DNA of 64,000 nt from Cyclobacteriaceae bacterium. Its GTDB lineage: Bacteria > Bacteroidota > Bacteroidia > Cytophagales > Cyclobacteriaceae. The stretch is taken from NCBI GenBank assembly GCA_013141055.1, contig JABFRS010000001.1, forward strand, positions 1 through 64,000. Reading direction: 5' to 3'. This document shows positions 1 through 64,000 of the stretch, piece by piece. A program made the position numbers and the translations under genes. The stretch's first letter is position 1, and every line of letters begins with the position of its first letter. The notes under the pieces were generated by a model. That model made no database searches and was not told the DNA's origin. It saw nothing but the letters and a program-made list of their open reading frames with translations.

Positions 1-1
1 G

Positions 2-232
2 ATCATTCAACGTGAGAACAGACATTCACTGGAGCGTAATCTTCCTGAAATTGGAAAGACACGCAAAGTTCTGATTGAAGGTTTCTCAAAACGTTCTGAT
101 GACTTCTTATTGGGAAGGACTTCCAACAATAAAGTCGTTCTGTTTCCAAAAGAAAATAAAATGAAAGGCCAATACGTCAATGTATTAATTGAGCGATGTA
201 CCAAAGGAACATTGTTTGGCAAACTTGTATAG
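2..232 (+). CDS. miaB: MiaB, C-terminal end (tRNA methylthiotransferase), truncated by window start
   Basis: The reading frame open from base 2 encodes 76 residues and a TAG stop. They read as the end of the radical-SAM domain (..ENRHSLERNLPEIGKT..) followed by a TRAM RNA-binding domain (KVLIEGFSKRSDDFLLGRTSNN, with GQYVNVLIERCTKGTLFGKLV at the end, here given in pieces). MiaB adds the methylthio group to i6A37 of tRNA in the cytosol. The catalytic Cys clusters lie upstream of the window. In Bacteroidota miaB is commonly followed by the sigma-54 regulator and lptE found here, which supports the call. Only the tail is visible, so a paralogous methylthiotransferase such as MtaB cannot be excluded. 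Confidence 0.85.
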   Translation: MIQRENRHSLERNLPEIGKTRKVLIEGFSKRSDDFLLGRTSNNKVVLFPKENKMKGQYVNVLIERCTKGTLFGKLV

Positions 233-237
233 AAAAG

Positions 238-1488
238 ATGGCAATAACAGAAAACGAGATACAAACTGTAAAGCAAAGATTCGGCATTATTGGTAATGCC
301 CCGATGCTGAACAATGCTGTGAGAGTGGCAATGCAGGTAGCTCCTACTGATATGTCTGTATTGATCACAGGCGAAAGTGGAAGCGGTAAAGAATCATTTT
401 CAAAGATTATTCACTCCTTAAGTCCAAGAAAGCATGGACAATTCATTGCAATCAACTGTGGATCTATTCCGGAAGGAACGATAGATTCAGAGCTTTTCGG
501 TCATGAAAAGGGATCTTTTACTGGAGCACATGAAGCACGTAAGGGGTATTTCGAAGTAACGAATGGAGGAACCATCTTCCTGGATGAAATCGGTGAGATG
601 CCTTTGGGTACGCAAGCAAGACTATTGCGTGTGCTTGAAAATGGTGAGTTCATTAAAGTGGGTTCTTCAAAAGTATTAAAGACAGATGTTCGTGTGGTAG
701 CGGCCACGAATGTAAACCTCATGCATAAGGTTGAGAACGGAAAGTTCCGTGAAGATCTTTACTACCGACTCAACAGCGTCCCGATCTACGTTCCACCTCT
801 TCGCGATCGCGGAAAAGATGTTGAATTGTTATTTAGAAAATTTGCTTCTGATTTTGCAGAACGCTATAAAGTAAAACCTGTATCGCTCACGGATGATGCT
901 AAAGATGTTCTGATCAAGTATCGCTTCCCTGGAAACATACGTCAGCTTAAAAATCTTGTGGATCAGATCTCTGTGTTGTCTACCGATACAAAGGAAATAA
1001 CATCAGAAGTACTGCAGGGATATTTACCAGGACAGAGCAGTCTTCCAACGTTATATAAAGACGGAGCTGCTCAGGATATTTCTGAGCGTGAGATTCTATA
1101 CAAAGTATTGTTCGATATGCGTAAGGATATGAATGATCTGAAGCGCATTGTTTTAGAGAGCGTATCAAATCCTTCCAGCGCAGCGCAGATCATTAAAGAA
1201 AATCCCGCGCTGTTTGCAGAGGCTTCAACAGATAGATCCATGCAGCAGGATTCTGTTGTGCTAAACCTCAACGGCAATTCAACACCCTCAGCAGAAGTCT
1301 CTGAAGAATTTCAGGATATCAGCCATGAGGCCGAAGATGATTCCTTGTCTATTGAAAAGAAGGAAAAGGAGTTGATCATGCGGGCATTGCGAAAGAACAA
1401 CAACAAGAGAAAATACGCGGCACGGGATTTGGGAATATCAGAACGCACGCTTTATCGTAAGATCAAAGAATATGAACTTGAAGATTAG
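238..1488 (+). CDS. Sigma-54-dependent transcriptional regulator (AAA+ / Fis-type HTH)
   Basis: Predicted 416-residue enhancer-binding protein that remodels RpoN holoenzyme using ATP. Visible motifs: Walker A GESGSGKE (about 45-52), sigma-54 contact loop GSFTGA (92-97; the usual form is GAFTGA), Walker B GTIFLDEIGE (111-120), the FREDLYYRL arginine-finger region (about 170-178), and a C-terminal Fis-like helix-turn-helix over the last 40 residues (ARDLGISERTLYRKIKEY). There is no N-terminal receiver, PAS or GAF domain, so it may be constitutively active or controlled by a partner. I chose the ATG at 238, five bases after the miaB stop; an in-frame ATG at 196 would sit inside miaB. The 3' end overlaps lptE by 17 bp, suggesting an operon with miaB and lptE. 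Confidence 0.93.
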   Translation: MAITENEIQTVKQRFGIIGNAPMLNNAVRVAMQVAPTDMSVLITGESGSGKESFSKIIHSLSPRKHGQFIAINCGSIPEGTIDSELFGHEKGSFTGAHEARKGYFEVTNGGTIFLDEIGEMPLGTQARLLRVLENGEFIKVGSSKVLKTDVRVVAATNVNLMHKVENGKFREDLYYRLNSVPIYVPPLRDRGKDVELLFRKFASDFAERYKVKPVSLTDDAKDVLIKYRFPGNIRQLKNLVDQISVLSTDTKEITSEVLQGYLPGQSSLPTLYKDGAAQDISEREILYKVLFDMRKDMNDLKRIVLESVSNPSSAAQIIKENPALFAEASTDRSMQQDSVVLNLNGNSTPSAEVSEEFQDISHEAEDDSLSIEKKEKELIMRALRKNNNKRKYAARDLGISERTLYRKIKEYELED

Positions 1489-1996
1489 GACTTCCATCTC
1501 CTTCGTACTGCTGTTATTCATTGTCCAGGGTTGTGGCGTCTATTCCCTTTCAGGTGCTTCTACTAAAGCAAAGACCATTGAGATCGATCAGTTTTTCAAT
1601 AATACTGATCTGGGGCCGGCAAACCTTGGCCCTACTTTCACGAACCGGTTGAGGGATTATTACCAACAGAATTCACAGCTTAAGATCGTCTCCGAAAATG
1701 GAGAGCTTCATGTTGAAGGCATCATTGCTGAATATAGATTCTCAAACGTGGCTCCCGTCAGCACCGGAAATCCGAACGAACCAAATTATGCTGCATTGTC
1801 CAGACTCACCATCGTCGTGAAGGTGACGTATGAAGATACAACTGAGCCCACCAACAACTTTAAAGATCAGAGCTTCAGCTTCTACCGGGACTTTGATAAC
1901 TCGGCGAACTTCACTGCCATTCAGGAGGATCTTGAAAAAAGAGTAATCGATCAGATCCTGATTCTAATCTTTAATGCTACGGTAGCAAACTGGTAA
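1472..1996 (+). CDS. lptE: LptE-like LPS-assembly lipoprotein
   Basis: 174 residues beginning with a lipoprotein signal peptide (SFVLLLFIVQGCGVYSLSG; lipid-modified Cys about 21). After it come the GCGVYSLSGAS start and an alternating strand pattern typical of the Bacteroidota LptE family (secretin/LptE fold). LptE plugs the LptD barrel in the outer membrane and helps place LPS on the surface. The gene overlaps the upstream regulator by 17 bp, so translation is probably coupled. It lies in the conserved miaB / sigma-54 regulator / lptE / TPR-like / secG order. Family membership rests on signal peptide, length and context rather than catalytic motifs. Confidence 0.82.
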   Translation: MNLKIRTSISFVLLLFIVQGCGVYSLSGASTKAKTIEIDQFFNNTDLGPANLGPTFTNRLRDYYQQNSQLKIVSENGELHVEGIIAEYRFSNVAPVSTGNPNEPNYAALSRLTIVVKVTYEDTTEPTNNFKDQSFSFYRDFDNSANFTAIQEDLEKRVIDQILILIFNATVANW

Positions 1997-2059
1997 TTCA
2001 CAGCGAGTTGCGCACTGTGATATTTTCTGTTAGTTTTACTATTCAACCTTACCTACTGA

Positions 2060-2935
2060 ATGGATTCTTCCGGCTTCTACTTAGCGGTCAAAAACTTCAC
2101 GAACCTAACTGCGGAAGAAGCAAAAGAGATTGACAGGCTATCTTCAGAATATCCCTACAGCCAGATATTACACTTATTGAAAGCCAGAATCGCGAAAGAT
2201 CTGAGCCTCCCCAATCAGGCTGATCTGTTACACGAAAGTGCAGTATACTCAACGGATCGTGTAGTGCTTAAAGACATCCTGACGAGTCCCAAAAAGGAAA
2301 AGATCCAGGCACTCGTTCCACCTCCGGTAGTCAAAGAAGTTTCAAAACCGAAAGAAGTAGTACCGGTAGCCGTAGCTGTAATCGAGCCGCTGCATTCAGA
2401 AGTTAAGCAGACTCCTAAACTCAAGGAACCTGAACCCGAAATTCATCCTATTGATGATATTACGTTGACCGGCGACGCACTCAGATCAGACCTCATGCAG
2501 GAACTGAACAGGCTTCAAAAGCTCAAGCATGATTTTGCGGTAAGCTTTGAAGATTTCCAAAAGTCAGGCACTTACGTGGAATCGAAAACTTCCATTCCTA
2601 AGGAACCCAGCTCCGATCCGCTGCTTGAAGAAATTCAGTCCACGAAAAAGAAGCTCAAGATTGATAATCCTAAGCAGAAAGAACAGAATGAGATCATCGA
2701 TCAGTTTATAAAGACCTCTCCTATCATTCCGAAGCCAAAACCTATCACTGAACCAAAGGATCTTTCAGAGGATTCAGGAATGTTCAGCGACAATATTGTA
2801 TCAGAAACGCTTGTGGGAATTTTATTAAAACAGGGCAAAAAGGAAAAAGCCATAGAAGTTCTTAAGAAGCTGATTTGGAAGTTTCCACAGAAAAAGGCTT
2901 ACTTTGCGGCTCAAATTGAGAATCTGAAAAATTAA
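2060..2935 (+). CDS. TPR-like protein of the lptE-secG locus, function unknown
   Basis: 291 residues with no signal peptide or membrane segment. The N-terminus (about 1-75) is helical and resembles a small tetratricopeptide unit (EAKEIDRLSSEYPYSQILHLL). The middle (about 90-230) is low-complexity and rich in Pro, Lys and Glu, probably disordered. The C-terminus (about 245-291) again looks TPR-like (ETLVGILLKQGKKEKAIEVL, then KKLIWKFPQKKAYFAAQIE). Proteins of this shape are common between lptE and secG in Bacteroidota but I know no assigned role. It ends three bases before secG, so co-transcription is likely. It may be a cytosolic scaffold for envelope biogenesis; that is inference from position only. 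Confidence 0.75.
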   Translation: MDSSGFYLAVKNFTNLTAEEAKEIDRLSSEYPYSQILHLLKARIAKDLSLPNQADLLHESAVYSTDRVVLKDILTSPKKEKIQALVPPPVVKEVSKPKEVVPVAVAVIEPLHSEVKQTPKLKEPEPEIHPIDDITLTGDALRSDLMQELNRLQKLKHDFAVSFEDFQKSGTYVESKTSIPKEPSSDPLLEEIQSTKKKLKIDNPKQKEQNEIIDQFIKTSPIIPKPKPITEPKDLSEDSGMFSDNIVSETLVGILLKQGKKEKAIEVLKKLIWKFPQKKAYFAAQIENLKN

Positions 2936-2938
2936 CTT

Positions 2939-3268
2939 ATGTACACTTTATACATTGGACTTACCCTTTTCGCAGGTGTGTTGTTGGTACTGGTGGTGTT
3001 GGCCCAGAATTCAAAGGGTGGCGGCTTGTCTAATATGGTCGGCGGAAGCGGAGCATCAAACATTATGGGCGTAAAAAAGACTGGTGATTTGCTGGAGCGT
3101 CTTACCTGGGGTCTTGCGATCACAATGATGGTATTTACCCTGGCTACGAACTTCGCCACTCCTAATCCAGGTGGACCTAATGATGAACTTCTTGAGCGTG
3201 CTAAGGAGCAGCAGGGAGTTCAGGTTGCACCAACCCTGAAGAAGGCTGATTCTACTACCAAGAAGTAA
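2939..3268 (+). CDS. secG: Preprotein translocase subunit SecG
   Basis: 109 residues with two membrane segments (about 3-22 and 56-75) joined by the SecG signature NSKGGGLSNMVGGSGASNIMG (positions about 24-45), then a short polar tail. SecG is the small accessory subunit of the SecYEG channel and stimulates SecA-driven export. It starts three bases after the previous stop, and a strong intrinsic terminator follows it, marking the end of the operon. Confidence 0.95.
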   Translation: MYTLYIGLTLFAGVLLVLVVLAQNSKGGGLSNMVGGSGASNIMGVKKTGDLLERLTWGLAITMMVFTLATNFATPNPGGPNDELLERAKEQQGVQVAPTLKKADSTTKK

Positions 3269-3288
3269 TCTGTAAAAACATTATAGCG

Positions 3289-3321
3289 ATCAGTAAGGCC
3301 TCAGGTCTTACTGATTTTTTT
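3289..3321 (+). terminator. Intrinsic terminator after secG
   Basis: A perfect 9-bp stem (ATCAGTAAG paired with CTTACTGAT) closes a 9-nt loop and is followed by a run of seven T. It lies 20 bp after the secG stop and reaches the stop codon of the convergent gene at 3320, so it mainly serves the plus strand. Confidence 0.9.
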
Positions 3322-4042
3322 ATGCCTGAGAAGTATCGGAAAGATGCTTTACTAAAAGTCTTTTAGCAACGGGCATGAGCGTCTGCACGTGGGGAAATTT
3401 CATCTTTGATAAGATCAGGAAGGTAGCAGGATTCGGAAGGTCTGCATATTGCCGTATAAGCGTCAGCTTCATCTGCTCATAGGTATTGGTCAGGTTATAC
3501 TGAGTGGAATACATCAGCTGCGTCTGCAATCCTCTCATGGGCTCAGTGCTGTTCTGATAGACGGTCACCTGATAGCGATAGACATACGTTTCTTTTTCAG
3601 GAGGCTGTGTGATGAACAAATAACCTTCGCTTGCATAGAGAGGTCTGACTCCTATTGGAGACAATTCACATTTGGATTCTACCAGTTCATAAATGGAAGA
3701 ACCTTCCTTCATGGAATCTTTGATCTGTGGAAGTGCAAACTCCATGATCGATTCAATTTCTTTCATGACGGCATCATCCTCGATCATTTTTTTATAATTG
3801 AGCTCAAGCGTCTTTAGATTTTCAAGAGAAAGTTCTTTTGGGAAAGCTTCATAGATGAGGGTCTTATTCTCTTGCAATGCGATAAGATTCCGATAGTGAA
3901 AAACGAGGTCTGATAAATGAGGATATAGCTCTACCCTGCTGAAAGACTCTTTGACGTTTTTGAGATAGGCCAGCAGAACGTACTTCTTGTATTCGAGATC
4001 GATGAGCCCGTCGGTAAGCCAGTTGTCTTTAAGGTTGGCCAT
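3320..4042 (-). CDS. Conserved hypothetical protein, unknown function
   Basis: 240 residues, no signal peptide and no membrane segment. It is rich in charged helices (ELNYKKMIEDDAVMKEIESI) with a beta-rich stretch near 135-175 (ESKCELSPIGVRPLYASEGY then YVYRYQVTVY). The frame is intact, starts with ATG and has the composition of its neighbours, so it is very probably a real gene. It converges with secG and faces away from groES. I recognise no domain; similar proteins seem limited to Cytophagales and relatives. Confidence 0.7.
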   Translation of the reverse strand: MANLKDNWLTDGLIDLEYKKYVLLAYLKNVKESFSRVELYPHLSDLVFHYRNLIALQENKTLIYEAFPKELSLENLKTLELNYKKMIEDDAVMKEIESIMEFALPQIKDSMKEGSSIYELVESKCELSPIGVRPLYASEGYLFITQPPEKETYVYRYQVTVYQNSTEPMRGLQTQLMYSTQYNLTNTYEQMKLTLIRQYADLPNPATFLILSKMKFPHVQTLMPVAKRLLVKHLSDTSQA

Positions 4043-4158
4043 CAGAGTGCGAAACGTTTGTTTGCCAGTTAATAATACGAAAAAACGGTGTTTTGTAACA
4101 GCAGGTAGATTTTTAGACAGTGTGTCAGTCTATAAAACGAAAGTTTGCCAGTTGGGCG

Positions 4159-4166
4159 TATCTTTG
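4159..4166 (+). promoter_or_regulatory. Candidate groESL promoter (-7 element)
   Basis: TATCTTTG fits the Bacteroidota -7 consensus TAnnTTTG. It predicts a start near 4173 and a leader of about 90 nt before groES. A clean -33 TTTG at the expected spacing is not visible (a TTTG at 4144-4147 is too close). Confidence 0.5.
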
Positions 4167-4193
4167 CACGCAATTTGACCGAAAACGTCTTAA

Positions 4194-4209
4194 ATGCCCA
4201 AATTGGCAT
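4194..4209. promoter_or_regulatory. Inverted repeat in the groESL leader
   Basis: ATGCC-N6-GGCAT is a 16-bp imperfect palindrome with an AT-rich centre, about 20-35 nt downstream of the predicted start. No CIRCE element (TTAGCACTC-N9-GAGTGCTAA) is present, so this is a candidate heat-shock operator of another type. Function not shown. Confidence 0.3.
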
Positions 4210-4264
4210 GGAAATGGACATAAGCGGGTCAGTTGACAACTAATTTTTAAACTCTTAAATCCAT

Positions 4265-4543
4265 ATGGCCAAAATCAATTTCAAACCTAATGAAGACCGC
4301 GTGTTGGTAGAACCAGCCGCTGCAGATGACAAGACAACTTCAGGAATTATCATCCCGGATACCGCTAAAGAAAAACCACAAAAAGGAAAAGTAATAGCAG
4401 TGGGTGAAGGCATCAAAGACAAGCCAGTCACTGTGAAAGTTGGTGAAAGTATCCTGTATGGCAAATATGCCGGAACAGAGATCACCATCGATGGAAAAGA
4501 TTATCTCATTATGCGTAACTCCGATATTTTCGGAACGATCTAA
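4265..4543 (+). CDS. groES: Co-chaperonin GroES
   Basis: 92 residues, the usual GroES length. The family pattern is clear: KPNEDRVLVEP at the start, the mobile loop (AAADDKTTSGIIIPDTAKEK, about 16-38), GKVIAVGEG, and the C-terminal YAGTEITIDGKDYLIMR. GroES forms the heptameric lid of the GroEL cage in the cytosol. It lies 27 bp upstream of groEL and shares its promoter. Confidence 0.98.
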   Translation: MAKINFKPNEDRVLVEPAAADDKTTSGIIIPDTAKEKPQKGKVIAVGEGIKDKPVTVKVGESILYGKYAGTEITIDGKDYLIMRNSDIFGTI

Positions 4544-6199
<1,656 letters not shown>

Positions 6200-6220
6200 T
6201 CTGAACCATATATTTCAAAG

Positions 6221-6252
6221 AGAGCTCTGACGAAAGTCGGGGCTCTTTTTTT
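6221..6252 (+). terminator. Intrinsic terminator after groEL
   Basis: AGAGCTCTGAC, a GAAA tetraloop, then GTCGGGGCTCT form a stem with a small internal mismatch, followed by a T run. It begins 21 bp after the groEL stop. Confidence 0.85.
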
Positions 6253-6329
6253 GAGTAAGCATTATCAATTCACGATCAATAGCACATTAATGGTATTTCA
6301 GTAACTTCATCCTGTCAATAGCTCAAGCA

Positions 6330-6692
6330 ATGATCACTGAACTCAATACAATCGAAGAATTCACTCTTCTTTTGTTTTTTCATATGGCACACACGGATGG
6401 TTCCCTCCATCCCAATGAACGCGATACAATCCTTGAAAGAATGAAAGCTCTGTTCCCAGGAGATGAATCCATCAATGGAAAGCTTCTGGCCATGGAATCT
6501 CAATATTCTAAGCTCGGAGATGTTCGCGCGGAAGCATTGCTCAAAGCAAGCTTTCCCAAATTCTCAGGAGTTGACTCCGAAAAGAAAAAGGAGATCTATA
6601 GTGCCCTGTTTGACATCATAAACGCAAACGGCAGGATCAATGCTGAGGAGACCAAAGCATTACACCTTTTTAAAGGATGGCTGGTAGGCTAA
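6330..6692 (+). CDS. TerB-like (tellurite-resistance fold) protein
   Basis: 120 residues, all-helical, cytosolic. Two acidic helical units carry the TerB hallmark: HTDGSLHPNERDTILERM (about 27-44) and INANGRINAEETKALHLF (about 96-113). Both look like the metal-binding D/N-G-x-x-x-x-E-E/R pattern of the family. TerB-like domains bind divalent metal and occur in stress systems, but no other ter genes are nearby, so tellurite resistance should not be assumed. The stop overlaps the stop of the convergent OPT transporter gene by 4 bp. Confidence 0.65.
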   Translation: MITELNTIEEFTLLLFFHMAHTDGSLHPNERDTILERMKALFPGDESINGKLLAMESQYSKLGDVRAEALLKASFPKFSGVDSEKKKEIYSALFDIINANGRINAEETKALHLFKGWLVG

Positions 6693-8716
6693 TCTTTTCT
6701 TGCTATTCTATATAGCAACAGGATCATTCCTACAAAGCATGCCACTGAAAATACATAGTATCCACCCTGCCCCATCATTCCAACAAGTCCGGGTTCCATA
6801 CTCACTTTTTCCAATGAATCAGCAAGGAAGACAGTCAGTACCGCTGCTATTACTCCCGTAATGGCTCCTCCCGCGACAAGTCCTGTGGCAAAGAGATTGC
6901 CTCTGCTAAGATCCGATTCATCTGCTTTCTTATCTCCTTTTCTCCAATCAATAAATGCTTTCACAGCACCGCCAATAAAAATCGGAAGCGTTGTTGAAAG
7001 TGGAAGATAAAGTCCGATGGCAAATGCAAGTGCCTTGATATTACAGAGCTCCAGCGTGATCGCAATAAAGACTCCAACAATAATATACTGCCAGTCAAGG
7101 TTAAATGAAAGAATGCCTTTTGTTAGCGTGGCCATCAGTGTTGCCTGAGGTGCTGGAAAATCTTCCTGTCCGATAGCATGAAAAATTCCTGCAGCTTTCA
7201 TCTCCTGCGTTGGAGTGTCCAGGATCTGAACGATCAATCCGATCGCAAAAGCAGATACGATTGCTCCAATGAACAAAGCGAGCTGTTGATACTTGGGGGT
7301 AGCTCCTATTATAAATCCCGTTTTAAGATCTTGCGACGTCCCACCAGCATTAGCAGCAGCGATACAGATCATTCCTCCGACCACCAATGCCAGTGGTTCA
7401 AAAAATCTTCCGGTCCATCCTACCGAAGTGAAGATGAGACATGTACCCATCAGTGTTGCGATGGTCATGCCTGAAATGGGACTGTTGCTCGTTCCAACAA
7501 GTCCGACAATTCTGCTGGCAACGGTAACGAAGAAGAAACCAAAGACAACAATCAGCACACCAATAAAGAGTTTCTTGAAAATGCTGTCTCCCGGAATATA
7601 ACTTGATGGAAGCAATACGATCACCAGGACAAGCACAATGCTTCCGATGATGACAACTTTAAAAGAAAGATCTCTTTCGGTACGAAGAATTCCTGTCTCA
7701 CCTTTCTCTTTCAATGATGTCATGCTATCACGGAATGATCCGATGATCGTTGGCAATGTTTTTAAAAGTGTAATGAATCCGCCGGCAGCAACAGCCCCCG
7801 CTCCGATCTGACGTATGTACGCGAAATAAATTGCAGATGCAGGATTGGCAAAAGTCTTGGTTACAGGATCCCAGTCACCTTTTCCTCCTGCGACCAGCAA
7901 TGAGGGTAAGTATCCGATCTTATTAAGCTGTGTTGCAATAAGCGTTGGATCGACCAACGTTGATAGAAGCGGAATCAACGCCCACCATACCAATACTGAA
8001 CCCGCCACGAGCACTCCTGAAATTCTGGGGCCAATGATATAACCAAGACCAAGATACTCAGGTGTTATGTCTGCATTGATGGTCGCGGAAGGCCAGAATT
8101 TATTTGCCTGACGGGTAAAGAATGCTGGTGTTTCCGAAATCACAAAGAACACCTTTTGCATGAGGGCATAAACAAATGCTACACCCATACCAACAAAAGC
8201 TGTTTGGGCAAATACGCCACCCTTCTCACCTGCCACTAATACGGAAGCACAGGCTGTTCCTTCCGGGAATGGAAGGGTTTCATGTTCCTTAACAATCAGC
8301 GACCTTCTCAAAGGTATCATCATGATCGTTCCAAGCATCCCACCTAATGCGGCAAGCGTAAGGATCGTTATATAGTTGAAGTAATCTTCGCCAACACTCT
8401 TTCCATCCTCACCCATAGACAGGAACATAAATCCTGGCAGCGTAAAAGCAACTCCTCCTGCAATACTTTCACCCGCAGAGCCAGTTGTTTGGATGATATT
8501 GTTTTCAAGGATCGTTGTCTTGAATAATTTCTTTCCAAGGGTAATAGCGATTACTGCAATGGGTATGGAGGCTGTGACTGTCAAGCCAGCTCTGAGTGCC
8601 AGATACACCGTTGAACAACCGAAGACTATTCCAAAGAACATTCCCAGAACGATAGCCTTGATGGTAAACTCGGCTACATTTTCTTCAGGGGCAACATAGG
8701 GTTTGAATTTTTCCAT
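6689..8716 (-). CDS. OPT-family oligopeptide transporter
   Basis: 675 residues with about 15 hydrophobic segments, matching the OPT superfamily. Typical features are the N-terminal FTIKAIVLGMFFGIVFGCST (about 16-36), followed by a Pro/Gly-rich GSAGESIAGGVAFTLPG, and PFPEGTACASVLVAGE (about 147-162). The family carries oligopeptides or metal-peptide complexes across the inner membrane with protons. It is transcribed after a POT-type carrier gene with a 10-bp gap, so the two probably form a peptide-uptake operon. The exact substrate cannot be read from sequence. Confidence 0.9.
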   Translation of the reverse strand: MEKFKPYVAPEENVAEFTIKAIVLGMFFGIVFGCSTVYLALRAGLTVTASIPIAVIAITLGKKLFKTTILENNIIQTTGSAGESIAGGVAFTLPGFMFLSMGEDGKSVGEDYFNYITILTLAALGGMLGTIMMIPLRRSLIVKEHETLPFPEGTACASVLVAGEKGGVFAQTAFVGMGVAFVYALMQKVFFVISETPAFFTRQANKFWPSATINADITPEYLGLGYIIGPRISGVLVAGSVLVWWALIPLLSTLVDPTLIATQLNKIGYLPSLLVAGGKGDWDPVTKTFANPASAIYFAYIRQIGAGAVAAGGFITLLKTLPTIIGSFRDSMTSLKEKGETGILRTERDLSFKVVIIGSIVLVLVIVLLPSSYIPGDSIFKKLFIGVLIVVFGFFFVTVASRIVGLVGTSNSPISGMTIATLMGTCLIFTSVGWTGRFFEPLALVVGGMICIAAANAGGTSQDLKTGFIIGATPKYQQLALFIGAIVSAFAIGLIVQILDTPTQEMKAAGIFHAIGQEDFPAPQATLMATLTKGILSFNLDWQYIIVGVFIAITLELCNIKALAFAIGLYLPLSTTLPIFIGGAVKAFIDWRKGDKKADESDLSRGNLFATGLVAGGAITGVIAAVLTVFLADSLEKVSMEPGLVGMMGQGGYYVFSVACFVGMILLLYRIARKD

Positions 8717-8726
8717 AAGTCAGTGT

Positions 8727-9974
8727 CTAAGCTTCCTTCTTAACCAGAAAGAAGTTGTAAAGAATCATCAGTAATGTTGAAAGGAATCCGATAGCAGCAA
8801 GGATGTACCACATCATGGAAGGGTTTTGCTGCAAATATGAAAGTCGTAACCAATCGGCAACAGGACCTGCACCAAATGAACCAATGGCTACCGGCAGGAA
8901 TGCAAATCCCATATAAGTTCCAACCTGATCTTTTGGCGCCAGTGTACTTACATACTCGTAAAAGCGTGGCGCCTGGGTTGATTCTCCGATCGCGAAAAGA
9001 GCAACACCCAATACTACTGCCGTTAATGTCCCGAATACTCCAATGACAATCCATGACAGGCTTGCGAATATAAATCCGACCGTCATCGCCGTAAAAGGTT
9101 TCCATTTCTTGAAAAGAGAAGCCATGATGAGACTGAAAAAGATAATGCACCAGGCGTCTACTGTTTCCAGAATTTCGAATTGTTCAAAATGAAGAACATC
9201 AGTCGCATAGAAAGGAAGAAGATAGAATATCTGCCAGAACATGATCCAGAATCCTGAAAAGATGATCAGGAAGCCAATGAATTTGAAATTGCGAAACACC
9301 AGAAGCATATCCGTAAAGACCTTTCCGAAGGTGCGTTGTTCTGACCTTACAGCTTCGGGTTCCTTAAAGAAGAAGTAGGTTCCGATAAAAAGTAAAAGAG
9401 ATGTAAACGAAGACATCACAAGAACAAATTCGATCCCAAGATCCTGGCGCACCAGCAATGCAACCATCGGTCCTATTGCTCCGCCAAAGTTTACAAGTGA
9501 ATAGTAAATTGAAAAACCGAGTGCTCGTGTTTCTTCTTTCGAAGTCGTCGCTACGGTCCCTACAATGCAGGGCTTGATGAGAGAACCTCCGACAGCCGTC
9601 AGCATGAGTACCGTTATGGTATAAGGCTTTACACCAACGGCACTAACGATCTCCTGACTCCATGCCATGCCCGCCATGCCGATGAGAAAATATCCCACAC
9701 AGAAGATAGCAAAGCATGCCATGAGGGTCTTCCTGAAACCATATCGATCGACGATGACTCCCGCTACAATAGGAAGAGAATAGATAACCCCTGAGAAAAT
9801 CCCGGCCAGCGTGCCCGCTTCCTCTTTCAATCCCACTTTATTGGCAAGAAAAACCGTGAGAACTGCCTTCATTCCATAGAATGCAAGACGCTCGAAAAGT
9901 TCAAGTGAATTTGCCACCCAAAAGGTCGGAGCAAATCCAGTTTTTAAGGCAGTGACACGGTCTTGTAGACTCAT
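8727..9974 (-). CDS. POT/PTR-type MFS peptide transporter
   Basis: 415 residues with about 12 membrane segments. Residues near 24-34 read ELFERLAFYGM, which carries the ExxER proton-coupling motif and the following aromatic-Tyr-Gly of proton-dependent oligopeptide transporters. A loop resembling the MFS motif A region (VDRYGFRKTLM, about 75-85) follows. The protein is slightly shorter than classical POT members (about 450-500 residues). It is the first gene of a two-gene unit with the OPT transporter, supporting di- or tripeptide uptake. A general MFS carrier with another substrate remains possible. Confidence 0.78.
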   Translation of the reverse strand: MSLQDRVTALKTGFAPTFWVANSLELFERLAFYGMKAVLTVFLANKVGLKEEAGTLAGIFSGVIYSLPIVAGVIVDRYGFRKTLMACFAIFCVGYFLIGMAGMAWSQEIVSAVGVKPYTITVLMLTAVGGSLIKPCIVGTVATTSKEETRALGFSIYYSLVNFGGAIGPMVALLVRQDLGIEFVLVMSSFTSLLLFIGTYFFFKEPEAVRSEQRTFGKVFTDMLLVFRNFKFIGFLIIFSGFWIMFWQIFYLLPFYATDVLHFEQFEILETVDAWCIIFFSLIMASLFKKWKPFTAMTVGFIFASLSWIVIGVFGTLTAVVLGVALFAIGESTQAPRFYEYVSTLAPKDQVGTYMGFAFLPVAIGSFGAGPVADWLRLSYLQQNPSMMWYILAAIGFLSTLLMILYNFFLVKKEA

Positions 9975-10049
9975 AGATTAGAATAGGTTTGTCAAAATAG
10001 GCCGAAATGTTGAAAGATAAAAGGTGGAAAGATCAGAAGATAAAGGCCA

Positions 10050-10093
10050 AAACAAAAGACCTGTTGCTAAGATGGGCACTTAACAACAGGTCT
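10050..10093 (-). terminator. Intrinsic terminator after pckG
   Basis: Perfect 10-bp arms AGACCTGTTG (10057-10066) and CAACAGGTCT (10084-10093) with a 17-nt loop. On the minus strand the stem is followed by TTTGTTTTGG. It lies 36 bp after the pckG stop. Confidence 0.9.
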
Positions 10094-10128
10094 TCATATA
10101 AACTCCGGATAAACTCCGGCTTTAGGAT

Positions 10129-11988
10129 TTAATCAACCGACGCCTCAAGCTCCAGTCTCCAATTCTCTGGTGATCTCCATAAGCTGGAAAGCAGTAGTTC
10201 ACGCATAAAGATGAATTCTTTAGGAAGCTTGTCATACATGCGTTCAAAAAGCTCCGCATGATCAAGCAATTCTTTTTTCCATGCCTCACGATCAATGTTC
10301 ATGATCTCGTCAAACTGCTGCTTGGTGAAATCTGATCCGCTCCAGTCAATATCTTCATAGTGTGGCATCCATCCGATCGGACTTTCCACAGCGTTGGACT
10401 TTCCATGAATCTTTTCAACGATCCATTTCAGGATGCGTGTGTTATCGCTGAAGCCCGGCCATTGAAAGTTTCCATTCTCATCTTTTCTAAACCAGTTGAC
10501 ACCAAAAATTCTTGGAGGGTTTGGAATGTTACGACCAAACTGAAGCCAGTGATTGAAGTATTCACCCATGTGATATCCACAGAACGGCAGCATGGCAAAT
10601 GGATCACGGCGCACTTTGCCAACTTCACCAAAGGCTGCTGCAGTTGTTTCAGAGCCCATGGTTGCAGCCAGGTAAACCCCTGAGTTCCAGTTATGTGCCT
10701 GATAGATCAATGGTATGGTTGTGCTTCTTCTTCCACCAAAAACAAATGCACCTACCGGAACACCGTTAGGGTCTTCCCATGAACTATCCAGCACAGGATT
10801 CTGTGATGCCGGAGCTGTGAAACGCGCGTTGGGATGAGCACAAGGTTTGCCGCTGGCCGGATCCCATTTCTGTCCACGCCAATCGATCAGATCTTTTGGT
10901 GCTTCCTTGCTCATGCCTTCCCACCACACATCACCATCGGGTGTCACACCTACGTTGGTGAAGATCGTATTCTTTGAGATGGAAGCCATCGCATTCGGAT
11001 TGGTCTTCACATTCGTTCCAGGTGCCACTCCAAAATATCCTGCTTCCGGATTGATTGCATAAAGCTTACCGTCTTTACCTGGTTTGATCCAGGCAATATC
11101 ATCTCCCACCGTTGTGACCTTCCAGCCCTTCAACTCTTCAGGGGCAATGAGCATGGCAAAATTTGTTTTACCACAGGCACTTGGGAATGCTGCTGCTACA
11201 TAAGTCTTTTCACCCTGAGGATCTTCTACTCCCAGGATCAACATGTGCTCAGCAAGCCAGCCCTCTTCACGGGCCATGGAAGAAGCGATGCGCAAGGCAA
11301 AGCATTTCTTGCCAAGCAGTGCATTTCCACCGTAGCCTGAACCATATGACACGATTGCACGGTCTTCCGGATAGTGAACAATATACTTAACGGTTGGATT
11401 GGTTGGCCATTTGGAATCTTCCTGACCTGTAGCCAATGGAGCTCCTACCGAATGCAGACATTTCACATATTCTCCATCCTTATCGAGAACATCCATCACT
11501 TTCTTTCCAACACGTGTCATGATGTGCATGTTGACAACAACATATTCTGAATCTGATATCTGAACACCAATATGTGATAGTGGTGAGCCGACAGGTCCCA
11601 TGCTAAATGGAATGACATAAAGCGTACGACCTTTCATGCAACCTTCAAAAAGCTTTTTAAGCTTCGGCTTCATTTCTCTTGGATCCTCCCAGTTGTTGGT
11701 TGGGCCTGCATCTTCTTTCCAGCGACTGCAGATGAACGTCCTGTCTTCAACCCTGGCTACGTCACTGGGATCTGAAAAGCATGCGTAACTATTGGGACGT
11801 TTCTTTTCATTTAAGCGGATAAAAGTTCCTTTCTGAACAAGCTGATCACACAGTTCATTGTACTCTGCTGTGGATCCGTCGCACCAACGCACTGCGTCGG
11901 GCTTACATAAATCTGTTGTTTGCTTTACCCACTCCAAAAGTTCGGTGTGGTTAATTAGGTAGGTACTTGAAATCTTGACTTCTGCCAT
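10129..11988 (-). CDS. pckG: Phosphoenolpyruvate carboxykinase (GTP)
   Basis: 619 residues from the ATG at 11988. It catalyses oxaloacetate + GTP to PEP + CO2 + GDP, the first committed step of gluconeogenesis, in the cytosol. The GTP-type family is shown by the kinase-1a P-loop [13 protein letters not shown] (about 268-280), [10 protein letters not shown], the [13 protein letters not shown] nucleotide/OAA region and the C-terminal [18 protein letters not shown]. The ATP-type enzyme looks different. An in-frame ATG at 12021 lies upstream of the predicted transcription start near 12012, so 11988 is preferred. It stands alone, with its own promoter and terminator. Confidence 0.96.
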
Positions 11989-12018
11989 ATCTGGGGAATA
12001 ATACGTGTTTTGAGGACG

Positions 12019-12026
12019 CAAAAATA
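12019..12026 (-). promoter_or_regulatory. Candidate pckG promoter (-7 element)
   Basis: On the minus strand the bases read TATTTTTG, matching TAnnTTTG. The predicted start is near 12012, giving a leader of about 24 nt. A TTTTG lies 14 nt upstream, closer than the ideal -33 spacing. Confidence 0.55.
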
Positions 12027-12055
12027 CATAGAGAAATGGGCAAAATGAAATGTTT

Positions 12056-12065
12056 CAATCGATTG
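12056..12065. promoter_or_regulatory. Palindrome CAATCGATTG upstream of pckG
   Basis: Perfect 10-bp palindrome centred about 48 bp upstream of the predicted pckG start. Its core AATCGATT fits the AAnCGnTT pattern bound by LacI-family proteins. It may be a carbon-control operator; chance cannot be ruled out for 10 bp. Confidence 0.3.
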
Positions 12066-12199
12066 CGTTGAGACTATTGGGAAGCAAAAGGATTCAGTAA
12101 TCAGAGAGGGGATTTCTTTGGCAAAATCGAAGCTTATGGCAATCATAAAATAGCATGGGCCTGGAAATGAGGTGATAACAGTTTTGTTTGAGAAGGATT

Positions 12200-12207
12200 T
12201 ATATTTG
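12200..12207 (+). promoter_or_regulatory. Candidate aguBA promoter (-7 element)
   Basis: TATATTTG matches TAnnTTTG and would start transcription near 12214, about 14 nt before the GTG start. A TTTTG lies 13 nt upstream, which is short for a -33 element. Confidence 0.5.
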
Positions 12208-12227
12208 CAAAAAAATTAATCTCAAAC

Positions 12228-13100
12228 GTGGGTAGAAAACTAAAAGTCGGACTGGTACAGATGTCGTGCAGTGCAAAGCCTGCAGAGAATCTTGAAAAGG
12301 TAAAGCCAAAGATCATTGAACTTGCCAAGAAGGGAGCTCAGGTCATTTGTCTTCAAGAGCTTTTCACATCATTATATTTTTGTGATGTTGAGGATCATGA
12401 CAATTTTAAGCTGGCGGAATCCATACCTGGTCCGTCAACAGATTTCCTTACACCCATTGCCAAGGAATACAAAGTTGTGATCATTGCTTCTCTCTTTGAA
12501 AAACGTGCCGAAGGACTTTATCACAATACAACTGCCGTTATCGATGCTGATGGAAGCTATCTTGGAAAGTATCGTAAGATGCACATCCCTGATGATCCTG
12601 GTTATTATGAGAAATTCTACTTTACTCCGGGCGATCTTGGTTATAAAGTTTTCAAAACAAAATATGTTACCCTTGGAGTATTGATCTGCTGGGATCAATG
12701 GTATCCGGAAGCAGCACGCATCACTGCATTGATGGGTGCAGAAGTACTCTTCTACCCTACCGCCATTGGCTGGGCAGAAAGTCAGGATGCAGATACCAAC
12801 AATGAGCAGTATGATGCATGGCAGGTAATTCAACGCTCACATTCAGTGGCGAATGGTGTGCATGTGGTTTCCGTAAACCGGGTTGGAACAGAAGGCCCGA
12901 TGAAATTCTGGGGAGGTTCATTCATCTCTAATCCTTTCGGAAAACTTTTATACAAAGCACCACATGATCAGGAGACTACTCATGTTGAAGAGCTCGACCT
13001 TGAAAAGAGTGATCGTTACAGAACCCATTGGCCTTTCCTGAGGGACAGGAGAATCGACTCTTATCAGCCGATCACCAGCAGGTATATTGATGAACAGTAG
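12228..13100 (+). CDS. aguB: N-carbamoylputrescine amidase
   Basis: 290 residues of the nitrilase (carbon-nitrogen hydrolase) superfamily. The catalytic triad is visible: Glu44 (LQELFTS), Lys117 (YRKMHIPDD) and Cys154 (VLICWDQWYPEAAR). The enzyme converts N-carbamoylputrescine to putrescine, CO2 and ammonia. The start is GTG, read from the motif-bearing N-terminus GRKLKVGLVQMSC. Agmatine deiminase follows 28 bp downstream, which fixes the substrate far better than sequence alone. No arginine decarboxylase is present in the window. Confidence 0.95.
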   Translation: MGRKLKVGLVQMSCSAKPAENLEKVKPKIIELAKKGAQVICLQELFTSLYFCDVEDHDNFKLAESIPGPSTDFLTPIAKEYKVVIIASLFEKRAEGLYHNTTAVIDADGSYLGKYRKMHIPDDPGYYEKFYFTPGDLGYKVFKTKYVTLGVLICWDQWYPEAARITALMGAEVLFYPTAIGWAESQDADTNNEQYDAWQVIQRSHSVANGVHVVSVNRVGTEGPMKFWGGSFISNPFGKLLYKAPHDQETTHVEELDLEKSDRYRTHWPFLRDRRIDSYQPITSRYIDEQ

Positions 13101-13128
13101 AGAGTAATAAGAGAATTCATATATCCTG

Positions 13129-14169
13129 ATGGAGCAGAACCCTAAGCAGCTTGGCTTTCATTTTCCTGCCGAGTTTGAAAAGCATGATTCAACCTGGTTA
13201 AGCTGGCCGCATAAAGAGGCTTCGTGGCCTGGAAAGATTGAAACAATCTATCCTGCTTATTCCTTTTTTATTAAGACACTGGCACAATCCGAGAAAGTCA
13301 ATATCAACATTGCGGATGAAAGCATGAAGGCAAAAGTACTGGAGCACCTGTCGAATGCCAATGTCAATCTCGCCCAGGTACAGCTTCATTTCAATCCTAC
13401 GAATGACGCATGGTGCCGTGATCACGGTCCAGCATTTCTTGTGAACAGGAAAGAAAAGAAGAAAGCTATCGTTGATTGGGGATACAATGCCTGGGGTGGA
13501 AAATATCCTCCGTTTGATCTGGATGATGTCGTTCCTACACGAATCGGAAAAGATATGGGATTGAAGGTATTCAATCCTGGAATTGTAATGGAAGGTGGGT
13601 CGGTTGAATTCAATGGAACCGGAACACTCATGACCACCACCGCATGTTTGCTGAACAAAAACAGAAATCCTCATCTGAATCAGAAGCAGATCGAAGAGTA
13701 TCTGATCAATTACTACGGTGTCGAGCAGGTATTGTGGATCGGCGATGGAATTGTCGGTGATGATACAGACGGGCACATTGATGACATTACAAGATTCACC
13801 AATGCTGATACCGTGGTGACTGTTATTGAAGATAATAAGTCAGACGAAAATTATCATCCGCTTCAGGAGAATCTGAAAGAGCTTAAGAAAATGAAGCTGG
13901 TGAATGGCAAATCTCTTAACATCATTGAATTGCCTATGCCTACTCCGGTTGAACACGAAGGCCAGAGACTTCCGGCTTCGTACGCAAACTTTTACATTTC
14001 AAATAAGTTCGTGATCGTACCCACCTTCCGGTGTAAGAATGATCACAAGGCATTGGAGATCCTTCAGAAAGCATTTCCAGCGCATGAGGTGGTTGGAATT
14101 GATTCGGTAGACATTATCTGGGGGCTCGGAAGCTTTCATTGTTTAAGTCAGCAGGAACCCTCTGTTTAG
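13129..14169 (+). CDS. aguA: Agmatine deiminase
   Basis: 346 residues of the guanidino-group-modifying (PAD-like) superfamily. It hydrolyses agmatine to N-carbamoylputrescine and ammonia in the cytosol. Key features: WCRDHGPAF (about 95-103), the MEGGSVEFNG loop, DTDGHIDDITRF with the catalytic His, and the nucleophile Cys338 in GSFHCLSQQEP at the C-terminus. The length is usual for the family. It forms an operon with aguB and a YciI-like protein. Confidence 0.96.
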   Translation: MEQNPKQLGFHFPAEFEKHDSTWLSWPHKEASWPGKIETIYPAYSFFIKTLAQSEKVNINIADESMKAKVLEHLSNANVNLAQVQLHFNPTNDAWCRDHGPAFLVNRKEKKKAIVDWGYNAWGGKYPPFDLDDVVPTRIGKDMGLKVFNPGIVMEGGSVEFNGTGTLMTTTACLLNKNRNPHLNQKQIEEYLINYYGVEQVLWIGDGIVGDDTDGHIDDITRFTNADTVVTVIEDNKSDENYHPLQENLKELKKMKLVNGKSLNIIELPMPTPVEHEGQRLPASYANFYISNKFVIVPTFRCKNDHKALEILQKAFPAHEVVGIDSVDIIWGLGSFHCLSQQEPSV

Positions 14170-14185
14170 AAATAAGAAAGCACTT

Positions 14186-14473
14186 ATGTTTGTTATCAGT
14201 CTGCATTATATCGTTCCACTTGAGCAACTGGATGCTCACATGACAGCGCACGTAAAGTATCTGCAGAAGTATTATAAGAAAGATGTGTTTATAATGTCCG
14301 GTAGAAAGGTCCCAAGGACCGGCGGAATTATCATCGCTCAGGCAAAGTCAAAAGCCGAGATTGAAGAAATTCTTGGGGAAGATCCCTTCTTCACACACAA
14401 GCTGGCAGAGTTTACGATCACTGAATTCCTGGCATCGCAAAAACATCCTGGGATTAAAGATCTGTTGAAGTAG
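14186..14473 (+). CDS. YciI-like protein
   Basis: 95 residues with the ferredoxin-like YciI/YCII fold: MFVISLHYIVPLEQLDAHM.., a conserved His in the first helix region (AHVKYLQKYYKK), GRKVPRTGGIIIAQ, and DPFFTHKLAEFTITEF. Family members are small dimeric proteins with an active-site His-Asp pair but mostly without a known reaction. It begins 16 bp after aguA, so it is likely co-transcribed with the putrescine genes; a catalytic link is unproven. Confidence 0.85.
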   Translation: MFVISLHYIVPLEQLDAHMTAHVKYLQKYYKKDVFIMSGRKVPRTGGIIIAQAKSKAEIEEILGEDPFFTHKLAEFTITEFLASQKHPGIKDLLK

Positions 14474-14495
14474 AAATCCTTTTTTATAATCTGTT

Positions 14496-14530
14496 TAAAA
14501 AATAACCCCGATCTTTTCAGACCGGGGTTA
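14496..14530 (-). terminator. Intrinsic terminator for the long minus-strand cluster
   Basis: TAACCCCG (14503-14510) pairs with CGGGGTTA (14523-14530). Read on the minus strand the stem is followed by TTTTTTAAA, so it ends the gene at 14554. It lacks a T run on the plus strand, so aguBA-yciI transcription may not stop here. Confidence 0.85.
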
Positions 14531-14553
14531 CAAATGAATACTTCAATAAAATC

Positions 14554-15423
14554 TTAAAGCGTCTTCAGATACCCGATACTCTCCTTAACACTTTCTGTTG
14601 AACTCACCGGGTGGTTATCATACTCCATATACCAGTGCTTTAAGCCCGACTGTTTTGCACTTTTCATCAAAGATTTAAAGTCGATCGAACCTGTACCACT
14701 GATTGCATTCTTCTTGTTATCGGTCTTGTCCATGTCTTTAACATGCCATTGCACAAACCGACCGGGATGTTTCGCAAAAAGATCTACCGGATTAACCCCT
14801 GCAAAGATTGTCCAGTAGAGATCAAGCTCCATATCCACCAGCTTCGGATCCAGTCGCTTCAGCATCATATCATAAGCAACCTCGCCATCAAATTTCTCGA
14901 ATTCAAAATCATGATTGTGATAGTTCATCCGAACTCCATACTTCTTGCATACTTCGGCAGCTTTGTTGACCTCATCACAGATTCCTTTGTAAGAATCCAT
15001 TGACGCACGCTCCTCTTTTGTAAGGTATGCCAATACCATATACTCCTGCCCTGCTTCCTTAGCATCCACTACCGCACTTTCCCAGCCATTGCGAATACTT
15101 CCCATAGGCCCTACACCGGCTTTTCCCAAACCATAATGTCCACTCGTGATGCGCATACCAAGACTCTTGACATAATCACTAAACTCCTTGCTCGGCATTC
15201 CGAATAACTTCCCATCGCCATATCCATAGGTTTCCAGATCTTTATAACCAAGATCTGCCAGCATCTTGACAACGCCTTTCGGATCCTTCATTATAACATC
15301 CCTCAAAGTATATAGTTGAATACCTACCGGCAGCTTAGGAGTTGCTGCTGACAATGCAGGAAATACAATAGCAGAACCCGCAATAGCCAATGCGCTGGTC
15401 TGAATAAAATCTCTTCTCTTCAT
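14554..15423 (-). CDS. Exported TIM-barrel sugar isomerase/epimerase-like protein
   Basis: 289 residues. The N-terminus MKRRDFIQTSALAIAGSAIV is a twin-arginine signal with an Ala-rich core and a likely cut after SAA (about 27). The rest is an AP-endonuclease-2-type TIM barrel (xylose isomerase-like): GIQLYTLRDVI, YHNHDFEF (metal His), MELDLYWTIFAG, and QWHVKDMDK. The substrate is unknown. With the neighbouring cytochrome c, Gfo/Idh protein and second TIM-barrel protein it suggests extracytoplasmic oxidation or cleavage of sugars through keto intermediates. It is the last gene before a terminator. Confidence 0.85.
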   Translation of the reverse strand: MKRRDFIQTSALAIAGSAIVFPALSAATPKLPVGIQLYTLRDVIMKDPKGVVKMLADLGYKDLETYGYGDGKLFGMPSKEFSDYVKSLGMRITSGHYGLGKAGVGPMGSIRNGWESAVVDAKEAGQEYMVLAYLTKEERASMDSYKGICDEVNKAAEVCKKYGVRMNYHNHDFEFEKFDGEVAYDMMLKRLDPKLVDMELDLYWTIFAGVNPVDLFAKHPGRFVQWHVKDMDKTDNKKNAISGTGSIDFKSLMKSAKQSGLKHWYMEYDNHPVSSTESVKESIGYLKTL

Positions 15424-15447
15424 AGTGATTTTTTAATCGAGTGATTA

Positions 15448-15861
15448 TTAATGTTCTTTCTCCCCATCCAATGACAACACGTAGCGTGCCATTTTTTCTG
15501 CATCTGCCTGAGTAAGGTCAGCGTGTGCATTCATGGGAACTTCTCCCCACACTCCGGTGCCTCCGTTAATGATCTTTCCGGCAAGCATCTTCACATTAGC
15601 AGTGGTAAAATCATACTTCAAAGCAACGTCTTTGTGTGCAGGACCAATTATCTTATTGATAGGATGATGACACGTCTTGCAGTCACTCGATTTAACGAGC
15701 GCTTCACCCTGAGCAATGACATCCACACCTGCCTCTTTCTTTTCTGCTGTCTCATTCGCCACATACTCTTCGGTATTTGTATTGCTTTCTGTCTTTCCAC
15801 CACAGGCTGCAACGAGGGCGAACATCACAATCACGATCAGGAAATAAATAGTTTTATTCAT
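15448..15861 (-). CDS. Class I c-type cytochrome, lipoprotein
   Basis: 137 residues. The lipoprotein signal ends at VAAC (Cys20). A Glu-rich linker precedes a single heme site CKTCHH (61-66), followed by GPAHKDVALKY and a likely distal Met110 in GEVPMNAH, as in cytochrome c551-type proteins. It probably anchors in a membrane facing the periplasm and carries electrons. It sits between the two TIM-barrel genes and near the Gfo/Idh gene, in a gene set often linked with sugar oxidation in Bacteroidota; it may accept electrons from such an oxidation. Confidence 0.92.
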   Translation of the reverse strand: MNKTIYFLIVIVMFALVAACGGKTESNTNTEEYVANETAEKKEAGVDVIAQGEALVKSSDCKTCHHPINKIIGPAHKDVALKYDFTTANVKMLAGKIINGGTGVWGEVPMNAHADLTQADAEKMARYVLSLDGEKEH

Positions 15862-15881
15862 CTTCTTAATTTTTAAATCTT

Positions 15882-16934
15882 CTATAAACCTAACACTTTT
15901 TTATTCAAGGAATTGTTCTTTCCGGTTCCTGCAAAGTCATCGAATGCCTTTTCTGTTACCTGGATCATATGATTTTTTATGAATGGCGCTCCTTCTGCTG
16001 CTCCCTGCTCCGGAGACTTGATGCAGCACTCCCATTCCAGCACCGCCCAGCCGGAATAATCGTACTGAGCCAGCTTTGAGAATATGGATTTGAAATCAAC
16101 CTGACCATCTCCCAGTGACCGGAATCTTCCGGGGCGATCAATCCATCCCTGATAACCTCCGTATACACCGCTTTTTCCTGTTGGATTGAATTCAGCATCC
16201 TTCACATGAAACATCTTTATGAATGAATGATAAAAATCTATGTACTGCAGATAGTCAAGCTGCTGCAGAACAAAATGACTTGGATCATAGAGTATGTTGC
16301 AACGTGAATGCTTGCCCGTCGCTTCATAAAATCTTTCAAAGGTAATTCCATCATGAAGGTCTTCACCGGGATGTATCTCATAACAAAGGTCAATACCACT
16401 CTTGTCGAAAGTATTCAGGATCGGAAGCCAGCGCTTTGCCAGCTCTTTGAATCCATCTTCCACAAGTCCTGCGGGGCGCTGAGGCCAGGGATAAACCGTA
16501 TGCCACATCAACGCACCGGAAAACGTTGCGTGTGCTTTCAATCCAAGATTCTTGCTTGCCTTAGCAGCATACTTCAATTGATCAACAGCCCAGGCAGTGC
16601 GTTCCTTTGGTTTGCCCTGAACAGATTTTGGCGCAAAGCCATCAAACATTTCATTGTATGCAGGATGAACTGCTACCAATTGTCCCTGAAGGTGAGTTGA
16701 CAATTCCGTGATCTTAAGGCCGAAGGATTCTACCGTGCCTCTTAACTCATCACAATAGTCTTTACTCTCTGCTGCTTTCTTCAGATCAATGCAACGACTG
16801 TCCCAGGTTGGAATCTGTACACCGGCATATCCCAGAGAAGCTGCCCATTTACAAATTGATTTAAGACTATTGAATGGAGGCTTATCGCCCATGAATTGTG
16901 CGAGAAATATTGCAGGGCCTTGAATGTTCTTCAT
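15882..16934 (-). CDS. TIM-barrel sugar isomerase/epimerase-like protein
   Basis: 350 residues, no signal peptide, thus cytosolic. The AP-endonuclease-2-type fold is shown by LGYAGVQIPTWD (about 34-45), the metal ligands in CYEIHPGEDLHDG (about 183-195) and NILYDPSHFVLQQ, MFHVKDAEF, and VLEWECC near the end. The His/Glu/Asp pattern of a metal-dependent isomerase is intact. It follows the Gfo/Idh oxidoreductase by 30 bp, and the two probably process the same sugar. Substrate unknown. Confidence 0.87.
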   Translation of the reverse strand: MKNIQGPAIFLAQFMGDKPPFNSLKSICKWAASLGYAGVQIPTWDSRCIDLKKAAESKDYCDELRGTVESFGLKITELSTHLQGQLVAVHPAYNEMFDGFAPKSVQGKPKERTAWAVDQLKYAAKASKNLGLKAHATFSGALMWHTVYPWPQRPAGLVEDGFKELAKRWLPILNTFDKSGIDLCYEIHPGEDLHDGITFERFYEATGKHSRCNILYDPSHFVLQQLDYLQYIDFYHSFIKMFHVKDAEFNPTGKSGVYGGYQGWIDRPGRFRSLGDGQVDFKSIFSKLAQYDYSGWAVLEWECCIKSPEQGAAEGAPFIKNHMIQVTEKAFDDFAGTGKNNSLNKKVLGL

Positions 16935-16964
16935 CGTGAGGAAAGAATAGTTATGAGTCAGTGG

Positions 16965-18125
16965 TTAATATTTCACTTTGGTCCACTTTTGTGCAGACTT
17001 TGATGATTTGATGACGGTGTCAACAAAGGCAAGTCCTTTGACGCCATCATTCACGTCAGGAAAGTCGTACTTATTGGGATCGATTTTCTTACCCGGTTTA
17101 TAATCACGAACGGCCTTTGCAAAGTTCATATAAATGTTTGCAAACGCTTCAAGATAACCTTCAGGATGTCCGCTTGGGGTTCTTATATTTTTCTTTGCAG
17201 TCTCGGAAAGATATCCGCCTCCTGCCCTGTAAATTTCTTTAGGCTTGTCGAGCCATTTTACAACAAGAGAATTAGGCTCTTCTTGCCTCCATTCAATTCC
17301 ACCTTTCTCTCCGTAAATTCTGATGTTAAGATTGTTCTCATCTCCGGCAGCTACTTGTGTGGCTAAAAGAGTTCCGGTAGCACCGTTATCAAATTTCAAT
17401 AACATTGCACTATCATCATCAAGCCTGCGACCCTTTACTACGATGTTGAGGGCTGCACATATTTCTGTGATGTCGGATCCGGTAATGTATTCAGCAAGAT
17501 TGGCTGCGTGCGTACCAATATCTCCGATGGCACCACCTGCACCTGACTTGGATGGATCCGTTCTCCAACCTGCCTGTTTGTTTCCGGTATTCTCCAGGAA
17601 GGTTGCAAGCCATCCTTGCGGATATTCGACATAAACTTTCCTGACACTACCAATCTCACCCGTTGTGATGAGATTGCGCGCCTCTTTCACCATGGGATAA
17701 CCCGTGTAAGTATGTGTTAACGCAAAAACCAGTTGAGTTTTATCGACTATCTTCTTAAGGCTCTTTGCTTCAGCGATATCGAAAGCCATCGGCTTATCGA
17801 TGATCACATGGAAGCCGTTTTCAAGTGCCATCTTGGCTGGCGCGAAATGCATGTGGTTCGGAGTGACGATGGATACAAAGTCCATTCTTAAATCTCCGGG
17901 AAGTTCTTTTTCCTTTTTGATCATCTCCTCAAAGCTTCCATACACACGATGGGGATTGAGGTAGAGAGCTTCACCGGTTGCTTTGGATTTCTCAGGACTG
18001 CTGCTGAAAGCACCACACACTAATTCAATTTGTCCATCAAGATTGGCAGCCTTTCTATGCACACCGCCAATAAAAGCATCCAGGCTGCCGCCAATCATGC
18101 CCATCCGAAGTTTTCTTTTCATCAT
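16965..18125 (-). CDS. Gfo/Idh/MocA-family oxidoreductase
   Basis: 386 residues. N-terminal Rossmann fold (LRMGMIGGSLDAFIGGVHRK, about 6-25), SIVTPNHMHFAPAKMALENG, and the catalytic-Lys motif DKPMAF (about 112-117; the family norm is EKP). The C-terminal alpha/beta domain carries IGDIGTHAANLAEY with the usual Asp-x-x-x-His. The family oxidises or reduces sugar hydroxyls with NAD(P). Start could be 18125 or the next ATG at 18122. Together with the TIM-barrel genes it suggests a keto-sugar pathway; the substrate cannot be read. Confidence 0.92.
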   Translation of the reverse strand: MMKRKLRMGMIGGSLDAFIGGVHRKAANLDGQIELVCGAFSSSPEKSKATGEALYLNPHRVYGSFEEMIKKEKELPGDLRMDFVSIVTPNHMHFAPAKMALENGFHVIIDKPMAFDIAEAKSLKKIVDKTQLVFALTHTYTGYPMVKEARNLITTGEIGSVRKVYVEYPQGWLATFLENTGNKQAGWRTDPSKSGAGGAIGDIGTHAANLAEYITGSDITEICAALNIVVKGRRLDDDSAMLLKFDNGATGTLLATQVAAGDENNLNIRIYGEKGGIEWRQEEPNSLVVKWLDKPKEIYRAGGGYLSETAKKNIRTPSGHPEGYLEAFANIYMNFAKAVRDYKPGKKIDPNKYDFPDVNDGVKGLAFVDTVIKSSKSAQKWTKVKY

Positions 18126-18177
18126 AAGAAGTCGTTGGGTTTAAAGTTACACCTCAGACTTCTAAAATGTCTAAAAT

Positions 18178-19299
18178 TCAGGAATTATAAAACTTGTTTA
18201 TTGCAGTAATTACGCGATTAATTTCAGCGTCGGTAAGCCTTGTGTGGAAGGGTAATCGAACGATACATTCTGAGAACCGCCTGGCCTCAGAAAGGACTCG
18301 CCCCTTGTATTTTGAGAGGAAATATGGACTACTGTGAAGAGGCAGATAATGGAAGATTGCCTGTATGTCCTGATTCTTCAAATATGCCATCAGCTTTGTT
18401 CTTTCGTCTGCAGTTTTACAGAGAATATAGAACATGTGAGCATTGTTGGTAGCATAGTCGGGTATGTACGGAACTGAAAAATGATCGGTACTTGATTTCA
18501 ATCCGTCATGATACTTTTTCCATACTGCAATTCTTAGTTTCTGAATCTCATCAAGTTCCTGAAGCTGTGCCCACAAGAAGGCAGCCGTCATTTCGGAAGG
18601 TAAAAATGAAGAGCCAACATCAATCCAGTTGTACTTGCTCACCTCACCTCTTGAAAATGCAGAACGATTGGTTCCTTTTTCCCACAGCACTTCTGAACGT
18701 TCCACGAACCGATCGTCATTGACAACCAGCATACCTCCTTCTCCCGAGATTATGTTTTTTGTTTCATGAAAAGAAAAGCAAGCAAGATGCCCGATAGAAC
18801 CCAAAGGCTTGCCCTTATAAAATGAGTCAATTGCCTGAGCCGCATCTTCCACCACAAAGAAATTATGCTTCTGTGCAAGCTCCATCAATGGATCCATGTC
18901 ACACGCCACGCCGGCATAGTGCACAGCAACCACCGCTTTGGTTTTTGGAGTGATCAGCTGACGAACATGATTGATATCAATATTAGGATTAGTCTTTTCA
19001 GAGTCAGCAAAGACTAAAGTCGCTCCACGCAGTACGAAAGCATTGGCAGAAGAAACAAAAGTGAATGATGGCAGGATCACCTCATCACCTGGACCGATGT
19101 CCATCAGCAATGCAGACATCTCGAGAGCGTCTGTACAGGATTGCGTTAAGAGAGTCTTTTTGAATCCATAGCGGCTTGTAAAGAACTGCTGGCATTGCTG
19201 GGTATAGAAGCCATTGCCTGAAAGCTTTTCTCTCTCAACAGCATCGCGGATATAATCTAATTCCTTACCAGTCAGATAAGGTTTATTGAAGCCAAGCAT
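18178..19299 (-). CDS. wecE: dTDP-4-amino-4,6-dideoxygalactose transaminase (WecE/RffA type)
   Basis: 373 residues, PLP-dependent DegT/DnrJ/EryC1 fold. It closely follows the E. coli WecE pattern: GDEVILPSFTFVSSANAFVL, VPVHYAGVACDMD-like AVHYAGVACDMDP, VVEDAAQAIDS, the PLP lysine in CFSFHETKNIISGEGG, EKGTNRSAF, and AHMFYILC. The reaction moves an amino group from Glu to dTDP-4-keto-6-deoxyglucose, making an amino sugar for surface polysaccharides. No rmlA/rmlB is in the window. It starts next to a 563-bp non-coding gap and may have its own promoter (minus-strand TAACTTTA near 19320). Confidence 0.92.
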   Translation of the reverse strand: MLGFNKPYLTGKELDYIRDAVEREKLSGNGFYTQQCQQFFTSRYGFKKTLLTQSCTDALEMSALLMDIGPGDEVILPSFTFVSSANAFVLRGATLVFADSEKTNPNIDINHVRQLITPKTKAVVAVHYAGVACDMDPLMELAQKHNFFVVEDAAQAIDSFYKGKPLGSIGHLACFSFHETKNIISGEGGMLVVNDDRFVERSEVLWEKGTNRSAFSRGEVSKYNWIDVGSSFLPSEMTAAFLWAQLQELDEIQKLRIAVWKKYHDGLKSSTDHFSVPYIPDYATNNAHMFYILCKTADERTKLMAYLKNQDIQAIFHYLPLHSSPYFLSKYKGRVLSEARRFSECIVRLPFHTRLTDAEINRVITAINKFYNS

Positions 19300-19862
19300 T
19301 CTCAGAATTAACGGGGTAAAGTTAGATAAAACTTATGCGTACGAGCCGGGATTTTCAGATGGGGCTAACTTTTTCCACTGGAGTTTTCAGGGAGCCTATC
19401 ATTATCGTTTTTCTGACATCCTGACATCCGTAGTTTGTGTTAACATGAATCTTCATCCTCTACAACTGGCACTCTCTTAAGTCATTAAAACAGGGTTTTT
19501 TGGGGTTTGGACCAATCTTTTCCAGTGTTTCGTCTGGCTCTTCTCTGTGACTTCTCAGAGTCTTATCGGATAAAACAGGGGGGTTGACCGTGGGGTGACC
19601 ATGGGGTGACCGTGGGTCGACCGTGCTTTTAGCTGATTTTCTATGAATTGATGCTGGAAACGCTGGTGCACGCTCAAAAAAGTGTGCACCTGAGCAAATT
19701 ATTAGCTTTTTTACTTTTCAATTTGCCCTATTGGGAACCCATCAGAATGTCAAAATGTCCAGCTTCTGATGTCTCCAGGTTCGGGACAAAAAACGAAAAA
19801 GAGGATAACTGGGTTCGATTCCAGATAGGTTTTTTTATTGAACTAATGAATGAATTCAAGTC
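19300..19862. other. 563-bp non-coding gap between methyltransferase and wecE
   Basis: No convincing coding frame on either strand; the short open frames lack family features and codon bias. It holds a four-unit 11-bp tandem repeat (19581-19624), an inverted repeat GGTGCAC (19665-19671) / GTGCACC (19684-19690) with a 12-nt loop, and the likely wecE promoter region at its left edge. This is by far the longest gap inside the minus-strand block. Confidence 0.7.
19581..19624. repeat. Tandem repeat, 4 x 11 bp (GGGGTGACCGT)
   Basis: Four adjacent 11-bp units: GGGTTGACCGT, GGGGTGACCAT, GGGGTGACCGT, GGGTCGACCGT. Units differ from the consensus at one or two positions. G+C is far above the surrounding AT-rich spacer. 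It lies in non-coding DNA. Confidence 0.9.
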
Positions 19863-20489
19863 TCAACTTTTTCTGACAACGATGGTAAAGTCATAGATCG
19901 TATAGTCATGAAATAGTGCCACATTCTTTGAGAAATTTTTCTTGCAATAGTCAAAAAGAAATAGCGGATCAGAGTAATACAATTCCGGTCGCATCTTATC
20001 TGCATCCGAGTACTTTGTCAGAGCATTGAAGGCAAAGCCTTTTTCACTGCAATCATTCAAAGCATGAATTGTCTTCATGATGTAAGCCTGCCACTCATCA
20101 TTGCTGATAGAATTTCTAACATTAAAAATTCCACTTGCAACGGAATAATCCTTAGGTGTCAGTTGCTTATAATCTGTGAGAAGATGGAATTCAGCCGATT
20201 TACTTTTCTTGAATTGCTGACGGGCGAGGAACACCATTTCATCCAGGGTATCATAGCCGGTATAAGTATATTGCTCACGGTACCATGAATCCAGAAGTTT
20301 TATGAGATCGCCTGTTCCACAACCAAGGTCATTGATGGTGAAAGGTTTGTCGGTATCAATCACTTTTAATAATTGCCTGAAACGAATTTCCTGAGCTGAC
20401 TGATCCCTCCATCCCACTCCTTCCGCGGAAGCGCCGTGCTCATGAAGTCTTTCACGGTAGAAATCATTGATCTCGGATTTATTCAGCAT
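19863..20489 (-). CDS. Class I SAM-dependent methyltransferase
   Basis: 208 residues, cytosolic. Motif I FTINDLGCGTGDLIKLL (about 54-70) is the SAM-binding glycine loop, followed by an acidic residue in YTGYDTLDEMV (motif II). The start overlaps the GT2 gene end by 11 bp, so it belongs to a WbqC / GT2 / methyltransferase unit, and probably methylates a surface sugar or its lipid-linked precursor. The acceptor cannot be told from sequence. Confidence 0.85.
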   Translation of the reverse strand: MLNKSEINDFYRERLHEHGASAEGVGWRDQSAQEIRFRQLLKVIDTDKPFTINDLGCGTGDLIKLLDSWYREQYTYTGYDTLDEMVFLARQQFKKSKSAEFHLLTDYKQLTPKDYSVASGIFNVRNSISNDEWQAYIMKTIHALNDCSEKGFAFNALTKYSDADKMRPELYYSDPLFLFDYCKKNFSKNVALFHDYTIYDFTIVVRKS

Positions 20490-21408
20490 TCTTATCGTAC
20501 TTTTTTCTTACAATGCTCAAAGGTCTTGCTTTTATTTCATTAAACATTTTAGAAAGGTAGATCCCGAAAATTCCCAAAACGAATAAGATCATCCCTCCTA
20601 CAAGCCAGATACTCGCGACTGTACTGGCCCATCCTTCTATGTCAACGCCAAGAACCATTTTCTTGTATACGATCACGCCAACATAAATAATGGCAAAGAA
20701 GAAGGACAGAAATCCCAGGACAAAAGTAAAGTACAGAGGCCGGTTGCTTAATGAGGTGATCGCATCAATGGCGACTGCCAGTTTTCTTGAGAAAGTATAA
20801 GTTGTAGAACCCTTTGATTTTTTACTGGCAGGAACCGCCAATTGTTTAAATCCGCTGAGAACAAAAATCCCCCAGATCTCCAATTCACGTTCTTTATACT
20901 GAATAACGGACTCAACATAACGACGTGTCATGATCCTGGCAGTCAAACTATTGGAAGGATAATCAACGGAGGTCAGTGAAGAAATGAATTTATAGAATAG
21001 CCATCCGCTGGTGCGTTCAAACCAACCTCCTTTGCGCTTGACCTGAATTCCATATACGACATCAAGTGATGTATCTCCCTGAAGTTTTTCCCAGAAAGGC
21101 TCAAATAATTCAGGATCTTCTTCGAGGTCACAGTCAATGAGATATACGAAATCACCGGTACAATGCTGGAGTCCGGTCATGATCGCCTTTGCATGCCCAA
21201 AGTTTCTGGAGAGATCCACCAGAACCACTTTTGGATCTGACTTCGTCAATGCCAGCACCTTTTCCGTTGAATCGTCAGGAGAACCATCGTTCACAAAAAT
21301 GAATTCGTAGTCGAGTCCTGTTTTCTTTACCGAAGCAAGAGAACGGTTATAAAATTCATGGATGTATGCAGAGGAATGATAGAGGGTGGTCAGTACCGAT
21401 ATTTTCAT
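20479..21408 (-). CDS. Family 2 glycosyltransferase (DPM1/GtrB/ArnC-like), membrane-bound
   Basis: 309 residues from the ATG at 21408. The GT-A domain shows ISVLTTLYHSSAYIHEFY (start), FIFVNDGSPDDSTEKVL (about 56-72), FGHAKAIMTGLQHCTGDFVY and LIDCDLEEDPELF (DxD-like). Two membrane helices follow near the C-terminus (LYFTFVLGFLSFFFAIIYVG; SIWLVGGMILFVLGIFGIYL). Such enzymes move a sugar from a nucleotide donor to a polyprenyl phosphate or glycan. A longer frame to 21477 would run into the WbqC gene, so the later ATG, four bases after its stop, is preferred. Confidence 0.92.
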   Translation of the reverse strand: MKISVLTTLYHSSAYIHEFYNRSLASVKKTGLDYEFIFVNDGSPDDSTEKVLALTKSDPKVVLVDLSRNFGHAKAIMTGLQHCTGDFVYLIDCDLEEDPELFEPFWEKLQGDTSLDVVYGIQVKRKGGWFERTSGWLFYKFISSLTSVDYPSNSLTARIMTRRYVESVIQYKERELEIWGIFVLSGFKQLAVPASKKSKGSTTYTFSRKLAVAIDAITSLSNRPLYFTFVLGFLSFFFAIIYVGVIVYKKMVLGVDIEGWASTVASIWLVGGMILFVLGIFGIYLSKMFNEIKARPLSIVRKKYDKNAE

Positions 21409-21412
21409 ATCA

Positions 21413-22126
21413 CTATTTCGTAATGGACGTGCTAAGATAGCGGATTGCTTCCGGCCCCTCATTAAACAAGAGGTCAATAATGCTCACATTGTGAACAAAA
21501 GGCGGAAACTGCTGGCGATATTCAGGATAATTTCCATAATCCATCCAGGTCAGCTGAATATTCGCCCTTGAAAAATCTTCCTCAACTATATAATCTTTGG
21601 CTGCGGGACCAGAAATATACTCGGTAGCTCCGGCCTTCTTCAAAACATCGATAAGGCGATCCATCCTGTTCCCCTGCGGCGCATATGCAACGGAATTGGT
21701 GAACACTGTATTGATGTTCAGGAACTGTTTGGAAATACTGGTAATGAGATACTGATTCAACTCTGAAAGATTCGTCCACGTTTTATTCAGATAAAAATCT
21801 TCAAAGAAATCATGGTAAAGATTAAAGTGTTCTGCTTTTGAATAATTGAGCTTGATCCTGTTCCAATGATCCTTTTGCCAATCGTGTTTGGTAATAGTTA
21901 CCTCGTTGATCAGTCGTTTGAGATCGGTTCCGCAGGGAATGCTGACCCACTCTGTTCCACGGGGAGTCTTAATTTTATTTCTATTGCGCCAGTCATTCTT
22001 CGTAAACTGAACATCATCATAAAATACAAATTCATCTGCACGACGAATGAGATCAAAATATCCTTTCCAGGGAATATAGTTGGACTGTAAAACAACTACT
22101 TTCTTTTTCTTTTGATCCGTCATCAA
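21413..22126 (-). CDS. WbqC-like protein
   Basis: 237 residues. The N-terminus VVVLQSNYIPWKGYFDLIRRADEFVF-type region (about 9-34), FYDDVQFTKNDWRNRNKIK and WVSIPCG are the WbqC family signature. WbqC proteins are encoded in O-antigen and surface-glycan clusters, but their reaction is not settled. Here the gene is followed by a GT2 glycosyltransferase and a methyltransferase, fitting that context. It begins only 3 bp after the xylA stop, so it may be transcribed with the xylose genes despite its different role. Confidence 0.87.
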   Translation of the reverse strand: MMTDQKKKKVVVLQSNYIPWKGYFDLIRRADEFVFYDDVQFTKNDWRNRNKIKTPRGTEWVSIPCGTDLKRLINEVTITKHDWQKDHWNRIKLNYSKAEHFNLYHDFFEDFYLNKTWTNLSELNQYLITSISKQFLNINTVFTNSVAYAPQGNRMDRLIDVLKKAGATEYISGPAAKDYIVEEDFSRANIQLTWMDYGNYPEYRQQFPPFVHNVSIIDLLFNEGPEAIRYLSTSITK

Positions 22127-22129
22127 TCT

Positions 22130-23458
22130 TTATACAAATCTGGATAAAATATTCTCAAAATATTCCTGACGACCACTGATCTGCTCAGGCTCACCATTCT
22201 TATGTGCCAATGAGCGAAGATCCTCCAGCGTGAGCTTGCCTTGTTCAAACTGCTTTCCTTTTCCGGAATCAAATGAAGCATAGCGCTGCTTTCTGAGCTT
22301 TGAATATTCTCCATCATCCAGAATTGCCTGCGCAGCAATCAATGCACGTGCGAAAGTATCCATCCCACCTATGTGAGCATAAAAAATATCTTCCAGGTCG
22401 GTAGAGTTTCTGCGGGTCTTTGCATCAAAGTTTACGCCGCCACTTCTAAAACCACCAGCTTCTAAAACTACAAGCATAGATTCTGTCAGCTCATAGACAT
22501 TGTTGGGAAACTGATCTGTATCCCAGCCATTCTGATAGTCACCACGGTTGGCATCCATGCTTCCCAACATTCCAGCATCCGCCGCTACCTGCAGTTCATG
22601 CTGAAAGGTATGATGAGCCATTGTCGCATGATTGACTTCAAGATTTAACGCAAAGTCATCCATCAGATCATATTGCCTGAGAAAAGAGATCACCGTTGCG
22701 GAATCAAAATCATACTGATGCTTGGTGGGTTCCATGGGCTTTGGCTCAATGAGAAACTTTCCTTTGAAGCCATTCTTCCTGCCATAATCCCTTGCCATGT
22801 GAAGGAACTGAGCCATGTGTTCCTGCTCGCGCTTCATGTCTGTATTCAGCAATGACATATAGCCTTCCCTTCCACCCCAGAAAACATAATTTGCTCCACC
22901 CAATTCAATGGTTGCATCAATAGCATTCTTTACCTGACTTCCTGCATAGCAAACGACATCGAAATTGGGATTGGTTGCACCTCCGTTCATATACCTCGGA
23001 TTAGTGAACAAGCTTGACGTTCCCCACAATAACTTTACACCGGAAGCTTTCTGTTTCTGTTTTGCATAGGCAACAAGAGTCTGCAGTCTTTTCTCAGAAT
23101 CAGTAAGTGTAGGTCCTTCATCCACCAGATCGTAGTCGTGAAAGCAATAGAACGGAGCGCCGATCTTGGTAATGAATTCAAAAGCAGCATCCATTTTATC
23201 TTTTGCTCTTTGAATCGGATCTGATTTTGTCAACCATGGGAAGTTCTTGGTTGGTAAACCGAAGGGATCTCCACCCGTTCCACAGAATGTATGCCAGTAG
23301 GCGATGGCAAATCGGAAGTGATCCTCCATTGTCTTCTTTCCTACTTTCTTTTTTGCATCATAGTATTTGAAAGCTAACGGATTATCAGATCCTTTTCCTT
23401 CAAATCGGATAGCACCTATACCTTTGAAATATTCCCTGTCACCACTGACAACCTTCAT
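22130..23458 (-). CDS. xylA: Xylose isomerase
   Basis: 442 residues from the ATG at 23458. It interconverts D-xylose and D-xylulose. The family pattern is intact: [12 protein letters not shown] with the catalytic His and Asp (about 99-110), [43 protein letters not shown] and WDTDQFP metal ligands. The start is fixed by an ATGA overlap with the xylB stop, giving tight translational coupling; an upstream in-frame ATG at 23485 would lie inside xylB. No xylose transporter or XylR-type regulator is nearby. Confidence 0.97.
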
Positions 23459-24957
23459 AGCTGAGTATTTAGAATTTGCTTCCAATGATCATACGATTTT
23501 GAATATTGTTCTGATAAAGCAGACTCAGGCTTTCTGGACTCAATCATATGGAGGCCCTGAAAAGCTTCCTCAAAAGATCCATAGATCCCTGCGCCGATAC
23601 CAGCACCCAATGCAGCACCTTTGGCTCCATCAGTGTCATATAGTTCCAACGTTGCGCCTGTTGTGTTGACAAATGCTTCACGAAACAACGGACTTAAAAA
23701 CATGTTTGAATATCCTGCACGAATGACGTTGGACTTCAATCCCATATCCTGTAGAATTTCGAATCCATACTTCAAAGCAAAGACAATTCCCTCCTGGGCA
23801 GCTCTTAAGAAGTGAGACTGTGTATGATTGTTGAAATCCAGTCCATGAATAGAAGATTGAACAGATCTGTTTTGCAGAATGCGTTCTACACCGTTTCCAA
23901 AAGGAAGGAAACTCAATCCTCCTGCACCGATGGGCGCCACCGCGGCGATATCATTCATTTGAGTATAATCAAATGAGGCACCCATACCCTTTATATTCTT
24001 GCGCATCCAGCTGTTGAGGATGCCCGTGCCATTCACACAAAGCAACACACCATTTCTCTTTCTGCTGAGTTCATTGTTTACATGAATGAAAGTGTTCACA
24101 CGGGAATGAATATCAAAAACATTCTGGTCGGTCACACTGTAAATGACACCTGATGTTCCGGCTGTTGCTGCTGTCTCACCTGGATTTAAAACATTCAGGG
24201 AGAAGGCATTGTTCGGCTGATCTCCTGCGCGGTAAGAAATTACCGTTCCTTTTTTTAATCCCAGTTCCCGCGAGGCCTTTTCATTCAGAGTTCCCTGTTT
24301 GGAGAAAACCGGAACGACCGTTGAGAGGAGCGCTTCATTGATCTCAAAATTCATGAGGAGATCAAAGGCAATTCTGTTCTCTTTATAATCCCAGAAAATT
24401 CCTTCCGACAATCCGGTATCTGTCGTAAATGTTTCACCGCTCATTTTCATAGCGATGTAATCACCCGGCAGCATTACTTTATAAATAGAATTATAAAGAG
24501 CAGGCTCCATTTCTTTCACCCACTTAAGCTTGGCAGCGGTAAAGTTTCCCGGTGAGTTGAGATAATGGTTGAGGCAAAAGTTTTCTCCAAGACTATTGAA
24601 AGCTTTCTCTCCCATTCCCACCGCACGGCTGTCACACCAGATGATAGAAGGTCGAAGGGGCTTGAGATATTTATCAACAACGACAAGTCCATGCATCTGA
24701 TAGGAAATTCCTATTGCGAGAATATGAGATGCATCAATTTCAGATTTTGTGAAAGCAGCTTTTACACTTTTAATGACATGTTCCCACCACATTTCAGGAT
24801 CCTGTTCGGCCCATCCAGGCTGAAGGGACAGCATCGGCATTTCTTCCGCTGGTGATTGTGCTGAAGCGAAAGTCTTACCGGTTTTAACCTCAACCAAAGA
24901 GGCCTTCACCGAGGAACTCCCCACATCGATCCCTAATAAATAACCGTTTGATTGCAT
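23455..24957 (-). CDS. xylB: Xylulokinase (FGGY family)
   Basis: 500 residues, FGGY kinase fold. The N-terminal ATP-domain motif [16 protein letters not shown] (about 8-23), [20 protein letters not shown] with the sugar-binding region, WCDSRA, and the C-terminal [14 protein letters not shown] are typical. It phosphorylates D-xylulose to xylulose 5-phosphate for the pentose phosphate pathway. Its stop overlaps the xylA start (ATGA). It follows the GH65 phosphorylase gene by 21 bp, part of one dense minus-strand run. Confidence 0.93.
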
Positions 24958-24978
24958 CCGATAGCGTCAGGGAATAAA

Positions 24979-27264
24979 TTACTTCTTCAATTGAATGCTC
25001 TTGTCATTCAACATAATGTCCATAGGTTCTCCGGATTCAAGAATGGTCTCTGTTTTATCCTTTGATACCTTGACTTTTATGACCCTTCCTCTGAATTCAA
25101 GCCGGAAGGAATATGACTTCCATTGATCTGGAATGTAGGGCGTCAGATGAATTTTCCCATCGTTCACGCGCATACCACCAAAACCTTTTACGACACTCAT
25201 CCATGTACCCGCCATGGAAGTGATATGACATCCATCTTCTGTATCGTTATTGTAATCATCAAGATCCAGTCGGGAAGTTCTCAGATACATTTCATAAGCC
25301 TTCTCCTTATAACCAAGCTTTGATGCGAGGATCACGTGCACACAGGGAGAAAGAGATGATTCATGAACGGTCATCGGTTCATAGAAATCAAAATTACGTT
25401 TGAGTGTTGCGTTATCGAATTTATCTTCAAAGAAGTAAAAGCCTTGTAATACATCTGCCTGCTTGATGAAGCAGGAACGAAGGATCCTATCCCATGACCA
25501 TTTTTGATTGAGAGGTCGGTCCTCAGGGCGAAGATCTTTCACGGTCAGTAATTGCTTATCCAGGAATCCATCCTGCTGCAGGTAAACACCACGTTGTTTA
25601 TCTTCCGGATAATACATCTTGTCTGCAATATCCTTCCACTTTGTTAGCTCAGACTTTTCGTTAAGCCTGGTCTTTGCGAGGATCTTATCATAACGGCCAG
25701 TACTTCTTTTTCTCACCTGCTCAACTGCTTTCAGGGTATAATTCAATGTCCATGCAGCGAACATATTAGTATACCAGTTGTTATTGGAGTTATTCTCGTA
25801 TTCATTTGGGCCGGTAACTCCCAGCATGACATACTTCTGTTGATTCTCGGACCAGTTAACACGCTGAGCCCAGAAGCGGGAAATGCCAATTAATACTTCC
25901 AGTCCGTATTCAGAAAGATATTCCTCATCACCGGTGTATCTTATGTAATCGAAGATCGCGAAAGCTATTGCACCATTGCGATGTATCTCTTCAAAGGTGA
26001 TCTCCCACTCATTGTGACACTCTTCACCGTTCATGGTCACCATGGGATAGAGTGCAGCTCCATTGGTGAAGCCGAGCTTTCCACCATTTTCAATGGCACG
26101 AGGCAGGTGCTTATACCTGTAAACCAATAGATTACGGGCTACTTTTGGATCAGAGGTGCCTAAGTAGAATGGCAGGCAGTACGCTTCTGTATCCCAATAA
26201 GTGCTGCCACCATATTTCTCTCCGGTAAATCCTTTCGGTCCGATATTCAGTCTTTCATCAGCACCGGTATAGGTTTGCATCAGTTGAAAAATATTGAAAC
26301 GAATTCCCTGCTGTGCTGCTGCGTCCCCTTCAATGGTGATATCACATTTCTCCCAGGTGCTTGCCCACACAGACTTATGAGAAGCAAAGAGTTTATCATA
26401 GCCTTTTACACGTGCCTCTTTTAATTTCTTTTTAGCAAGCTGATTCATCTTTGGCTTAGGATGATTTTCAGATGAAAGTATTACTCCGTACTTATAAATT
26501 ACGGTCTCTGCTCCCATCTTCAGTTTTATTCCTACAGTATTGTCTGCATACTTCTCTTTACGACTTGCTTTAACAATACCCTTTACAGGCTTCCCATCGG
26601 TGGTGATAGCATACGCCATTCCTGTCGAAACATGAAAGCCAGTCTTTTTTGTTTCAGCTGTTACAAGGGCTAATCCACTGGAAGATTCTTTTGAAATCTC
26701 ATTCCAGAATTTCTCATCATAATTAGAATCCTTGTTCACAACATCCGCATCCACTGCAAGCGTGATGGTAGCGGCAGAAGAAAAGTTGACAGGCGTGATG
26801 GAGTAACGGATGGCACCTACTTCGCCGTCGGCCATGGAGCAAAAGCGTTTCGCATCAATCTTCAACTTCTTTCCTCCTGACAATGTCGCAGTAAAGCTTC
26901 GGTGAAGAAGTCCCTGCTTCATATCCAGCACTCTCCTGAAGTCAGAGACCTTACATTTGGCAAGATCAAGACTGATCCTTCCTATCTTAATGTGAATGCC
27001 GATCCAGCTTGGAGCATTCAGAACTTTAGCAAAGTATTCAGGATATCCATTCTTCCACCATCCTACACGCGTCTTGTCCGGATAGTAAACTCCTGCGACA
27101 TAATTTCCCTGATGAGTCTCACCTGAATATTCTTCTTCAAAGTTTGCGCGCTGGCCCATGCGACCATTTCCCAAACTAAAGAGACTTTCAGAAATTCTAT
27201 TTAAATGAGGGTCAAATCCCTCTTCAATAATCTGCCACTCGTGATGCTTGATATAATTCTTCAT
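24979..27264 (-). CDS. GH65 disaccharide phosphorylase, probably maltose phosphorylase
   Basis: 761 residues, the usual length for GH65 phosphorylases (about 750-770), with no signal peptide. Domains: N-terminal beta-sandwich (about 1-270), linker helices, (alpha/alpha)6 barrel (about 310-690), C-terminal beta-sheet. Motifs include GGSTYWDTEAYCLPFYL (352-368), ECHNEWEITFEEIHRNGA (415-432) and TGPNEYENN (484-492), where Glu488 matches the general acid of maltose phosphorylase. It splits an alpha-glucosyl disaccharide with phosphate into beta-glucose 1-phosphate and glucose. The beta-phosphoglucomutase gene next door uses that product. Kojibiose, nigerose or trehalose specificity cannot be ruled out. 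Confidence 0.9.
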   Translation of the reverse strand: MKNYIKHHEWQIIEEGFDPHLNRISESLFSLGNGRMGQRANFEEEYSGETHQGNYVAGVYYPDKTRVGWWKNGYPEYFAKVLNAPSWIGIHIKIGRISLDLAKCKVSDFRRVLDMKQGLLHRSFTATLSGGKKLKIDAKRFCSMADGEVGAIRYSITPVNFSSAATITLAVDADVVNKDSNYDEKFWNEISKESSSGLALVTAETKKTGFHVSTGMAYAITTDGKPVKGIVKASRKEKYADNTVGIKLKMGAETVIYKYGVILSSENHPKPKMNQLAKKKLKEARVKGYDKLFASHKSVWASTWEKCDITIEGDAAAQQGIRFNIFQLMQTYTGADERLNIGPKGFTGEKYGGSTYWDTEAYCLPFYLGTSDPKVARNLLVYRYKHLPRAIENGGKLGFTNGAALYPMVTMNGEECHNEWEITFEEIHRNGAIAFAIFDYIRYTGDEEYLSEYGLEVLIGISRFWAQRVNWSENQQKYVMLGVTGPNEYENNSNNNWYTNMFAAWTLNYTLKAVEQVRKRSTGRYDKILAKTRLNEKSELTKWKDIADKMYYPEDKQRGVYLQQDGFLDKQLLTVKDLRPEDRPLNQKWSWDRILRSCFIKQADVLQGFYFFEDKFDNATLKRNFDFYEPMTVHESSLSPCVHVILASKLGYKEKAYEMYLRTSRLDLDDYNNDTEDGCHITSMAGTWMSVVKGFGGMRVNDGKIHLTPYIPDQWKSYSFRLEFRGRVIKVKVSKDKTETILESGEPMDIMLNDKSIQLKK

Positions 27265-27293
27265 ACTGGATCTGAAAGATTAGGATGTTATGA

Positions 27294-27938
27294 TTATAAA
27301 GAATCCAATTGTTCTACTTTGAAGTCTCCGGTTCGTGGAATGACAAGATTCGCTTTGCCCAGTTGCTTCTCTGAGCCGATACCAATGCACTTCATTCCGC
27401 CTCTTACGGCTGCTTCCACTCCCGCTTCTGCATCTTCAAATACGAGACACTCTTCAGGTTTTAGTTTTAAGAGAGAAGCCGCCATCAAAAATATTTCAGG
27501 ATCAGGTTTGGTATTGACAATCATGGTACCATCCACAATTGCGTCAAACTCATTCTCAATCTTAATCAGTTGTATGACGGTTTTAGCATTCTTGCTACTG
27601 GAAGCAAGCGCAGTCTTCAAACCCTTTGCACGAATTTTTTGCAGAAGTTCTTTAACACCCGGATAAATTTCTTCCGGCTTCATTGTATTGATATACTCTA
27701 CAAACCAGGCATTCTTTTTAGAGGCAAGCTTCTCTTTTGTTGCATCGTCCATTTTGAGCTTACCCAATTCAAGGATAATGTCCAGGGATTCCATACGGCT
27801 TACTCCTTTGAGTCGCTCGTTGTCATTAATGTTAAATGGGACATTCAGTTCTTTTGCAAGTCGCTGCCATGCAAGAAAATGGTAGTGCGCGCTGTCAACA
27901 ATCACACCGTCTAAATCGAAAATACAAGCTTTGATCAC
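27294..27938 (-). CDS. pgmB: Beta-phosphoglucomutase (HAD superfamily)
   Basis: 214 residues. The HAD nucleophile motif is FDLDGVIVDSAHYHFLAWQ, with Asp8 and Asp10. GVSRMESLDIIL in the helical cap is typical of beta-PGM; ALASSSKNAK (motif II), and VFEDAEAGVEAA (motif IV) follow. It converts beta-glucose 1-phosphate to glucose 6-phosphate. It directly precedes the GH65 phosphorylase (29 bp), the standard partnership. Confidence 0.94.
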   Translation of the reverse strand: MIKACIFDLDGVIVDSAHYHFLAWQRLAKELNVPFNINDNERLKGVSRMESLDIILELGKLKMDDATKEKLASKKNAWFVEYINTMKPEEIYPGVKELLQKIRAKGLKTALASSSKNAKTVIQLIKIENEFDAIVDGTMIVNTKPDPEIFLMAASLLKLKPEECLVFEDAEAGVEAAVRGGMKCIGIGSEKQLGKANLVIPRTGDFKVEQLDSL

Positions 27939-27949
27939 TCTGTTTTATT

Positions 27950-28930
27950 TTAATTCGGGCGAATATAACCCTGTTCCATGATTTTTTTTGTTTCCGCAAG
28001 ATTCTTGAATACACCAAAAGTCTTTCCTTGTGTGCGCAATGCTCCTAAGGTGTTGCCAAACTTTGCTGCACCTACGTAGTCCTTAGGCTTCAGCATTAAT
28101 CCATAACCGACGCCTCCTGCAAAAGAGTCACCACAACCGGTAGTATCAATTACATTACTGACCTTAATAGCTGGAACCATTTCCTCTTTGATCTTTCCGC
28201 GCTCTTTATAGTACACCAGACATCCTCTTGAATCGACGGTGATATAGACGCACTTCACTCCCTTCGAAAGACAATGCTCTGCAAAGGCACGGAGGTTGTC
28301 TCTATCCAGCTCTTCGCTGGTGGCAAAATCAGTCGACTCATATTCCTTTTTGAACCATGATGCCTGCGCTTCCTCAAGATTCATTTTTAACACATCTATA
28401 TAAGGAAGCCACTGGTCACGATCGATCCAGAATTTGCGTTGACGCTCGCCGGTGACCAGGCAAGCAGTTGTGGGTCCATGTGCATCAAATACAATAATGC
28501 CATCACTTTTCTTTTTAAGGAATTTCAGTGTGTCGAGCGATATTTCGTAGTCGCTGATCGGTATAAATACAAACACTTTGCAATCAAGCAGTCGTGTCAT
28601 ATCCTCCGGCATGATGGGATCCATGAAACCTGTCTGGCGCTCAAGGCGGTTATTCATATCCAGAAAACGAAGGCTTATGATATCACCCTGATCATTTTTG
28701 GTGGTCATGTGCTTCAGGTTGATACCCTTATAGCCATGAAACACTTCTTTAACGTTGTCGAGATCCACAGAGCGAAGGTGTGAAACCGGAATGATCTCAT
28801 TCTTATCACCCCCAAGAACAGATAAGGCAATGACGGGATGTGTAACGCAACCCCATTTTTGAATCAGGTCACCATTGTGTGTGACGATATGATCTCTTGG
28901 AATCGGTCCGAGTATAGCAATGCGTTTCAT
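27950..28930 (-). CDS. PfkB-family carbohydrate kinase
   Basis: 326 residues, ribokinase-like fold. The C-terminal signature IDTTGCGDSFAGGVGYGL (261-278) holds the catalytic Asp268 and anion hole. The N-terminal GPIPRDHIV replaces the common GxxxxD pattern. Substrate is not readable; members phosphorylate fructose, ribose, nucleosides or sugar phosphates. It lies 11 bp upstream of pgmB and 12 bp downstream of a ROK kinase, so it likely works in the same sugar route. Confidence 0.88.
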   Translation of the reverse strand: MKRIAILGPIPRDHIVTHNGDLIQKWGCVTHPVIALSVLGGDKNEIIPVSHLRSVDLDNVKEVFHGYKGINLKHMTTKNDQGDIISLRFLDMNNRLERQTGFMDPIMPEDMTRLLDCKVFVFIPISDYEISLDTLKFLKKKSDGIIVFDAHGPTTACLVTGERQRKFWIDRDQWLPYIDVLKMNLEEAQASWFKKEYESTDFATSEELDRDNLRAFAEHCLSKGVKCVYITVDSRGCLVYYKERGKIKEEMVPAIKVSNVIDTTGCGDSFAGGVGYGLMLKPKDYVGAAKFGNTLGALRTQGKTFGVFKNLAETKKIMEQGYIRPN

Positions 28931-28942
28931 AGCATTTATAAT

Positions 28943-29863
28943 TTAGATCGTTAAATACGCTGCCCCAAAAACTCCTGCACTGTCGCCCAGCATTGGCTTG
29001 ACGATTGGCGTGCTGACAACTTTATCATTGAAGATGAAGTTTTTCAGCGATGCAACTCCGTCTGTGTAGATCTCATCAATGTTTCCAACGCCACCTCCGA
29101 TCACTATTACATCCGGGTCAATAATATTCGTAATGACGCTTATTGCTTTTCCAAAGAAGAATGACATCCGCTGGATAGTCTGGGTTCCAATCTTGTCACC
29201 CTGCTTGTATAAAGTATAAATTTCTTTTAAGGATTTCTTTTCACCTGTCACTGAAAAGTAATATCGTTCCAGCGATGGGCCTGACAATACTTTTTCGACA
29301 CAACCACTTTTGCCGCAATAGCAAGGACCACCTGACTCATCCAGGAAGTTGTGGCCCCACTCTCCTCCTATGCCATGCAATCCATTGATCACTCTTCCAT
29401 CCACCACCAATCCACCGCCCACACCAGTACCCATGATAACACCAAATACTACTGTGGCATTGGGATACTTTTCTTTTACAACACCCATCCTTGCTTCTGC
29501 GAGAGCGAAACAATTTGCATCATTTGCAATGAAGACATTCATCTTCAATAACTTTTTCAAATCGTCCTTCATCGGCTGGCCATTCATACATTCTGAATTG
29601 CAACCCTTCATGGTACCCGTTGCCGGATCAAGAGTTCCGGGTGTGCAGATGCCTAAACTTTCCGGACGATAACCCATTTTGGATTCCATCATCCTTACAA
29701 GCTTATCGATCTGCGAAAGGATGTGATCATATCCATTCTCAGCGCCTGTCGGAACTCTGTCACGAAAGAGAATATCGCTAAGCCCGCCAGAGCCCAGCAC
29801 AACTCCTTCTGCTTTCGTGCCTCCCAGATCAATTCCCCACAAATGTTTCTTTGTATCGCTCAT
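28943..29863 (-). CDS. ROK-family sugar kinase (glucokinase/fructokinase-like)
   Basis: 306 residues. ATP motif WGIDLGGTKAEGVVL (9-23), catalytic Asp115 in IANDANCFALAEA, VIMGTGVGGGLVV, GEWGHNF with the Zn-binding His171, and the ROK zinc motif CYCGKSGCVE (181-190). There is no helix-turn-helix, so it is an enzyme and not a NagC-like repressor. It could phosphorylate the free glucose released by the GH65 phosphorylase. Cytosolic; part of the dense operon. Confidence 0.9.
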   Translation of the reverse strand: MSDTKKHLWGIDLGGTKAEGVVLGSGGLSDILFRDRVPTGAENGYDHILSQIDKLVRMMESKMGYRPESLGICTPGTLDPATGTMKGCNSECMNGQPMKDDLKKLLKMNVFIANDANCFALAEARMGVVKEKYPNATVVFGVIMGTGVGGGLVVDGRVINGLHGIGGEWGHNFLDESGGPCYCGKSGCVEKVLSGPSLERYYFSVTGEKKSLKEIYTLYKQGDKIGTQTIQRMSFFFGKAISVITNIIDPDVIVIGGGVGNIDEIYTDGVASLKNFIFNDKVVSTPIVKPMLGDSAGVFGAAYLTI

Positions 29864-29876
29864 GCTATTTTATAGG

Positions 29877-31070
29877 TCATTTTTTCACGATGTACTGTTT
29901 GGTTTGTGGTCTGAAAGTCTTCCATGAATGCCAATACTCCTGATAAGATTGAACAGGCTTTAAAGATTTACCCTGAAGATCTCCTGAGACGCATTGTCCG
30001 TTCCAGTTCCAAAGTGAATTGGTTTTGGAATCAATCAGATTCTTTGCATTGCTGCTTAATTCAAATGAAAGAGTATCAGCATCTGAAACGCGACTGAATG
30101 AATGGAAAGAGATTGAATCCGGTGTGACTGCAATCAGTACAGGCATTCCACCCACCACATCATTGACGATCCGGGCATTCTGAAGTTCTATCCAATCATA
30201 CGCTCTTGCATCCATTCCAATCTGAAGACCCACCACCCATGATTTTTCCATCCAGGAAAGAGAATCTTTTCGCTCCAGTCTCCCCTTTCTTTTTCCTTCA
30301 TCATAATCCGAGAGTCCTTTATATGCTTCCGAAAAAGTTGTATCAGGCTGCATGACAGTAGTTTTCGGATGCAGTTTCATCCACTCTGACAAGCTCATTT
30401 GTGCTGAGGGAATTTCCTCCAGGGATTTTCCTTTTGAAGGTCCCATAATTGCTTCTCCATTGATCTGACGCCACCAGCTATTGGTGCTCTTATCTTCAAA
30501 CATGGCGTTGTAATGATCCATACCCACCAATCTGAAAGTTTCATCATGACCATCGACCACAGGCTTAAAGATGCGCCCGGAACGACAAACCGTGCAATAC
30601 GTAACCATGATCGGTTCACCACCAACGATGTCGCGTACCTGATGATGATAACCGATCACCTCAATCGGATATGCTTTGCTTTCATTGTTAATTGTAACAC
30701 CAACAATAAGCTGTTTAAGAAGAACCTTATTGGCAGCCGAATCAAGAAATACTTTGTTCTTTGGCTGGAGGAACATCTGATCCGCCAGGTAGCGGAAATT
30801 AAACATGTAAAATACCATTACATAAAAGCCGAGGATCACTGCAAGGAACACCTTGACCATTTGTCCCTTATTCCTGAAATAGTAAAAGAAAGGATACGCT
30901 ATGATCGCAAGACCAATGATGCGAACGAAGATAATATTGCTGTGAAGCCAATAAGCGAGAGTGATGGTCTCTTCTTCCTGGCTTCCGGGGAAAGGCATAA
31001 TAAAATAAACTCTTAAAATCTCCACTGAAATCAGGAGTAAAAATCCGATGATCAATAAAATTACTTTCAT
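29877..31070 (-). CDS. DUF3179-domain membrane protein
   Basis: 397 residues. Three N-terminal membrane helices (about 2-24, 45-65, 73-95) precede the DUF3179 domain with its VIGYHHQVRDIVGGEPIMVT and YCTVCRSGRIFKP region (CxxC-like Cys pair, about 159-162). The C-terminal repeat INDVVGGMPVLIAV-type segment mirrors the first, giving a two-fold layout. Function is unknown. The gene starts one base after the glpD stop, so it is locked into the glycerol operon; whether it serves glycerol metabolism is unclear. Confidence 0.88.
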   Translation of the reverse strand: MKVILLIIGFLLLISVEILRVYFIMPFPGSQEEETITLAYWLHSNIIFVRIIGLAIIAYPFFYYFRNKGQMVKVFLAVILGFYVMVFYMFNFRYLADQMFLQPKNKVFLDSAANKVLLKQLIVGVTINNESKAYPIEVIGYHHQVRDIVGGEPIMVTYCTVCRSGRIFKPVVDGHDETFRLVGMDHYNAMFEDKSTNSWWRQINGEAIMGPSKGKSLEEIPSAQMSLSEWMKLHPKTTVMQPDTTFSEAYKGLSDYDEGKRKGRLERKDSLSWMEKSWVVGLQIGMDARAYDWIELQNARIVNDVVGGMPVLIAVTPDSISFHSFSRVSDADTLSFELSSNAKNLIDSKTNSLWNWNGQCVSGDLQGKSLKPVQSYQEYWHSWKTFRPQTKQYIVKK

Positions 31071-31071
31071 A

Positions 31072-32712
31072 CTAGTTCTTGAAATTCAATGTTTGTGTTG
31101 TCAATAGTTCAATTTCTTCCTGTTCTTTTTTCAGTCTGCTGTCATCCCATCTGAAATAGCTTTTCAAAGCCAACAATACAGGTTCTTTGATCTTATTCAT
31201 TCGATGAATATTAAAATACAAAAGCCCTGTTCTTCTTACATAAAAATCGGTAGCCTTTACAACCATTTCATTATTGACTCCATACCAGAGCTCAGCAAGC
31301 GCCAGAGTGATTTCAGGATCCTCAAGCTTATGGTCCAGTGCGTAATTAATGATCGTGTCAGATTGCTTTCCATACAGGTGAACCAAATATGCTGCATGAT
31401 CTCCCTTCAGCCCAAGGGTCTCTACACGAGCGGCGATTTCACGATTGTATTTTGCTACATCGCTGATGTTCTTCAGGCCACCACCTGCCAGCAGAATCGA
31501 ATCCGTTGTACATTCCGGAAGCATTCTCTCCTCGAATTTCTTTTTGGCGATAAGATCCACAACTCTTTCCGCCATCTTTCTGTACCCTGTCAGCTTTCCG
31601 CCAGCGATTGAAATCAATCCGGAAGATGATTCAAATATTTCATCTTTGCGTGAAAGCTCTGATGCAGATTTACCTTCTTCATGTATCAATGGACGGAGAC
31701 CGGCCCAGCAGGATTCAATGTCAGCCAGTGTAAGATGTGTAGAAGGGAACGTTTCGTTGACTGCATCAACAAGATAGCGTGCGTCCTCCTTTGTCGTGAA
31801 TACATTTTCCTTGTCTCCACTATAATCAGTATCCGTTGTTCCAATATAGGTGATCCGGCCTCTGGGAATAGCGAAGATCATCCGACCATCTGGCACATCA
31901 AAATAGATTGCCTGACGCACCGGCAACCGGTGATAAGGAACAACAATATGCACACCCTTTGTAAGATGCAGATGCTTATTTTGTTTTGAATGATTCAATT
32001 CACGCAATTCATCTACCCAGGGACCGGCAGCATTGATGATTGTCCGTGCTTTTAAATTCATAACCGCACCGGATAATTCATCCTTCAAATTAACTCCAGT
32101 TACATGCTCATCCTGATACTCAAAATCTGTGACGCGCATGTAATTTACCATCAACGCTCCTTTCGCGCTGGCAGCCTTTGCAATTTCTATTGTCAGTCTT
32201 GCGTCATCCGTGCGATACTCAGCATAGATAGCCCCACCTTTAATATCATCATTCTTTAGCAACGGTTCATGATTGATCGTCTGAAGCTTGGTGAGCATTT
32301 TACGCTGATCTTCAGGCTTTACTCCAGCAAGCCAGTCATAGATCTTCAATCCAATAGAAGTCAGCCAATACCCCAATCCTCTTTTTTCATACAAAGGGAG
32401 CAACATCTTCTCCGGAACTACCAGATGCGCTGCAAGCCTGTGTACAATGGCGCGTTCGCTTCCAACTTCTTTTACCAATGCGAATTCCAGTTGCTTTAAA
32501 TAGCGGAGTCCACCATGAATAAGCTTTGTTGAACGACTGCTGGTTCCAAAAGCGAAATCATTCTTCTCTACCAATGCAGTTTTCAATCCGCGTGATGCGG
32601 CATCCAATGCAATTCCAGCACCTGTGATCCCACCTCCGATCACCAGCAAATCAAACGACTCTGATTTAAGTGTGTTGATTGTCTTCTCCCTATCTAATGC
32701 TGAAAAGCTCAT
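31072..32712 (-). CDS. glpD: Aerobic glycerol-3-phosphate dehydrogenase
   Basis: 546 residues. The FAD-binding fold is shown by LLVIGGGITGAGIALDAASRG (about 21-41), then FGTSSRSTKLIHGGLRYL and a C-terminal DAO_C domain. It oxidises glycerol 3-phosphate to dihydroxyacetone phosphate at the inner membrane and passes electrons to quinone. It follows glpF and glpK, completing the glycerol pathway. Length fits the family (500-560). Confidence 0.96.
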   Translation of the reverse strand: MSFSALDREKTINTLKSESFDLLVIGGGITGAGIALDAASRGLKTALVEKNDFAFGTSSRSTKLIHGGLRYLKQLEFALVKEVGSERAIVHRLAAHLVVPEKMLLPLYEKRGLGYWLTSIGLKIYDWLAGVKPEDQRKMLTKLQTINHEPLLKNDDIKGGAIYAEYRTDDARLTIEIAKAASAKGALMVNYMRVTDFEYQDEHVTGVNLKDELSGAVMNLKARTIINAAGPWVDELRELNHSKQNKHLHLTKGVHIVVPYHRLPVRQAIYFDVPDGRMIFAIPRGRITYIGTTDTDYSGDKENVFTTKEDARYLVDAVNETFPSTHLTLADIESCWAGLRPLIHEEGKSASELSRKDEIFESSSGLISIAGGKLTGYRKMAERVVDLIAKKKFEERMLPECTTDSILLAGGGLKNISDVAKYNREIAARVETLGLKGDHAAYLVHLYGKQSDTIINYALDHKLEDPEITLALAELWYGVNNEMVVKATDFYVRRTGLLYFNIHRMNKIKEPVLLALKSYFRWDDSRLKKEQEEIELLTTQTLNFKN

Positions 32713-32743
32713 TCCGGATTTTTCATTTTTTACTAACTAAGAA

Positions 32744-34228
32744 TCAGTCAACCCATTTCATGGTTCTCTCCACCGCCTTCTGCCATCCTCTGTAAAGCTT
32801 ATCACGAACAGAACCTTCCATTGCAGGCATAAAAGTTTTTTGAATCTTACGATTGCTGATGATGGTTTCCTTTTTCCACAGACCAATCTGGATCCCCGCA
32901 AGGAAAGCAGCACCCATTGCTGTTGACTCTATCACTTCCGGTCGTTCAACTTTTGTATCCAGAATATCTGCCTGAAATTGCATGAGTATATTGTTTGCAC
33001 AGGCACCTCCATCTACTTTCAAACTTGCGAGCTTCAAACCCGCATCTTCCTGCATTGCATTGAGAATGTCCTTTGTCTGAAATGCAAGTGATTCCAGAGT
33101 TGCTTTTATAATATGGTCTTTGCCAGTATCTCTGGTTAATCCGAAGATCGCACCTCTGGCATACATGTCCCAATAAGGAGCTCCCAATCCCGCGAAAGCA
33201 GGAACAACATAAACCTCATTTGATCCCAGCGCTTTTGCAGCGAAGTATTCTGAATCCTTTGACTGGTCGATAAGATGCATGCTATCACGCAGCCATTGAA
33301 CAGCGGCACCTGCAATGAACACACTGCCCTCCAATGCATATTCAACTTTACCATCGAGTCCCCATGCGATCGTTGTAATGAGACCATTCTTTGAAAGCTG
33401 AATCTTGTTACCTGTATTCATCAACATGAAGCATCCTGTACCATAAGTATTCTTCGCCATGCCCGGTTCAAAGCATGCCTGACCAAATAAAGCGGCCTGC
33501 TGATCTCCCGCAACACCTGCAATCGGAATGTTAATACCATCCATTGACCATGATCCAAAAAGATGTGAGGATGGTTTTACCTCAGGCAACAACGATGATG
33601 GAATGGATAATTCCTTTAACATTCTTTCATCCCACTTCAGGTCACGAATATTATAAAGCATCGTTCTGGATGCATTTGAATAATCAGTAACATGCACCTT
33701 CCCGCCTGTCAGTTTCCAGATGAGCCATGTGTCAATTGTACCAAAGGCAAGTTCGCCTTTTTCAGCGCGGGCTTTTACGCCATCTATTGATTCCAGAATC
33801 CATTTGATCTTGGTTGCTGAAAAATATGAATCGATGACCAGTCCGGTAGTATTGCGGACATGATCTGTAAGACCTTTCGATTTCAATTCTTCACAAATGG
33901 GAGCTGTTCGTTTATCCTGCCAGACAATTGCATTATAAACCGGCACTCCTGTCTTTCGATCCCAGATAACAGTGGTTTCGCGCTGATTTGTAATTCCAAT
34001 GGCCGCAATTGAATCGGGTTTTATCTTATTGTCCTGAATCAATTTCAATAGAACTCCCAATTGAGTTTGCCATATCTCTTCCGGATCATGTTCGACCCAA
34101 CCAGATTGAGGAAATATTTGTCTGAACTCCTGCTGAGCGATTCCTTTTATCTGACCTTTTTCATCAAACAGAACTGCACGGGAACTTGTTGTTCCCTGAT
34201 CAAGAGCGATAATATACTTTGCTGCCAT
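32744..34228 (-). CDS. glpK: Glycerol kinase
   Basis: 494 residues from the ATG at 34228. FGGY kinase with [21 protein letters not shown]-type start (split here), [21 protein letters not shown], and [13 protein letters not shown]. It phosphorylates glycerol to glycerol 3-phosphate. The glpF stop and this ATG share one base (TAATG), fixing the start; the longer in-frame extension to 34312 lies inside glpF. The next gene is glpD. Confidence 0.97.
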
Positions 34229-34935
34229 TATGAAAAGAAAATTTGATAGATATAAACTCCTGCTAAGCCCCCGACGATTGGCCCAACGATAGGTATCCAT
34301 GCATATCCCCAATCGGAAGAACCTTTTCCTGAAATCGGCAGAATAGCATGAGCGATACGAGGTCCTAAATCACGTGCTGGATTAAGTGCAAATCCTGTGG
34401 TACCTCCCAGACTCAATCCAATGGATATGATCAGCATTCCAACAATGATAGGCTTCAATCCTTGAGTAAATTCATTTGTACCGATGAACAACAGTGCTAT
34501 CACTAGAACAGATGTGGCTATGATTTCACTTAATACATTGTAGAAAGAATTTCGGATTGCCGGTCCGGTACTGAAGACTGCAAGTTTTAATCCCGGGTCT
34601 TCTGTTTTTTTCCAATGAGGCAGAAACTGAACCCACACAATGATTGCACCTACAAACGCTCCTGCCATTTGAGCAGCGATGTACCCTGCTACATCGCTCC
34701 ATGGGAAACTACCTTGAACGGCAAAAGCAATGGTCAACGCAGGATTCAAATGAGCTCCACTGATAGATCCTACAGCATAGATAGCAAGCGTTACGGCAAG
34801 ACCCCAACCTAAAACGATCGTGAGCCATCCATCTTTTTCTGATTTGGTACCTTTTAAGACCGACCCTGCCACCACCCCATCGCCAAGTATGATGAGGATC
34901 ATTGTTCCAAAAAATTCAGCTAAATAAACGTTCAT
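34228..34935 (-). CDS. glpF: Glycerol facilitator (aquaglyceroporin)
   Basis: 235 residues with six membrane helices and two half-helices. The two channel motifs are NPA (64-66, in [13 protein letters not shown]) and NPARD (185-189). The Asp after NPAR and the broader selectivity region around Arg188 mark a glycerol facilitator rather than a strict water channel. It lets glycerol enter across the inner membrane; glpK traps it. Its end overlaps glpK by one base. Confidence 0.95.
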
Positions 34936-34946
34936 AGTAAGAGATT

Positions 34947-35204
34947 TTAATGTCCCTGGGGAAACAGGATTAATTCACTTTCTGTATTTGTTATTTTCAG
35001 TCTCAATGTTGCAATAGAAGCAATCAAAAGCAAGGCTTCTGCAAACGTAATCACATTCGTTGCATCAACAGAGTTTGCATGAGGAAAAGCATAGAGAGGG
35101 TCAACTTCGGATGACTGAAATCCTGATCTGTATTGAATTCCGAAGAATCCAATAATCATGTCGATGATCGGGGAAAAGGTGAGCTGCGGTTTGGTTTGTT
35201 CCAT
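34947..35204 (-). CDS. Small hypothetical protein ahead of glpF
   Basis: 85 residues, no recognised domain. It has one weakly hydrophobic stretch (TFAEALLLIASIATLRL, about 53-69) that could be a membrane helix or amphipathic helix. It ends 11 bp before glpF and begins with ATG, so it looks like the first gene of the glycerol operon. The lack of known relatives leaves some chance that it is a spurious frame in the glpF leader. Confidence 0.5.
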   Translation of the reverse strand: MEQTKPQLTFSPIIDMIIGFFGIQYRSGFQSSEVDPLYAFPHANSVDATNVITFAEALLLIASIATLRLKITNTESELILFPQGH

Positions 35205-35252
35205 GAGTAAATTTCAGCTCAGAATCTGCCTTCTAATTTACTCGAAAGATGC

Positions 35253-35271
35253 ATTCATTCTACAAATGAAT
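35253..35271. promoter_or_regulatory. Inverted repeat upstream of the glycerol operon
   Basis: ATTCATT (35253-35259) and AATGAAT (35265-35271) are 7-bp arms around a 5-nt centre, about 50-70 bp upstream of the small protein gene. No operator type is recognised; it is AT-rich and could be chance. Confidence 0.25.
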
Positions 35272-35318
35272 CCTTAATAATTCATTCTTAAAATGCGTTA
35301 CTATTTATTGAAAATCAG

Positions 35319-36641
35319 CTACTTACGCGTCTTTACATGACTGATAATGAAGTCTCCTACATTCTTCCCCTGCTTCATGCCGTTTTCAATTGCCGCACGA
35401 TAATGGATTCCGCCATAGATCCTGCTCACAGAGGCTTCCTGAGCTGCCTGGTTAAACGATGCGAAGTTGCGGGCTGTCAGACCAAACTCAGTTTCAGTAG
35501 AGTCTGTGTAGGCAAAGTTATCACCCAATAACCCTGTCAGAGTAGTTGCTGCGGACATAGAAATTACGCTATGACCAGAAGTGTATTCAGGAAAGGGAGG
35601 AGTCTGCAGCAACGGTACCCAATTCTCATCAAGATACTGATTGATATAGGTTTCAGGGCGGATTACTTTACTGCGATATTTTTCATCCCAGCATACGATA
35701 AATCCATCTACCAGAGAAAGAGCAACACGCACATATGCTTCCGCGGAATTAACAAAGTCTTTTTTTGCCATCGTACAGGTAACACGGGTGATGTTCATCC
35801 AGTGACCTCCCGGGGAAATCTTTTTATTGGAGAACATAACATGACCTCTGACATTCATTACAAAAGGATTACAATCCCAGAAACTTGCAATTTGTCTTTG
35901 CTCATCAGATAGATTAACGCCAATGTTATAAACTTCACTGGCCTCTATAAAAAACTGACTTTTCTTGTCGAAAGAGAATGTTACTGCAGGTGCTGGCCTG
36001 AACTGAGCAGCAGAATCAATCACAAATGTTCTGATCTTGTTCCAATGTGGCTCTACGGCGTCGATATATCCGGGTGGCGTTGGTTTCCATGAACCGGCAT
36101 CACTTTGAATAGTATACTTTGGAAAGGAACGCGATTGTTTATAGTTGTCTTTTGAAGACCATTTGAGAATGCGGGTAGCCACTTTACCACCATACTCAAT
36201 TGAATTATCAAAAACCTCGTCTGGCAATCCTGCGTCCTTAAAATCGGTCATCATTTTCTGATAGAACTCTTCCATCTTATCCTCAGAAAATACAAGAGTC
36301 TTTCCGATGATCAATGCAGCATGAACGGAAGCAAGCGGATAGCAATACTCTTTTCCTGCTTCAGGTTGAGGGATAGAATCCAAGCCGTTCAGTTGACCTG
36401 ACAACGATATAAATTGGGGGTCAGCGTGTCGCCCGGCTTCGTATGCTGCTACACTCGTATAGGCATAGATACGACTGGCTACTGGAGGGGAAAATATATC
36501 ATAAACAATCCTGTCAGTAACCTGCTTGATTGCTCTGTGAAGAAATTCAGGGTCATTTACTTTCTTATCGTATTCAACTTTCTCTGTTGAGCATCCAAAG
36601 AGTACAAGAAGTAATAAAACTAAGGCTAGAGGACGATTCAT
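35319..36641 (-). CDS. Vanadium-dependent haloperoxidase-like (PAP2 fold) lipoprotein
   Basis: 440 residues. Lipoprotein signal MNRPLALVLLLLVLFGCS (Cys17). The vanadate/phosphate-binding pattern is present: Lys321 to Arg328-Pro (KYRSKVIRPE), SGHS (355-358) and SRIYGGIHYR (406-415) with the axial His. Members are vanadium haloperoxidases or acid phosphatases of the same fold; motif alone does not decide. It is attached to an outer or inner membrane facing outward. The gene follows the GH65 hydrolase by 26 bp, at the end of the SusCD/CRTAC1 block. Confidence 0.88.
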   Translation of the reverse strand: MNRPLALVLLLLVLFGCSTEKVEYDKKVNDPEFLHRAIKQVTDRIVYDIFSPPVASRIYAYTSVAAYEAGRHADPQFISLSGQLNGLDSIPQPEAGKEYCYPLASVHAALIIGKTLVFSEDKMEEFYQKMMTDFKDAGLPDEVFDNSIEYGGKVATRILKWSSKDNYKQSRSFPKYTIQSDAGSWKPTPPGYIDAVEPHWNKIRTFVIDSAAQFRPAPAVTFSFDKKSQFFIEASEVYNIGVNLSDEQRQIASFWDCNPFVMNVRGHVMFSNKKISPGGHWMNITRVTCTMAKKDFVNSAEAYVRVALSLVDGFIVCWDEKYRSKVIRPETYINQYLDENWVPLLQTPPFPEYTSGHSVISMSAATTLTGLLGDNFAYTDSTETEFGLTARNFASFNQAAQEASVSRIYGGIHYRAAIENGMKQGKNVGDFIISHVKTRK

Positions 36642-36667
36642 ACTTCAAAAATAGAACGATTTGTATA

Positions 36668-38695
36668 TCACTTAACAGAATAGGTGGTTTTATTTACCCC
36701 TACTCCCCTTACTTCAAGCGACTTCCATCCTTTAGGAATTTTCGTTTTAATCTGAGTAATACCTGCATCACTGATCGTCAATCCACCAAACCCATTCAAA
36801 ACTGCCTGAAGAAAACCTCCCGCGCCTGTTGCAAAATATGGATTAGTACCGCCCGCTGTTTCTGCGATCACACCAAAAGGTGGAACTTCATTCGGCTTAT
36901 ATGATCTGGCAAAAAGTTCTGTGGCTTTATCAAGATTACCCAATCTGGAGTAAAGGGTTGACAGTGCGGAGATGCCCATAGCCGGACCTTCAGGAGAATA
37001 TCTGGGTTCGTAATACTTGAGATCCTTTTCAATTTGAGCTTTATCAGATATGAAGTCAAGCGGATAAGCCAGCAGATTTACATCCGCCTGCTTGATCATG
37101 ACACCATCATATGTTTCGTTCTCTTTAGTCACGCCATCGGGAAACTTAAGAATGGGAATATTCTGAGCTACAATCTCCCAATCCGGATTGGGTACCAGAC
37201 CTAATTCTTTTGAAGCCTGAGTTGCATAACGTAATGCGGTAATTGCCATTGCATTTGTAAAAGCATTGTTATCAATATTCTCCTGCCACTCATTCGCACC
37301 GATCACATTGTTAATCTCATAGCGGCCAGGTCCTTTTCGCTCTACCCTGCTTGCCCAGAAGTCAGCAACTTCCTTTAAGACAGGATAACCACGATCACGA
37401 AGCCACTGCTTATCCTTTGTTACCTGATAATATTTCCAGAACGCCCATGATACGCATCCGCTGATATGATGTTGAAATGGACCCGTCAATGCCCATACAG
37501 GAGTATCCTCTGTTCCTTCGTCAGATGATTCCCAGGGAAACATAGCACCTTTAAATCCATGAGAGAAGGCATTCTTTTTCGCAGCCTCCAATCTGTTAAA
37601 TCTGTATTCGAGGATTGATTTTGCAATCTCAGGCTGCAACAAAAGTATTGGTGGATACATCCATAGTTCAGTATCCCAGAACACATGGCCATTATATCCT
37701 AATCCTGAGAGACCCATTGGTGACAAACTGTACCCAGTACCTTCCCGCACAAATGAATACAAGTGATACAATGCAAAGCGAACATCCTTCTGCATTTGAA
37801 CATCTCCATCAATTACGATGTCACTTTTCCATAACTTCTCCCACTCTGCATTGTGCCGGTTCAACAATCTCTGCGTTCCTTCGAGTCTTGCAAAAATTGT
37901 CAGCCTTTCAGCTTCATTCATTGGATCATTATACTGCTCTGTCGATGTCAATGATGAAACGACGCTAAATGAGTAAGATTCACCTGCCTTCAAAGACTTG
38001 TTGAATTTTGCAAGGTGCATGTTGTAATCCCAATCTTCATGGATAATCACCGGCTCTTTACCATGTGGCTCATTAAAAATGATGCTATTGCTTGCTGCAA
38101 CTGTGTGCTTGCCGGAAGGGCTTTTCCCAACAGAAGTCATCAAAGGAATTTTAACATGAGGTCTGTCAATCTCACTGTAAACATTTCGAACATCTACAAG
38201 ATGGTTAGGAGATTCAATAACACTCATGGGGGTGAGTGCCACATCTTTTTTTGCTTTTATCTCAACAATCGACAAAGCTGTATAGGGTAAATGACGCAAG
38301 GCCATCATAGAATGTTTAACAGTAACTTTATCTCCCACATCAAAGGTTGTTTCCAATGATGCCTTCTTCATATCCAGAACCTGCCGGTAATTTGAAATAT
38401 CCTTAATACCAATTCTGCGGCCGTCGACCTCAAGATTCATATTCACAGAATTGAAGGTTTTAAGAATATTGGAAACGCGTCCTCTCTGATAATAATCATA
38501 TACACCGTTCAGCACAATATCACGAACCTTCATTGGCTCTGGTGAGGATACCAATCCAATCATCCCATTTGCTACGGTGACTCCATAATAATTTGCTGGG
38601 TCAATTCCCTTAGCCTCAACCTGCCATGGATTGGTGTTTTGTGAAAAACTCAGGCAGGCGATCAATAGCAATGGAAGTATAAAGATGTTCTTCAT
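36668..38695 (-). CDS. Exported GH65 hydrolase (kojibiosidase/trehalase-like)
   Basis: 675 residues with a signal peptide (MKNIFILPLLLIACLSFSQ, cut about 19). GH65 (alpha/alpha)6 barrel: HVFWDTELWMYPPILLL (337-353), WALTGPFQHHISG (401-413), IGANEWQEN (465-473) with the presumed general acid Glu469, and AETAGGTNPYFATGAGG (611-627) with Glu612. That second Glu motif is typical of GH65 hydrolases that use water; phosphorylases lack it. The nearest characterised type I recall is a Flavobacterium kojibiose hydrolase. ATGA overlap with the upstream CRTAC1-like gene implies coupled translation. Trehalose or another alpha-glucoside is possible. Confidence 0.88.
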   Translation of the reverse strand: MKNIFILPLLLIACLSFSQNTNPWQVEAKGIDPANYYGVTVANGMIGLVSSPEPMKVRDIVLNGVYDYYQRGRVSNILKTFNSVNMNLEVDGRRIGIKDISNYRQVLDMKKASLETTFDVGDKVTVKHSMMALRHLPYTALSIVEIKAKKDVALTPMSVIESPNHLVDVRNVYSEIDRPHVKIPLMTSVGKSPSGKHTVAASNSIIFNEPHGKEPVIIHEDWDYNMHLAKFNKSLKAGESYSFSVVSSLTSTEQYNDPMNEAERLTIFARLEGTQRLLNRHNAEWEKLWKSDIVIDGDVQMQKDVRFALYHLYSFVREGTGYSLSPMGLSGLGYNGHVFWDTELWMYPPILLLQPEIAKSILEYRFNRLEAAKKNAFSHGFKGAMFPWESSDEGTEDTPVWALTGPFQHHISGCVSWAFWKYYQVTKDKQWLRDRGYPVLKEVADFWASRVERKGPGRYEINNVIGANEWQENIDNNAFTNAMAITALRYATQASKELGLVPNPDWEIVAQNIPILKFPDGVTKENETYDGVMIKQADVNLLAYPLDFISDKAQIEKDLKYYEPRYSPEGPAMGISALSTLYSRLGNLDKATELFARSYKPNEVPPFGVIAETAGGTNPYFATGAGGFLQAVLNGFGGLTISDAGITQIKTKIPKGWKSLEVRGVGVNKTTYSVK

Positions 38696-41600
38696 TTTAC
38701 AATATTTTTAAACCCGACGATGGCTTGATTGTTCCTTGAAACTAGCACAATTTTCTCTTTCTTGAAATTATTAACTATTTGAATATCACGCACTTCACCA
38801 GTAATCAGTAATCCCGACAACATAGGATCAACGGACTTCCATCTTCCAGTGCCATCTCCGGTCATGACCAGCCCAATACTGCCATCATAGGGACCAAAAT
38901 CAGGTTGGGTAGCAATAAGATTTCCTCCGAGTATGATATCCAACCGTCCATCGTTGTTAAAATCTCCAGCGTCAATGGCATAAACCGGTGAGCTCTGTGC
39001 TTCTCCTGGCAAATCAGACCGAATTAGCTTACCATTTCTGTTTTCAATATAGGATGAGGCGAAAACATCAACATGCATTTCCGCAGAGTTTCCCTTTTGT
39101 TGAGGCGTGATGATACTTTCAAGAATTACATTTCGATAGTCGGTGTATTTCAGGAACTTCTTTTTTAACATCGGTATCTGCTTGACCAATTGATCACGCG
39201 AAGCAAATGGATAGCTTTTATCCCCATTATAGTAAACCAGAATATGATCGGATCCACCGTTGCTGTCAAAGTCGCCCAGATACATTTTTACTGGCTTCTC
39301 TGGTGATGCTTTTAATCTCGAATTGAGACCGAGGTTTCCAACAATAAAATCATCATCACCATCCTTATCAAAATCCGATGCAATGATCACGTTCCACCAG
39401 CCATTGGTTTGTTTCATTCCAAATTCTTCTGTCCGATTTTCAAACTGATGAAGATCGTTCTGAATTAATACAGTAATTGGCATCCACTCTCCTACCAGGA
39501 TTAGATCAGGTTTTTTATCAAGGTTAACATCAGTCCAGATCGCATCCTTAATCATACCTGGTTTCACCATCGTAGGATTATCAAAACGACTGTTCCCTAA
39601 CCAGTTGTTGATCATTGAAAAACTTCCTGTTCCATCATTGCTTAGCAAAAAACTAGTTGGGCTCATCCCATAAAGAAAAGGGATGACGCTTGCTCCGATG
39701 AAAACATCCATATCGCCATCCTGATCGAAGTCACTGGCCTTGATGCAGGATGCATTGACTATAAATCTTGGCAGGGCTGATTCTTCATTCTTGAAAATCC
39801 CTTTTCCATTATTACGGTAGAATCTTGGCTTAAGATCTTCAGGGCTTGATTGTGGATTTTGTCCTCCTGACGCAACCATTAAATCGAGATCGCCATCACC
39901 ATCAGCATCAAAGAACTCCGCGGCAATGTCTTCACACTGGGCACCTGATTTAAACGCTTCATTATTAAAATTCGTCCACGCTCCTGATTTTGTTTGAATG
40001 AAGAGTCCCGCAGACTGATCTCTTCCACCACCAATAAATATATCTACCAGTCCGTCGCCATTAACATCACCTTTTGCGAGCGGTGGCCCCTGAGTTGTTA
40101 ACATGTGAGGGATAAGTCCTTCATTATTGAAAGCATTAACGTCATCCTCTTTGTGAGCAAATGATGGTGTTTCATTTAGGGAAAGAGGTTGCAGTAAGGT
40201 CCTCGTTGACCGGAGTGATTGATAGTTAAAATTACCGGAAGCTTGCTTTTCATCAACCGTGATCATCTGGTTACTCCTGACATTGATCATCTTTTGAAAG
40301 GCTCCACCGGGCCAGATGATAAAGAGTGAATCAATAGACTTCACGTGACCTAAACCCACATTGAGTCTTGTGTCAGATGATGAGCAGAATCCGCGTGAAG
40401 AAGAAACCTCCTGATAAGTAATGTTGCCTTGTGAGTAAGCAATAAGTTTACTTCCCAGCCCTTGCTTGTTGGCCCTTGATCCCTGAAAATTCACTTTCAA
40501 GTATGATGAATCATTTGAATTATTTACATACAAATAAGCCTTCTCATTTAAGTTGTTCACGATCAGGTCGAGATCGCCATCGTTGTCAAGGTCGGCATAT
40601 GCTGAGCCATTGGATATTGAAAATCTGTCAAGCCCCCAGTTCGAAGTGGAGTCCGCAAACTTCATTCCATCACCATTCTTAAAAATGAAATTTGATACTT
40701 TGCTCTTAGGCATGGCATCCAAAATATCCATATCACCTTTGTCCATTGTTTTCAGAGAATCCTGAATGGCCTGATTGGAAATAAAGTTGATATAGTCCAT
40801 ATCGTTAGGTCTGCGCAGAATTCCATTTGTTATGAACATATCTTTCAATCCATCATTATCAAAGTCGGCAAGCAAAGGAGACCAACTCCAGTCCGTTGCA
40901 TCAACTCCTGATTGAGGCGCGATATCGTTAAAAAATACAGAAGTATCTGAAATGCTTCTATTAACCTGAAGGCAATTCCTGGCTACCTGATAGTGATATC
41001 CATACTTTAATTTGAACTTGTAAATTTCATAACCATCCTCTCCAGCCGATGTTTTTATAATGGATTCATCTCTTGGTAGCATATCGAGACTAACGATGTC
41101 TGACCTTCCGTCATTATTAAAATCAGCAATATCCACACCCATGGAAAATCTGCTGGTATGAGGCATCGATTTTTCCAGAACCTGTTTGAAAGTCCCATCC
41201 TTTTTATTGATGTAGAGGTAATCATTCTCCTGAAAATCATTTGACACATAGATATCAGGGTAGCCATCGAGGTTGATGTCTGAAACGCCAATACCTAGAC
41301 CATACCCAAGACGGCTACTAAAAATCCCAGCTTTACTGGTGACATTGGTGAACTTCGCTGATGGCTTTTGGGAATCATTGGTTGTCAGATCATTCCTGAA
41401 CAGGATGTCGCCACTTAAAGAATCTGTATCCAATCTATGGGAAATTGTTACGTAGGATCCCGCACTGTGTACAGAGTGATTTAAAAGATAGCAATCAAGA
41501 TCACCGTCGAGATCATAGTCAAAAAATATTGCCTGCGTGGATCGACCTGTAAAACTCAAGCCATACTCTTCCGTCCGGTCTGTAAAGGTGAGATCACCAT

Positions 41601-42057
41601 TATTGATCAATAATTGATTGGTTGAATTGAATCCCTTGTACTTTCCAACGCCACATACATAAATATCTACAAATCCGTCGCCATTAACGTCTGCCATGGT
41701 TACACCAGTCTTCCAGTTTCCCAGGCCGATAACTCCGGCCTTATCCGTAATGTCCTCAAACTTGAAGTTGCCCTTGTTCAAATAGAGCTTATTGGAGTTT
41801 TGATTGGAAGAAAAGTAAAGGTCAATCAGGCCATCATTATTGATATCACCACAGGCAACACCACCTCCATTATAGAAATAGAGATATTCAACAATGTTAA
41901 AATTTTCATCTTCCAGAAGATCGTTGCTGAACTCTACTCCGGAAGTACTGGCAGGAACGAGAGAAAATCTTTTGGAATCGCTACTGTTTTCCTTGCAAGC
42001 CACCAGAAGCAAGCTGACAAAAAGCAAAGAGCATCCGTAGCGGAAAAATCTTATCAT
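38692..42057 (-). CDS. CRTAC1-like giant lipoprotein A (VCBS/FG-GAP repeats + ASPIC/UnbV)
   Basis: 1121 residues. Lipoprotein signal (SLLFVSLLLVACKE, Cys21). Many FG-GAP/VCBS blades carry Ca-binding loops such as DINNDGLIDLYF, DVNGDGFVDIYV and DFNNDGRSDIV, giving beta-propellers. An ASPIC/UnbV domain lies at about 515-600 (SRGFCSSSDTRLNVGLG, IIWPGG). More propeller repeats follow. Probably exposed on the outer membrane. Its start overlaps the stop of paralogue B (ATGA), and its stop overlaps the start of the GH65 hydrolase (ATGA). Function is unknown; binding of glycan or partner protein is inference. Confidence 0.9.
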   Translation of the reverse strand: MIRFFRYGCSLLFVSLLLVACKENSSDSKRFSLVPASTSGVEFSNDLLEDENFNIVEYLYFYNGGGVACGDINNDGLIDLYFSSNQNSNKLYLNKGNFKFEDITDKAGVIGLGNWKTGVTMADVNGDGFVDIYVCGVGKYKGFNSTNQLLINNGDLTFTDRTEEYGLSFTGRSTQAIFFDYDLDGDLDCYLLNHSVHSAGSYVTISHRLDTDSLSGDILFRNDLTTNDSQKPSAKFTNVTSKAGIFSSRLGYGLGIGVSDINLDGYPDIYVSNDFQENDYLYINKKDGTFKQVLEKSMPHTSRFSMGVDIADFNNDGRSDIVSLDMLPRDESIIKTSAGEDGYEIYKFKLKYGYHYQVARNCLQVNRSISDTSVFFNDIAPQSGVDATDWSWSPLLADFDNDGLKDMFITNGILRRPNDMDYINFISNQAIQDSLKTMDKGDMDILDAMPKSKVSNFIFKNGDGMKFADSTSNWGLDRFSISNGSAYADLDNDGDLDLIVNNLNEKAYLYVNNSNDSSYLKVNFQGSRANKQGLGSKLIAYSQGNITYQEVSSSRGFCSSSDTRLNVGLGHVKSIDSLFIIWPGGAFQKMINVRSNQMITVDEKQASGNFNYQSLRSTRTLLQPLSLNETPSFAHKEDDVNAFNNEGLIPHMLTTQGPPLAKGDVNGDGLVDIFIGGGRDQSAGLFIQTKSGAWTNFNNEAFKSGAQCEDIAAEFFDADGDGDLDLMVASGGQNPQSSPEDLKPRFYRNNGKGIFKNEESALPRFIVNASCIKASDFDQDGDMDVFIGASVIPFLYGMSPTSFLLSNDGTGSFSMINNWLGNSRFDNPTMVKPGMIKDAIWTDVNLDKKPDLILVGEWMPITVLIQNDLHQFENRTEEFGMKQTNGWWNVIIASDFDKDGDDDFIVGNLGLNSRLKASPEKPVKMYLGDFDSNGGSDHILVYYNGDKSYPFASRDQLVKQIPMLKKKFLKYTDYRNVILESIITPQQKGNSAEMHVDVFASSYIENRNGKLIRSDLPGEAQSSPVYAIDAGDFNNDGRLDIILGGNLIATQPDFGPYDGSIGLVMTGDGTGRWKSVDPMLSGLLITGEVRDIQIVNNFKKEKIVLVSRNNQAIVGFKNIVK

Positions 42058-45000
42058 TTGATTTTGAGGAAAACAGGAGTGTCATTATTTCTGCTGATGA
42101 CGAGCATGTCATCCTTGCCAACTTTTATTTTTTTAATGTCCCTCACCTCTCCGTCAATCAGCAGCCCTGATTCATGATTCGGAACAGTAGTGAATTTTCC
42201 TTTTCCATCACCCTTAAGAAAAGTTCCATAGCTCGCATCATAGCGCCCTACCTCTGGCTTTGTTTTGTAAAGATTTCCGCCAAGGAGTATATCGCTATTT
42301 CCATCCTTGTCCAAATCATCAATAAGAATTGCAAACACAATTGACAACTGTGCTTCCATAGGAAGCGCTTCGATTGTAAATTTCCCCTTCCCATCATTTA
42401 ACAGTAATGAAGTTGCAAACGTATTTGCTTTAAGTTCAATTGACTTAGCCATTTGCTCAGGTGTAAATATTTTATCAATCGTTGCATCCTTATAGCTATC
42501 ATACTTCAAGAACTTCTTCTTCAAAGAAGGTATTTGAGAGATCAGATCATGCCTTAGAACAACAGGATAACTTTTATCCCCGCTATAGGCACAGAGTATC
42601 TGTTCAATAGTTCCATTCTGATCAAAATCACCCACGAACATACTCACGGGTTTTTCCACACTTGCTCTGAATCTGGAATTCAAGCCAAGATTACCGACCA
42701 CAAAATCAATATCTCCGTCATGGTCTACATCTGCTGATTCAATGCAGTTCCACCAGCCTTGTGAAAGATCTAATCCATTCTCTTTTTGCTCAGAGAAGTT
42801 TCCTTTGTTATTGAGGAACACTTTGACATTCATCCACTCGCCTACAATCAGCAAGTCCTCATCCTTGTCTCCGTCGATGTCAGCCCAGGACGAATCAGTG
42901 ATGAGACCAATATTCTTTAGTCCCGGTGCAAGTTTGTCTGTTTGATCTGAGAAATTACCTTTTCCATCATTGATAAGGATATAGCCGTTCACTGGCATGC
43001 CGTAACTAAAGAGCTTTAATCTGACACCCACAAACAGATCCATGTCTCCGTCTCCATCAATGTCAGTTGATGTAACAGTTGATTTACTTTGAAACTCTGC
43101 TACTGGCAATATCTGCTTTGATTTTTCAAATACTCCACGACCGTCGTTAAAATATAACCGATCAAACAGAGCGCTGGATCCTGAAGAGAATTCATTTCCA
43201 CCACTGCAGACATAGAGATCAAGATCACCATCGCCATCTGCATCAAAGAATGTACTTTCAATGTCTTCCGATCCTTTATCTTCTTCTAAAATTTTTTCAT
43301 TTACTTTTTTGAAGGTTCCCTTTGCAGATTGAGTGTAAAGAACGCTTGATTGTTCTTTCGGAGCACCGATAAAAAGATCATCGAGTCCGTCTTTGTTTAT
43401 ATCAGCGACACTTATCTTCGGACCTTCGGTGCTTACCATGTGATAGATTAAGCGGTCGCGGTCAAAATCAACAAATTCATTTTCAGTTTGTTTAAAATCA
43501 ACACCTAGTTTATTTGAGTTTACCTCTTTAAATAGACCATTACCTTCAACACCTTTTCCTGAAACAAAAGGTTTTCCCGCAGATGATTCCAACGTGAGTG
43601 TTTGATTGGTTTTGACAGAATCCAATTGAGTAATCGTACCATCTGGCCATTCTATAGTAATCTTATCTACAGAAGTAAGGGAGCCCAATCCGAGGTTGGG
43701 ACGGAAATCGACTGTGCTTTCAAATCCGCGCATTGGCATCTGTTCCAGATAGAATTTTTTACCCTGATGCTCAGCTGTAATCTTTGTTCCGAGTGCCTGT
43801 AAATTTCCACCAGAACCCTTTAGTATAAATTTCAAATAATGATTCTGAGGTACTAATTTCTCTGCGTTATTCCTGTACAAGTATGATGGCATGTTAACAT
43901 TGTTAACGATAAAGTCGAGATCACCATCGTTATCCAGATCGCCATAGGCACTGCCATTTGAAAATCCGGCTTCCTTACCGATCCAGGCAGAAGACATATT
44001 CTCAAAACCAAGATTTCCTTTGTTCCTGAAGAAATGGTTAGGTATTGGATTGGATGGCATAACGTCAATCAATTTTCTGTAATCCACCTTATCACCGCTC
44101 ACTATCATTTTAACGAATTCCTCGCTGCTTGCATAGGAAAGAAAGTCCTGGTTGGTAAGATCCTGATAAATACCATTGGCAACGAAGATGTCTTTCAATC
44201 CATCGTTGTCAGCATCAAACATCAAAGCTCCCCAACTCCAATCAGTTGCTTCGACACCTGCAAATCTTCCAATTTCACTGAATGATTGACCCTGGTTGCT
44301 TACCTGCAGCATATTTCTTGTGAACTGGTGGAAGTAATCATTTGTAACTCCATACTGATAACGGTTCCAGTTATCAAAAGTGGTGACAGTCTTTATTCTT
44401 GAGTTTTCATTTGGCAACATCTCTGTGACAAACAGATCCGGAAATGCATCGTTATTGACATCTGCAAGATCGGCTCCCATAGAAGCTGCACTGATGCTTT
44501 TCATCGTGGCCGGAAGACATTCCTTAAAAGTTCCATTTTGATTATTGATGTATAAATAATCACGTTCGAAGAAGTCATTCGAAACATAGATGTCCTGCCA
44601 GCCGTCTTTGTTAATATCGCCTACTGTAACTCCCAGTCCGAAGGCAATGACACTTCCAAATATTCCAGCTGATTCACTGACATCTGAAAAATGTCCTTTG
44701 TCATTTCTTAATAATTTATGGCCACCTAACACATCACGCTTTCCTCTTTCATTTTTGCGCAAGTTGAAGCTTCCGATAGATTGGTATGAATTGTTGAGAA
44801 TGTATAAATCCAGATCTCCATCTCTGTCATAATCAAAAAAGACTGCGTGGGTGGAGAAACCCTTGTCCGCTACACCATATTCTTCAGCTCGTTCGGAGAA
44901 CGTCAGATCACCGTTGTTGATGAATAGTTCATTTTCACGGTCGTCACCTTTTACATCACCGGAGTTACAAACATAAATGTCTGTCCAACCGTCACCATTT

Positions 45001-45392
45001 ACATCTGCAAGACTTACACCTGTTGACCAGGCGCGTGTGCCTGCGACTCCTGCTTTTTCAGTGATGTCTTCGAATTTAAAGTTTCCCTTATTAAGATAGA
45101 GTTTGTTCTTCTCCTGATTTGCTGTAAGATATACATCAAGTAGACCATCATTATTGATATCGGCAAGTCCTACTCCCCCGCCATTGTAGAAATTGCGATA
45201 GGTGTAAATATTAAAATCACGATCAAATGATAGTTTGTTAACGAAATTGATTCCACTTGAGTCAGGCGGCAGACTTGTGAACAAAGTCTGCAGTGGCTTG
45301 TCTTTATCTGGATTAGAACAACCGAAACAAGCAAGCGCCAGGAAGTAAAATGCGGCAACTCTAAAACGAAAATTCATTCTACCTTTTCTCAA
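42054..45392 (-). CDS. CRTAC1-like giant lipoprotein B (VCBS/FG-GAP repeats + ASPIC/UnbV)
   Basis: 1112 residues, same architecture as A. Signal FYFLALACFGCS gives a lipid-anchored Cys near 25. FG-GAP loops such as DINNDGLLDVYL, DVNGDGWTDIYV, DYDRDGDLDLYI and DIDGDGDMDLFV recur across the chain. The ASPIC/UnbV segment has RGFESTVDFRPNLGLG and IEWPDGTITQLD. A shared block ATDWSWGALMFDADNDGLKD appears in all three paralogues. The gene is 7 bp downstream of the unknown lipoprotein and overlaps A by 4 bp (ATGA). Role unknown. Confidence 0.9.
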   Translation of the reverse strand: MRKGRMNFRFRVAAFYFLALACFGCSNPDKDKPLQTLFTSLPPDSSGINFVNKLSFDRDFNIYTYRNFYNGGGVGLADINNDGLLDVYLTANQEKNKLYLNKGNFKFEDITEKAGVAGTRAWSTGVSLADVNGDGWTDIYVCNSGDVKGDDRENELFINNGDLTFSERAEEYGVADKGFSTHAVFFDYDRDGDLDLYILNNSYQSIGSFNLRKNERGKRDVLGGHKLLRNDKGHFSDVSESAGIFGSVIAFGLGVTVGDINKDGWQDIYVSNDFFERDYLYINNQNGTFKECLPATMKSISAASMGADLADVNNDAFPDLFVTEMLPNENSRIKTVTTFDNWNRYQYGVTNDYFHQFTRNMLQVSNQGQSFSEIGRFAGVEATDWSWGALMFDADNDGLKDIFVANGIYQDLTNQDFLSYASSEEFVKMIVSGDKVDYRKLIDVMPSNPIPNHFFRNKGNLGFENMSSAWIGKEAGFSNGSAYGDLDNDGDLDFIVNNVNMPSYLYRNNAEKLVPQNHYLKFILKGSGGNLQALGTKITAEHQGKKFYLEQMPMRGFESTVDFRPNLGLGSLTSVDKITIEWPDGTITQLDSVKTNQTLTLESSAGKPFVSGKGVEGNGLFKEVNSNKLGVDFKQTENEFVDFDRDRLIYHMVSTEGPKISVADINKDGLDDLFIGAPKEQSSVLYTQSAKGTFKKVNEKILEEDKGSEDIESTFFDADGDGDLDLYVCSGGNEFSSGSSALFDRLYFNDGRGVFEKSKQILPVAEFQSKSTVTSTDIDGDGDMDLFVGVRLKLFSYGMPVNGYILINDGKGNFSDQTDKLAPGLKNIGLITDSSWADIDGDKDEDLLIVGEWMNVKVFLNNKGNFSEQKENGLDLSQGWWNCIESADVDHDGDIDFVVGNLGLNSRFRASVEKPVSMFVGDFDQNGTIEQILCAYSGDKSYPVVLRHDLISQIPSLKKKFLKYDSYKDATIDKIFTPEQMAKSIELKANTFATSLLLNDGKGKFTIEALPMEAQLSIVFAILIDDLDKDGNSDILLGGNLYKTKPEVGRYDASYGTFLKGDGKGKFTTVPNHESGLLIDGEVRDIKKIKVGKDDMLVISRNNDTPVFLKIK

Positions 45393-45399
45393 TTCTATG

Positions 45400-45999
45400 T
45401 TATTTCACACCGGTATGAACAAATCTATGATTCAGGATATCCTGAACTTCAATAGCCATGCTCTGTTTATCGATTTTTTGAAGAAGGATTCTCCTGTTAC
45501 CATCTAGTTTAACGAGAATATCCTTTTCTCCTACTTTAGTGGTGATGAATTCGTTACCATTATACCATTTCATCAAAAGTTGCTTTGTCTTTCCCTCCAA
45601 ACTATCAGTCTGCATTCCTTTCGCCCATGGAGCCCATAACTCATAACTCAATTCCATCCTCATCTCTGCTATCCTATCAGTTGAATCATACCCCGGCATG
45701 AAAAGCAATCTAAGTTTCGTCGGCTCGGAGTGAACTAAAGAGTCAACAAAAAGATACTGCACTGATTGGCCATTAGGACCCTCCATCACCAGATGAGCCG
45801 CATTTAAATCAAAGCACCTTCCATAAAATTCCTGGCGGGTGAAGCCGAATGGTATACCTAGCAAAATCGAATCATACCTTACACCTTTGGCCAATTCTCT
45901 TTTGACCAATTTGGTATAATCTGATTGAAAACAGCTTGTCAATGCCAGCGCTAATAATATCAGGCTAGTGGGATACTTTAAAAACTTCCAGGTCATCAT
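45400..45999 (-). CDS. Unknown lipoprotein within the CRTAC1-like array
   Basis: 199 residues. Lipobox LALTSC (Cys23). No known domain; the mature part is mixed alpha/beta with conserved-looking aromatic residues (GIPFGFTRQEFYGRCFDLN). It overlaps the 3' end of the frameshifted CRTAC1-like gene by 35 bp and ends 7 bp before paralogue B, so it is part of the operon. It may be a partner lipoprotein for the array. Either of two adjacent ATG codons (45999, 45996) may start it. Confidence 0.75.
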   Translation of the reverse strand: MMTWKFLKYPTSLILLALALTSCFQSDYTKLVKRELAKGVRYDSILLGIPFGFTRQEFYGRCFDLNAAHLVMEGPNGQSVQYLFVDSLVHSEPTKLRLLFMPGYDSTDRIAEMRMELSYELWAPWAKGMQTDSLEGKTKQLLMKWYNGNEFITTKVGEKDILVKLDGNRRILLQKIDKQSMAIEVQDILNHRFVHTGVK

Positions 46000-47605
46000 T
46001 ATGTTTAGCGAATAAAATGTATTTCGTTCCTTTTACTTCTACAAATTCTATGTCTCTTATCTGGCCTTTTACATTCAAATCGATACCCCGATTAAATGTG
46101 AACTGACCATCCTTTAATACCCCTTTAAAGAACCATCCATTGGAGGCATCATAACGTCCAAATTGGGGTTTTACCTGGTACTGATTTCCACCCGCAATTA
46201 CGTCTTCCACCCCATCATTGTCAAAGTCTGACACGGATAAACTGTAAATTGGAGAATACTGAGCTTCCAATGGAAGTGCCATTCGCGAATACCCTTTTGC
46301 CCCTGAAAGCAATAACGTTGACGCTAGCACCTTTACCTCAAAAACCCGGGCTTCGTCAAGTACTGCTTTTGGAAAAATCTCATCTATTGATTTCTTACCA
46401 TAATCCTTATAATAGAGCAGTTTCTTTTTTAACGACGGCATCTGGGATAAGAACTCATCCTTATCAACCAATGGAAAATACTTTCCGTTGATGCTGGTGC
46501 AGTAGATTTGCTCCAAAGAACCATTCTTATCAAAATCACTGACATACATTCTATCTCCGTTTTTGAAAAATGTGTTGAGTCCATGATTTCCAAAAACAAA
46601 ATCAATCTTCCCGTCCTTGTTGAAATCACCTGATTCTATATCGTGCCACCAGCCCTGGGTATTCGTTAAATCAAATTCAGCAGAAACGTCCACAAAGGTT
46701 TTATTCTTGTTCTGAAGAAATGTGATTGGCATCCAATCACCGGCAATTACAATATCACTCCATCCATCGCCATTAAAATCCTGAACTTCAATATCCGTTA
46801 CCATTCCAATTTTCTGAAGACAGGAGGCAAAATCTTTTGTAACATCTTTAAATGCTCCATTCCCATCATTCTCCAATAGGAAAACCTTTCCACCGATACC
46901 ATAAACGAACGGATCAAATCTTTCTCCAACCAAAATATCTTCATCGCCATCCTTGTCGAAGTCAATAGAGGCAACTGCGCTGGTGGAAATAAATCCAATG
47001 GAAGGAAGTGAAACAGGTGCTTCCGCAAAATTTCCATGTCCGTCATTCAGGAAAAGTTTGTTGAGCAAGGCATCGGATCCCTGGGAAAAAGATCTTCCCC
47101 CTACTGCCATTATAAAATCAAGGTCACCGTCCTTGTCAACATCCAGAAAAAGTGCTTTCGTTTCTTCAGACGCGGAATATTTTGCAAATGATTTAGGAAG
47201 CGACGTCTTTAGTTTTTGATCTTTAAAGTTAATGAGCAATCCACCCTGATCCCTTCCACCGCCTACATACAGCTCTTTAATGCCATCTCCGTCAATATCT
47301 CCTTTTGCCAATGAAGGGGTTTCATTGCTGTACATCATTGGCAACAATCTGTCACGATTGAAATCAACCACATTGCTACTTACATGCTTGAAAACCGATC
47401 TATGGACCAACTCCAGATGGAAATTGGTATTTTTCTTCTTCAGAGCATTATAATCATGAGGATTACTTTGCTCCTTTATGATAGAGACCTTTCTATTCAC
47501 CGGCAAATTATAAACTGTCGAATAAGTATTATCAGTCCAGTTGATCACAAGGGAATCAATGTGTTTTATATCCGTTCCGAGTCCAATTGTAATATTTGAT
47601 TGCAC
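45965..47605 (-). CDS. CRTAC1-like protein C, C-terminal half (separated by frameshift)
   Basis: This frame opens at 47635 and its first GTG is at 47605. It encodes the end of the ASPIC/UnbV domain (RGFQSCVQSNITIGLG, LVINWTDN) and the second set of FG-GAP repeats (DIDGDGIKELYV, DVDKDGDLDFIM, DFDKDGDEDILV). It has no signal peptide of its own and starts in mid-domain. It is the natural continuation of the upstream frame at 47566-49239; joined they give about 1090 residues, like paralogues A and B. It is therefore read as half of one broken gene, not an independent protein. Confidence 0.8.
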   Translation of the reverse strand: MQSNITIGLGTDIKHIDSLVINWTDNTYSTVYNLPVNRKVSIIKEQSNPHDYNALKKKNTNFHLELVHRSVFKHVSSNVVDFNRDRLLPMMYSNETPSLAKGDIDGDGIKELYVGGGRDQGGLLINFKDQKLKTSLPKSFAKYSASEETKALFLDVDKDGDLDFIMAVGGRSFSQGSDALLNKLFLNDGHGNFAEAPVSLPSIGFISTSAVASIDFDKDGDEDILVGERFDPFVYGIGGKVFLLENDGNGAFKDVTKDFASCLQKIGMVTDIEVQDFNGDGWSDIVIAGDWMPITFLQNKNKTFVDVSAEFDLTNTQGWWHDIESGDFNKDGKIDFVFGNHGLNTFFKNGDRMYVSDFDKNGSLEQIYCTSINGKYFPLVDKDEFLSQMPSLKKKLLYYKDYGKKSIDEIFPKAVLDEARVFEVKVLASTLLLSGAKGYSRMALPLEAQYSPIYSLSVSDFDNDGVEDVIAGGNQYQVKPQFGRYDASNGWFFKGVLKDGQFTFNRGIDLNVKGQIRDIEFVEVKGTKYILFAKHNDDLEVFKVSH

Positions 47606-49239
47606 ACAACTTTGAAATCCCCTGGTAACGTAATGTCACCTACAAACTCATTAGTCCCGCAATAAACTTTAATATTCGCTCCCGTTTCAAAAGTATTTTT
47701 ACCTTTTGACGACAGTGAAACCGTAATACTTTTATACTTAGAAGAGTCGGAATTATTCCGATATAGCACGGCTGATGCATTGATATTGCTTACAACAAGA
47801 TCCAGGTCGCCATCATTATCAAAATCTCCGTACGCGCTCCCGCTTGAAAACATGGGGTCTCCCAGTCCCCAGGCAACAGCAGAATTTTCGAAATTCAGAT
47901 CGCCTTCATTTCTGAAAGCATAGTTAGGAAAGGTAGAAGATGGCATTAAATCAATCAGCTTCAGGATTGCATGCTTCTCCTGTTTTATTATTTCTCTCAC
48001 ATTATCCTTTTCACCTGTGTAGGTGAGGTAATCCCGATCCAATAAATCCTTATAAATGCCATTAGCTATGAAAATATCCCTCTTACCATCATTGTCCATA
48101 TCAAACAGCAATGCTCCCCAGCTCCACTCCGTTGCTGATATCCCGGCCAATCTTCCGACTTCTACATAGTTATCAGATCCAGTCTTTTTATGCAGAACAT
48201 TTCTTGGAAACTGGTGATAATACCCGTTTTCAAGATTCAATTGATATTTATTCCAGCTCTCGAAAATGGTTTTTGTTTTCTTTCGGTTTAAAGAATCCGG
48301 AAGCATCTCCGTTACAAAAAGTTCAGGATCACCATCGTTATCAAGATCTGCAAAGTCTGCTCCCATGGATCCCATACTGATGGATTCAAAATAATCTGTT
48401 AGGGATTCCTTAAATGCGCCGTGCTGATCATTGATGTACAGGTAATCACGTTCAAAGAAATCATTCGAAACGAAAATGTCGATCCATGTATCATCATTAA
48501 AATCTCCCAACGTAATTCCCAATCCAAATCCAATATCACTTCTGTATATTTTTGCCTGTTCAGAATGGTCTTTGAACTTTCCGTTATCATTAATAAAGAA
48601 CCTGTTACCACCCAAAGTATCCGGAATATTCCGATGATCCTTAACAAGGTCATAAGCACCAACAGACTTGATTGAATTGGTTAAAAGATAGCAATCAAGG
48701 TCACCATCCTTGTCGTAATCAAAGAATGATGCCTGAACAGAAAGTCCGGTAATATCCAGGCCGTACTCTTTCGATTTTTCACTGAATGTTAAGTCCCCAT
48801 TATTGATGAACAGTTCATTATTCCTATGTTCTCCAACGGGGTTTCCTGACTTGCACACGTAGATATCAAGCAATCCATCAGAGTTAATATCGGCAAAGGT
48901 CACTCCGGTCGACCAAACACCCTTACAGGCCACTCCCGCCTGATCTGTAATATCTTTAAATGTTAAACCTCCTTGGTTCAGATATAGCTTGTTATCTACC
49001 TGGTTTCCGGCTAGATAAACATCCAGTAATCCATCATTATTGATGTCACCAATGGCTACGCCGGCACCATTGAAAAAATTGCGATAAGTATATGGATTGA
49101 ACTGATCTGTAAAAGTGAGATCGTTCTGAAAGTTAATTCCAGACTCTTTGGTAATATTTGAAAATAATGTGTGAGGTGATGAATGATCATTTGAGCAGCC
49201 CCACAAAACAACCAGCACCAGAATCTTAAAAAATTTCAT
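47566..49239 (-). CDS. CRTAC1-like protein C, N-terminal half (separated by frameshift)
   Basis: 557 residues. Lipoprotein start MKFFKILVLVVLWGCS (Cys15), FG-GAP loops (DINNDGLLDVYL, DINSDGLLDIYV, DYDKDGDLDCYL, DFNDDTWIDIFV), the shared ATEWSWGALLFDMDNDGKRD block, and the first part of ASPIC/UnbV. The last correct residues are about TLP; then the frame leaves homology (GDFKVVCNQ..) and stops. A minus-one shift after CCA (47625-47623) restores RGFQSC. First CRTAC1-like gene after susD, just after a terminator. Confidence 0.82.
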   Translation of the reverse strand: MKFFKILVLVVLWGCSNDHSSPHTLFSNITKESGINFQNDLTFTDQFNPYTYRNFFNGAGVAIGDINNDGLLDVYLAGNQVDNKLYLNQGGLTFKDITDQAGVACKGVWSTGVTFADINSDGLLDIYVCKSGNPVGEHRNNELFINNGDLTFSEKSKEYGLDITGLSVQASFFDYDKDGDLDCYLLTNSIKSVGAYDLVKDHRNIPDTLGGNRFFINDNGKFKDHSEQAKIYRSDIGFGLGITLGDFNDDTWIDIFVSNDFFERDYLYINDQHGAFKESLTDYFESISMGSMGADFADLDNDGDPELFVTEMLPDSLNRKKTKTIFESWNKYQLNLENGYYHQFPRNVLHKKTGSDNYVEVGRLAGISATEWSWGALLFDMDNDGKRDIFIANGIYKDLLDRDYLTYTGEKDNVREIIKQEKHAILKLIDLMPSSTFPNYAFRNEGDLNFENSAVAWGLGDPMFSSGSAYGDFDNDGDLDLVVSNINASAVLYRNNSDSSKYKSITVSLSSKGKNTFETGANIKVYCGTNEFVGDITLPGDFKVVCNQILQLDSERI

Positions 49240-49242
49240 CGC

Positions 49243-49282
49243 TTAAAAAGAGAATAGCGCCCAACTAAGTTGGACGCTATTC
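49243..49282 (-). terminator. Intrinsic terminator between susD and the CRTAC1-like array
   Basis: On the minus strand GAATAGCG-CCAAC pairs with GTTGG-CGCTATTC (49252-49282, one mismatch) and is followed by TCTTTTTAA. It lies after the susD stop and ends only a few bases before the CRTAC1-like C start, so it probably lowers expression of the downstream array relative to susCD. Confidence 0.85.
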
Positions 49283-49305
49283 AAAATTACAAAAAGTAAA
49301 CAGGC

Positions 49306-50838
49306 TTAGTTAGTTGGGTAACCAGGGTTTTGAGTAAGACCTGCACCCGGAACCTGCATTTGCTGCAATGGAATCGCCATTAGGTTAAAATTAGGATTAT
49401 TAACCGCTGGTTTTTCCCACCAAGCATTACCATAAGCTCCAAAACGAATCAAATCTGAACGTCTTAAGCCTTCAATGAATAATTCTCTTCCGCGTTCAGC
49501 CAGGAATTGACCTGCAGTAAGTGATACAAAAGGAGTCACCCCTGCTCTTGCACGCAAGATGTTAACCGTTGCCAGTCCTGTTGCATCTCCGTAACCATTC
49601 ATTCTGAACAATGCTTCTGCCTTGTTCAACAGAACCTCACTCCATCTCAATAATGGATAGTCATTATCCATGCTTTGACGTTGTTTCAACTTGAAGCTGA
49701 ATTTACCTAGACGGGCACCCGCCTGACGTGAAGAATTAGGAAATAACTCGTTGATTTTAGGCGTATAGTTAATTGGAGCTCCATCCTCATCAGCTTTATC
49801 GAAAGCCAAGTCAAGAATAGGGTTACCAGCAACATCTACCTGAGGTCCTACAATGAAGTTGTTAGTTCTTCTCTTATCAGCAGGATCATAAGAATTATAA
49901 AACTCTTCAAGAGTAGCATAACCGTTCCATGGTTGCTCTGCAAGGTTGTAAGTCAACTGGCTCGGATAGTGAAGCGTCATCTGAGCGATATTCATACCTG
50001 TTTGAGTTGTTTCATCAAAAGGAACAACGAAGATATGCTCAACGTTATCAAGGTTTCTATAGCTGAAGATATCCTTATACTCCGGAGACAAGCTGAAAGC
50101 TGCACGATTGATCACGTTATTAGCCATTGTAACCGCATCAGCATAACGAGGAGTACCAGTGTAAACCTCTGCATTCAAATAAAGTCTGCAAAGAAGTGCC
50201 CATGCCGCAGATTGGTTTCCACGTGCATAATCACCTTTACCCGCTGGAAGATCAGGAACCGCTGCAAGAAGTTCAGTTTCAATGAAATTGAAGATTGTTG
50301 TTCTACTTACTTGAGCACCAGTATTGCCAGGTAGCGTAGAAAGTTTTACGTTACCAAACATATCACACAACCTCCAGTAGAAGTAAGCACGCAGGAATCT
50401 TAATTGAGCAACCTTAGCAGGATCGCTTGCCACCGTTGGCAAGATATCATTGCATTGGAAGATACCAGCATAAGCTTGATTCCAGGCATCATTGATAGAA
50501 GCTGTAACAGGGCTTAACTGATGTTTGTGAAGCGCAATATAAACACCTCCGTCAAACCAGTCGCCACCTTTTTGAGCGATTACTGCTTCATCCGTTCCAA
50601 GCTCAGAAGCCTGGAAGAAACCTCCATTTGTAGCAGTTCCATCAGCAAGCTTTGTGAACGCACCAGACAATCCGTCTGTAGGGGTTCCCTTATTCAAATT
50701 ATCTCTAACACCCACACCAGGGTTAAGAACGGGAGCCGCAGTCGTAAAATTACTCTTGATCTGCTCATCCAAGTTGGTACACGAGAGTACACCAAACATG
50801 AGTGCAGTTATCGATGTGTACTTTATAAATTGTTTCAT
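49306..50838 (-). CDS. SusD/RagB-family nutrient-binding lipoprotein
   Basis: 510 residues. Lipoprotein signal with Cys near 20 (ALMFGVLSCTNLDE). TPR-like helical core of the SusD family; SAAWALLCRLYLNAEVYTGT (about 209-228) and the C-terminal RGRELFIEGLRRSDLIRFG (about 460-475, starting AERGREL) are signatures. It forms the surface lid over the SusC barrel and binds the oligosaccharide. It lies 22 bp downstream of susC. The ligand is likely an alpha-glucoside given GH65 and GH31 neighbours. Confidence 0.95.
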   Translation of the reverse strand: MKQFIKYTSITALMFGVLSCTNLDEQIKSNFTTAAPVLNPGVGVRDNLNKGTPTDGLSGAFTKLADGTATNGGFFQASELGTDEAVIAQKGGDWFDGGVYIALHKHQLSPVTASINDAWNQAYAGIFQCNDILPTVASDPAKVAQLRFLRAYFYWRLCDMFGNVKLSTLPGNTGAQVSRTTIFNFIETELLAAVPDLPAGKGDYARGNQSAAWALLCRLYLNAEVYTGTPRYADAVTMANNVINRAAFSLSPEYKDIFSYRNLDNVEHIFVVPFDETTQTGMNIAQMTLHYPSQLTYNLAEQPWNGYATLEEFYNSYDPADKRRTNNFIVGPQVDVAGNPILDLAFDKADEDGAPINYTPKINELFPNSSRQAGARLGKFSFKLKQRQSMDNDYPLLRWSEVLLNKAEALFRMNGYGDATGLATVNILRARAGVTPFVSLTAGQFLAERGRELFIEGLRRSDLIRFGAYGNAWWEKPAVNNPNFNLMAIPLQQMQVPGAGLTQNPGYPTN

Positions 50839-50860
50839 TTGTTTTTCCTTTTACTTGTTA

Positions 50861-53812
50861 TTATAGACCAATGTTCAAACCAAAGGTGAATGTCCTAGAA
50901 GTAAAGTAGTTATTCCTTCTATCAATACCTGGAGATAATACATCCGCAGGAGTTGTAACAGGGAAACCACCATTATCAGTAGTACCTGGATCAGCCAAAA
51001 CCGGTTCTGGATCGATTCCAGTATAACTTGTGATCACAAACAAGTTTTGACCGCTGAAGTACACTCTTACGTTTTTAACTGCGCTTGAAGAACCCATTTT
51101 GAAATTATATCCAAGAGTTAGGTTATCAAGTTTCAGGAAATCTGCTTTTTCAACATACAATGAACTGAACTGTGCTGAAGTAAGGCCTGCAACAGCTTTG
51201 CTAGTCGCAATTCTGTTATAAGAGTTGATCGCACCTGGATCGATTGGCTCATAGAATGCGCGGAAGTTGTTCACAAGGCTGTGACCAAATGCACCGCGGA
51301 AGAATACGTTCAAATCCCAGTTTCTATAAGTCAATTGATTTTTCCATCCTAATTCCAGAGAAGGAATACCTGAGCCAAGTTGTTTAAAATCTGCAGTCTT
51401 TAGAAGAGAAGAAGCTTGGTCAGAAACCACCACTCCATCTCCATTCAAATCAGCAAATCTTGGTGCTCCGTTACCTTCAACACCTGCAAATACAGGTCCC
51501 CAGATCTGACCAATCTCTTCACCCACTTTAACACGGATGATGTTTGTACCATTTTGTCCTGGTGCACCTAAGTTGGCTCTTACCTGCTCATCGATAATGA
51601 ATGACTCAAGCGTTGTTTTATAGCTACTCAATACGATTCCAGGAGTCCAGCTGATTTCTCCGAAGCGAAGGCTATTGTAATTCAAAGACAATTCAGCTCC
51701 ATTTGTCTTTAAAGAACCGGCATTTTCTGTGCGCAATGAAGCTCCATAAGTTGCAACTTCCACAGTTCTCTCAAGAATGAAGTCATTGATATTTCTTGTG
51801 TAAAGATCTAATGTACCACTAAGCTTTCCACCAATACTGAAATCTATTCCAAGATTGATTTCCTGCTTTTGCTCCCACTTAAGGTCTTTGTTAGCTGCGC
51901 GTGTTTTTGAAATACTACCGCCACTAGCAAAACTATATGAGTATAAATCCTGAGCTAAACCTGCATCATTAGGAAGAGATCCTGTTACTCCATATCCAAC
52001 ACGCAATTTAAGCATATCAAATTTTTCAAATTGGAGATATTTATTCAGGTCAACTCCTAAACCAACAGCAGGAAAAATTCCGTACTGGTTGTCTTTACCT
52101 AATTTAGTTGAACCTTCTCTTCTAATAGAAGCATTGAAGAAGATTGCATTGTCAAAAGTCAAGTTTACTCTTGCGAATGTTGCGATGATACGGTTATTAG
52201 GAGAAACGCTACTAGTAACGTTTGTATTATCTAAAATACCTGAAATTCTGTCTCCTGAATTTCCAATCGCATTGTAACCAAGAAGATCATTTGGAAAATC
52301 TCCTAATTGAATGAAGATATCCTGGAACTTGTCTTCCTGGAATGAATATCCAATAGATGCGTCAAAATTGATCTTGTTAAAAGTCTTGGAGTAAGTTCCA
52401 TATCCCTCAAACAATGAGAATGTTCTGTCTGAAGTATATCTTCTTGCCAAACCACCACGATTGTATCCTCTGAAAAGTGAAGCTCTTGAATAATATTCAC
52501 CATTCAATACAGTTTCATTTTGCTGACCCGCATTAACAGTCAATGTGATGTTATCAGTAATGCTATAATCAACCTTTGCATTGTAGTTCATGGTCTTCTT
52601 CTTTCCTTCGTTAATGTTTTGATCGATGATCGCTACAGGATTGAAGTTATCAAACAAGATCGCCTGATAGTAGTTACCATTAGGGAATTTAACAGGAGCC
52701 GTCGGGTTAAACAACACAGCATAACGCAACGCATCATTAAATGAGAAATTGCTATTTCTGGTTGTTAATGACATGCTCAAGTCAATCTTAAGCTTATCAT
52801 TTAATGCTGAGTGTGTAATGTTTGCACGAGCATTGATCTGATCGAAACCAGATTTCTTAAGAACACCATTTACATTTCTCAAATTGGTTGATAAACGGAA
52901 TGTAGTGCTCTTGTTACCACCAGAGATCGCAATGTTATGAACATTTGAAACGCCTGTCTGAGTAACTTCCTTTTGCCAGTCAGTAACTGAACCAAGGTTA
53001 TTACCACCTGCCGCAACATATTGTGATGCAGTCATCACAGGCTGTTGATTGTAAACTGTTTGTGCAGCTACGTAACCATTGTATGTAACAGATAAAGCGC
53101 CTGTCTTAGAACCTCTTTTCGTAGTAACCAGAATTACACCAGATGATGCACGGCTACCATAGATAGCTGCCGCAGATCCGTCTTTCAATACGTTTATAGA
53201 CTCGATATCATTAGGGTCCACGTTATCAAGTGATGCTCCCAATACTCCGTCAATAACAACCAGTGGTGATGAGTTAGCACCTACAGTCGAGATACCTCTC
53301 AAACGAACAATAGCGCTTGTATTTGGGTCACCTCCTCTGTTGTAAATACTCAAACCTGCAACTTTACCTTGCAATAACTGAGTAGGATCGTTGATATTTC
53401 CTCTGTTAAAGTCCTTTGTGCTCAATGCCACAACAGAACCAGTGATCTCCTTCTTGTCCTGAGACCCGTAACCCACAACAACCACTTCTGAAAGGGCTGT
53501 TACATCTGATTGTAGTGTTGCATTCACGACAGCCTGGCTTCCCACAGCTACTTCTTGTGATGCATAACCTACAAACGAGAATACAAGCGTAGCATTTTCG
53601 CCAACGCTTATCTTATAATTACCATCCGAATCCGAAACAGTACCATTGCTGGTTCCTTTTTCGAGGATGTTTACTCCAGGTACAGATGATCCATCATCAG
53701 ATGATGTCACCTTACCAGAAACGGTCCTGCCTTGAGCCATCGACATGCCGTAGCATGCAACGAGGAACAAAACTGGCAGAACCTTTTTCACTAACAAGTA
53801 AAATTTGGTCAT
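50861..53812 (-). CDS. SusC/RagA-family TonB-linked outer-membrane transporter
   Basis: 983 residues. Signal peptide (VLPVLFLVACYGMSMAQG, cut about 26), a carboxypeptidase-D-like domain (RTVSGKVTSSDDGSSVPGVN, about 29-100), the plug domain with SEVVVVGYGSQDKKEITGSV, and NVLKDGSAAAIYGSRASSGV (SusC signature), then a 22-strand barrel ending in an aromatic-rich C-terminus. It imports glycan across the outer membrane using TonB energy, with the SusD lid. Divergent LacI regulator and operator upstream suggest substrate-induced control. Confidence 0.97.
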   Translation of the reverse strand: MTKFYLLVKKVLPVLFLVACYGMSMAQGRTVSGKVTSSDDGSSVPGVNILEKGTSNGTVSDSDGNYKISVGENATLVFSFVGYASQEVAVGSQAVVNATLQSDVTALSEVVVVGYGSQDKKEITGSVVALSTKDFNRGNINDPTQLLQGKVAGLSIYNRGGDPNTSAIVRLRGISTVGANSSPLVVIDGVLGASLDNVDPNDIESINVLKDGSAAAIYGSRASSGVILVTTKRGSKTGALSVTYNGYVAAQTVYNQQPVMTASQYVAAGGNNLGSVTDWQKEVTQTGVSNVHNIAISGGNKSTTFRLSTNLRNVNGVLKKSGFDQINARANITHSALNDKLKIDLSMSLTTRNSNFSFNDALRYAVLFNPTAPVKFPNGNYYQAILFDNFNPVAIIDQNINEGKKKTMNYNAKVDYSITDNITLTVNAGQQNETVLNGEYYSRASLFRGYNRGGLARRYTSDRTFSLFEGYGTYSKTFNKINFDASIGYSFQEDKFQDIFIQLGDFPNDLLGYNAIGNSGDRISGILDNTNVTSSVSPNNRIIATFARVNLTFDNAIFFNASIRREGSTKLGKDNQYGIFPAVGLGVDLNKYLQFEKFDMLKLRVGYGVTGSLPNDAGLAQDLYSYSFASGGSISKTRAANKDLKWEQKQEINLGIDFSIGGKLSGTLDLYTRNINDFILERTVEVATYGASLRTENAGSLKTNGAELSLNYNSLRFGEISWTPGIVLSSYKTTLESFIIDEQVRANLGAPGQNGTNIIRVKVGEEIGQIWGPVFAGVEGNGAPRFADLNGDGVVVSDQASSLLKTADFKQLGSGIPSLELGWKNQLTYRNWDLNVFFRGAFGHSLVNNFRAFYEPIDPGAINSYNRIATSKAVAGLTSAQFSSLYVEKADFLKLDNLTLGYNFKMGSSSAVKNVRVYFSGQNLFVITSYTGIDPEPVLADPGTTDNGGFPVTTPADVLSPGIDRRNNYFTSRTFTFGLNIGL

Positions 53813-53957
53813 ACAGGTTTTAGTTTGGGTTTACTAATTGGGTTTAACGTGTGTAAAGAACTATTTTACGGACATATTTGAATCAATATTACTTTGAAAT
53901 TAAGATTAAGCAACGCGATTAGGCCATTTAATTCGATAAATTTTAATGGAATCGAAG

Positions 53958-53973
53958 TCGCAATCGTTTGCGA
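53958..53973. promoter_or_regulatory. LacI-type operator between susC and lacI-like gene
   Basis: TCGCAATCGTTTGCGA is a 16-bp near-perfect palindrome centred on CG; only one base pair of the dyad is broken. Its core AATCGTTT fits the AAnCGnTT rule for LacI-family repressors. It sits in the 215-bp divergent region, 55 bp before the regulator gene and about 145 bp upstream of susC. Confidence 0.7.
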
Positions 53974-54027
53974 TGGTTCAAATGCCTCTAAAAATGTGTC
54001 ACAATTCAATCTTTCAGCGTCAATAAA

Positions 54028-55077
54028 ATGAGATTTAACCAAGTTACCATCAAAGATATTGCCCGCGAACTGGGCATTTCACCGTCAACGGTTTCGAGAG
54101 CACTTAAAGACCATCCAGACATCAGTTCGGAAACAAAAAAGGCTGTTCATGCACTTGCTGAAAAGCTCAATTATCAACCTAACATTGTTGCATTGAGCTT
54201 GCGCCAAAAGAAAACCAACACAATCGGTGTAATCATCCCTGAACTGGTCCATTTCTTCTTCTCCACCGTTATCAGTGGAATTGAAGATGTTGCGTATCAG
54301 GCTGGCTATAGCGTCATTCTGGCGCAATCAAACGAGTCGTATGAAAGGGAGAAAACCGACATTAAAGCCCTTTTTAACAGTCGTGTGGACGGTATGCTCA
54401 TCTCGCTGTCACGTGAAACAAAAAACTTCGATCACATAGAATCCATCATTTCCAAGGGGGTTCCAGTGGTTTTTTACGACCGGATGTACAACAATCCCAA
54501 CACCAGCAAGGTGATCGTGGATGACTATACAGGCGCAAAAGAGGCTGTAGATCACCTTATCGAACAAGGTTACAAGCAAATAGCCCATTTAGAGGGCACA
54601 TCCGGCCTTTTGATCACTGCGGACAGGAAACGTGGCTACATTGATGCCCTGAAAGAGCACAAAATGGAAATAAAAGAGGCTTACATCGAAGAATGCTCTT
54701 CAGGAAGCCAGGAAGATGGAAAAACGGCTACTTTAAAGCTTCTTTCTCTGCCAAATCCGCCTGATGCGATTTTTGCCCACAGTGACCCTATTGCAACAGG
54801 AGCAATGATGGCGATTAAGGAAAAAGGCCTAAAAATACCTCAGGACATAGGTTTGGTGGGCTTCAGCAACTGGTCTTACGGCTCTCTTATCGAACCATCC
54901 TTGACGACAGTAGATCAGCCAGGCTTTGAAATGGGCCAGGAGGCAGCACGCTTGCTCATTCGTCAGATAGAAGTTGGCGACAAGGATCAGGGAGACCCAC
55001 AACCTGAAACCAAGATCCTTAAGACGAAGCTTATCATCAGAGAATCTTCTATTCGCAAAGCAGCGAAGAAGAAATGA
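54028..55077 (+). CDS. LacI-family transcriptional regulator
   Basis: 349 residues. N-terminal LacI helix-turn-helix VTIKDIARELGISPSTVSRA (about 6-25) plus the hinge helix KKAVHALAEKLNYQPN. The periplasmic-binding-like core (about 60-335) has TIGVIIPELVHFFFSTV, DGMLISLSRE and DAIFAHSDPIATGAM. It likely binds the palindrome at 53958-53973 and controls susC and its own operon in response to a sugar. It is followed by GH31 and MFS genes, the expected regulon. Confidence 0.95.
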   Translation: MRFNQVTIKDIARELGISPSTVSRALKDHPDISSETKKAVHALAEKLNYQPNIVALSLRQKKTNTIGVIIPELVHFFFSTVISGIEDVAYQAGYSVILAQSNESYEREKTDIKALFNSRVDGMLISLSRETKNFDHIESIISKGVPVVFYDRMYNNPNTSKVIVDDYTGAKEAVDHLIEQGYKQIAHLEGTSGLLITADRKRGYIDALKEHKMEIKEAYIEECSSGSQEDGKTATLKLLSLPNPPDAIFAHSDPIATGAMMAIKEKGLKIPQDIGLVGFSNWSYGSLIEPSLTTVDQPGFEMGQEAARLLIRQIEVGDKDQGDPQPETKILKTKLIIRESSIRKAAKKK

Positions 55078-55080
55078 TGC

Positions 55081-55088
55081 AATCGTTT
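55081..55088. promoter_or_regulatory. Second LacI-type core site before the GH31 gene
   Basis: AATCGTTT repeats the core of the operator at 53958-53973, with flanks GC on the left and TC on the right. It lies 3 bp after the regulator stop and 61 bp before the GH31 start. The outer palindrome is poor, so binding is only suggested. Confidence 0.35.
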
Positions 55089-55149
55089 TCTGAATTTTCA
55101 AACAAGTTTTTCAAGCCAGTGTTTAATCAGCACTTTCTAAGCTAACATC

Positions 55150-57546
55150 ATGCATTCCAGTTTAAGTCGCCGCCTTGGAGTTCTCAAGTCTTTCAACAAA
55201 AAAGAGAATTATTTTCTGGGTAAAACAGATACCGGAAATTTCAAAGTAACAGCATGGAGTGAATCAATTTTTCAAATCACTATCTCTTCCGATGATGCAT
55301 TTGAAGACTTCTCATATGCTGTTTCAGCAAAGCCCAAAGCTGTAGCACTTTCAACTGATGATTCAACAGATCGCATTCAGATAAAAAGCTCTGAACTTGA
55401 ATTAACGATCACAAAAAATCCTGTTGCATTTACATTCAAAGACAAGGAAGGAAGAGTTCTCAACCAGGATGATCCGGGTCTTGGGACTTCCTGGATTGGA
55501 GAACAATGTACAGCCTATAAGAGTCTTCAGCCTGGTGAGAGATTTATTGGTTTAGGAGAGAAAACAGGCCCTTTGGACAGAAAAGGGCACGGTTATCAGA
55601 ATTGGAATACAGATTCATATGGATATAATTCAGGTACTGATCCGTTATATTGTACAATGCCATTTTACATTGGTATTCATAGCAATCTTCAGTATGGAAT
55701 ATTCCTTGACAATTCTCACAAATCATTCTTCAACTTCGGTGCTTCCACTAATCGCTTCTCAAGTTTCTCTGCTGATGCAGGTGAGATGAATTATTATTTT
55801 ATCGGTGGCGCATCTGTTGCTGAGATCGTTCAACACTATACATGGCTGACTGGTCGTATCCCTCTCCCACCCAAATGGAGTCTTGGATATCAGCAGTGTC
55901 GTTACAGCTATTATCCTGATAAAGAAGTGTCAGGTGTTGCCCGCACTTTTCGTGAAAAACAAATTCCTGCTGATGCCATCGTATTGGATATCCACTACAT
56001 GGACAAGTACAAGATCTTCACATGGGATGAAAAGAACTTTTCAAATCCGCAAGAGCTCATCAACACTTTGAAAGATCAGAACTTCGATGTCGTACTCATG
56101 TGCGATCCTGGTATAAAGTCCGAGAAGGGTTATGAACCTTATGAAGACGGTTTGAAGAAAGATGTTTTTGTCAAATATCCTGATGGAGAAAACTACTCAG
56201 GACAGGTATGGCCAGGCTGGTGCCACTTCCCTGACTTTACCAATCCAAAAACCCGCAGCTGGTGGGCAGAAAAGCTCAAAATCTACTCAAAATTAGGTGT
56301 CCAGGGGTATTGGAATGACATGAATGAGATCGCCACCTGGGGTCACATGCTTCCTGAAAACCTGGAGTTCGATTATGATGGAAAAAAGGCCACCACACGC
56401 AAAGCAAGGAATCTCTATGGGTTTCAGATGGCCAGGAGCACTTACGAGGCCACCAAAGGCCTGTTAAAGGGCACCAGACCATTCAATCTTACCCGCTCAG
56501 GTTATTCTGGGGTTCAGCGCTATGCAGCGGTATGGACGGGAGATAATGTCTCCTACGATGAGCATATGATGCTGGGCATCCGGATGGTGAATAGTCTTGG
56601 ACTGACTGGAGTAGCTTTTACCGGTTACGATGTTGGTGGATTTGTTGGTGAAGCAAGCACAAAGCTTTTCGCCAGATGGATCTCCATCGGAGCCTTGTCT
56701 CCATTCTTCCGTGGACATACAATGATCAACACGAAAGACTCAGAGCCGTGGTCTTATGGTGAAGAGGTAGAAGGAATTTCCAGAAACTACATCAGGTTCC
56801 GTTATCAACTCATGCCCTACTTATACTCTTTGTTTTATGAAGCGTCACAGACAGGCATGCCGGTGCAACGGTCACTTGCTCTGGATCATTCCTATGACCC
56901 GCGTGTATACGACAAGCAGTTTCAGCATCAGTATTTATTTGGTCCTTCCATCATGGTAGCACCTGTTGAAAGCAATCAGGACTTCGTTAAAGTATTCTTT
57001 CCGAAAGGAGAATGGTATTATTTGTTTGATGGAAAGAAATATGAAGGAGACCAGGAAGTAATTCTTGAGAGTCCGATTCACAAACTTCCAATTTTCATTA
57101 AAGGCAGTGCGATCATAGCGATGCAAAAGCCGGTTCAGAGCACAAAAGAAATTGTAGACGAATTAGTGCTGCATATTTATCATGGAACTTCTGATAATAC
57201 TTTCGAATTCTATGAAGATGACGGTTCAACATTTGAATATGAATCGGGTTCATATGCAAGACGAAACGTCCATTACTCCCCTTCCCAACGGAAGATTACA
57301 CTTGATAAAAGTGAAGGAAAATACAAGACTCATTTAAAAGATCTCCGGTTGGTTTTGCATGGATTTGAAACTGTTCGTACCCTGACGATCAATGGAGCAG
57401 CAGTCGTTCCTGAAAAGGTTGTGAATTCGTTCTTTCTTCCTCTCGAAAAGTATGACCCGATCAACGATCCGGATAGTATGGGCGAAGAGGAAACACAGGT
57501 CTCCAGGACAACCTATTCTTCAGAGGTAATTGAGATCAATTTTTAG
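55150..57546 (+). CDS. GH31 alpha-glucosidase, cytosolic
   Basis: 798 residues, no signal peptide. N-terminal beta-sandwich (about 1-235), (beta/alpha)8 barrel (about 240-610), C-terminal beta domains. Catalytic nucleophile Asp390 in GYWNDMNEIATWG and acid Asp465 in AVWTGDNVSYDEH; DIHYMDKYKIFTWD and LSPFFRGHTMINTKD are also typical. It removes terminal alpha-linked glucose from short oligosaccharides. The order LacI / GH31 / MFS carrier implies that sugars brought in by the carrier are split in the cytosol. Linkage preference (1,4; 1,6; 1,2) is not readable. Confidence 0.95.
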   Translation: MHSSLSRRLGVLKSFNKKENYFLGKTDTGNFKVTAWSESIFQITISSDDAFEDFSYAVSAKPKAVALSTDDSTDRIQIKSSELELTITKNPVAFTFKDKEGRVLNQDDPGLGTSWIGEQCTAYKSLQPGERFIGLGEKTGPLDRKGHGYQNWNTDSYGYNSGTDPLYCTMPFYIGIHSNLQYGIFLDNSHKSFFNFGASTNRFSSFSADAGEMNYYFIGGASVAEIVQHYTWLTGRIPLPPKWSLGYQQCRYSYYPDKEVSGVARTFREKQIPADAIVLDIHYMDKYKIFTWDEKNFSNPQELINTLKDQNFDVVLMCDPGIKSEKGYEPYEDGLKKDVFVKYPDGENYSGQVWPGWCHFPDFTNPKTRSWWAEKLKIYSKLGVQGYWNDMNEIATWGHMLPENLEFDYDGKKATTRKARNLYGFQMARSTYEATKGLLKGTRPFNLTRSGYSGVQRYAAVWTGDNVSYDEHMMLGIRMVNSLGLTGVAFTGYDVGGFVGEASTKLFARWISIGALSPFFRGHTMINTKDSEPWSYGEEVEGISRNYIRFRYQLMPYLYSLFYEASQTGMPVQRSLALDHSYDPRVYDKQFQHQYLFGPSIMVAPVESNQDFVKVFFPKGEWYYLFDGKKYEGDQEVILESPIHKLPIFIKGSAIIAMQKPVQSTKEIVDELVLHIYHGTSDNTFEFYEDDGSTFEYESGSYARRNVHYSPSQRKITLDKSEGKYKTHLKDLRLVLHGFETVRTLTINGAAVVPEKVVNSFFLPLEKYDPINDPDSMGEEETQVSRTTYSSEVIEINF

Positions 57547-57664
57547 ATACGTTCAGGTTCAGAAAAGATCATTGGGCAATCTCTTTGATATTGCTGACAT
57601 TCGTCCCTTGACGGAATCGTAAACGAACGACGAGACCTAAAAAATCTGCCTGAAAAATCTATAC

Positions 57665-59002
57665 ATGAGTACAGTTACTGCAAAAAAACGACTTTCCTTC
57701 TGGCAAATCTTCAATATGAGTTTTGGATTCTTCGGGATCCAGTTTGGCTTTGCTTTACAGAACGGGAATGCTTCACGCATCTTATCAACCTTCGGAGCTG
57801 ATGTTGAACACCTCTCCTGGTTCTGGTTGGCAGCACCTCTCACCGGAATGATTGTGCAGCCTTTGATTGGTTACTTCAGTGACAGAACCTGGACGGCTCT
57901 TGGAAGAAGAAAGCCATACTTTTTAGGAGGTGCTATTCTTGCTTCCGTTGCTCTGATCTTTATGCCCAACGCGGCAATATTTGCTTACATTTTACCGCCA
58001 CTTTATGTTGGAGCTGGTATCCTTATGATCATGGATACATCTTTCAATATTGCGATGGAACCTTTCAGGGCTTTGGTTGCTGATTTGCTACCAACAGATC
58101 AAAGGACATTAGGCTTTTCTCTTCAAACTTGTCTCATTGGATTAGGAGCTGTAATTGGATCACTGCTTCCTGTCATTCTTGTCTATTTCGGAGTTGAAAA
58201 AGAAGTAACGGATGGCACTACCAGAATGCCTTATAGCGTAACGCTGTCATTCTATGTCGGAGCCATGATATTCTTAATTGCAATCTTGTGGACAGTGGTA
58301 ACGACGACAGAATTTCCACCTGAGGAATATAAAAAAGAACCCGATCAGATTGGTAAGAGCAAAGGAATGTCTCAGATCATTACTGATTTCATCAGGATGC
58401 CAGGGACCATGAAACAATTGGGTATCGTTCAGTTCTTCTCATGGTTTGCACTTTTCTCAATGTGGGTTTACAGCACGGCAGCAATTGCTACACATGTCTA
58501 TGGACTTCCTGTTGATGATCACGTATCCGGCGCTTTTAATGATGCCGCTAATCAAGTGAATAAAATGTTTGGGACGTATAATGGCGTGTCGGCCATTTAT
58601 GCATTATGTCTTCCATTTATTGCTGCCAAGATTGGAAGAAAATCAACTCACGCCATTTCGCTCGTAGCAGGAGGTTTAGGATTAATCTCCATTTACTTCA
58701 TTCACGATCCCGAATTGCTGATCTACTCTATGATTGGTGTTGGCATTGCGTGGGCGAGTATACTTGCCATGCCATACGCCATCCTTGCTGGCTCTATCCC
58801 ACCCCTTAAAATGGGCATTTATATGGGGATTTTTAACTTTTTCATCACTTTGCCCCAGATCATTAACTCGCTTATCGGAGGTCCGATTGTAAAGCATGTC
58901 TATGGCTCAAAACCTATTTACAGCATTGTGATGGCAGGAGTGTTTCTTCTCATCGCTGCTATTTCGGTACGATTTGTGGATGACAAAGATGATGTTGTAT
59001 AA
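57665..59002 (+). CDS. GPH/SLC45-like MFS sugar transporter
   Basis: 445 residues with 12 predicted membrane helices. Start SFWQIFNMSFGFFGIQFGFALQ-type (about 11-32), then PLIGYFSDRTWTALGRRKPY (about 73-92), the RRKPY loop that marks the GPH/SLC45 sucrose and maltose carrier group. It couples alpha-glucoside uptake across the inner membrane to cations. Located 118 bp after GH31 and 4 bp before the esterase-like gene. Confidence 0.92.
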   Translation: MSTVTAKKRLSFWQIFNMSFGFFGIQFGFALQNGNASRILSTFGADVEHLSWFWLAAPLTGMIVQPLIGYFSDRTWTALGRRKPYFLGGAILASVALIFMPNAAIFAYILPPLYVGAGILMIMDTSFNIAMEPFRALVADLLPTDQRTLGFSLQTCLIGLGAVIGSLLPVILVYFGVEKEVTDGTTRMPYSVTLSFYVGAMIFLIAILWTVVTTTEFPPEEYKKEPDQIGKSKGMSQIITDFIRMPGTMKQLGIVQFFSWFALFSMWVYSTAAIATHVYGLPVDDHVSGAFNDAANQVNKMFGTYNGVSAIYALCLPFIAAKIGRKSTHAISLVAGGLGLISIYFIHDPELLIYSMIGVGIAWASILAMPYAILAGSIPPLKMGIYMGIFNFFITLPQIINSLIGGPIVKHVYGSKPIYSIVMAGVFLLIAAISVRFVDDKDDVV

Positions 59003-59006
59003 TCAT

Positions 59007-60218
59007 ATGAGAATCCTTATCTCTTTACTTTTTATTCTTGTTTCAATTCCTACTTTTAGTCAAAGTCAATCAAGCTTTACAGAAACAATTACCAAATTAT
59101 ACAAGGCTGGGAAAATTACGGATGCCGCTTCACAAAAGACATCCATTGATCTTGCATGGAAGGAAATCAAATCTGTTGGAATTCCTTTTATAAAAGATGA
59201 CTCGGTAGCGTTTTTATACCATGGAGATGCAAAGACAGTAGCATGGATGGGTGACTTTAATGGATGGGGTTATCGAAGGGATTTTGATAACAGGGGCAAA
59301 AGGATCCATGGCACCAATATCTGGATACTTAGGTGTTCATTTCCAAAAGATGCAAGGTTGGATTACAAAATAATGATCGATGGACATCGCTGGTTATTGG
59401 ATCCGGAGAATCCATATCAACAGTGGTCAGGTGTTGGTGGCGGAAGTCCTAATTCTGAATTGCGGATGCCCTTGTCGAAATCAGATCCGATCCTGAAAGA
59501 GAGACCAGGCATTGCTCGCGGCACTCTTAAAAAGGATCTGCTTGTGTCCAGTAAAATTCTTGGGTATCAGGTGATGTATAGCGTTTACTTACCCGCTGGT
59601 TATGAACAAGCGGGTAAACTCCCCGTCATATATGTTACAGATGGATATGAGTACATGATGCCGGAGCTGGGCAATATGATCCCTGTCCTTGATAATCTGA
59701 TCGTCGATAAAAAGATCAAACCTATTATTGCGGTCTTTGTTGATCATCGTGAACCCGTCAACCGTTCCAACAACAGGCGAATGGAAGAACTCAATCTGAA
59801 TGAGAAGTATTTAAAGTTCTTCGTGGATGAATTGATCCCTGATGTTGAAAATAATTTTCCTGTAAAAGCTGAAGCAAAGGATCGTGCTATTATGGGAACA
59901 TCTATGGGAGGACTTACATCCGCCTATTTTGCTTTCACCAGAACGGATATTTTCAGCATGGCAGGAATTCAATCTCCTGCTTTTGGAACACGCCCTCAGA
60001 TTTATACCATCTGCAGCAGTGCCACCAATCCAAAAATAAGGATCAGCATGACGTCAGGATTAATCAATGATGCCAGTGAAGGTAGTCGGAAGATGAAGCA
60101 GATTCTTCAGGACAATGCATGTGTGTATAATTATCGCGAAAATAATGAAGGTCATTCCTGGGGAAACTGGAAAAATCTCATTGATGACATACTGATTGAT
60201 CTTTTTCCAAATCAATAA
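59007..60218 (+). CDS. Exported esterase-D-like alpha/beta hydrolase with N-terminal CBM48-like domain
   Basis: 403 residues from the ATG at 59007, chosen because it opens the signal peptide MRILISLLFILVSIPTFSQ, four bases after the carrier stop. The N-terminal E-set/CBM48-like part (about 65-155) has AWMGDFNGWGY and DYKIMIDGHRWLLDPENPY. The C-terminal esterase-D fold (about 180-400) carries Ser299 in MGTSMGGL and His383 in NEGHSWGNW. Such proteins include enterochelin-esterase-like and feruloyl/acetyl esterases. Here it may deacylate sugars before transport; substrate unknown. Confidence 0.85.
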   Translation: MRILISLLFILVSIPTFSQSQSSFTETITKLYKAGKITDAASQKTSIDLAWKEIKSVGIPFIKDDSVAFLYHGDAKTVAWMGDFNGWGYRRDFDNRGKRIHGTNIWILRCSFPKDARLDYKIMIDGHRWLLDPENPYQQWSGVGGGSPNSELRMPLSKSDPILKERPGIARGTLKKDLLVSSKILGYQVMYSVYLPAGYEQAGKLPVIYVTDGYEYMMPELGNMIPVLDNLIVDKKIKPIIAVFVDHREPVNRSNNRRMEELNLNEKYLKFFVDELIPDVENNFPVKAEAKDRAIMGTSMGGLTSAYFAFTRTDIFSMAGIQSPAFGTRPQIYTICSSATNPKIRISMTSGLINDASEGSRKMKQILQDNACVYNYRENNEGHSWGNWKNLIDDILIDLFPNQ

Positions 60219-60278
60219 TCCATTTGTTTACTTGTTGTAATAACGACATATTTCTAAATTCAGGGCTGATTTTTAACA

Positions 60279-61385
60279 ATGCTTATGCGAAAAATTTTAC
60301 TGTTCCTTTTAATCATTCTGTTGGCAGAAGCCTGCACTTCGGGTAAAGCAGCTTTAAAGAAAGGTGACTATTATGAGGCAGTCATTGAATCTATCAACCG
60401 ACTTCGGGGAAGTCCCGATAATAAAAAAGCAATAGCAGTTCTTACCCAGGGCTATCCATTGTCAATCGAATACATCGAAGCAAATATTCAGAATGGCATC
60501 AATGCCGATGATCCCAGGAAATGGAGAAATGCAGTAAAAGGATACGAGCAGATCAATTACATCAATGATCAGATCAAAACTTCGCTGGGTGCGATGAAGA
60601 TCATTAGCAAACCCGCAACACGATTTAAAGAACTAGCAGATGCCAAATCAAAAGCTGCTGAGGAAAGCTATCAAGAGGGCATTACTTCACTGATGAAAAA
60701 CACAAGGACAGATGCAAAGGTCGCTTACTTTAATTTTAAAGATGCAGCTGCTTATGAGCCTGGCTATCGTGAATCCATTGAGATGATGACTCAGGCAGAA
60801 TTCAACGCCACTTTAAGAGTAGCATATGAAGAGATCAATGCTTCCCGTTTTAACTATGGATCATTTCAGCCTATCATCATAGGCATACAGCGTCAGTTTC
60901 TTTCTTTCAAGCCTATCTCCCAAAAAGACACAGTTCCACCCCATCAAAATCTAAGGATCATTTTCAATGGATATCGTGAAGATCCACAGGCAAGCATTAC
61001 AACGAGTACTGAAGAAGTGAAGAAAGATGTCAAGACTGGTGAAAAGAAAGGTGCAGATGGCAAGACACAGGATATTATGACGAATGTTGCTGCCAAGATT
61101 ACCTATTACCGCAAGGTCAAGCGTGCTACCAGCAGCGCAATGATGTCGATAACAGAAGTATCATCTGATGCCATTCTTCAGAATCAAAGTGTGGACGGCA
61201 ATGTAGCGTGGCAGTATGACTGGGCAACCTATTCAGGAGATATACGCGCCCTGAATACCAACCAGGTAAATCTTTGCAAGCTAAAAGAGTCCTATCCCGC
61301 TGAGCAATATTTGTATAATCAATCCATGTCCAGCCTGAAGACGAATCTAAGTAGTCAGCTAAGATCTTTCTACAGCCAATATTGA
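60279..61385 (+). CDS. Repeat-containing lipoprotein, unknown function
   Basis: 368 residues. Lipobox LAEAC (Cys19). The N-terminal half is helical and TPR-like (KKGDYYEAVIESINRLRG; AVKGYEQINYINDQIKTS; DAKVAYFNFKDAAAYEPGY). The C-terminal half is beta-rich (TNVAAKITYYRKVKRATSS). I recognise no family with a known role. It lies 60 bp after the esterase-like gene, in a plausible but not certain operon. Confidence 0.7.
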   Translation: MLMRKILLFLLIILLAEACTSGKAALKKGDYYEAVIESINRLRGSPDNKKAIAVLTQGYPLSIEYIEANIQNGINADDPRKWRNAVKGYEQINYINDQIKTSLGAMKIISKPATRFKELADAKSKAAEESYQEGITSLMKNTRTDAKVAYFNFKDAAAYEPGYRESIEMMTQAEFNATLRVAYEEINASRFNYGSFQPIIIGIQRQFLSFKPISQKDTVPPHQNLRIIFNGYREDPQASITTSTEEVKKDVKTGEKKGADGKTQDIMTNVAAKITYYRKVKRATSSAMMSITEVSSDAILQNQSVDGNVAWQYDWATYSGDIRALNTNQVNLCKLKESYPAEQYLYNQSMSSLKTNLSSQLRSFYSQY

Positions 61386-61455
61386 TTGTAAGCCAAGCGA
61401 CAATAATATAAATCCGGATAAACCATTTTTACGTTTATTAGGTTTAAAGGATATT

Positions 61456-62076
61456 ATGAAAGCTCTATTATTCACATTGGCGTTTGTGGCTTCGGCCATA
61501 ATGGTCAGCAGTCAAACAACAGCAAAATCAATGACTACAAATTCAAATCTCAAAAAGGCGACTTTTGGAGGAGGCTGTTTCTGGTGCACAGAAGCGTATT
61601 TCCTTCAACTTAAAGGAGTAACAAAAGTTGAGTCCGGCTATTCCGGAGGAAAAGTTAAAAATCCTTCTTACCGTGAAGTGTGTACAGGATTGACGGGTCA
61701 CGCCGAAGTAATCCAGATCACATATGATCCTGCAATTATTTCCTACTCAGACCTTTTAGAGGTCTTCTGGAATACCCATGATCCAACTACTTTGAATCAA
61801 CAGGGTGCTGATAAAGGAACCCAATACCGGTCGGTAGTATTCTATGAAACTCCTGAAGAAAAAAAGACTGCAGAAGATTATAAAAAGCAATTGGAAGTGG
61901 CTCACACATTTAACGATCCAATCGTTACCGAGATAACTCCACTTACAAATTATTATCCTGCTGAGGATTACCACCAGAATTACTTCGCACTTAATCCTAA
62001 CCAGGGATATTGCCAGTATGTGATTCGGCCGAAGGTGGATAAGTTTCAAAAACAGTTCAAATCAAAGTTGAAATAG
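61456..62076 (+). CDS. msrA: Peptide methionine-(S)-sulfoxide reductase MsrA, exported
   Basis: 206 residues. A signal peptide (MKALLFTLAFVASAIMVSSQ) precedes the MsrA domain. Catalytic Cys41 lies in the motif GGGCFWC, followed by ESGYSGG, TGLTGHAEVIQITYDP, and the Tyr/Asp substrate residues in PAEDYHQNYF. It repairs the S-isomer of methionine sulfoxide in proteins. The signal peptide places it outside the cytoplasm. A terminator follows; msrB for the R-isomer is next. Confidence 0.96.
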   Translation: MKALLFTLAFVASAIMVSSQTTAKSMTTNSNLKKATFGGGCFWCTEAYFLQLKGVTKVESGYSGGKVKNPSYREVCTGLTGHAEVIQITYDPAIISYSDLLEVFWNTHDPTTLNQQGADKGTQYRSVVFYETPEEKKTAEDYKKQLEVAHTFNDPIVTEITPLTNYYPAEDYHQNYFALNPNQGYCQYVIRPKVDKFQKQFKSKLK

Positions 62077-62155
62077 AGGTTTTTCAGAAATGTCAAAATA
62101 TTTCAGGGTCTTTTAAGAATTCTGTAACCTATCAAAAGGATAGCCCGTTAAACTA

Positions 62156-62182
62156 CCCATAAGAGATTACATCTCTCATAGG
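62156..62182 (+). other. Hairpin between msrA and msrB
   Basis: CCCATAAGAGAT, loop TAC, ATCTCTCATAGG: a 12-bp stem with two non-Watson-Crick positions and a 3-nt loop. It has no T run, so it is not a classical terminator. It lies just upstream of the real terminator and may be part of the msrA 3' RNA structure. Confidence 0.4.
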
Positions 62183-62197
62183 TTTAGGTTTAGGTAC

Positions 62198-62229
62198 AAA
62201 AAGACTCTGGCAGGCGGCCAGGGTCTTTT
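62198..62229 (+). terminator. Intrinsic terminator after msrA
   Basis: AAAAGAC-CTGGC pairs with GCCAG-GTCTTTT around an AGGCG-like loop, followed by GTGTTTT. It separates msrA from msrB transcription. Confidence 0.85.
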
Positions 62230-62285
62230 GTGTTTTATGGAAATCCATTTTTTAATGCTGGTTCGTATCTACTACTAAATTCTAT

Positions 62286-62777
62286 ATGAAAATTTCGCAC
62301 TCAATTTTGATAATATTTGCTCTTGCCATGACTTGCGTATCCCTTTCGTGCGCCCAAAATCCAAAAGTAAAGGACACTGCTGAAAAATATCCTGTAACAA
62401 AACCTGAGGCAGAATGGAAGAAGCAATTGACCTCACAACAGTTTTATGTTCTTCGCAAGAAGGGAACTGAACAGGCCTTCACGGGAGCTCTTTGGGAAAA
62501 TCATGATAAAGGAATTTATTATTGCGCAGGTTGTCATCAGGCACTTTTTGACTCTACTACAAAATTTGAATCTGGCACCGGATGGCCAAGCTTCTGGCAG
62601 CCCATTAAACCGGAAGCAGTGGCTTTGAATTCAGATGATAGTTATGGCATGGTAAGAAACGAAGTCGTATGTAGTAACTGCGGAGGACATCTTGGGCATG
62701 TGTTTGACGATGGTCCTAATCCTACCGGATTAAGATATTGCATGAACTCGGTATCGATGACCTTCGAGAAGAAGTGA
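62286..62777 (+). CDS. msrB: Peptide methionine-(R)-sulfoxide reductase MsrB, exported
   Basis: 163 residues. N-terminal signal ([18 protein letters not shown]), probably a lipoprotein anchored at Cys22. The MsrB domain has zinc ligands Cys80, Cys83, Cys129 and Cys132, [23 protein letters not shown], and catalytic Cys152 in [10 protein letters not shown]. It reduces the R-isomer of methionine sulfoxide outside the cytoplasm, pairing with MsrA. It has its own leader of about 55 bp after the msrA terminator. Confidence 0.96.
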
Positions 62778-62831
62778 AGATAAAATTCAAAACACGAATT
62801 CCACTCATTAGCAAGACATCATATTAACAGG

Positions 62832-62839
62832 TATTTTTG
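62832..62839 (+). promoter_or_regulatory. Candidate lhgO promoter (-7 element)
   Basis: TATTTTTG fits TAnnTTTG and would start transcription near 62846, about 10 nt before the GTG start. No clear -33 TTTG is seen. Confidence 0.4.
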
Positions 62840-62855
62840 TGCAAAGTTTTCTATT

Positions 62856-64000
62856 GTGCAATACGATATTATTATTGTTGGTGGTGGAATTGTTGGACTT
62901 GCCACCGCTCTTCAGATTCAGAAGCAAAAGCCTGAGGCAAAGCTTCTTCTTCTTGAGAAGGAAGGCGAGCTTGCTAAACATCAAACAGGAAATAACAGCG
63001 GAGTAATTCATTCAGGCCTTTATTACAAGCCTGGAAGCCTTAAAGCAACGAACTGCATTCATGGCTATCATTTGCTTATTGATTTCTGTGAGAAGAACGA
63101 AATTCCGTTTGAGCTATGTGGCAAAATTGTCGTAGCCACCGATGAGGCTGAGAAGCCACTACTTCAAAATCTATTTGTCAGGGGTGAACAAAACGGATTG
63201 AAGAATCTGAAAAGACTTTCAGAGGGTGAGTTAAAGGAATATGAACCGCACGTTAAAGGAATTGAAGGAATATTTGTACCTCAAACAGGAATTGTAGACT
63301 ATAAAAAAGTTGCGGAAAAATATGGTGATCTCATCCGAAAAAATGGTGGCGAGATCAAATTGCAATCCAAAGTAATTGATATCAGGACTACTTCAACGGA
63401 TGTAACCGTTGTGACGGATACCCAAAGTTATTCAACGAGACTGGTTGTGAATTGTGCTGGTTTATATTCCGATAAGGTCGCGCGACTCACAGTAAAAGAT
63501 CTCAACATCAAGATCATTCCATTTCGTGGAGAGTATTTCAAATTAAAAAAGGAAAAGGAATATCTGGTGAAGAATCTGATCTATCCTGTGCCCGATCCGA
63601 ATTTTCCATTTCTGGGAGTTCACTTCACAAGAATGGCTAAAGGTGGTGTAGAAGCAGGTCCTAATGCAGTGCTTGCTTTCCAAAGAGAAGGCTATAAAAA
63701 ATCAGATATCAATTTTGCTGAGTTGGGAGAAACACTTGCGTGGCCTGGCTTTCAAAAAGTGGCTGCGAAATACTGGAAGACAGGGTTTGGAGAAATGTAT
63801 CGCTCCTTTTCCAAAGCAGCATTTACAAAAGCATTGCAAAAATTATTACCCGAAATACAACAGGATGATTTGGTGGAAGGTGGTGCAGGAGTTCGTGCTC
63901 AGGCATGTGATCGTAATGGTGGATTAGTGGATGACTTTCTCATCCTGGAAGAAAAACAGGTGATCAATGTATGCAATGCACCCTCACCTGCGGCTACTTC
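62856..64000 (+). CDS. lhgO: L-2-hydroxyglutarate oxidase, truncated by window end
   Basis: 381 residues are visible from a GTG start; the gene runs off the window. The FAD-binding Rossmann motif DIIIVGGGIVGLATALQIQ (about 4-22) is followed by HQTGNNSGVIHSGLYYKPGS (about 42-61), which is highly typical of LhgO, then VNCAGLYSD and IPFRGEYFKL, and GPNAVLAFQREGY. The enzyme oxidises L-2-hydroxyglutarate to 2-oxoglutarate with FAD at the membrane. The full protein should be about 395-420 residues. Confidence 0.92.
   Translation, partial: MQYDIIIVGGGIVGLATALQIQKQKPEAKLLLLEKEGELAKHQTGNNSGVIHSGLYYKPGSLKATNCIHGYHLLIDFCEKNEIPFELCGKIVVATDEAEKPLLQNLFVRGEQNGLKNLKRLSEGELKEYEPHVKGIEGIFVPQTGIVDYKKVAEKYGDLIRKNGGEIKLQSKVIDIRTTSTDVTVVTDTQSYSTRLVVNCAGLYSDKVARLTVKDLNIKIIPFRGEYFKLKKEKEYLVKNLIYPVPDPNFPFLGVHFTRMAKGGVEAGPNAVLAFQREGYKKSDINFAELGETLAWPGFQKVAAKYWKTGFGEMYRSFSKAAFTKALQKLLPEIQQDDLVEGGAGVRAQACDRNGGLVDDFLILEEKQVINVCNAPSPAAT

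Follow-up and report, generated by a model that had tools for sequence, protein, structure and literature searches.

How does a sugar-import locus of the Bacteroidota come to carry a row of giant propeller lipoproteins, and what might these proteins do beside the importer? The question is raised by a 64,000-nucleotide stretch of Cyclobacteriaceae DNA (the window). The preliminary description had listed SusC, SusD, the cartilage acidic protein 1 (CRTAC1)-like proteins B and A, a GH65 hydrolase and a haloperoxidase-like lipoprotein, and open reading frames and profile matches bear this out, all on the minus strand. The TonB-dependent outer-membrane protein SusC/RagA (50861..53812, 983 aa; TIGR04056 640.8 bits against a cut-off of 368.25) precedes the lipoprotein SusD (49306..50838, 510 aa; PF07980 64.7 against 23.1, and PF14322). 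This susC-susD tandem (TIGR04056, PF07980), together with enzymes and a linked regulator (GH65, GH31, LacI), gives the locus the make-up of a SusCD-type polysaccharide utilization locus (PUL). The LacI-family regulator (54028..55077, plus strand; Pfam LacI and Peripla_BP) is divergent from susC, as it is in several relatives, and is followed on the plus strand by a GH31 alpha-glucosidase-like gene (55150..57546; Pfam GH31), which is nearest to MalA, though under the cut-off of that model (466.6 bits against 800), and by an MFS transporter resembling sucrose/proton symporters (57665..59002; Pfam MFS; TIGR01301 89.5 bits, below the cut-off of 511). At the other end, genes resembling those for a glycerol channel, kinase and dehydrogenase (31072..34935, minus strand; Pfam MIP and FGGY; glpK and glpD named by reading) are linked neighbours outside the core.

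Three CRTAC1-like paralogues had been proposed to follow susD, and for two of them this holds. B (42054..45392, minus strand; 1112 aa from a TTG start, 1106 from ATG) is a twin-propeller lipoprotein and A (38692..42057, minus strand) a lipoprotein of 1121 aa; in both, FG-GAP repeats and the ASPIC/UnbV domain score over the Pfam cut-offs. The predicted structure of B (pLDDT 89.9, pTM 0.89), from which the fold is taken, matches murine CRTAC1 (9etn) with an E-value of 1.3e-26. The third paralogue, of about 1090 residues, does not exist here as one frame. C consists of two minus-strand reading frames with an out-of-frame overlap, an N-terminal piece of 557 aa with a lipobox and the first propeller (47566..49239; FG-GAP_3 in five stretches; C clade in the tree) and, in another frame, a C-terminal piece of 546 aa with partial ASPIC and FG-GAP matches (45965..47605). 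The frame changes within the overlap at 47566-47605, inside ASPIC/UnbV, so that this domain is interrupted and a stop falls in the ASPIC match. A programmed frameshift is unsupported, as C reaches 1000 aa or more in 54 of the 66 loci among the matches listed, a few genomes being entered twice; of the 12 shorter copies, eight reach a contig end, two (L035, L049) stop after the first half and two (L101, L127) are split. Decay of the second half was likewise rejected: this half is about 50-60% identical to its nearer relatives and the first half 64-74%, a gap that intact relatives show among themselves as well (54.4 and 66.7, mean of 114 pairs), so the break is recent or a sequence error. That C is broken in the source genome counts against the explanation preferred below.

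Between C and B lies a gene that was absent from the earlier gene list, encoding a lipoprotein of 199 aa (LIP; 45400..45999, minus strand). LIP matches no Pfam family over cut-off and has no relative in the PDB by sequence; its AlphaFold model is confident (pLDDT 92.6), and Foldseek against the PDB returned nothing significant (best E-value 0.064). Of 392 genomes, 30 contain a match to it, in each case a single one, with at most eight candidates scored per genome.

The gene order was expected to recur in other genomes if the locus is a genuine unit, and it does: it is found in records labelled Cytophagales, Flavobacteriaceae and Saprospiraceae, and likewise in Chitinophaga without A. Because the same order recurs in records from other lineages, the arrangement is not due to chance. 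Relatives were collected from B, as the best 79 loci among the matches listed, in which B is present by construction. At least 59 distinct loci among these matches also hold LIP, which was assigned by blastp to the LIP of the window, so that diverged copies may escape. Among the matches listed, C is upstream of LIP in 48/48 and SusD is upstream in 47/48 of the LIP loci with enough flank, and in the 45 that are complete downstream A follows in 42, the haloperoxidase-like gene (VPO) in 30 and GH65 in only 7. The expected company of SusCD and propeller lipoproteins is also seen in the well-flanked named loci of the best 79, where SusC is upstream in 50/51, SusD in 48/51 and at least two propeller genes are present in 51/51. 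A second sample was seeded with LIP and so does not depend on the propellers: in 28 of its 29 loci the next gene downstream of LIP is B-like, and in the remaining one a single open reading frame intervenes; 10 of the 29 stretches lack SusC, SusD or both.

The propeller proteins have also kept their identities by descent. A, B and C mostly form separate clades, which argues that the set is old, and position in the locus follows the clade with 5 changes in the tree against a mean of 84.8 after shuffling. Given B, presence across 27 loci among the matches listed co-varies most strongly for SusC and SusD (0.92), a known complex, then for SusD and LIP (0.83), C and LIP (0.79) and SusD and C (0.75), and A correlates with this block at 0.33-0.47. 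Such co-variation may only reflect the joint travel of adjacent genes.

Lipid anchors are a common feature of the accessory proteins. By a simple rule, among the matches listed, a lipobox is found in most homologues of C (44/53), LIP (55/65), B (49/65) and A (47/56), and in those of VPO (40/41) and SusD (46/55), against 1/51 for SusC and 1/11 for GH65. In SusD, acidic residues follow the lipid cysteine in 72-89% of homologues at three positions; in C, LIP, B, A and VPO such residues reach about one third at most, except for position +7 of VPO (53%). As the SusD-like acidic stretch is not a feature of these five proteins, this sign lends no support to their export to the surface.

The preliminary description had further suggested that the propellers are made in a fixed ratio with the hydrolase. 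The ATGA overlaps at the B/A and A/GH65 junctions, on which this was based, are both real; among the matches listed they recur at 10/61 and 4/11 of these junctions, respectively, with start codons uncurated. Such overlaps are not general, and a fixed ratio with the hydrolase is unsupported, since the absence of GH65 from most loci and a hairpin after susD argue against it. This terminator-like hairpin, a stem of 14 pairs followed by a T-rich run (49282-49252, minus strand), separates susD from the propeller genes. The susD-C spacer folds at -23 kcal/mol (z -5.5); of 41 related susD spacers of 25 to 240 bases among the matches listed, 38 have z values under -2. It is not a special mark of propeller loci, since a hairpin is also present at 4 of 6 other susD junctions and, in the source genome itself, after some further susD genes. 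As terminator-like sites in the region (12, with the susD stem the longest listed) do not exceed those in shuffled sequence (13.4), what speaks for the hairpin is how strong it is and that it recurs. A promoter scan gave fewer matches than chance (41 against 50.9 in shuffles). Between lacI and susC lies a 16-bp operator-like palindrome, TCGCAAACGATTGCGA (53958..53973), and CG-centred palindromes occur in 7/10 lacI-susC spacers, the window included (6/9 if the identical L041 and L080 are counted once). The palindrome is the only exact match to the pattern in its own genome; with up to two mismatches 13 sites are found there against 25 for a control pattern, so only the exact site is meaningful. 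A wider regulon, with the glycerol or maltose genes under this operator too, was rejected, as neither window nor genome has a second exact site.

The enzymes are the variable part of the locus. The exported GH65 protein (36668..38695, minus strand, 675 aa) belongs by profile to the kojibiose hydrolases (NF053734 1126.1 bits, over the curated cut-off of 800). Its nearest solved relative is PDB 7fe3 (799.6 bits), which we take to be FjGH65A; its segments NEWQE and AETAGGTNPYF align with DEWAE and SECKGGTNPYF of FjGH65A, in which the acid and base glutamates presumably fall. GH65 is as a rule without a lipobox and was rejected as a core gene on the strength of the 7/45 loci given above; judged from its sequence it is a kojibiose-hydrolase-like, exchangeable member. 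With GH65 missing in 38/45 downstream-complete LIP loci among the matches listed and other enzymes in its place, the module does not dictate one substrate. The link holds in the reverse direction: within the genus, GH65 lies no more than 650 bp from VPO in 27 of the 28 genomes that have both selected genes (VPO matches below 58% identity or fragmentary dropped), and outside it 18 of 32 GH65 homologues have a propeller gene at a distance of about 10 kb or less. These 32 come from 38 matches, of which the source genome, G048 from the same genus, three matches at 35-36% identity and G374 were set aside; the latter is locus L175, with GH65 beside LIP and B, and counting it gives 19/33. VPO (35319..36641, minus strand, 440 aa), a PAP2/haloperoxidase-like lipoprotein, matches the vanadium iodoperoxidase of Zobellia galactanivorans (PDB 4cit) over nearly its full length with 486.9 bits, and in the alignment keeps KYRSxxIRP, YTSGHS and SRxYGGIHYR, which we take to be the vanadate-site motifs.

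We propose that the locus encodes a LacI-controlled SusCD importer for small alpha-glucosides and that its accessory lipoproteins assemble into a heteromeric complex of the outer membrane, which captures the substrate or gates its entry; in our judgement this reading has about an even chance of being right. Sugar would lift LacI repression, and SusCD would be made in excess of the downstream products because of the hairpin after susD. The downstream lipoproteins would build the complex on the outer membrane, with C and LIP, which track SusCD in evolution, sitting at the importer and the older B-class/A-class pair as a second unit. Like SusE and SusF in other systems, the propellers, which probably bind calcium, would capture substrate or present it. 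GH65 would cut imported disaccharides with alpha-1,2-linked glucose in the periplasm, glucose (and an aglycone) would then enter by the MFS carrier, and the peroxidase-like lipoprotein would act in the same layer.

Other readings share parts of this evidence. Lipoproteins downstream of SusD with a variable enzyme cargo are also what an ordinary PUL would show, with each propeller binding glycan alone and no heteromeric complex; this is doubtful, since A-class and B-class genes occur together in 8 of 10 non-LIP loci placed in the tree (the other two have two A-side genes) and LIP is conserved as a partner of its own. The propellers could instead be adhesins or matrix proteins tying the cell to particles, sharing the operon only for sugar-timed production. 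FG-GAP propellers are of the integrin/CRTAC1 type, and adhesion has been suggested, in the accessible part of the source, for marine flavobacterial proteins with FG-GAP or with other repeats (PMC2668756); but gene order and descent have been conserved together with SusCD and LIP, and C and LIP co-vary with SusCD, which fits a machine part better and makes this reading unlikely.

Two further readings concern chemistry and substrate. The substrate may be alpha-glucosylglycerol or kojibiosyl-glycerol, cleaved to glucose and to glycerol that the linked glycerol genes take up. The alpha-1,2 type of GH65 agrees with this, as do the distance of at most 15 kb between VPO and glpK in 25 of 26 same-genus genomes with both on one contig (38 have both; glpK matches below 66% identity or fragmentary dropped) and a Flammeovirgaceae record (L102) with glpK-glpD-aqp right after VPO. 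Glycerol genes, however, adjoin loci without GH65 too (L042, L046, L048, L050, L051) and occur in only 3 of the 51 well-flanked named loci of the best 79, and a maltose-phosphorylase-like GH65 and a beta-phosphoglucomutase, also in the window, by their predicted functions point to maltose too; the glycerol reading is thus distinctly unlikely. Very unlikely is a core peroxide/halide system, in which VPO oxidizes halide with H2O2, the rest supports it and sugar yields reductant or H2O2. The kept 4cit motifs and the presence of VPO in 30/45 LIP loci would suit such a system, as would Arenibacter C-21, in which iodine uptake needs glucose, oxygen and calcium and at least five homologues of the Zobellia iodoperoxidase are present (PMC5064120). 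Against this, VPO is absent from 15/45 LIP loci among the matches listed and from 23/29 LIP-seeded stretches (some ending at contig ends), its co-variation given B is 0.00 with C and 0.15 with LIP among the matches listed, and some hosts are groundwater, fen or sludge bins by record names.

Loci of this kind occur in many Bacteroidota, with importer genes followed by conserved propeller lipoproteins and LIP, and with an exchangeable sugar-cutting enzyme. CRTAC1-type genes stand next to SusCD in numerous environmental members of the phylum, and among open-access full texts, most of them judged by title and abstract, none was found that links the two. If the propellers are importer subunits, some of the sugar consumed in soil, sludge and sea is taken up by an unstudied machine. 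LIP offers a clean handle on it, with 199 residues, a confident predicted fold, one match per genome and a B-like gene adjoining in 28/29 loci, and makes the question testable in isolates carrying the locus (Algoriphagus, Winogradskyella, Chitinophaga japonensis). A further formulation, which we hold tentatively and at rather less than an even chance, is a distinct class of SusCD-coupled outer-membrane machine with an obligate heteromer of the two old propeller classes A and B, to which one lineage added C and a new-fold LIP docking on SusCD. It would be an alternative to SusE/F and surface-enzyme complexes, with different hydrolases or phosphorylases plugged in.

Compared with CRTAC1 (9etn), the locus proteins share the FG-GAP propeller and ASPIC/UnbV but are longer by about 500 residues, with extra FG-GAP repeats and a lipobox. 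VPO has active-site motifs in common with the Zobellia iodoperoxidase (4cit/4usz), but is a predicted peroxidase with a lipobox inside a SusCD operon. SusE and SusF are not propeller proteins, whereas A, B and C are, and LIP is without counterpart in SusCDEF. In the starch utilization system SusCDEF, as far as it is covered in the accessible part of PMC10316084, SusC and SusD are followed by lipoproteins as here. The same part describes FjDexUL, the branched-dextran PUL of Flavobacterium johnsoniae, with eight genes (SusR, SusC, SusD, a SusE/F homologue, GH66, a GH31 dextranase, GH97 and GH65), and does not mention FG-GAP, VCBS or haloperoxidase (PMC10316084). GH66, GH97 and a SusE/F homologue were not among the open reading frames scanned near our locus, which is thus not of the FjDexUL type. 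Both have SusCD and a GH65 of the kojibiose-hydrolase type in common, which in FjDexUL is FjGH65A (PMC10316084), but here the regulator is of the LacI family, and CRTAC1-like proteins stand where FjDexUL has SusE/F.

The locus on the minus strand is real, a variant of the SusCD type that recurs widely and in which the role of the propeller proteins is unproven. Open reading frames, protein families and gene junctions confirmed the positions in the preliminary description for SusC (50861-53812), SusD (49306-50838), the full-length CRTAC1-like lipoproteins B (42054-45392) and A (38692-42057), the GH65 enzyme (36668-38695) and the PAP2/haloperoxidase-like lipoprotein VPO (35319-36641). The third propeller protein, C, had been described as an intact paralogue, but occupies two reading frames (47566-49239 and 45965-47605) that overlap by 40 bases (47566-47605) inside the ASPIC/UnbV domain. 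Relatives carry intact copies, and the frame change is either a recent break or a sequence error. Also absent from that account was the gene for a 199-aa lipoprotein (LIP, 45400-45999) between C and B. The genome (4.65 Mb) holds four ASPIC/UnbV matches, three in this locus (one of them interrupted), and seven SusD matches, one below the cut-off, so the genome has few SusCD loci besides this one. Among relatives, C is only about 605 aa long, corresponding to its first half, in loci L035 (6561-8375) and L049 (6547-8370), which suggests that some lineages can do without the second half. In Maribacter halichondriae (L101), SusC, C and a XylB-like gene each lie in two frames, reflecting either a decayed locus or sequence errors.

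The predicted structure of B (pLDDT 89.9, pTM 0.89) has murine CRTAC1 as its top Foldseek match (E 1.3e-26), with multi-propeller proteins, SF3b and DDB1 subunits among them, ranking next; a profile search of the PDB with B returned CRTAC1 and integrins and nothing else. DxDxDG-type loops, which we take to be calcium sites, number 12 in A, 11 in B and five in each piece of C. Neither Foldseek nor a profile search found a PDB relative of LIP (model pLDDT 92.6), and no Pfam family scored above cut-off; the protein represents an uncharacterised family of small lipoproteins with a confidently predicted fold.

The gene order recurs in other genomes. The genus search, with the own genome counted, found relatives of B in 56 of 58 genomes, and 40 same-genus stretches plus the best 79 named loci were annotated by blastp against the window's proteins. 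The best-matching named records among the matches listed are Cyclobacteriaceae, Cytophagales and Flammeovirgaceae metagenome bins. LIP is found in at least 66 of the annotated stretches (at least 59 distinct); among the matches listed with enough flank, it is preceded by C (48/48), SusD (47/48) and SusC (45/48), and followed by B (45/45), A (42/45), VPO (30/45) and GH65 (7/45). All these stretches were found via B or its paralogues, and B is therefore present in them by construction. As an independent seed, LIP alone was searched in 392 Bacteroidota genomes, giving one match each in 30 of them (own included), from 16 of 178 genera. A B-like gene directly follows LIP in 28 of the 29 other loci; in the 29th, one ORF intervenes. 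Directly before LIP stands a propeller gene in 24 of these 29; SusC and SusD are both present in 19, VPO in six and GH65 in one. Some of these stretches end at contig ends. Both sets of counts indicate that LIP and its propeller neighbours are the tightest unit, with SusCD usual and VPO and GH65 accessories. The earlier emphasis on the propellers was right; that on the hydrolase was misplaced.

A tree built by a quick method from 159 propeller proteins and rooted at the midpoint, with 41 of its 153 inner branches weakly supported, took in ten SusCD-propeller loci without LIP (22 genes). One branch separates all 44 A rows and 14 of these 22 genes from the remaining eight, the 42 C rows and the 51 B rows. 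Eight of the ten loci are represented on either side of this branch, and L069 and L070 each contribute two genes to the A side. All but one of the C rows (41/42) form a single clade nested among B, the exception being C of Chitinophaga japonensis (L095), which groups with its own B as sister. In that locus the A gene was not found, and the frame after B reads like a GMC oxidoreductase. All four tree labels together require 5 changes, against 84.8 in shuffles. It follows that the older unit is a pair of A-class and B-class proteins, and that C is a more recent duplicate of B, which arrived with LIP. Over the 27 loci holding all parts, the strongest distance correlations fall inside two blocks, SusC-SusD-C-LIP and B-A-VPO. 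Controlling for B gives 0.92 for SusC-SusD, 0.83 for SusD-LIP, 0.79 for C-LIP, 0.75 for SusD-C and 0.71 for SusC-LIP, 0.47 for A-VPO, 0.33-0.47 for A against the first block and 0.00 for C-VPO. Both blocks are contiguous on the DNA too, so joint transfer may account for part or all of the co-variation.

The palindrome between lacI and susC (53958-53973) has no second exact match in the genome, and 7/10 lacI-susC spacers (6/9 distinct ones) contain a CG-centred palindrome. A terminator-like hairpin of 14 pairs (49252-49282, minus strand) separates susD from C. Spacers between susD and a propeller gene fold with z < -2 in 38/41 relatives, 15/16 LIP-seeded loci and 33/36 loci without LIP, and the hairpin arms differ in sequence among the related loci measured. 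The same threshold is passed by 3/19 susC-susD spacers (0/3 in a smaller set), 0/12 A-VPO, 4/10 propeller-propeller and 4/6 susD-other spacers. Elsewhere in the genome, a hairpin follows two further susD genes that have a next gene (L225, L227) and is absent after three with little or no spacer (L224, L226, L228); the susD of L230 has a strong hairpin and no next gene on its strand within the stretch. The ends of susD genes thus commonly bear such a hairpin, of which no description was found in the portions consulted of PMC10994844, PMC11697453 and PMC5613140. It is compatible with partial termination or mRNA protection, and would then probably yield more SusCD than lipoprotein or hydrolase.

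Behind VPO, positions 22130-35000 hold glycerol genes, a ROK kinase, a PfkB kinase, beta-phosphoglucomutase, xylose isomerase and xylulokinase-like genes, and a maltose-phosphorylase-like GH65 (808 bits to 1h54). Selected matches to VPO and glpK co-occur in 38 genus genomes, on one contig in 26 and within 15 kb in 25. Gene content and linkage suggest an island for the catabolism of glucosides; that glycerol may be the aglycone is retained as a rival reading. In a Flammeovirgaceae record (L102), glpK-glpD-aqp directly follow VPO in an order unlike the window's. A 368-aa ORF of the window (60279-61385) had no Pfam or NCBIfam match. In alignment, VPO itself retains the vanadate-site motifs of Zobellia iodoperoxidase.

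Within about 10 kb of 32 GH65 homologues outside the genus, a propeller gene was found in 18 cases, SusD in 15, VPO in 14 and LIP in none. Adding G374, left out of the 32 as it was already in the set as L175, gives 19/33 for a propeller gene and 1/33 for LIP. Hence, GH65 is a recurrent neighbour of propeller loci, in several layouts, and neither requires the other. In L175, GH65 (58%) lies directly ahead of LIP and B, and the opposite strand carries another propeller gene together with SusD and SusC. Neighbourhoods elsewhere contain sucrose-phosphorylase-like GH13 (TIGR03852 327.6, slightly below the cut-off of 334.4), trehalase, other GH13, GH127 or xylose genes. In Flavobacterium (L142, L146, L148, L149), a GH65 of 43-44% precedes SusCD, and after VPO come a protein of about 305 aa (no Pfam family for the L148 copy), an MFS carrier, a PfkB kinase and a GH13, which is sucrose-phosphorylase-like in L149.

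No earlier description of a SusCD-propeller locus was found among the open-access full texts searched, judged mostly by title and abstract, and "undescribed" therefore holds within open-access full texts only. The window's GH65 exceeds the cut-off of the kojibiose-hydrolase model (1126.1 vs 800) and aligns along its length to PDB 7fe3, which we take to be FjGH65A; the acid and base glutamates of the latter are both kept. FjGH65A reportedly acts in a PUL for branched dextran, and among the eight genes listed for that PUL there are no propeller proteins and no peroxidase (PMC10316084).
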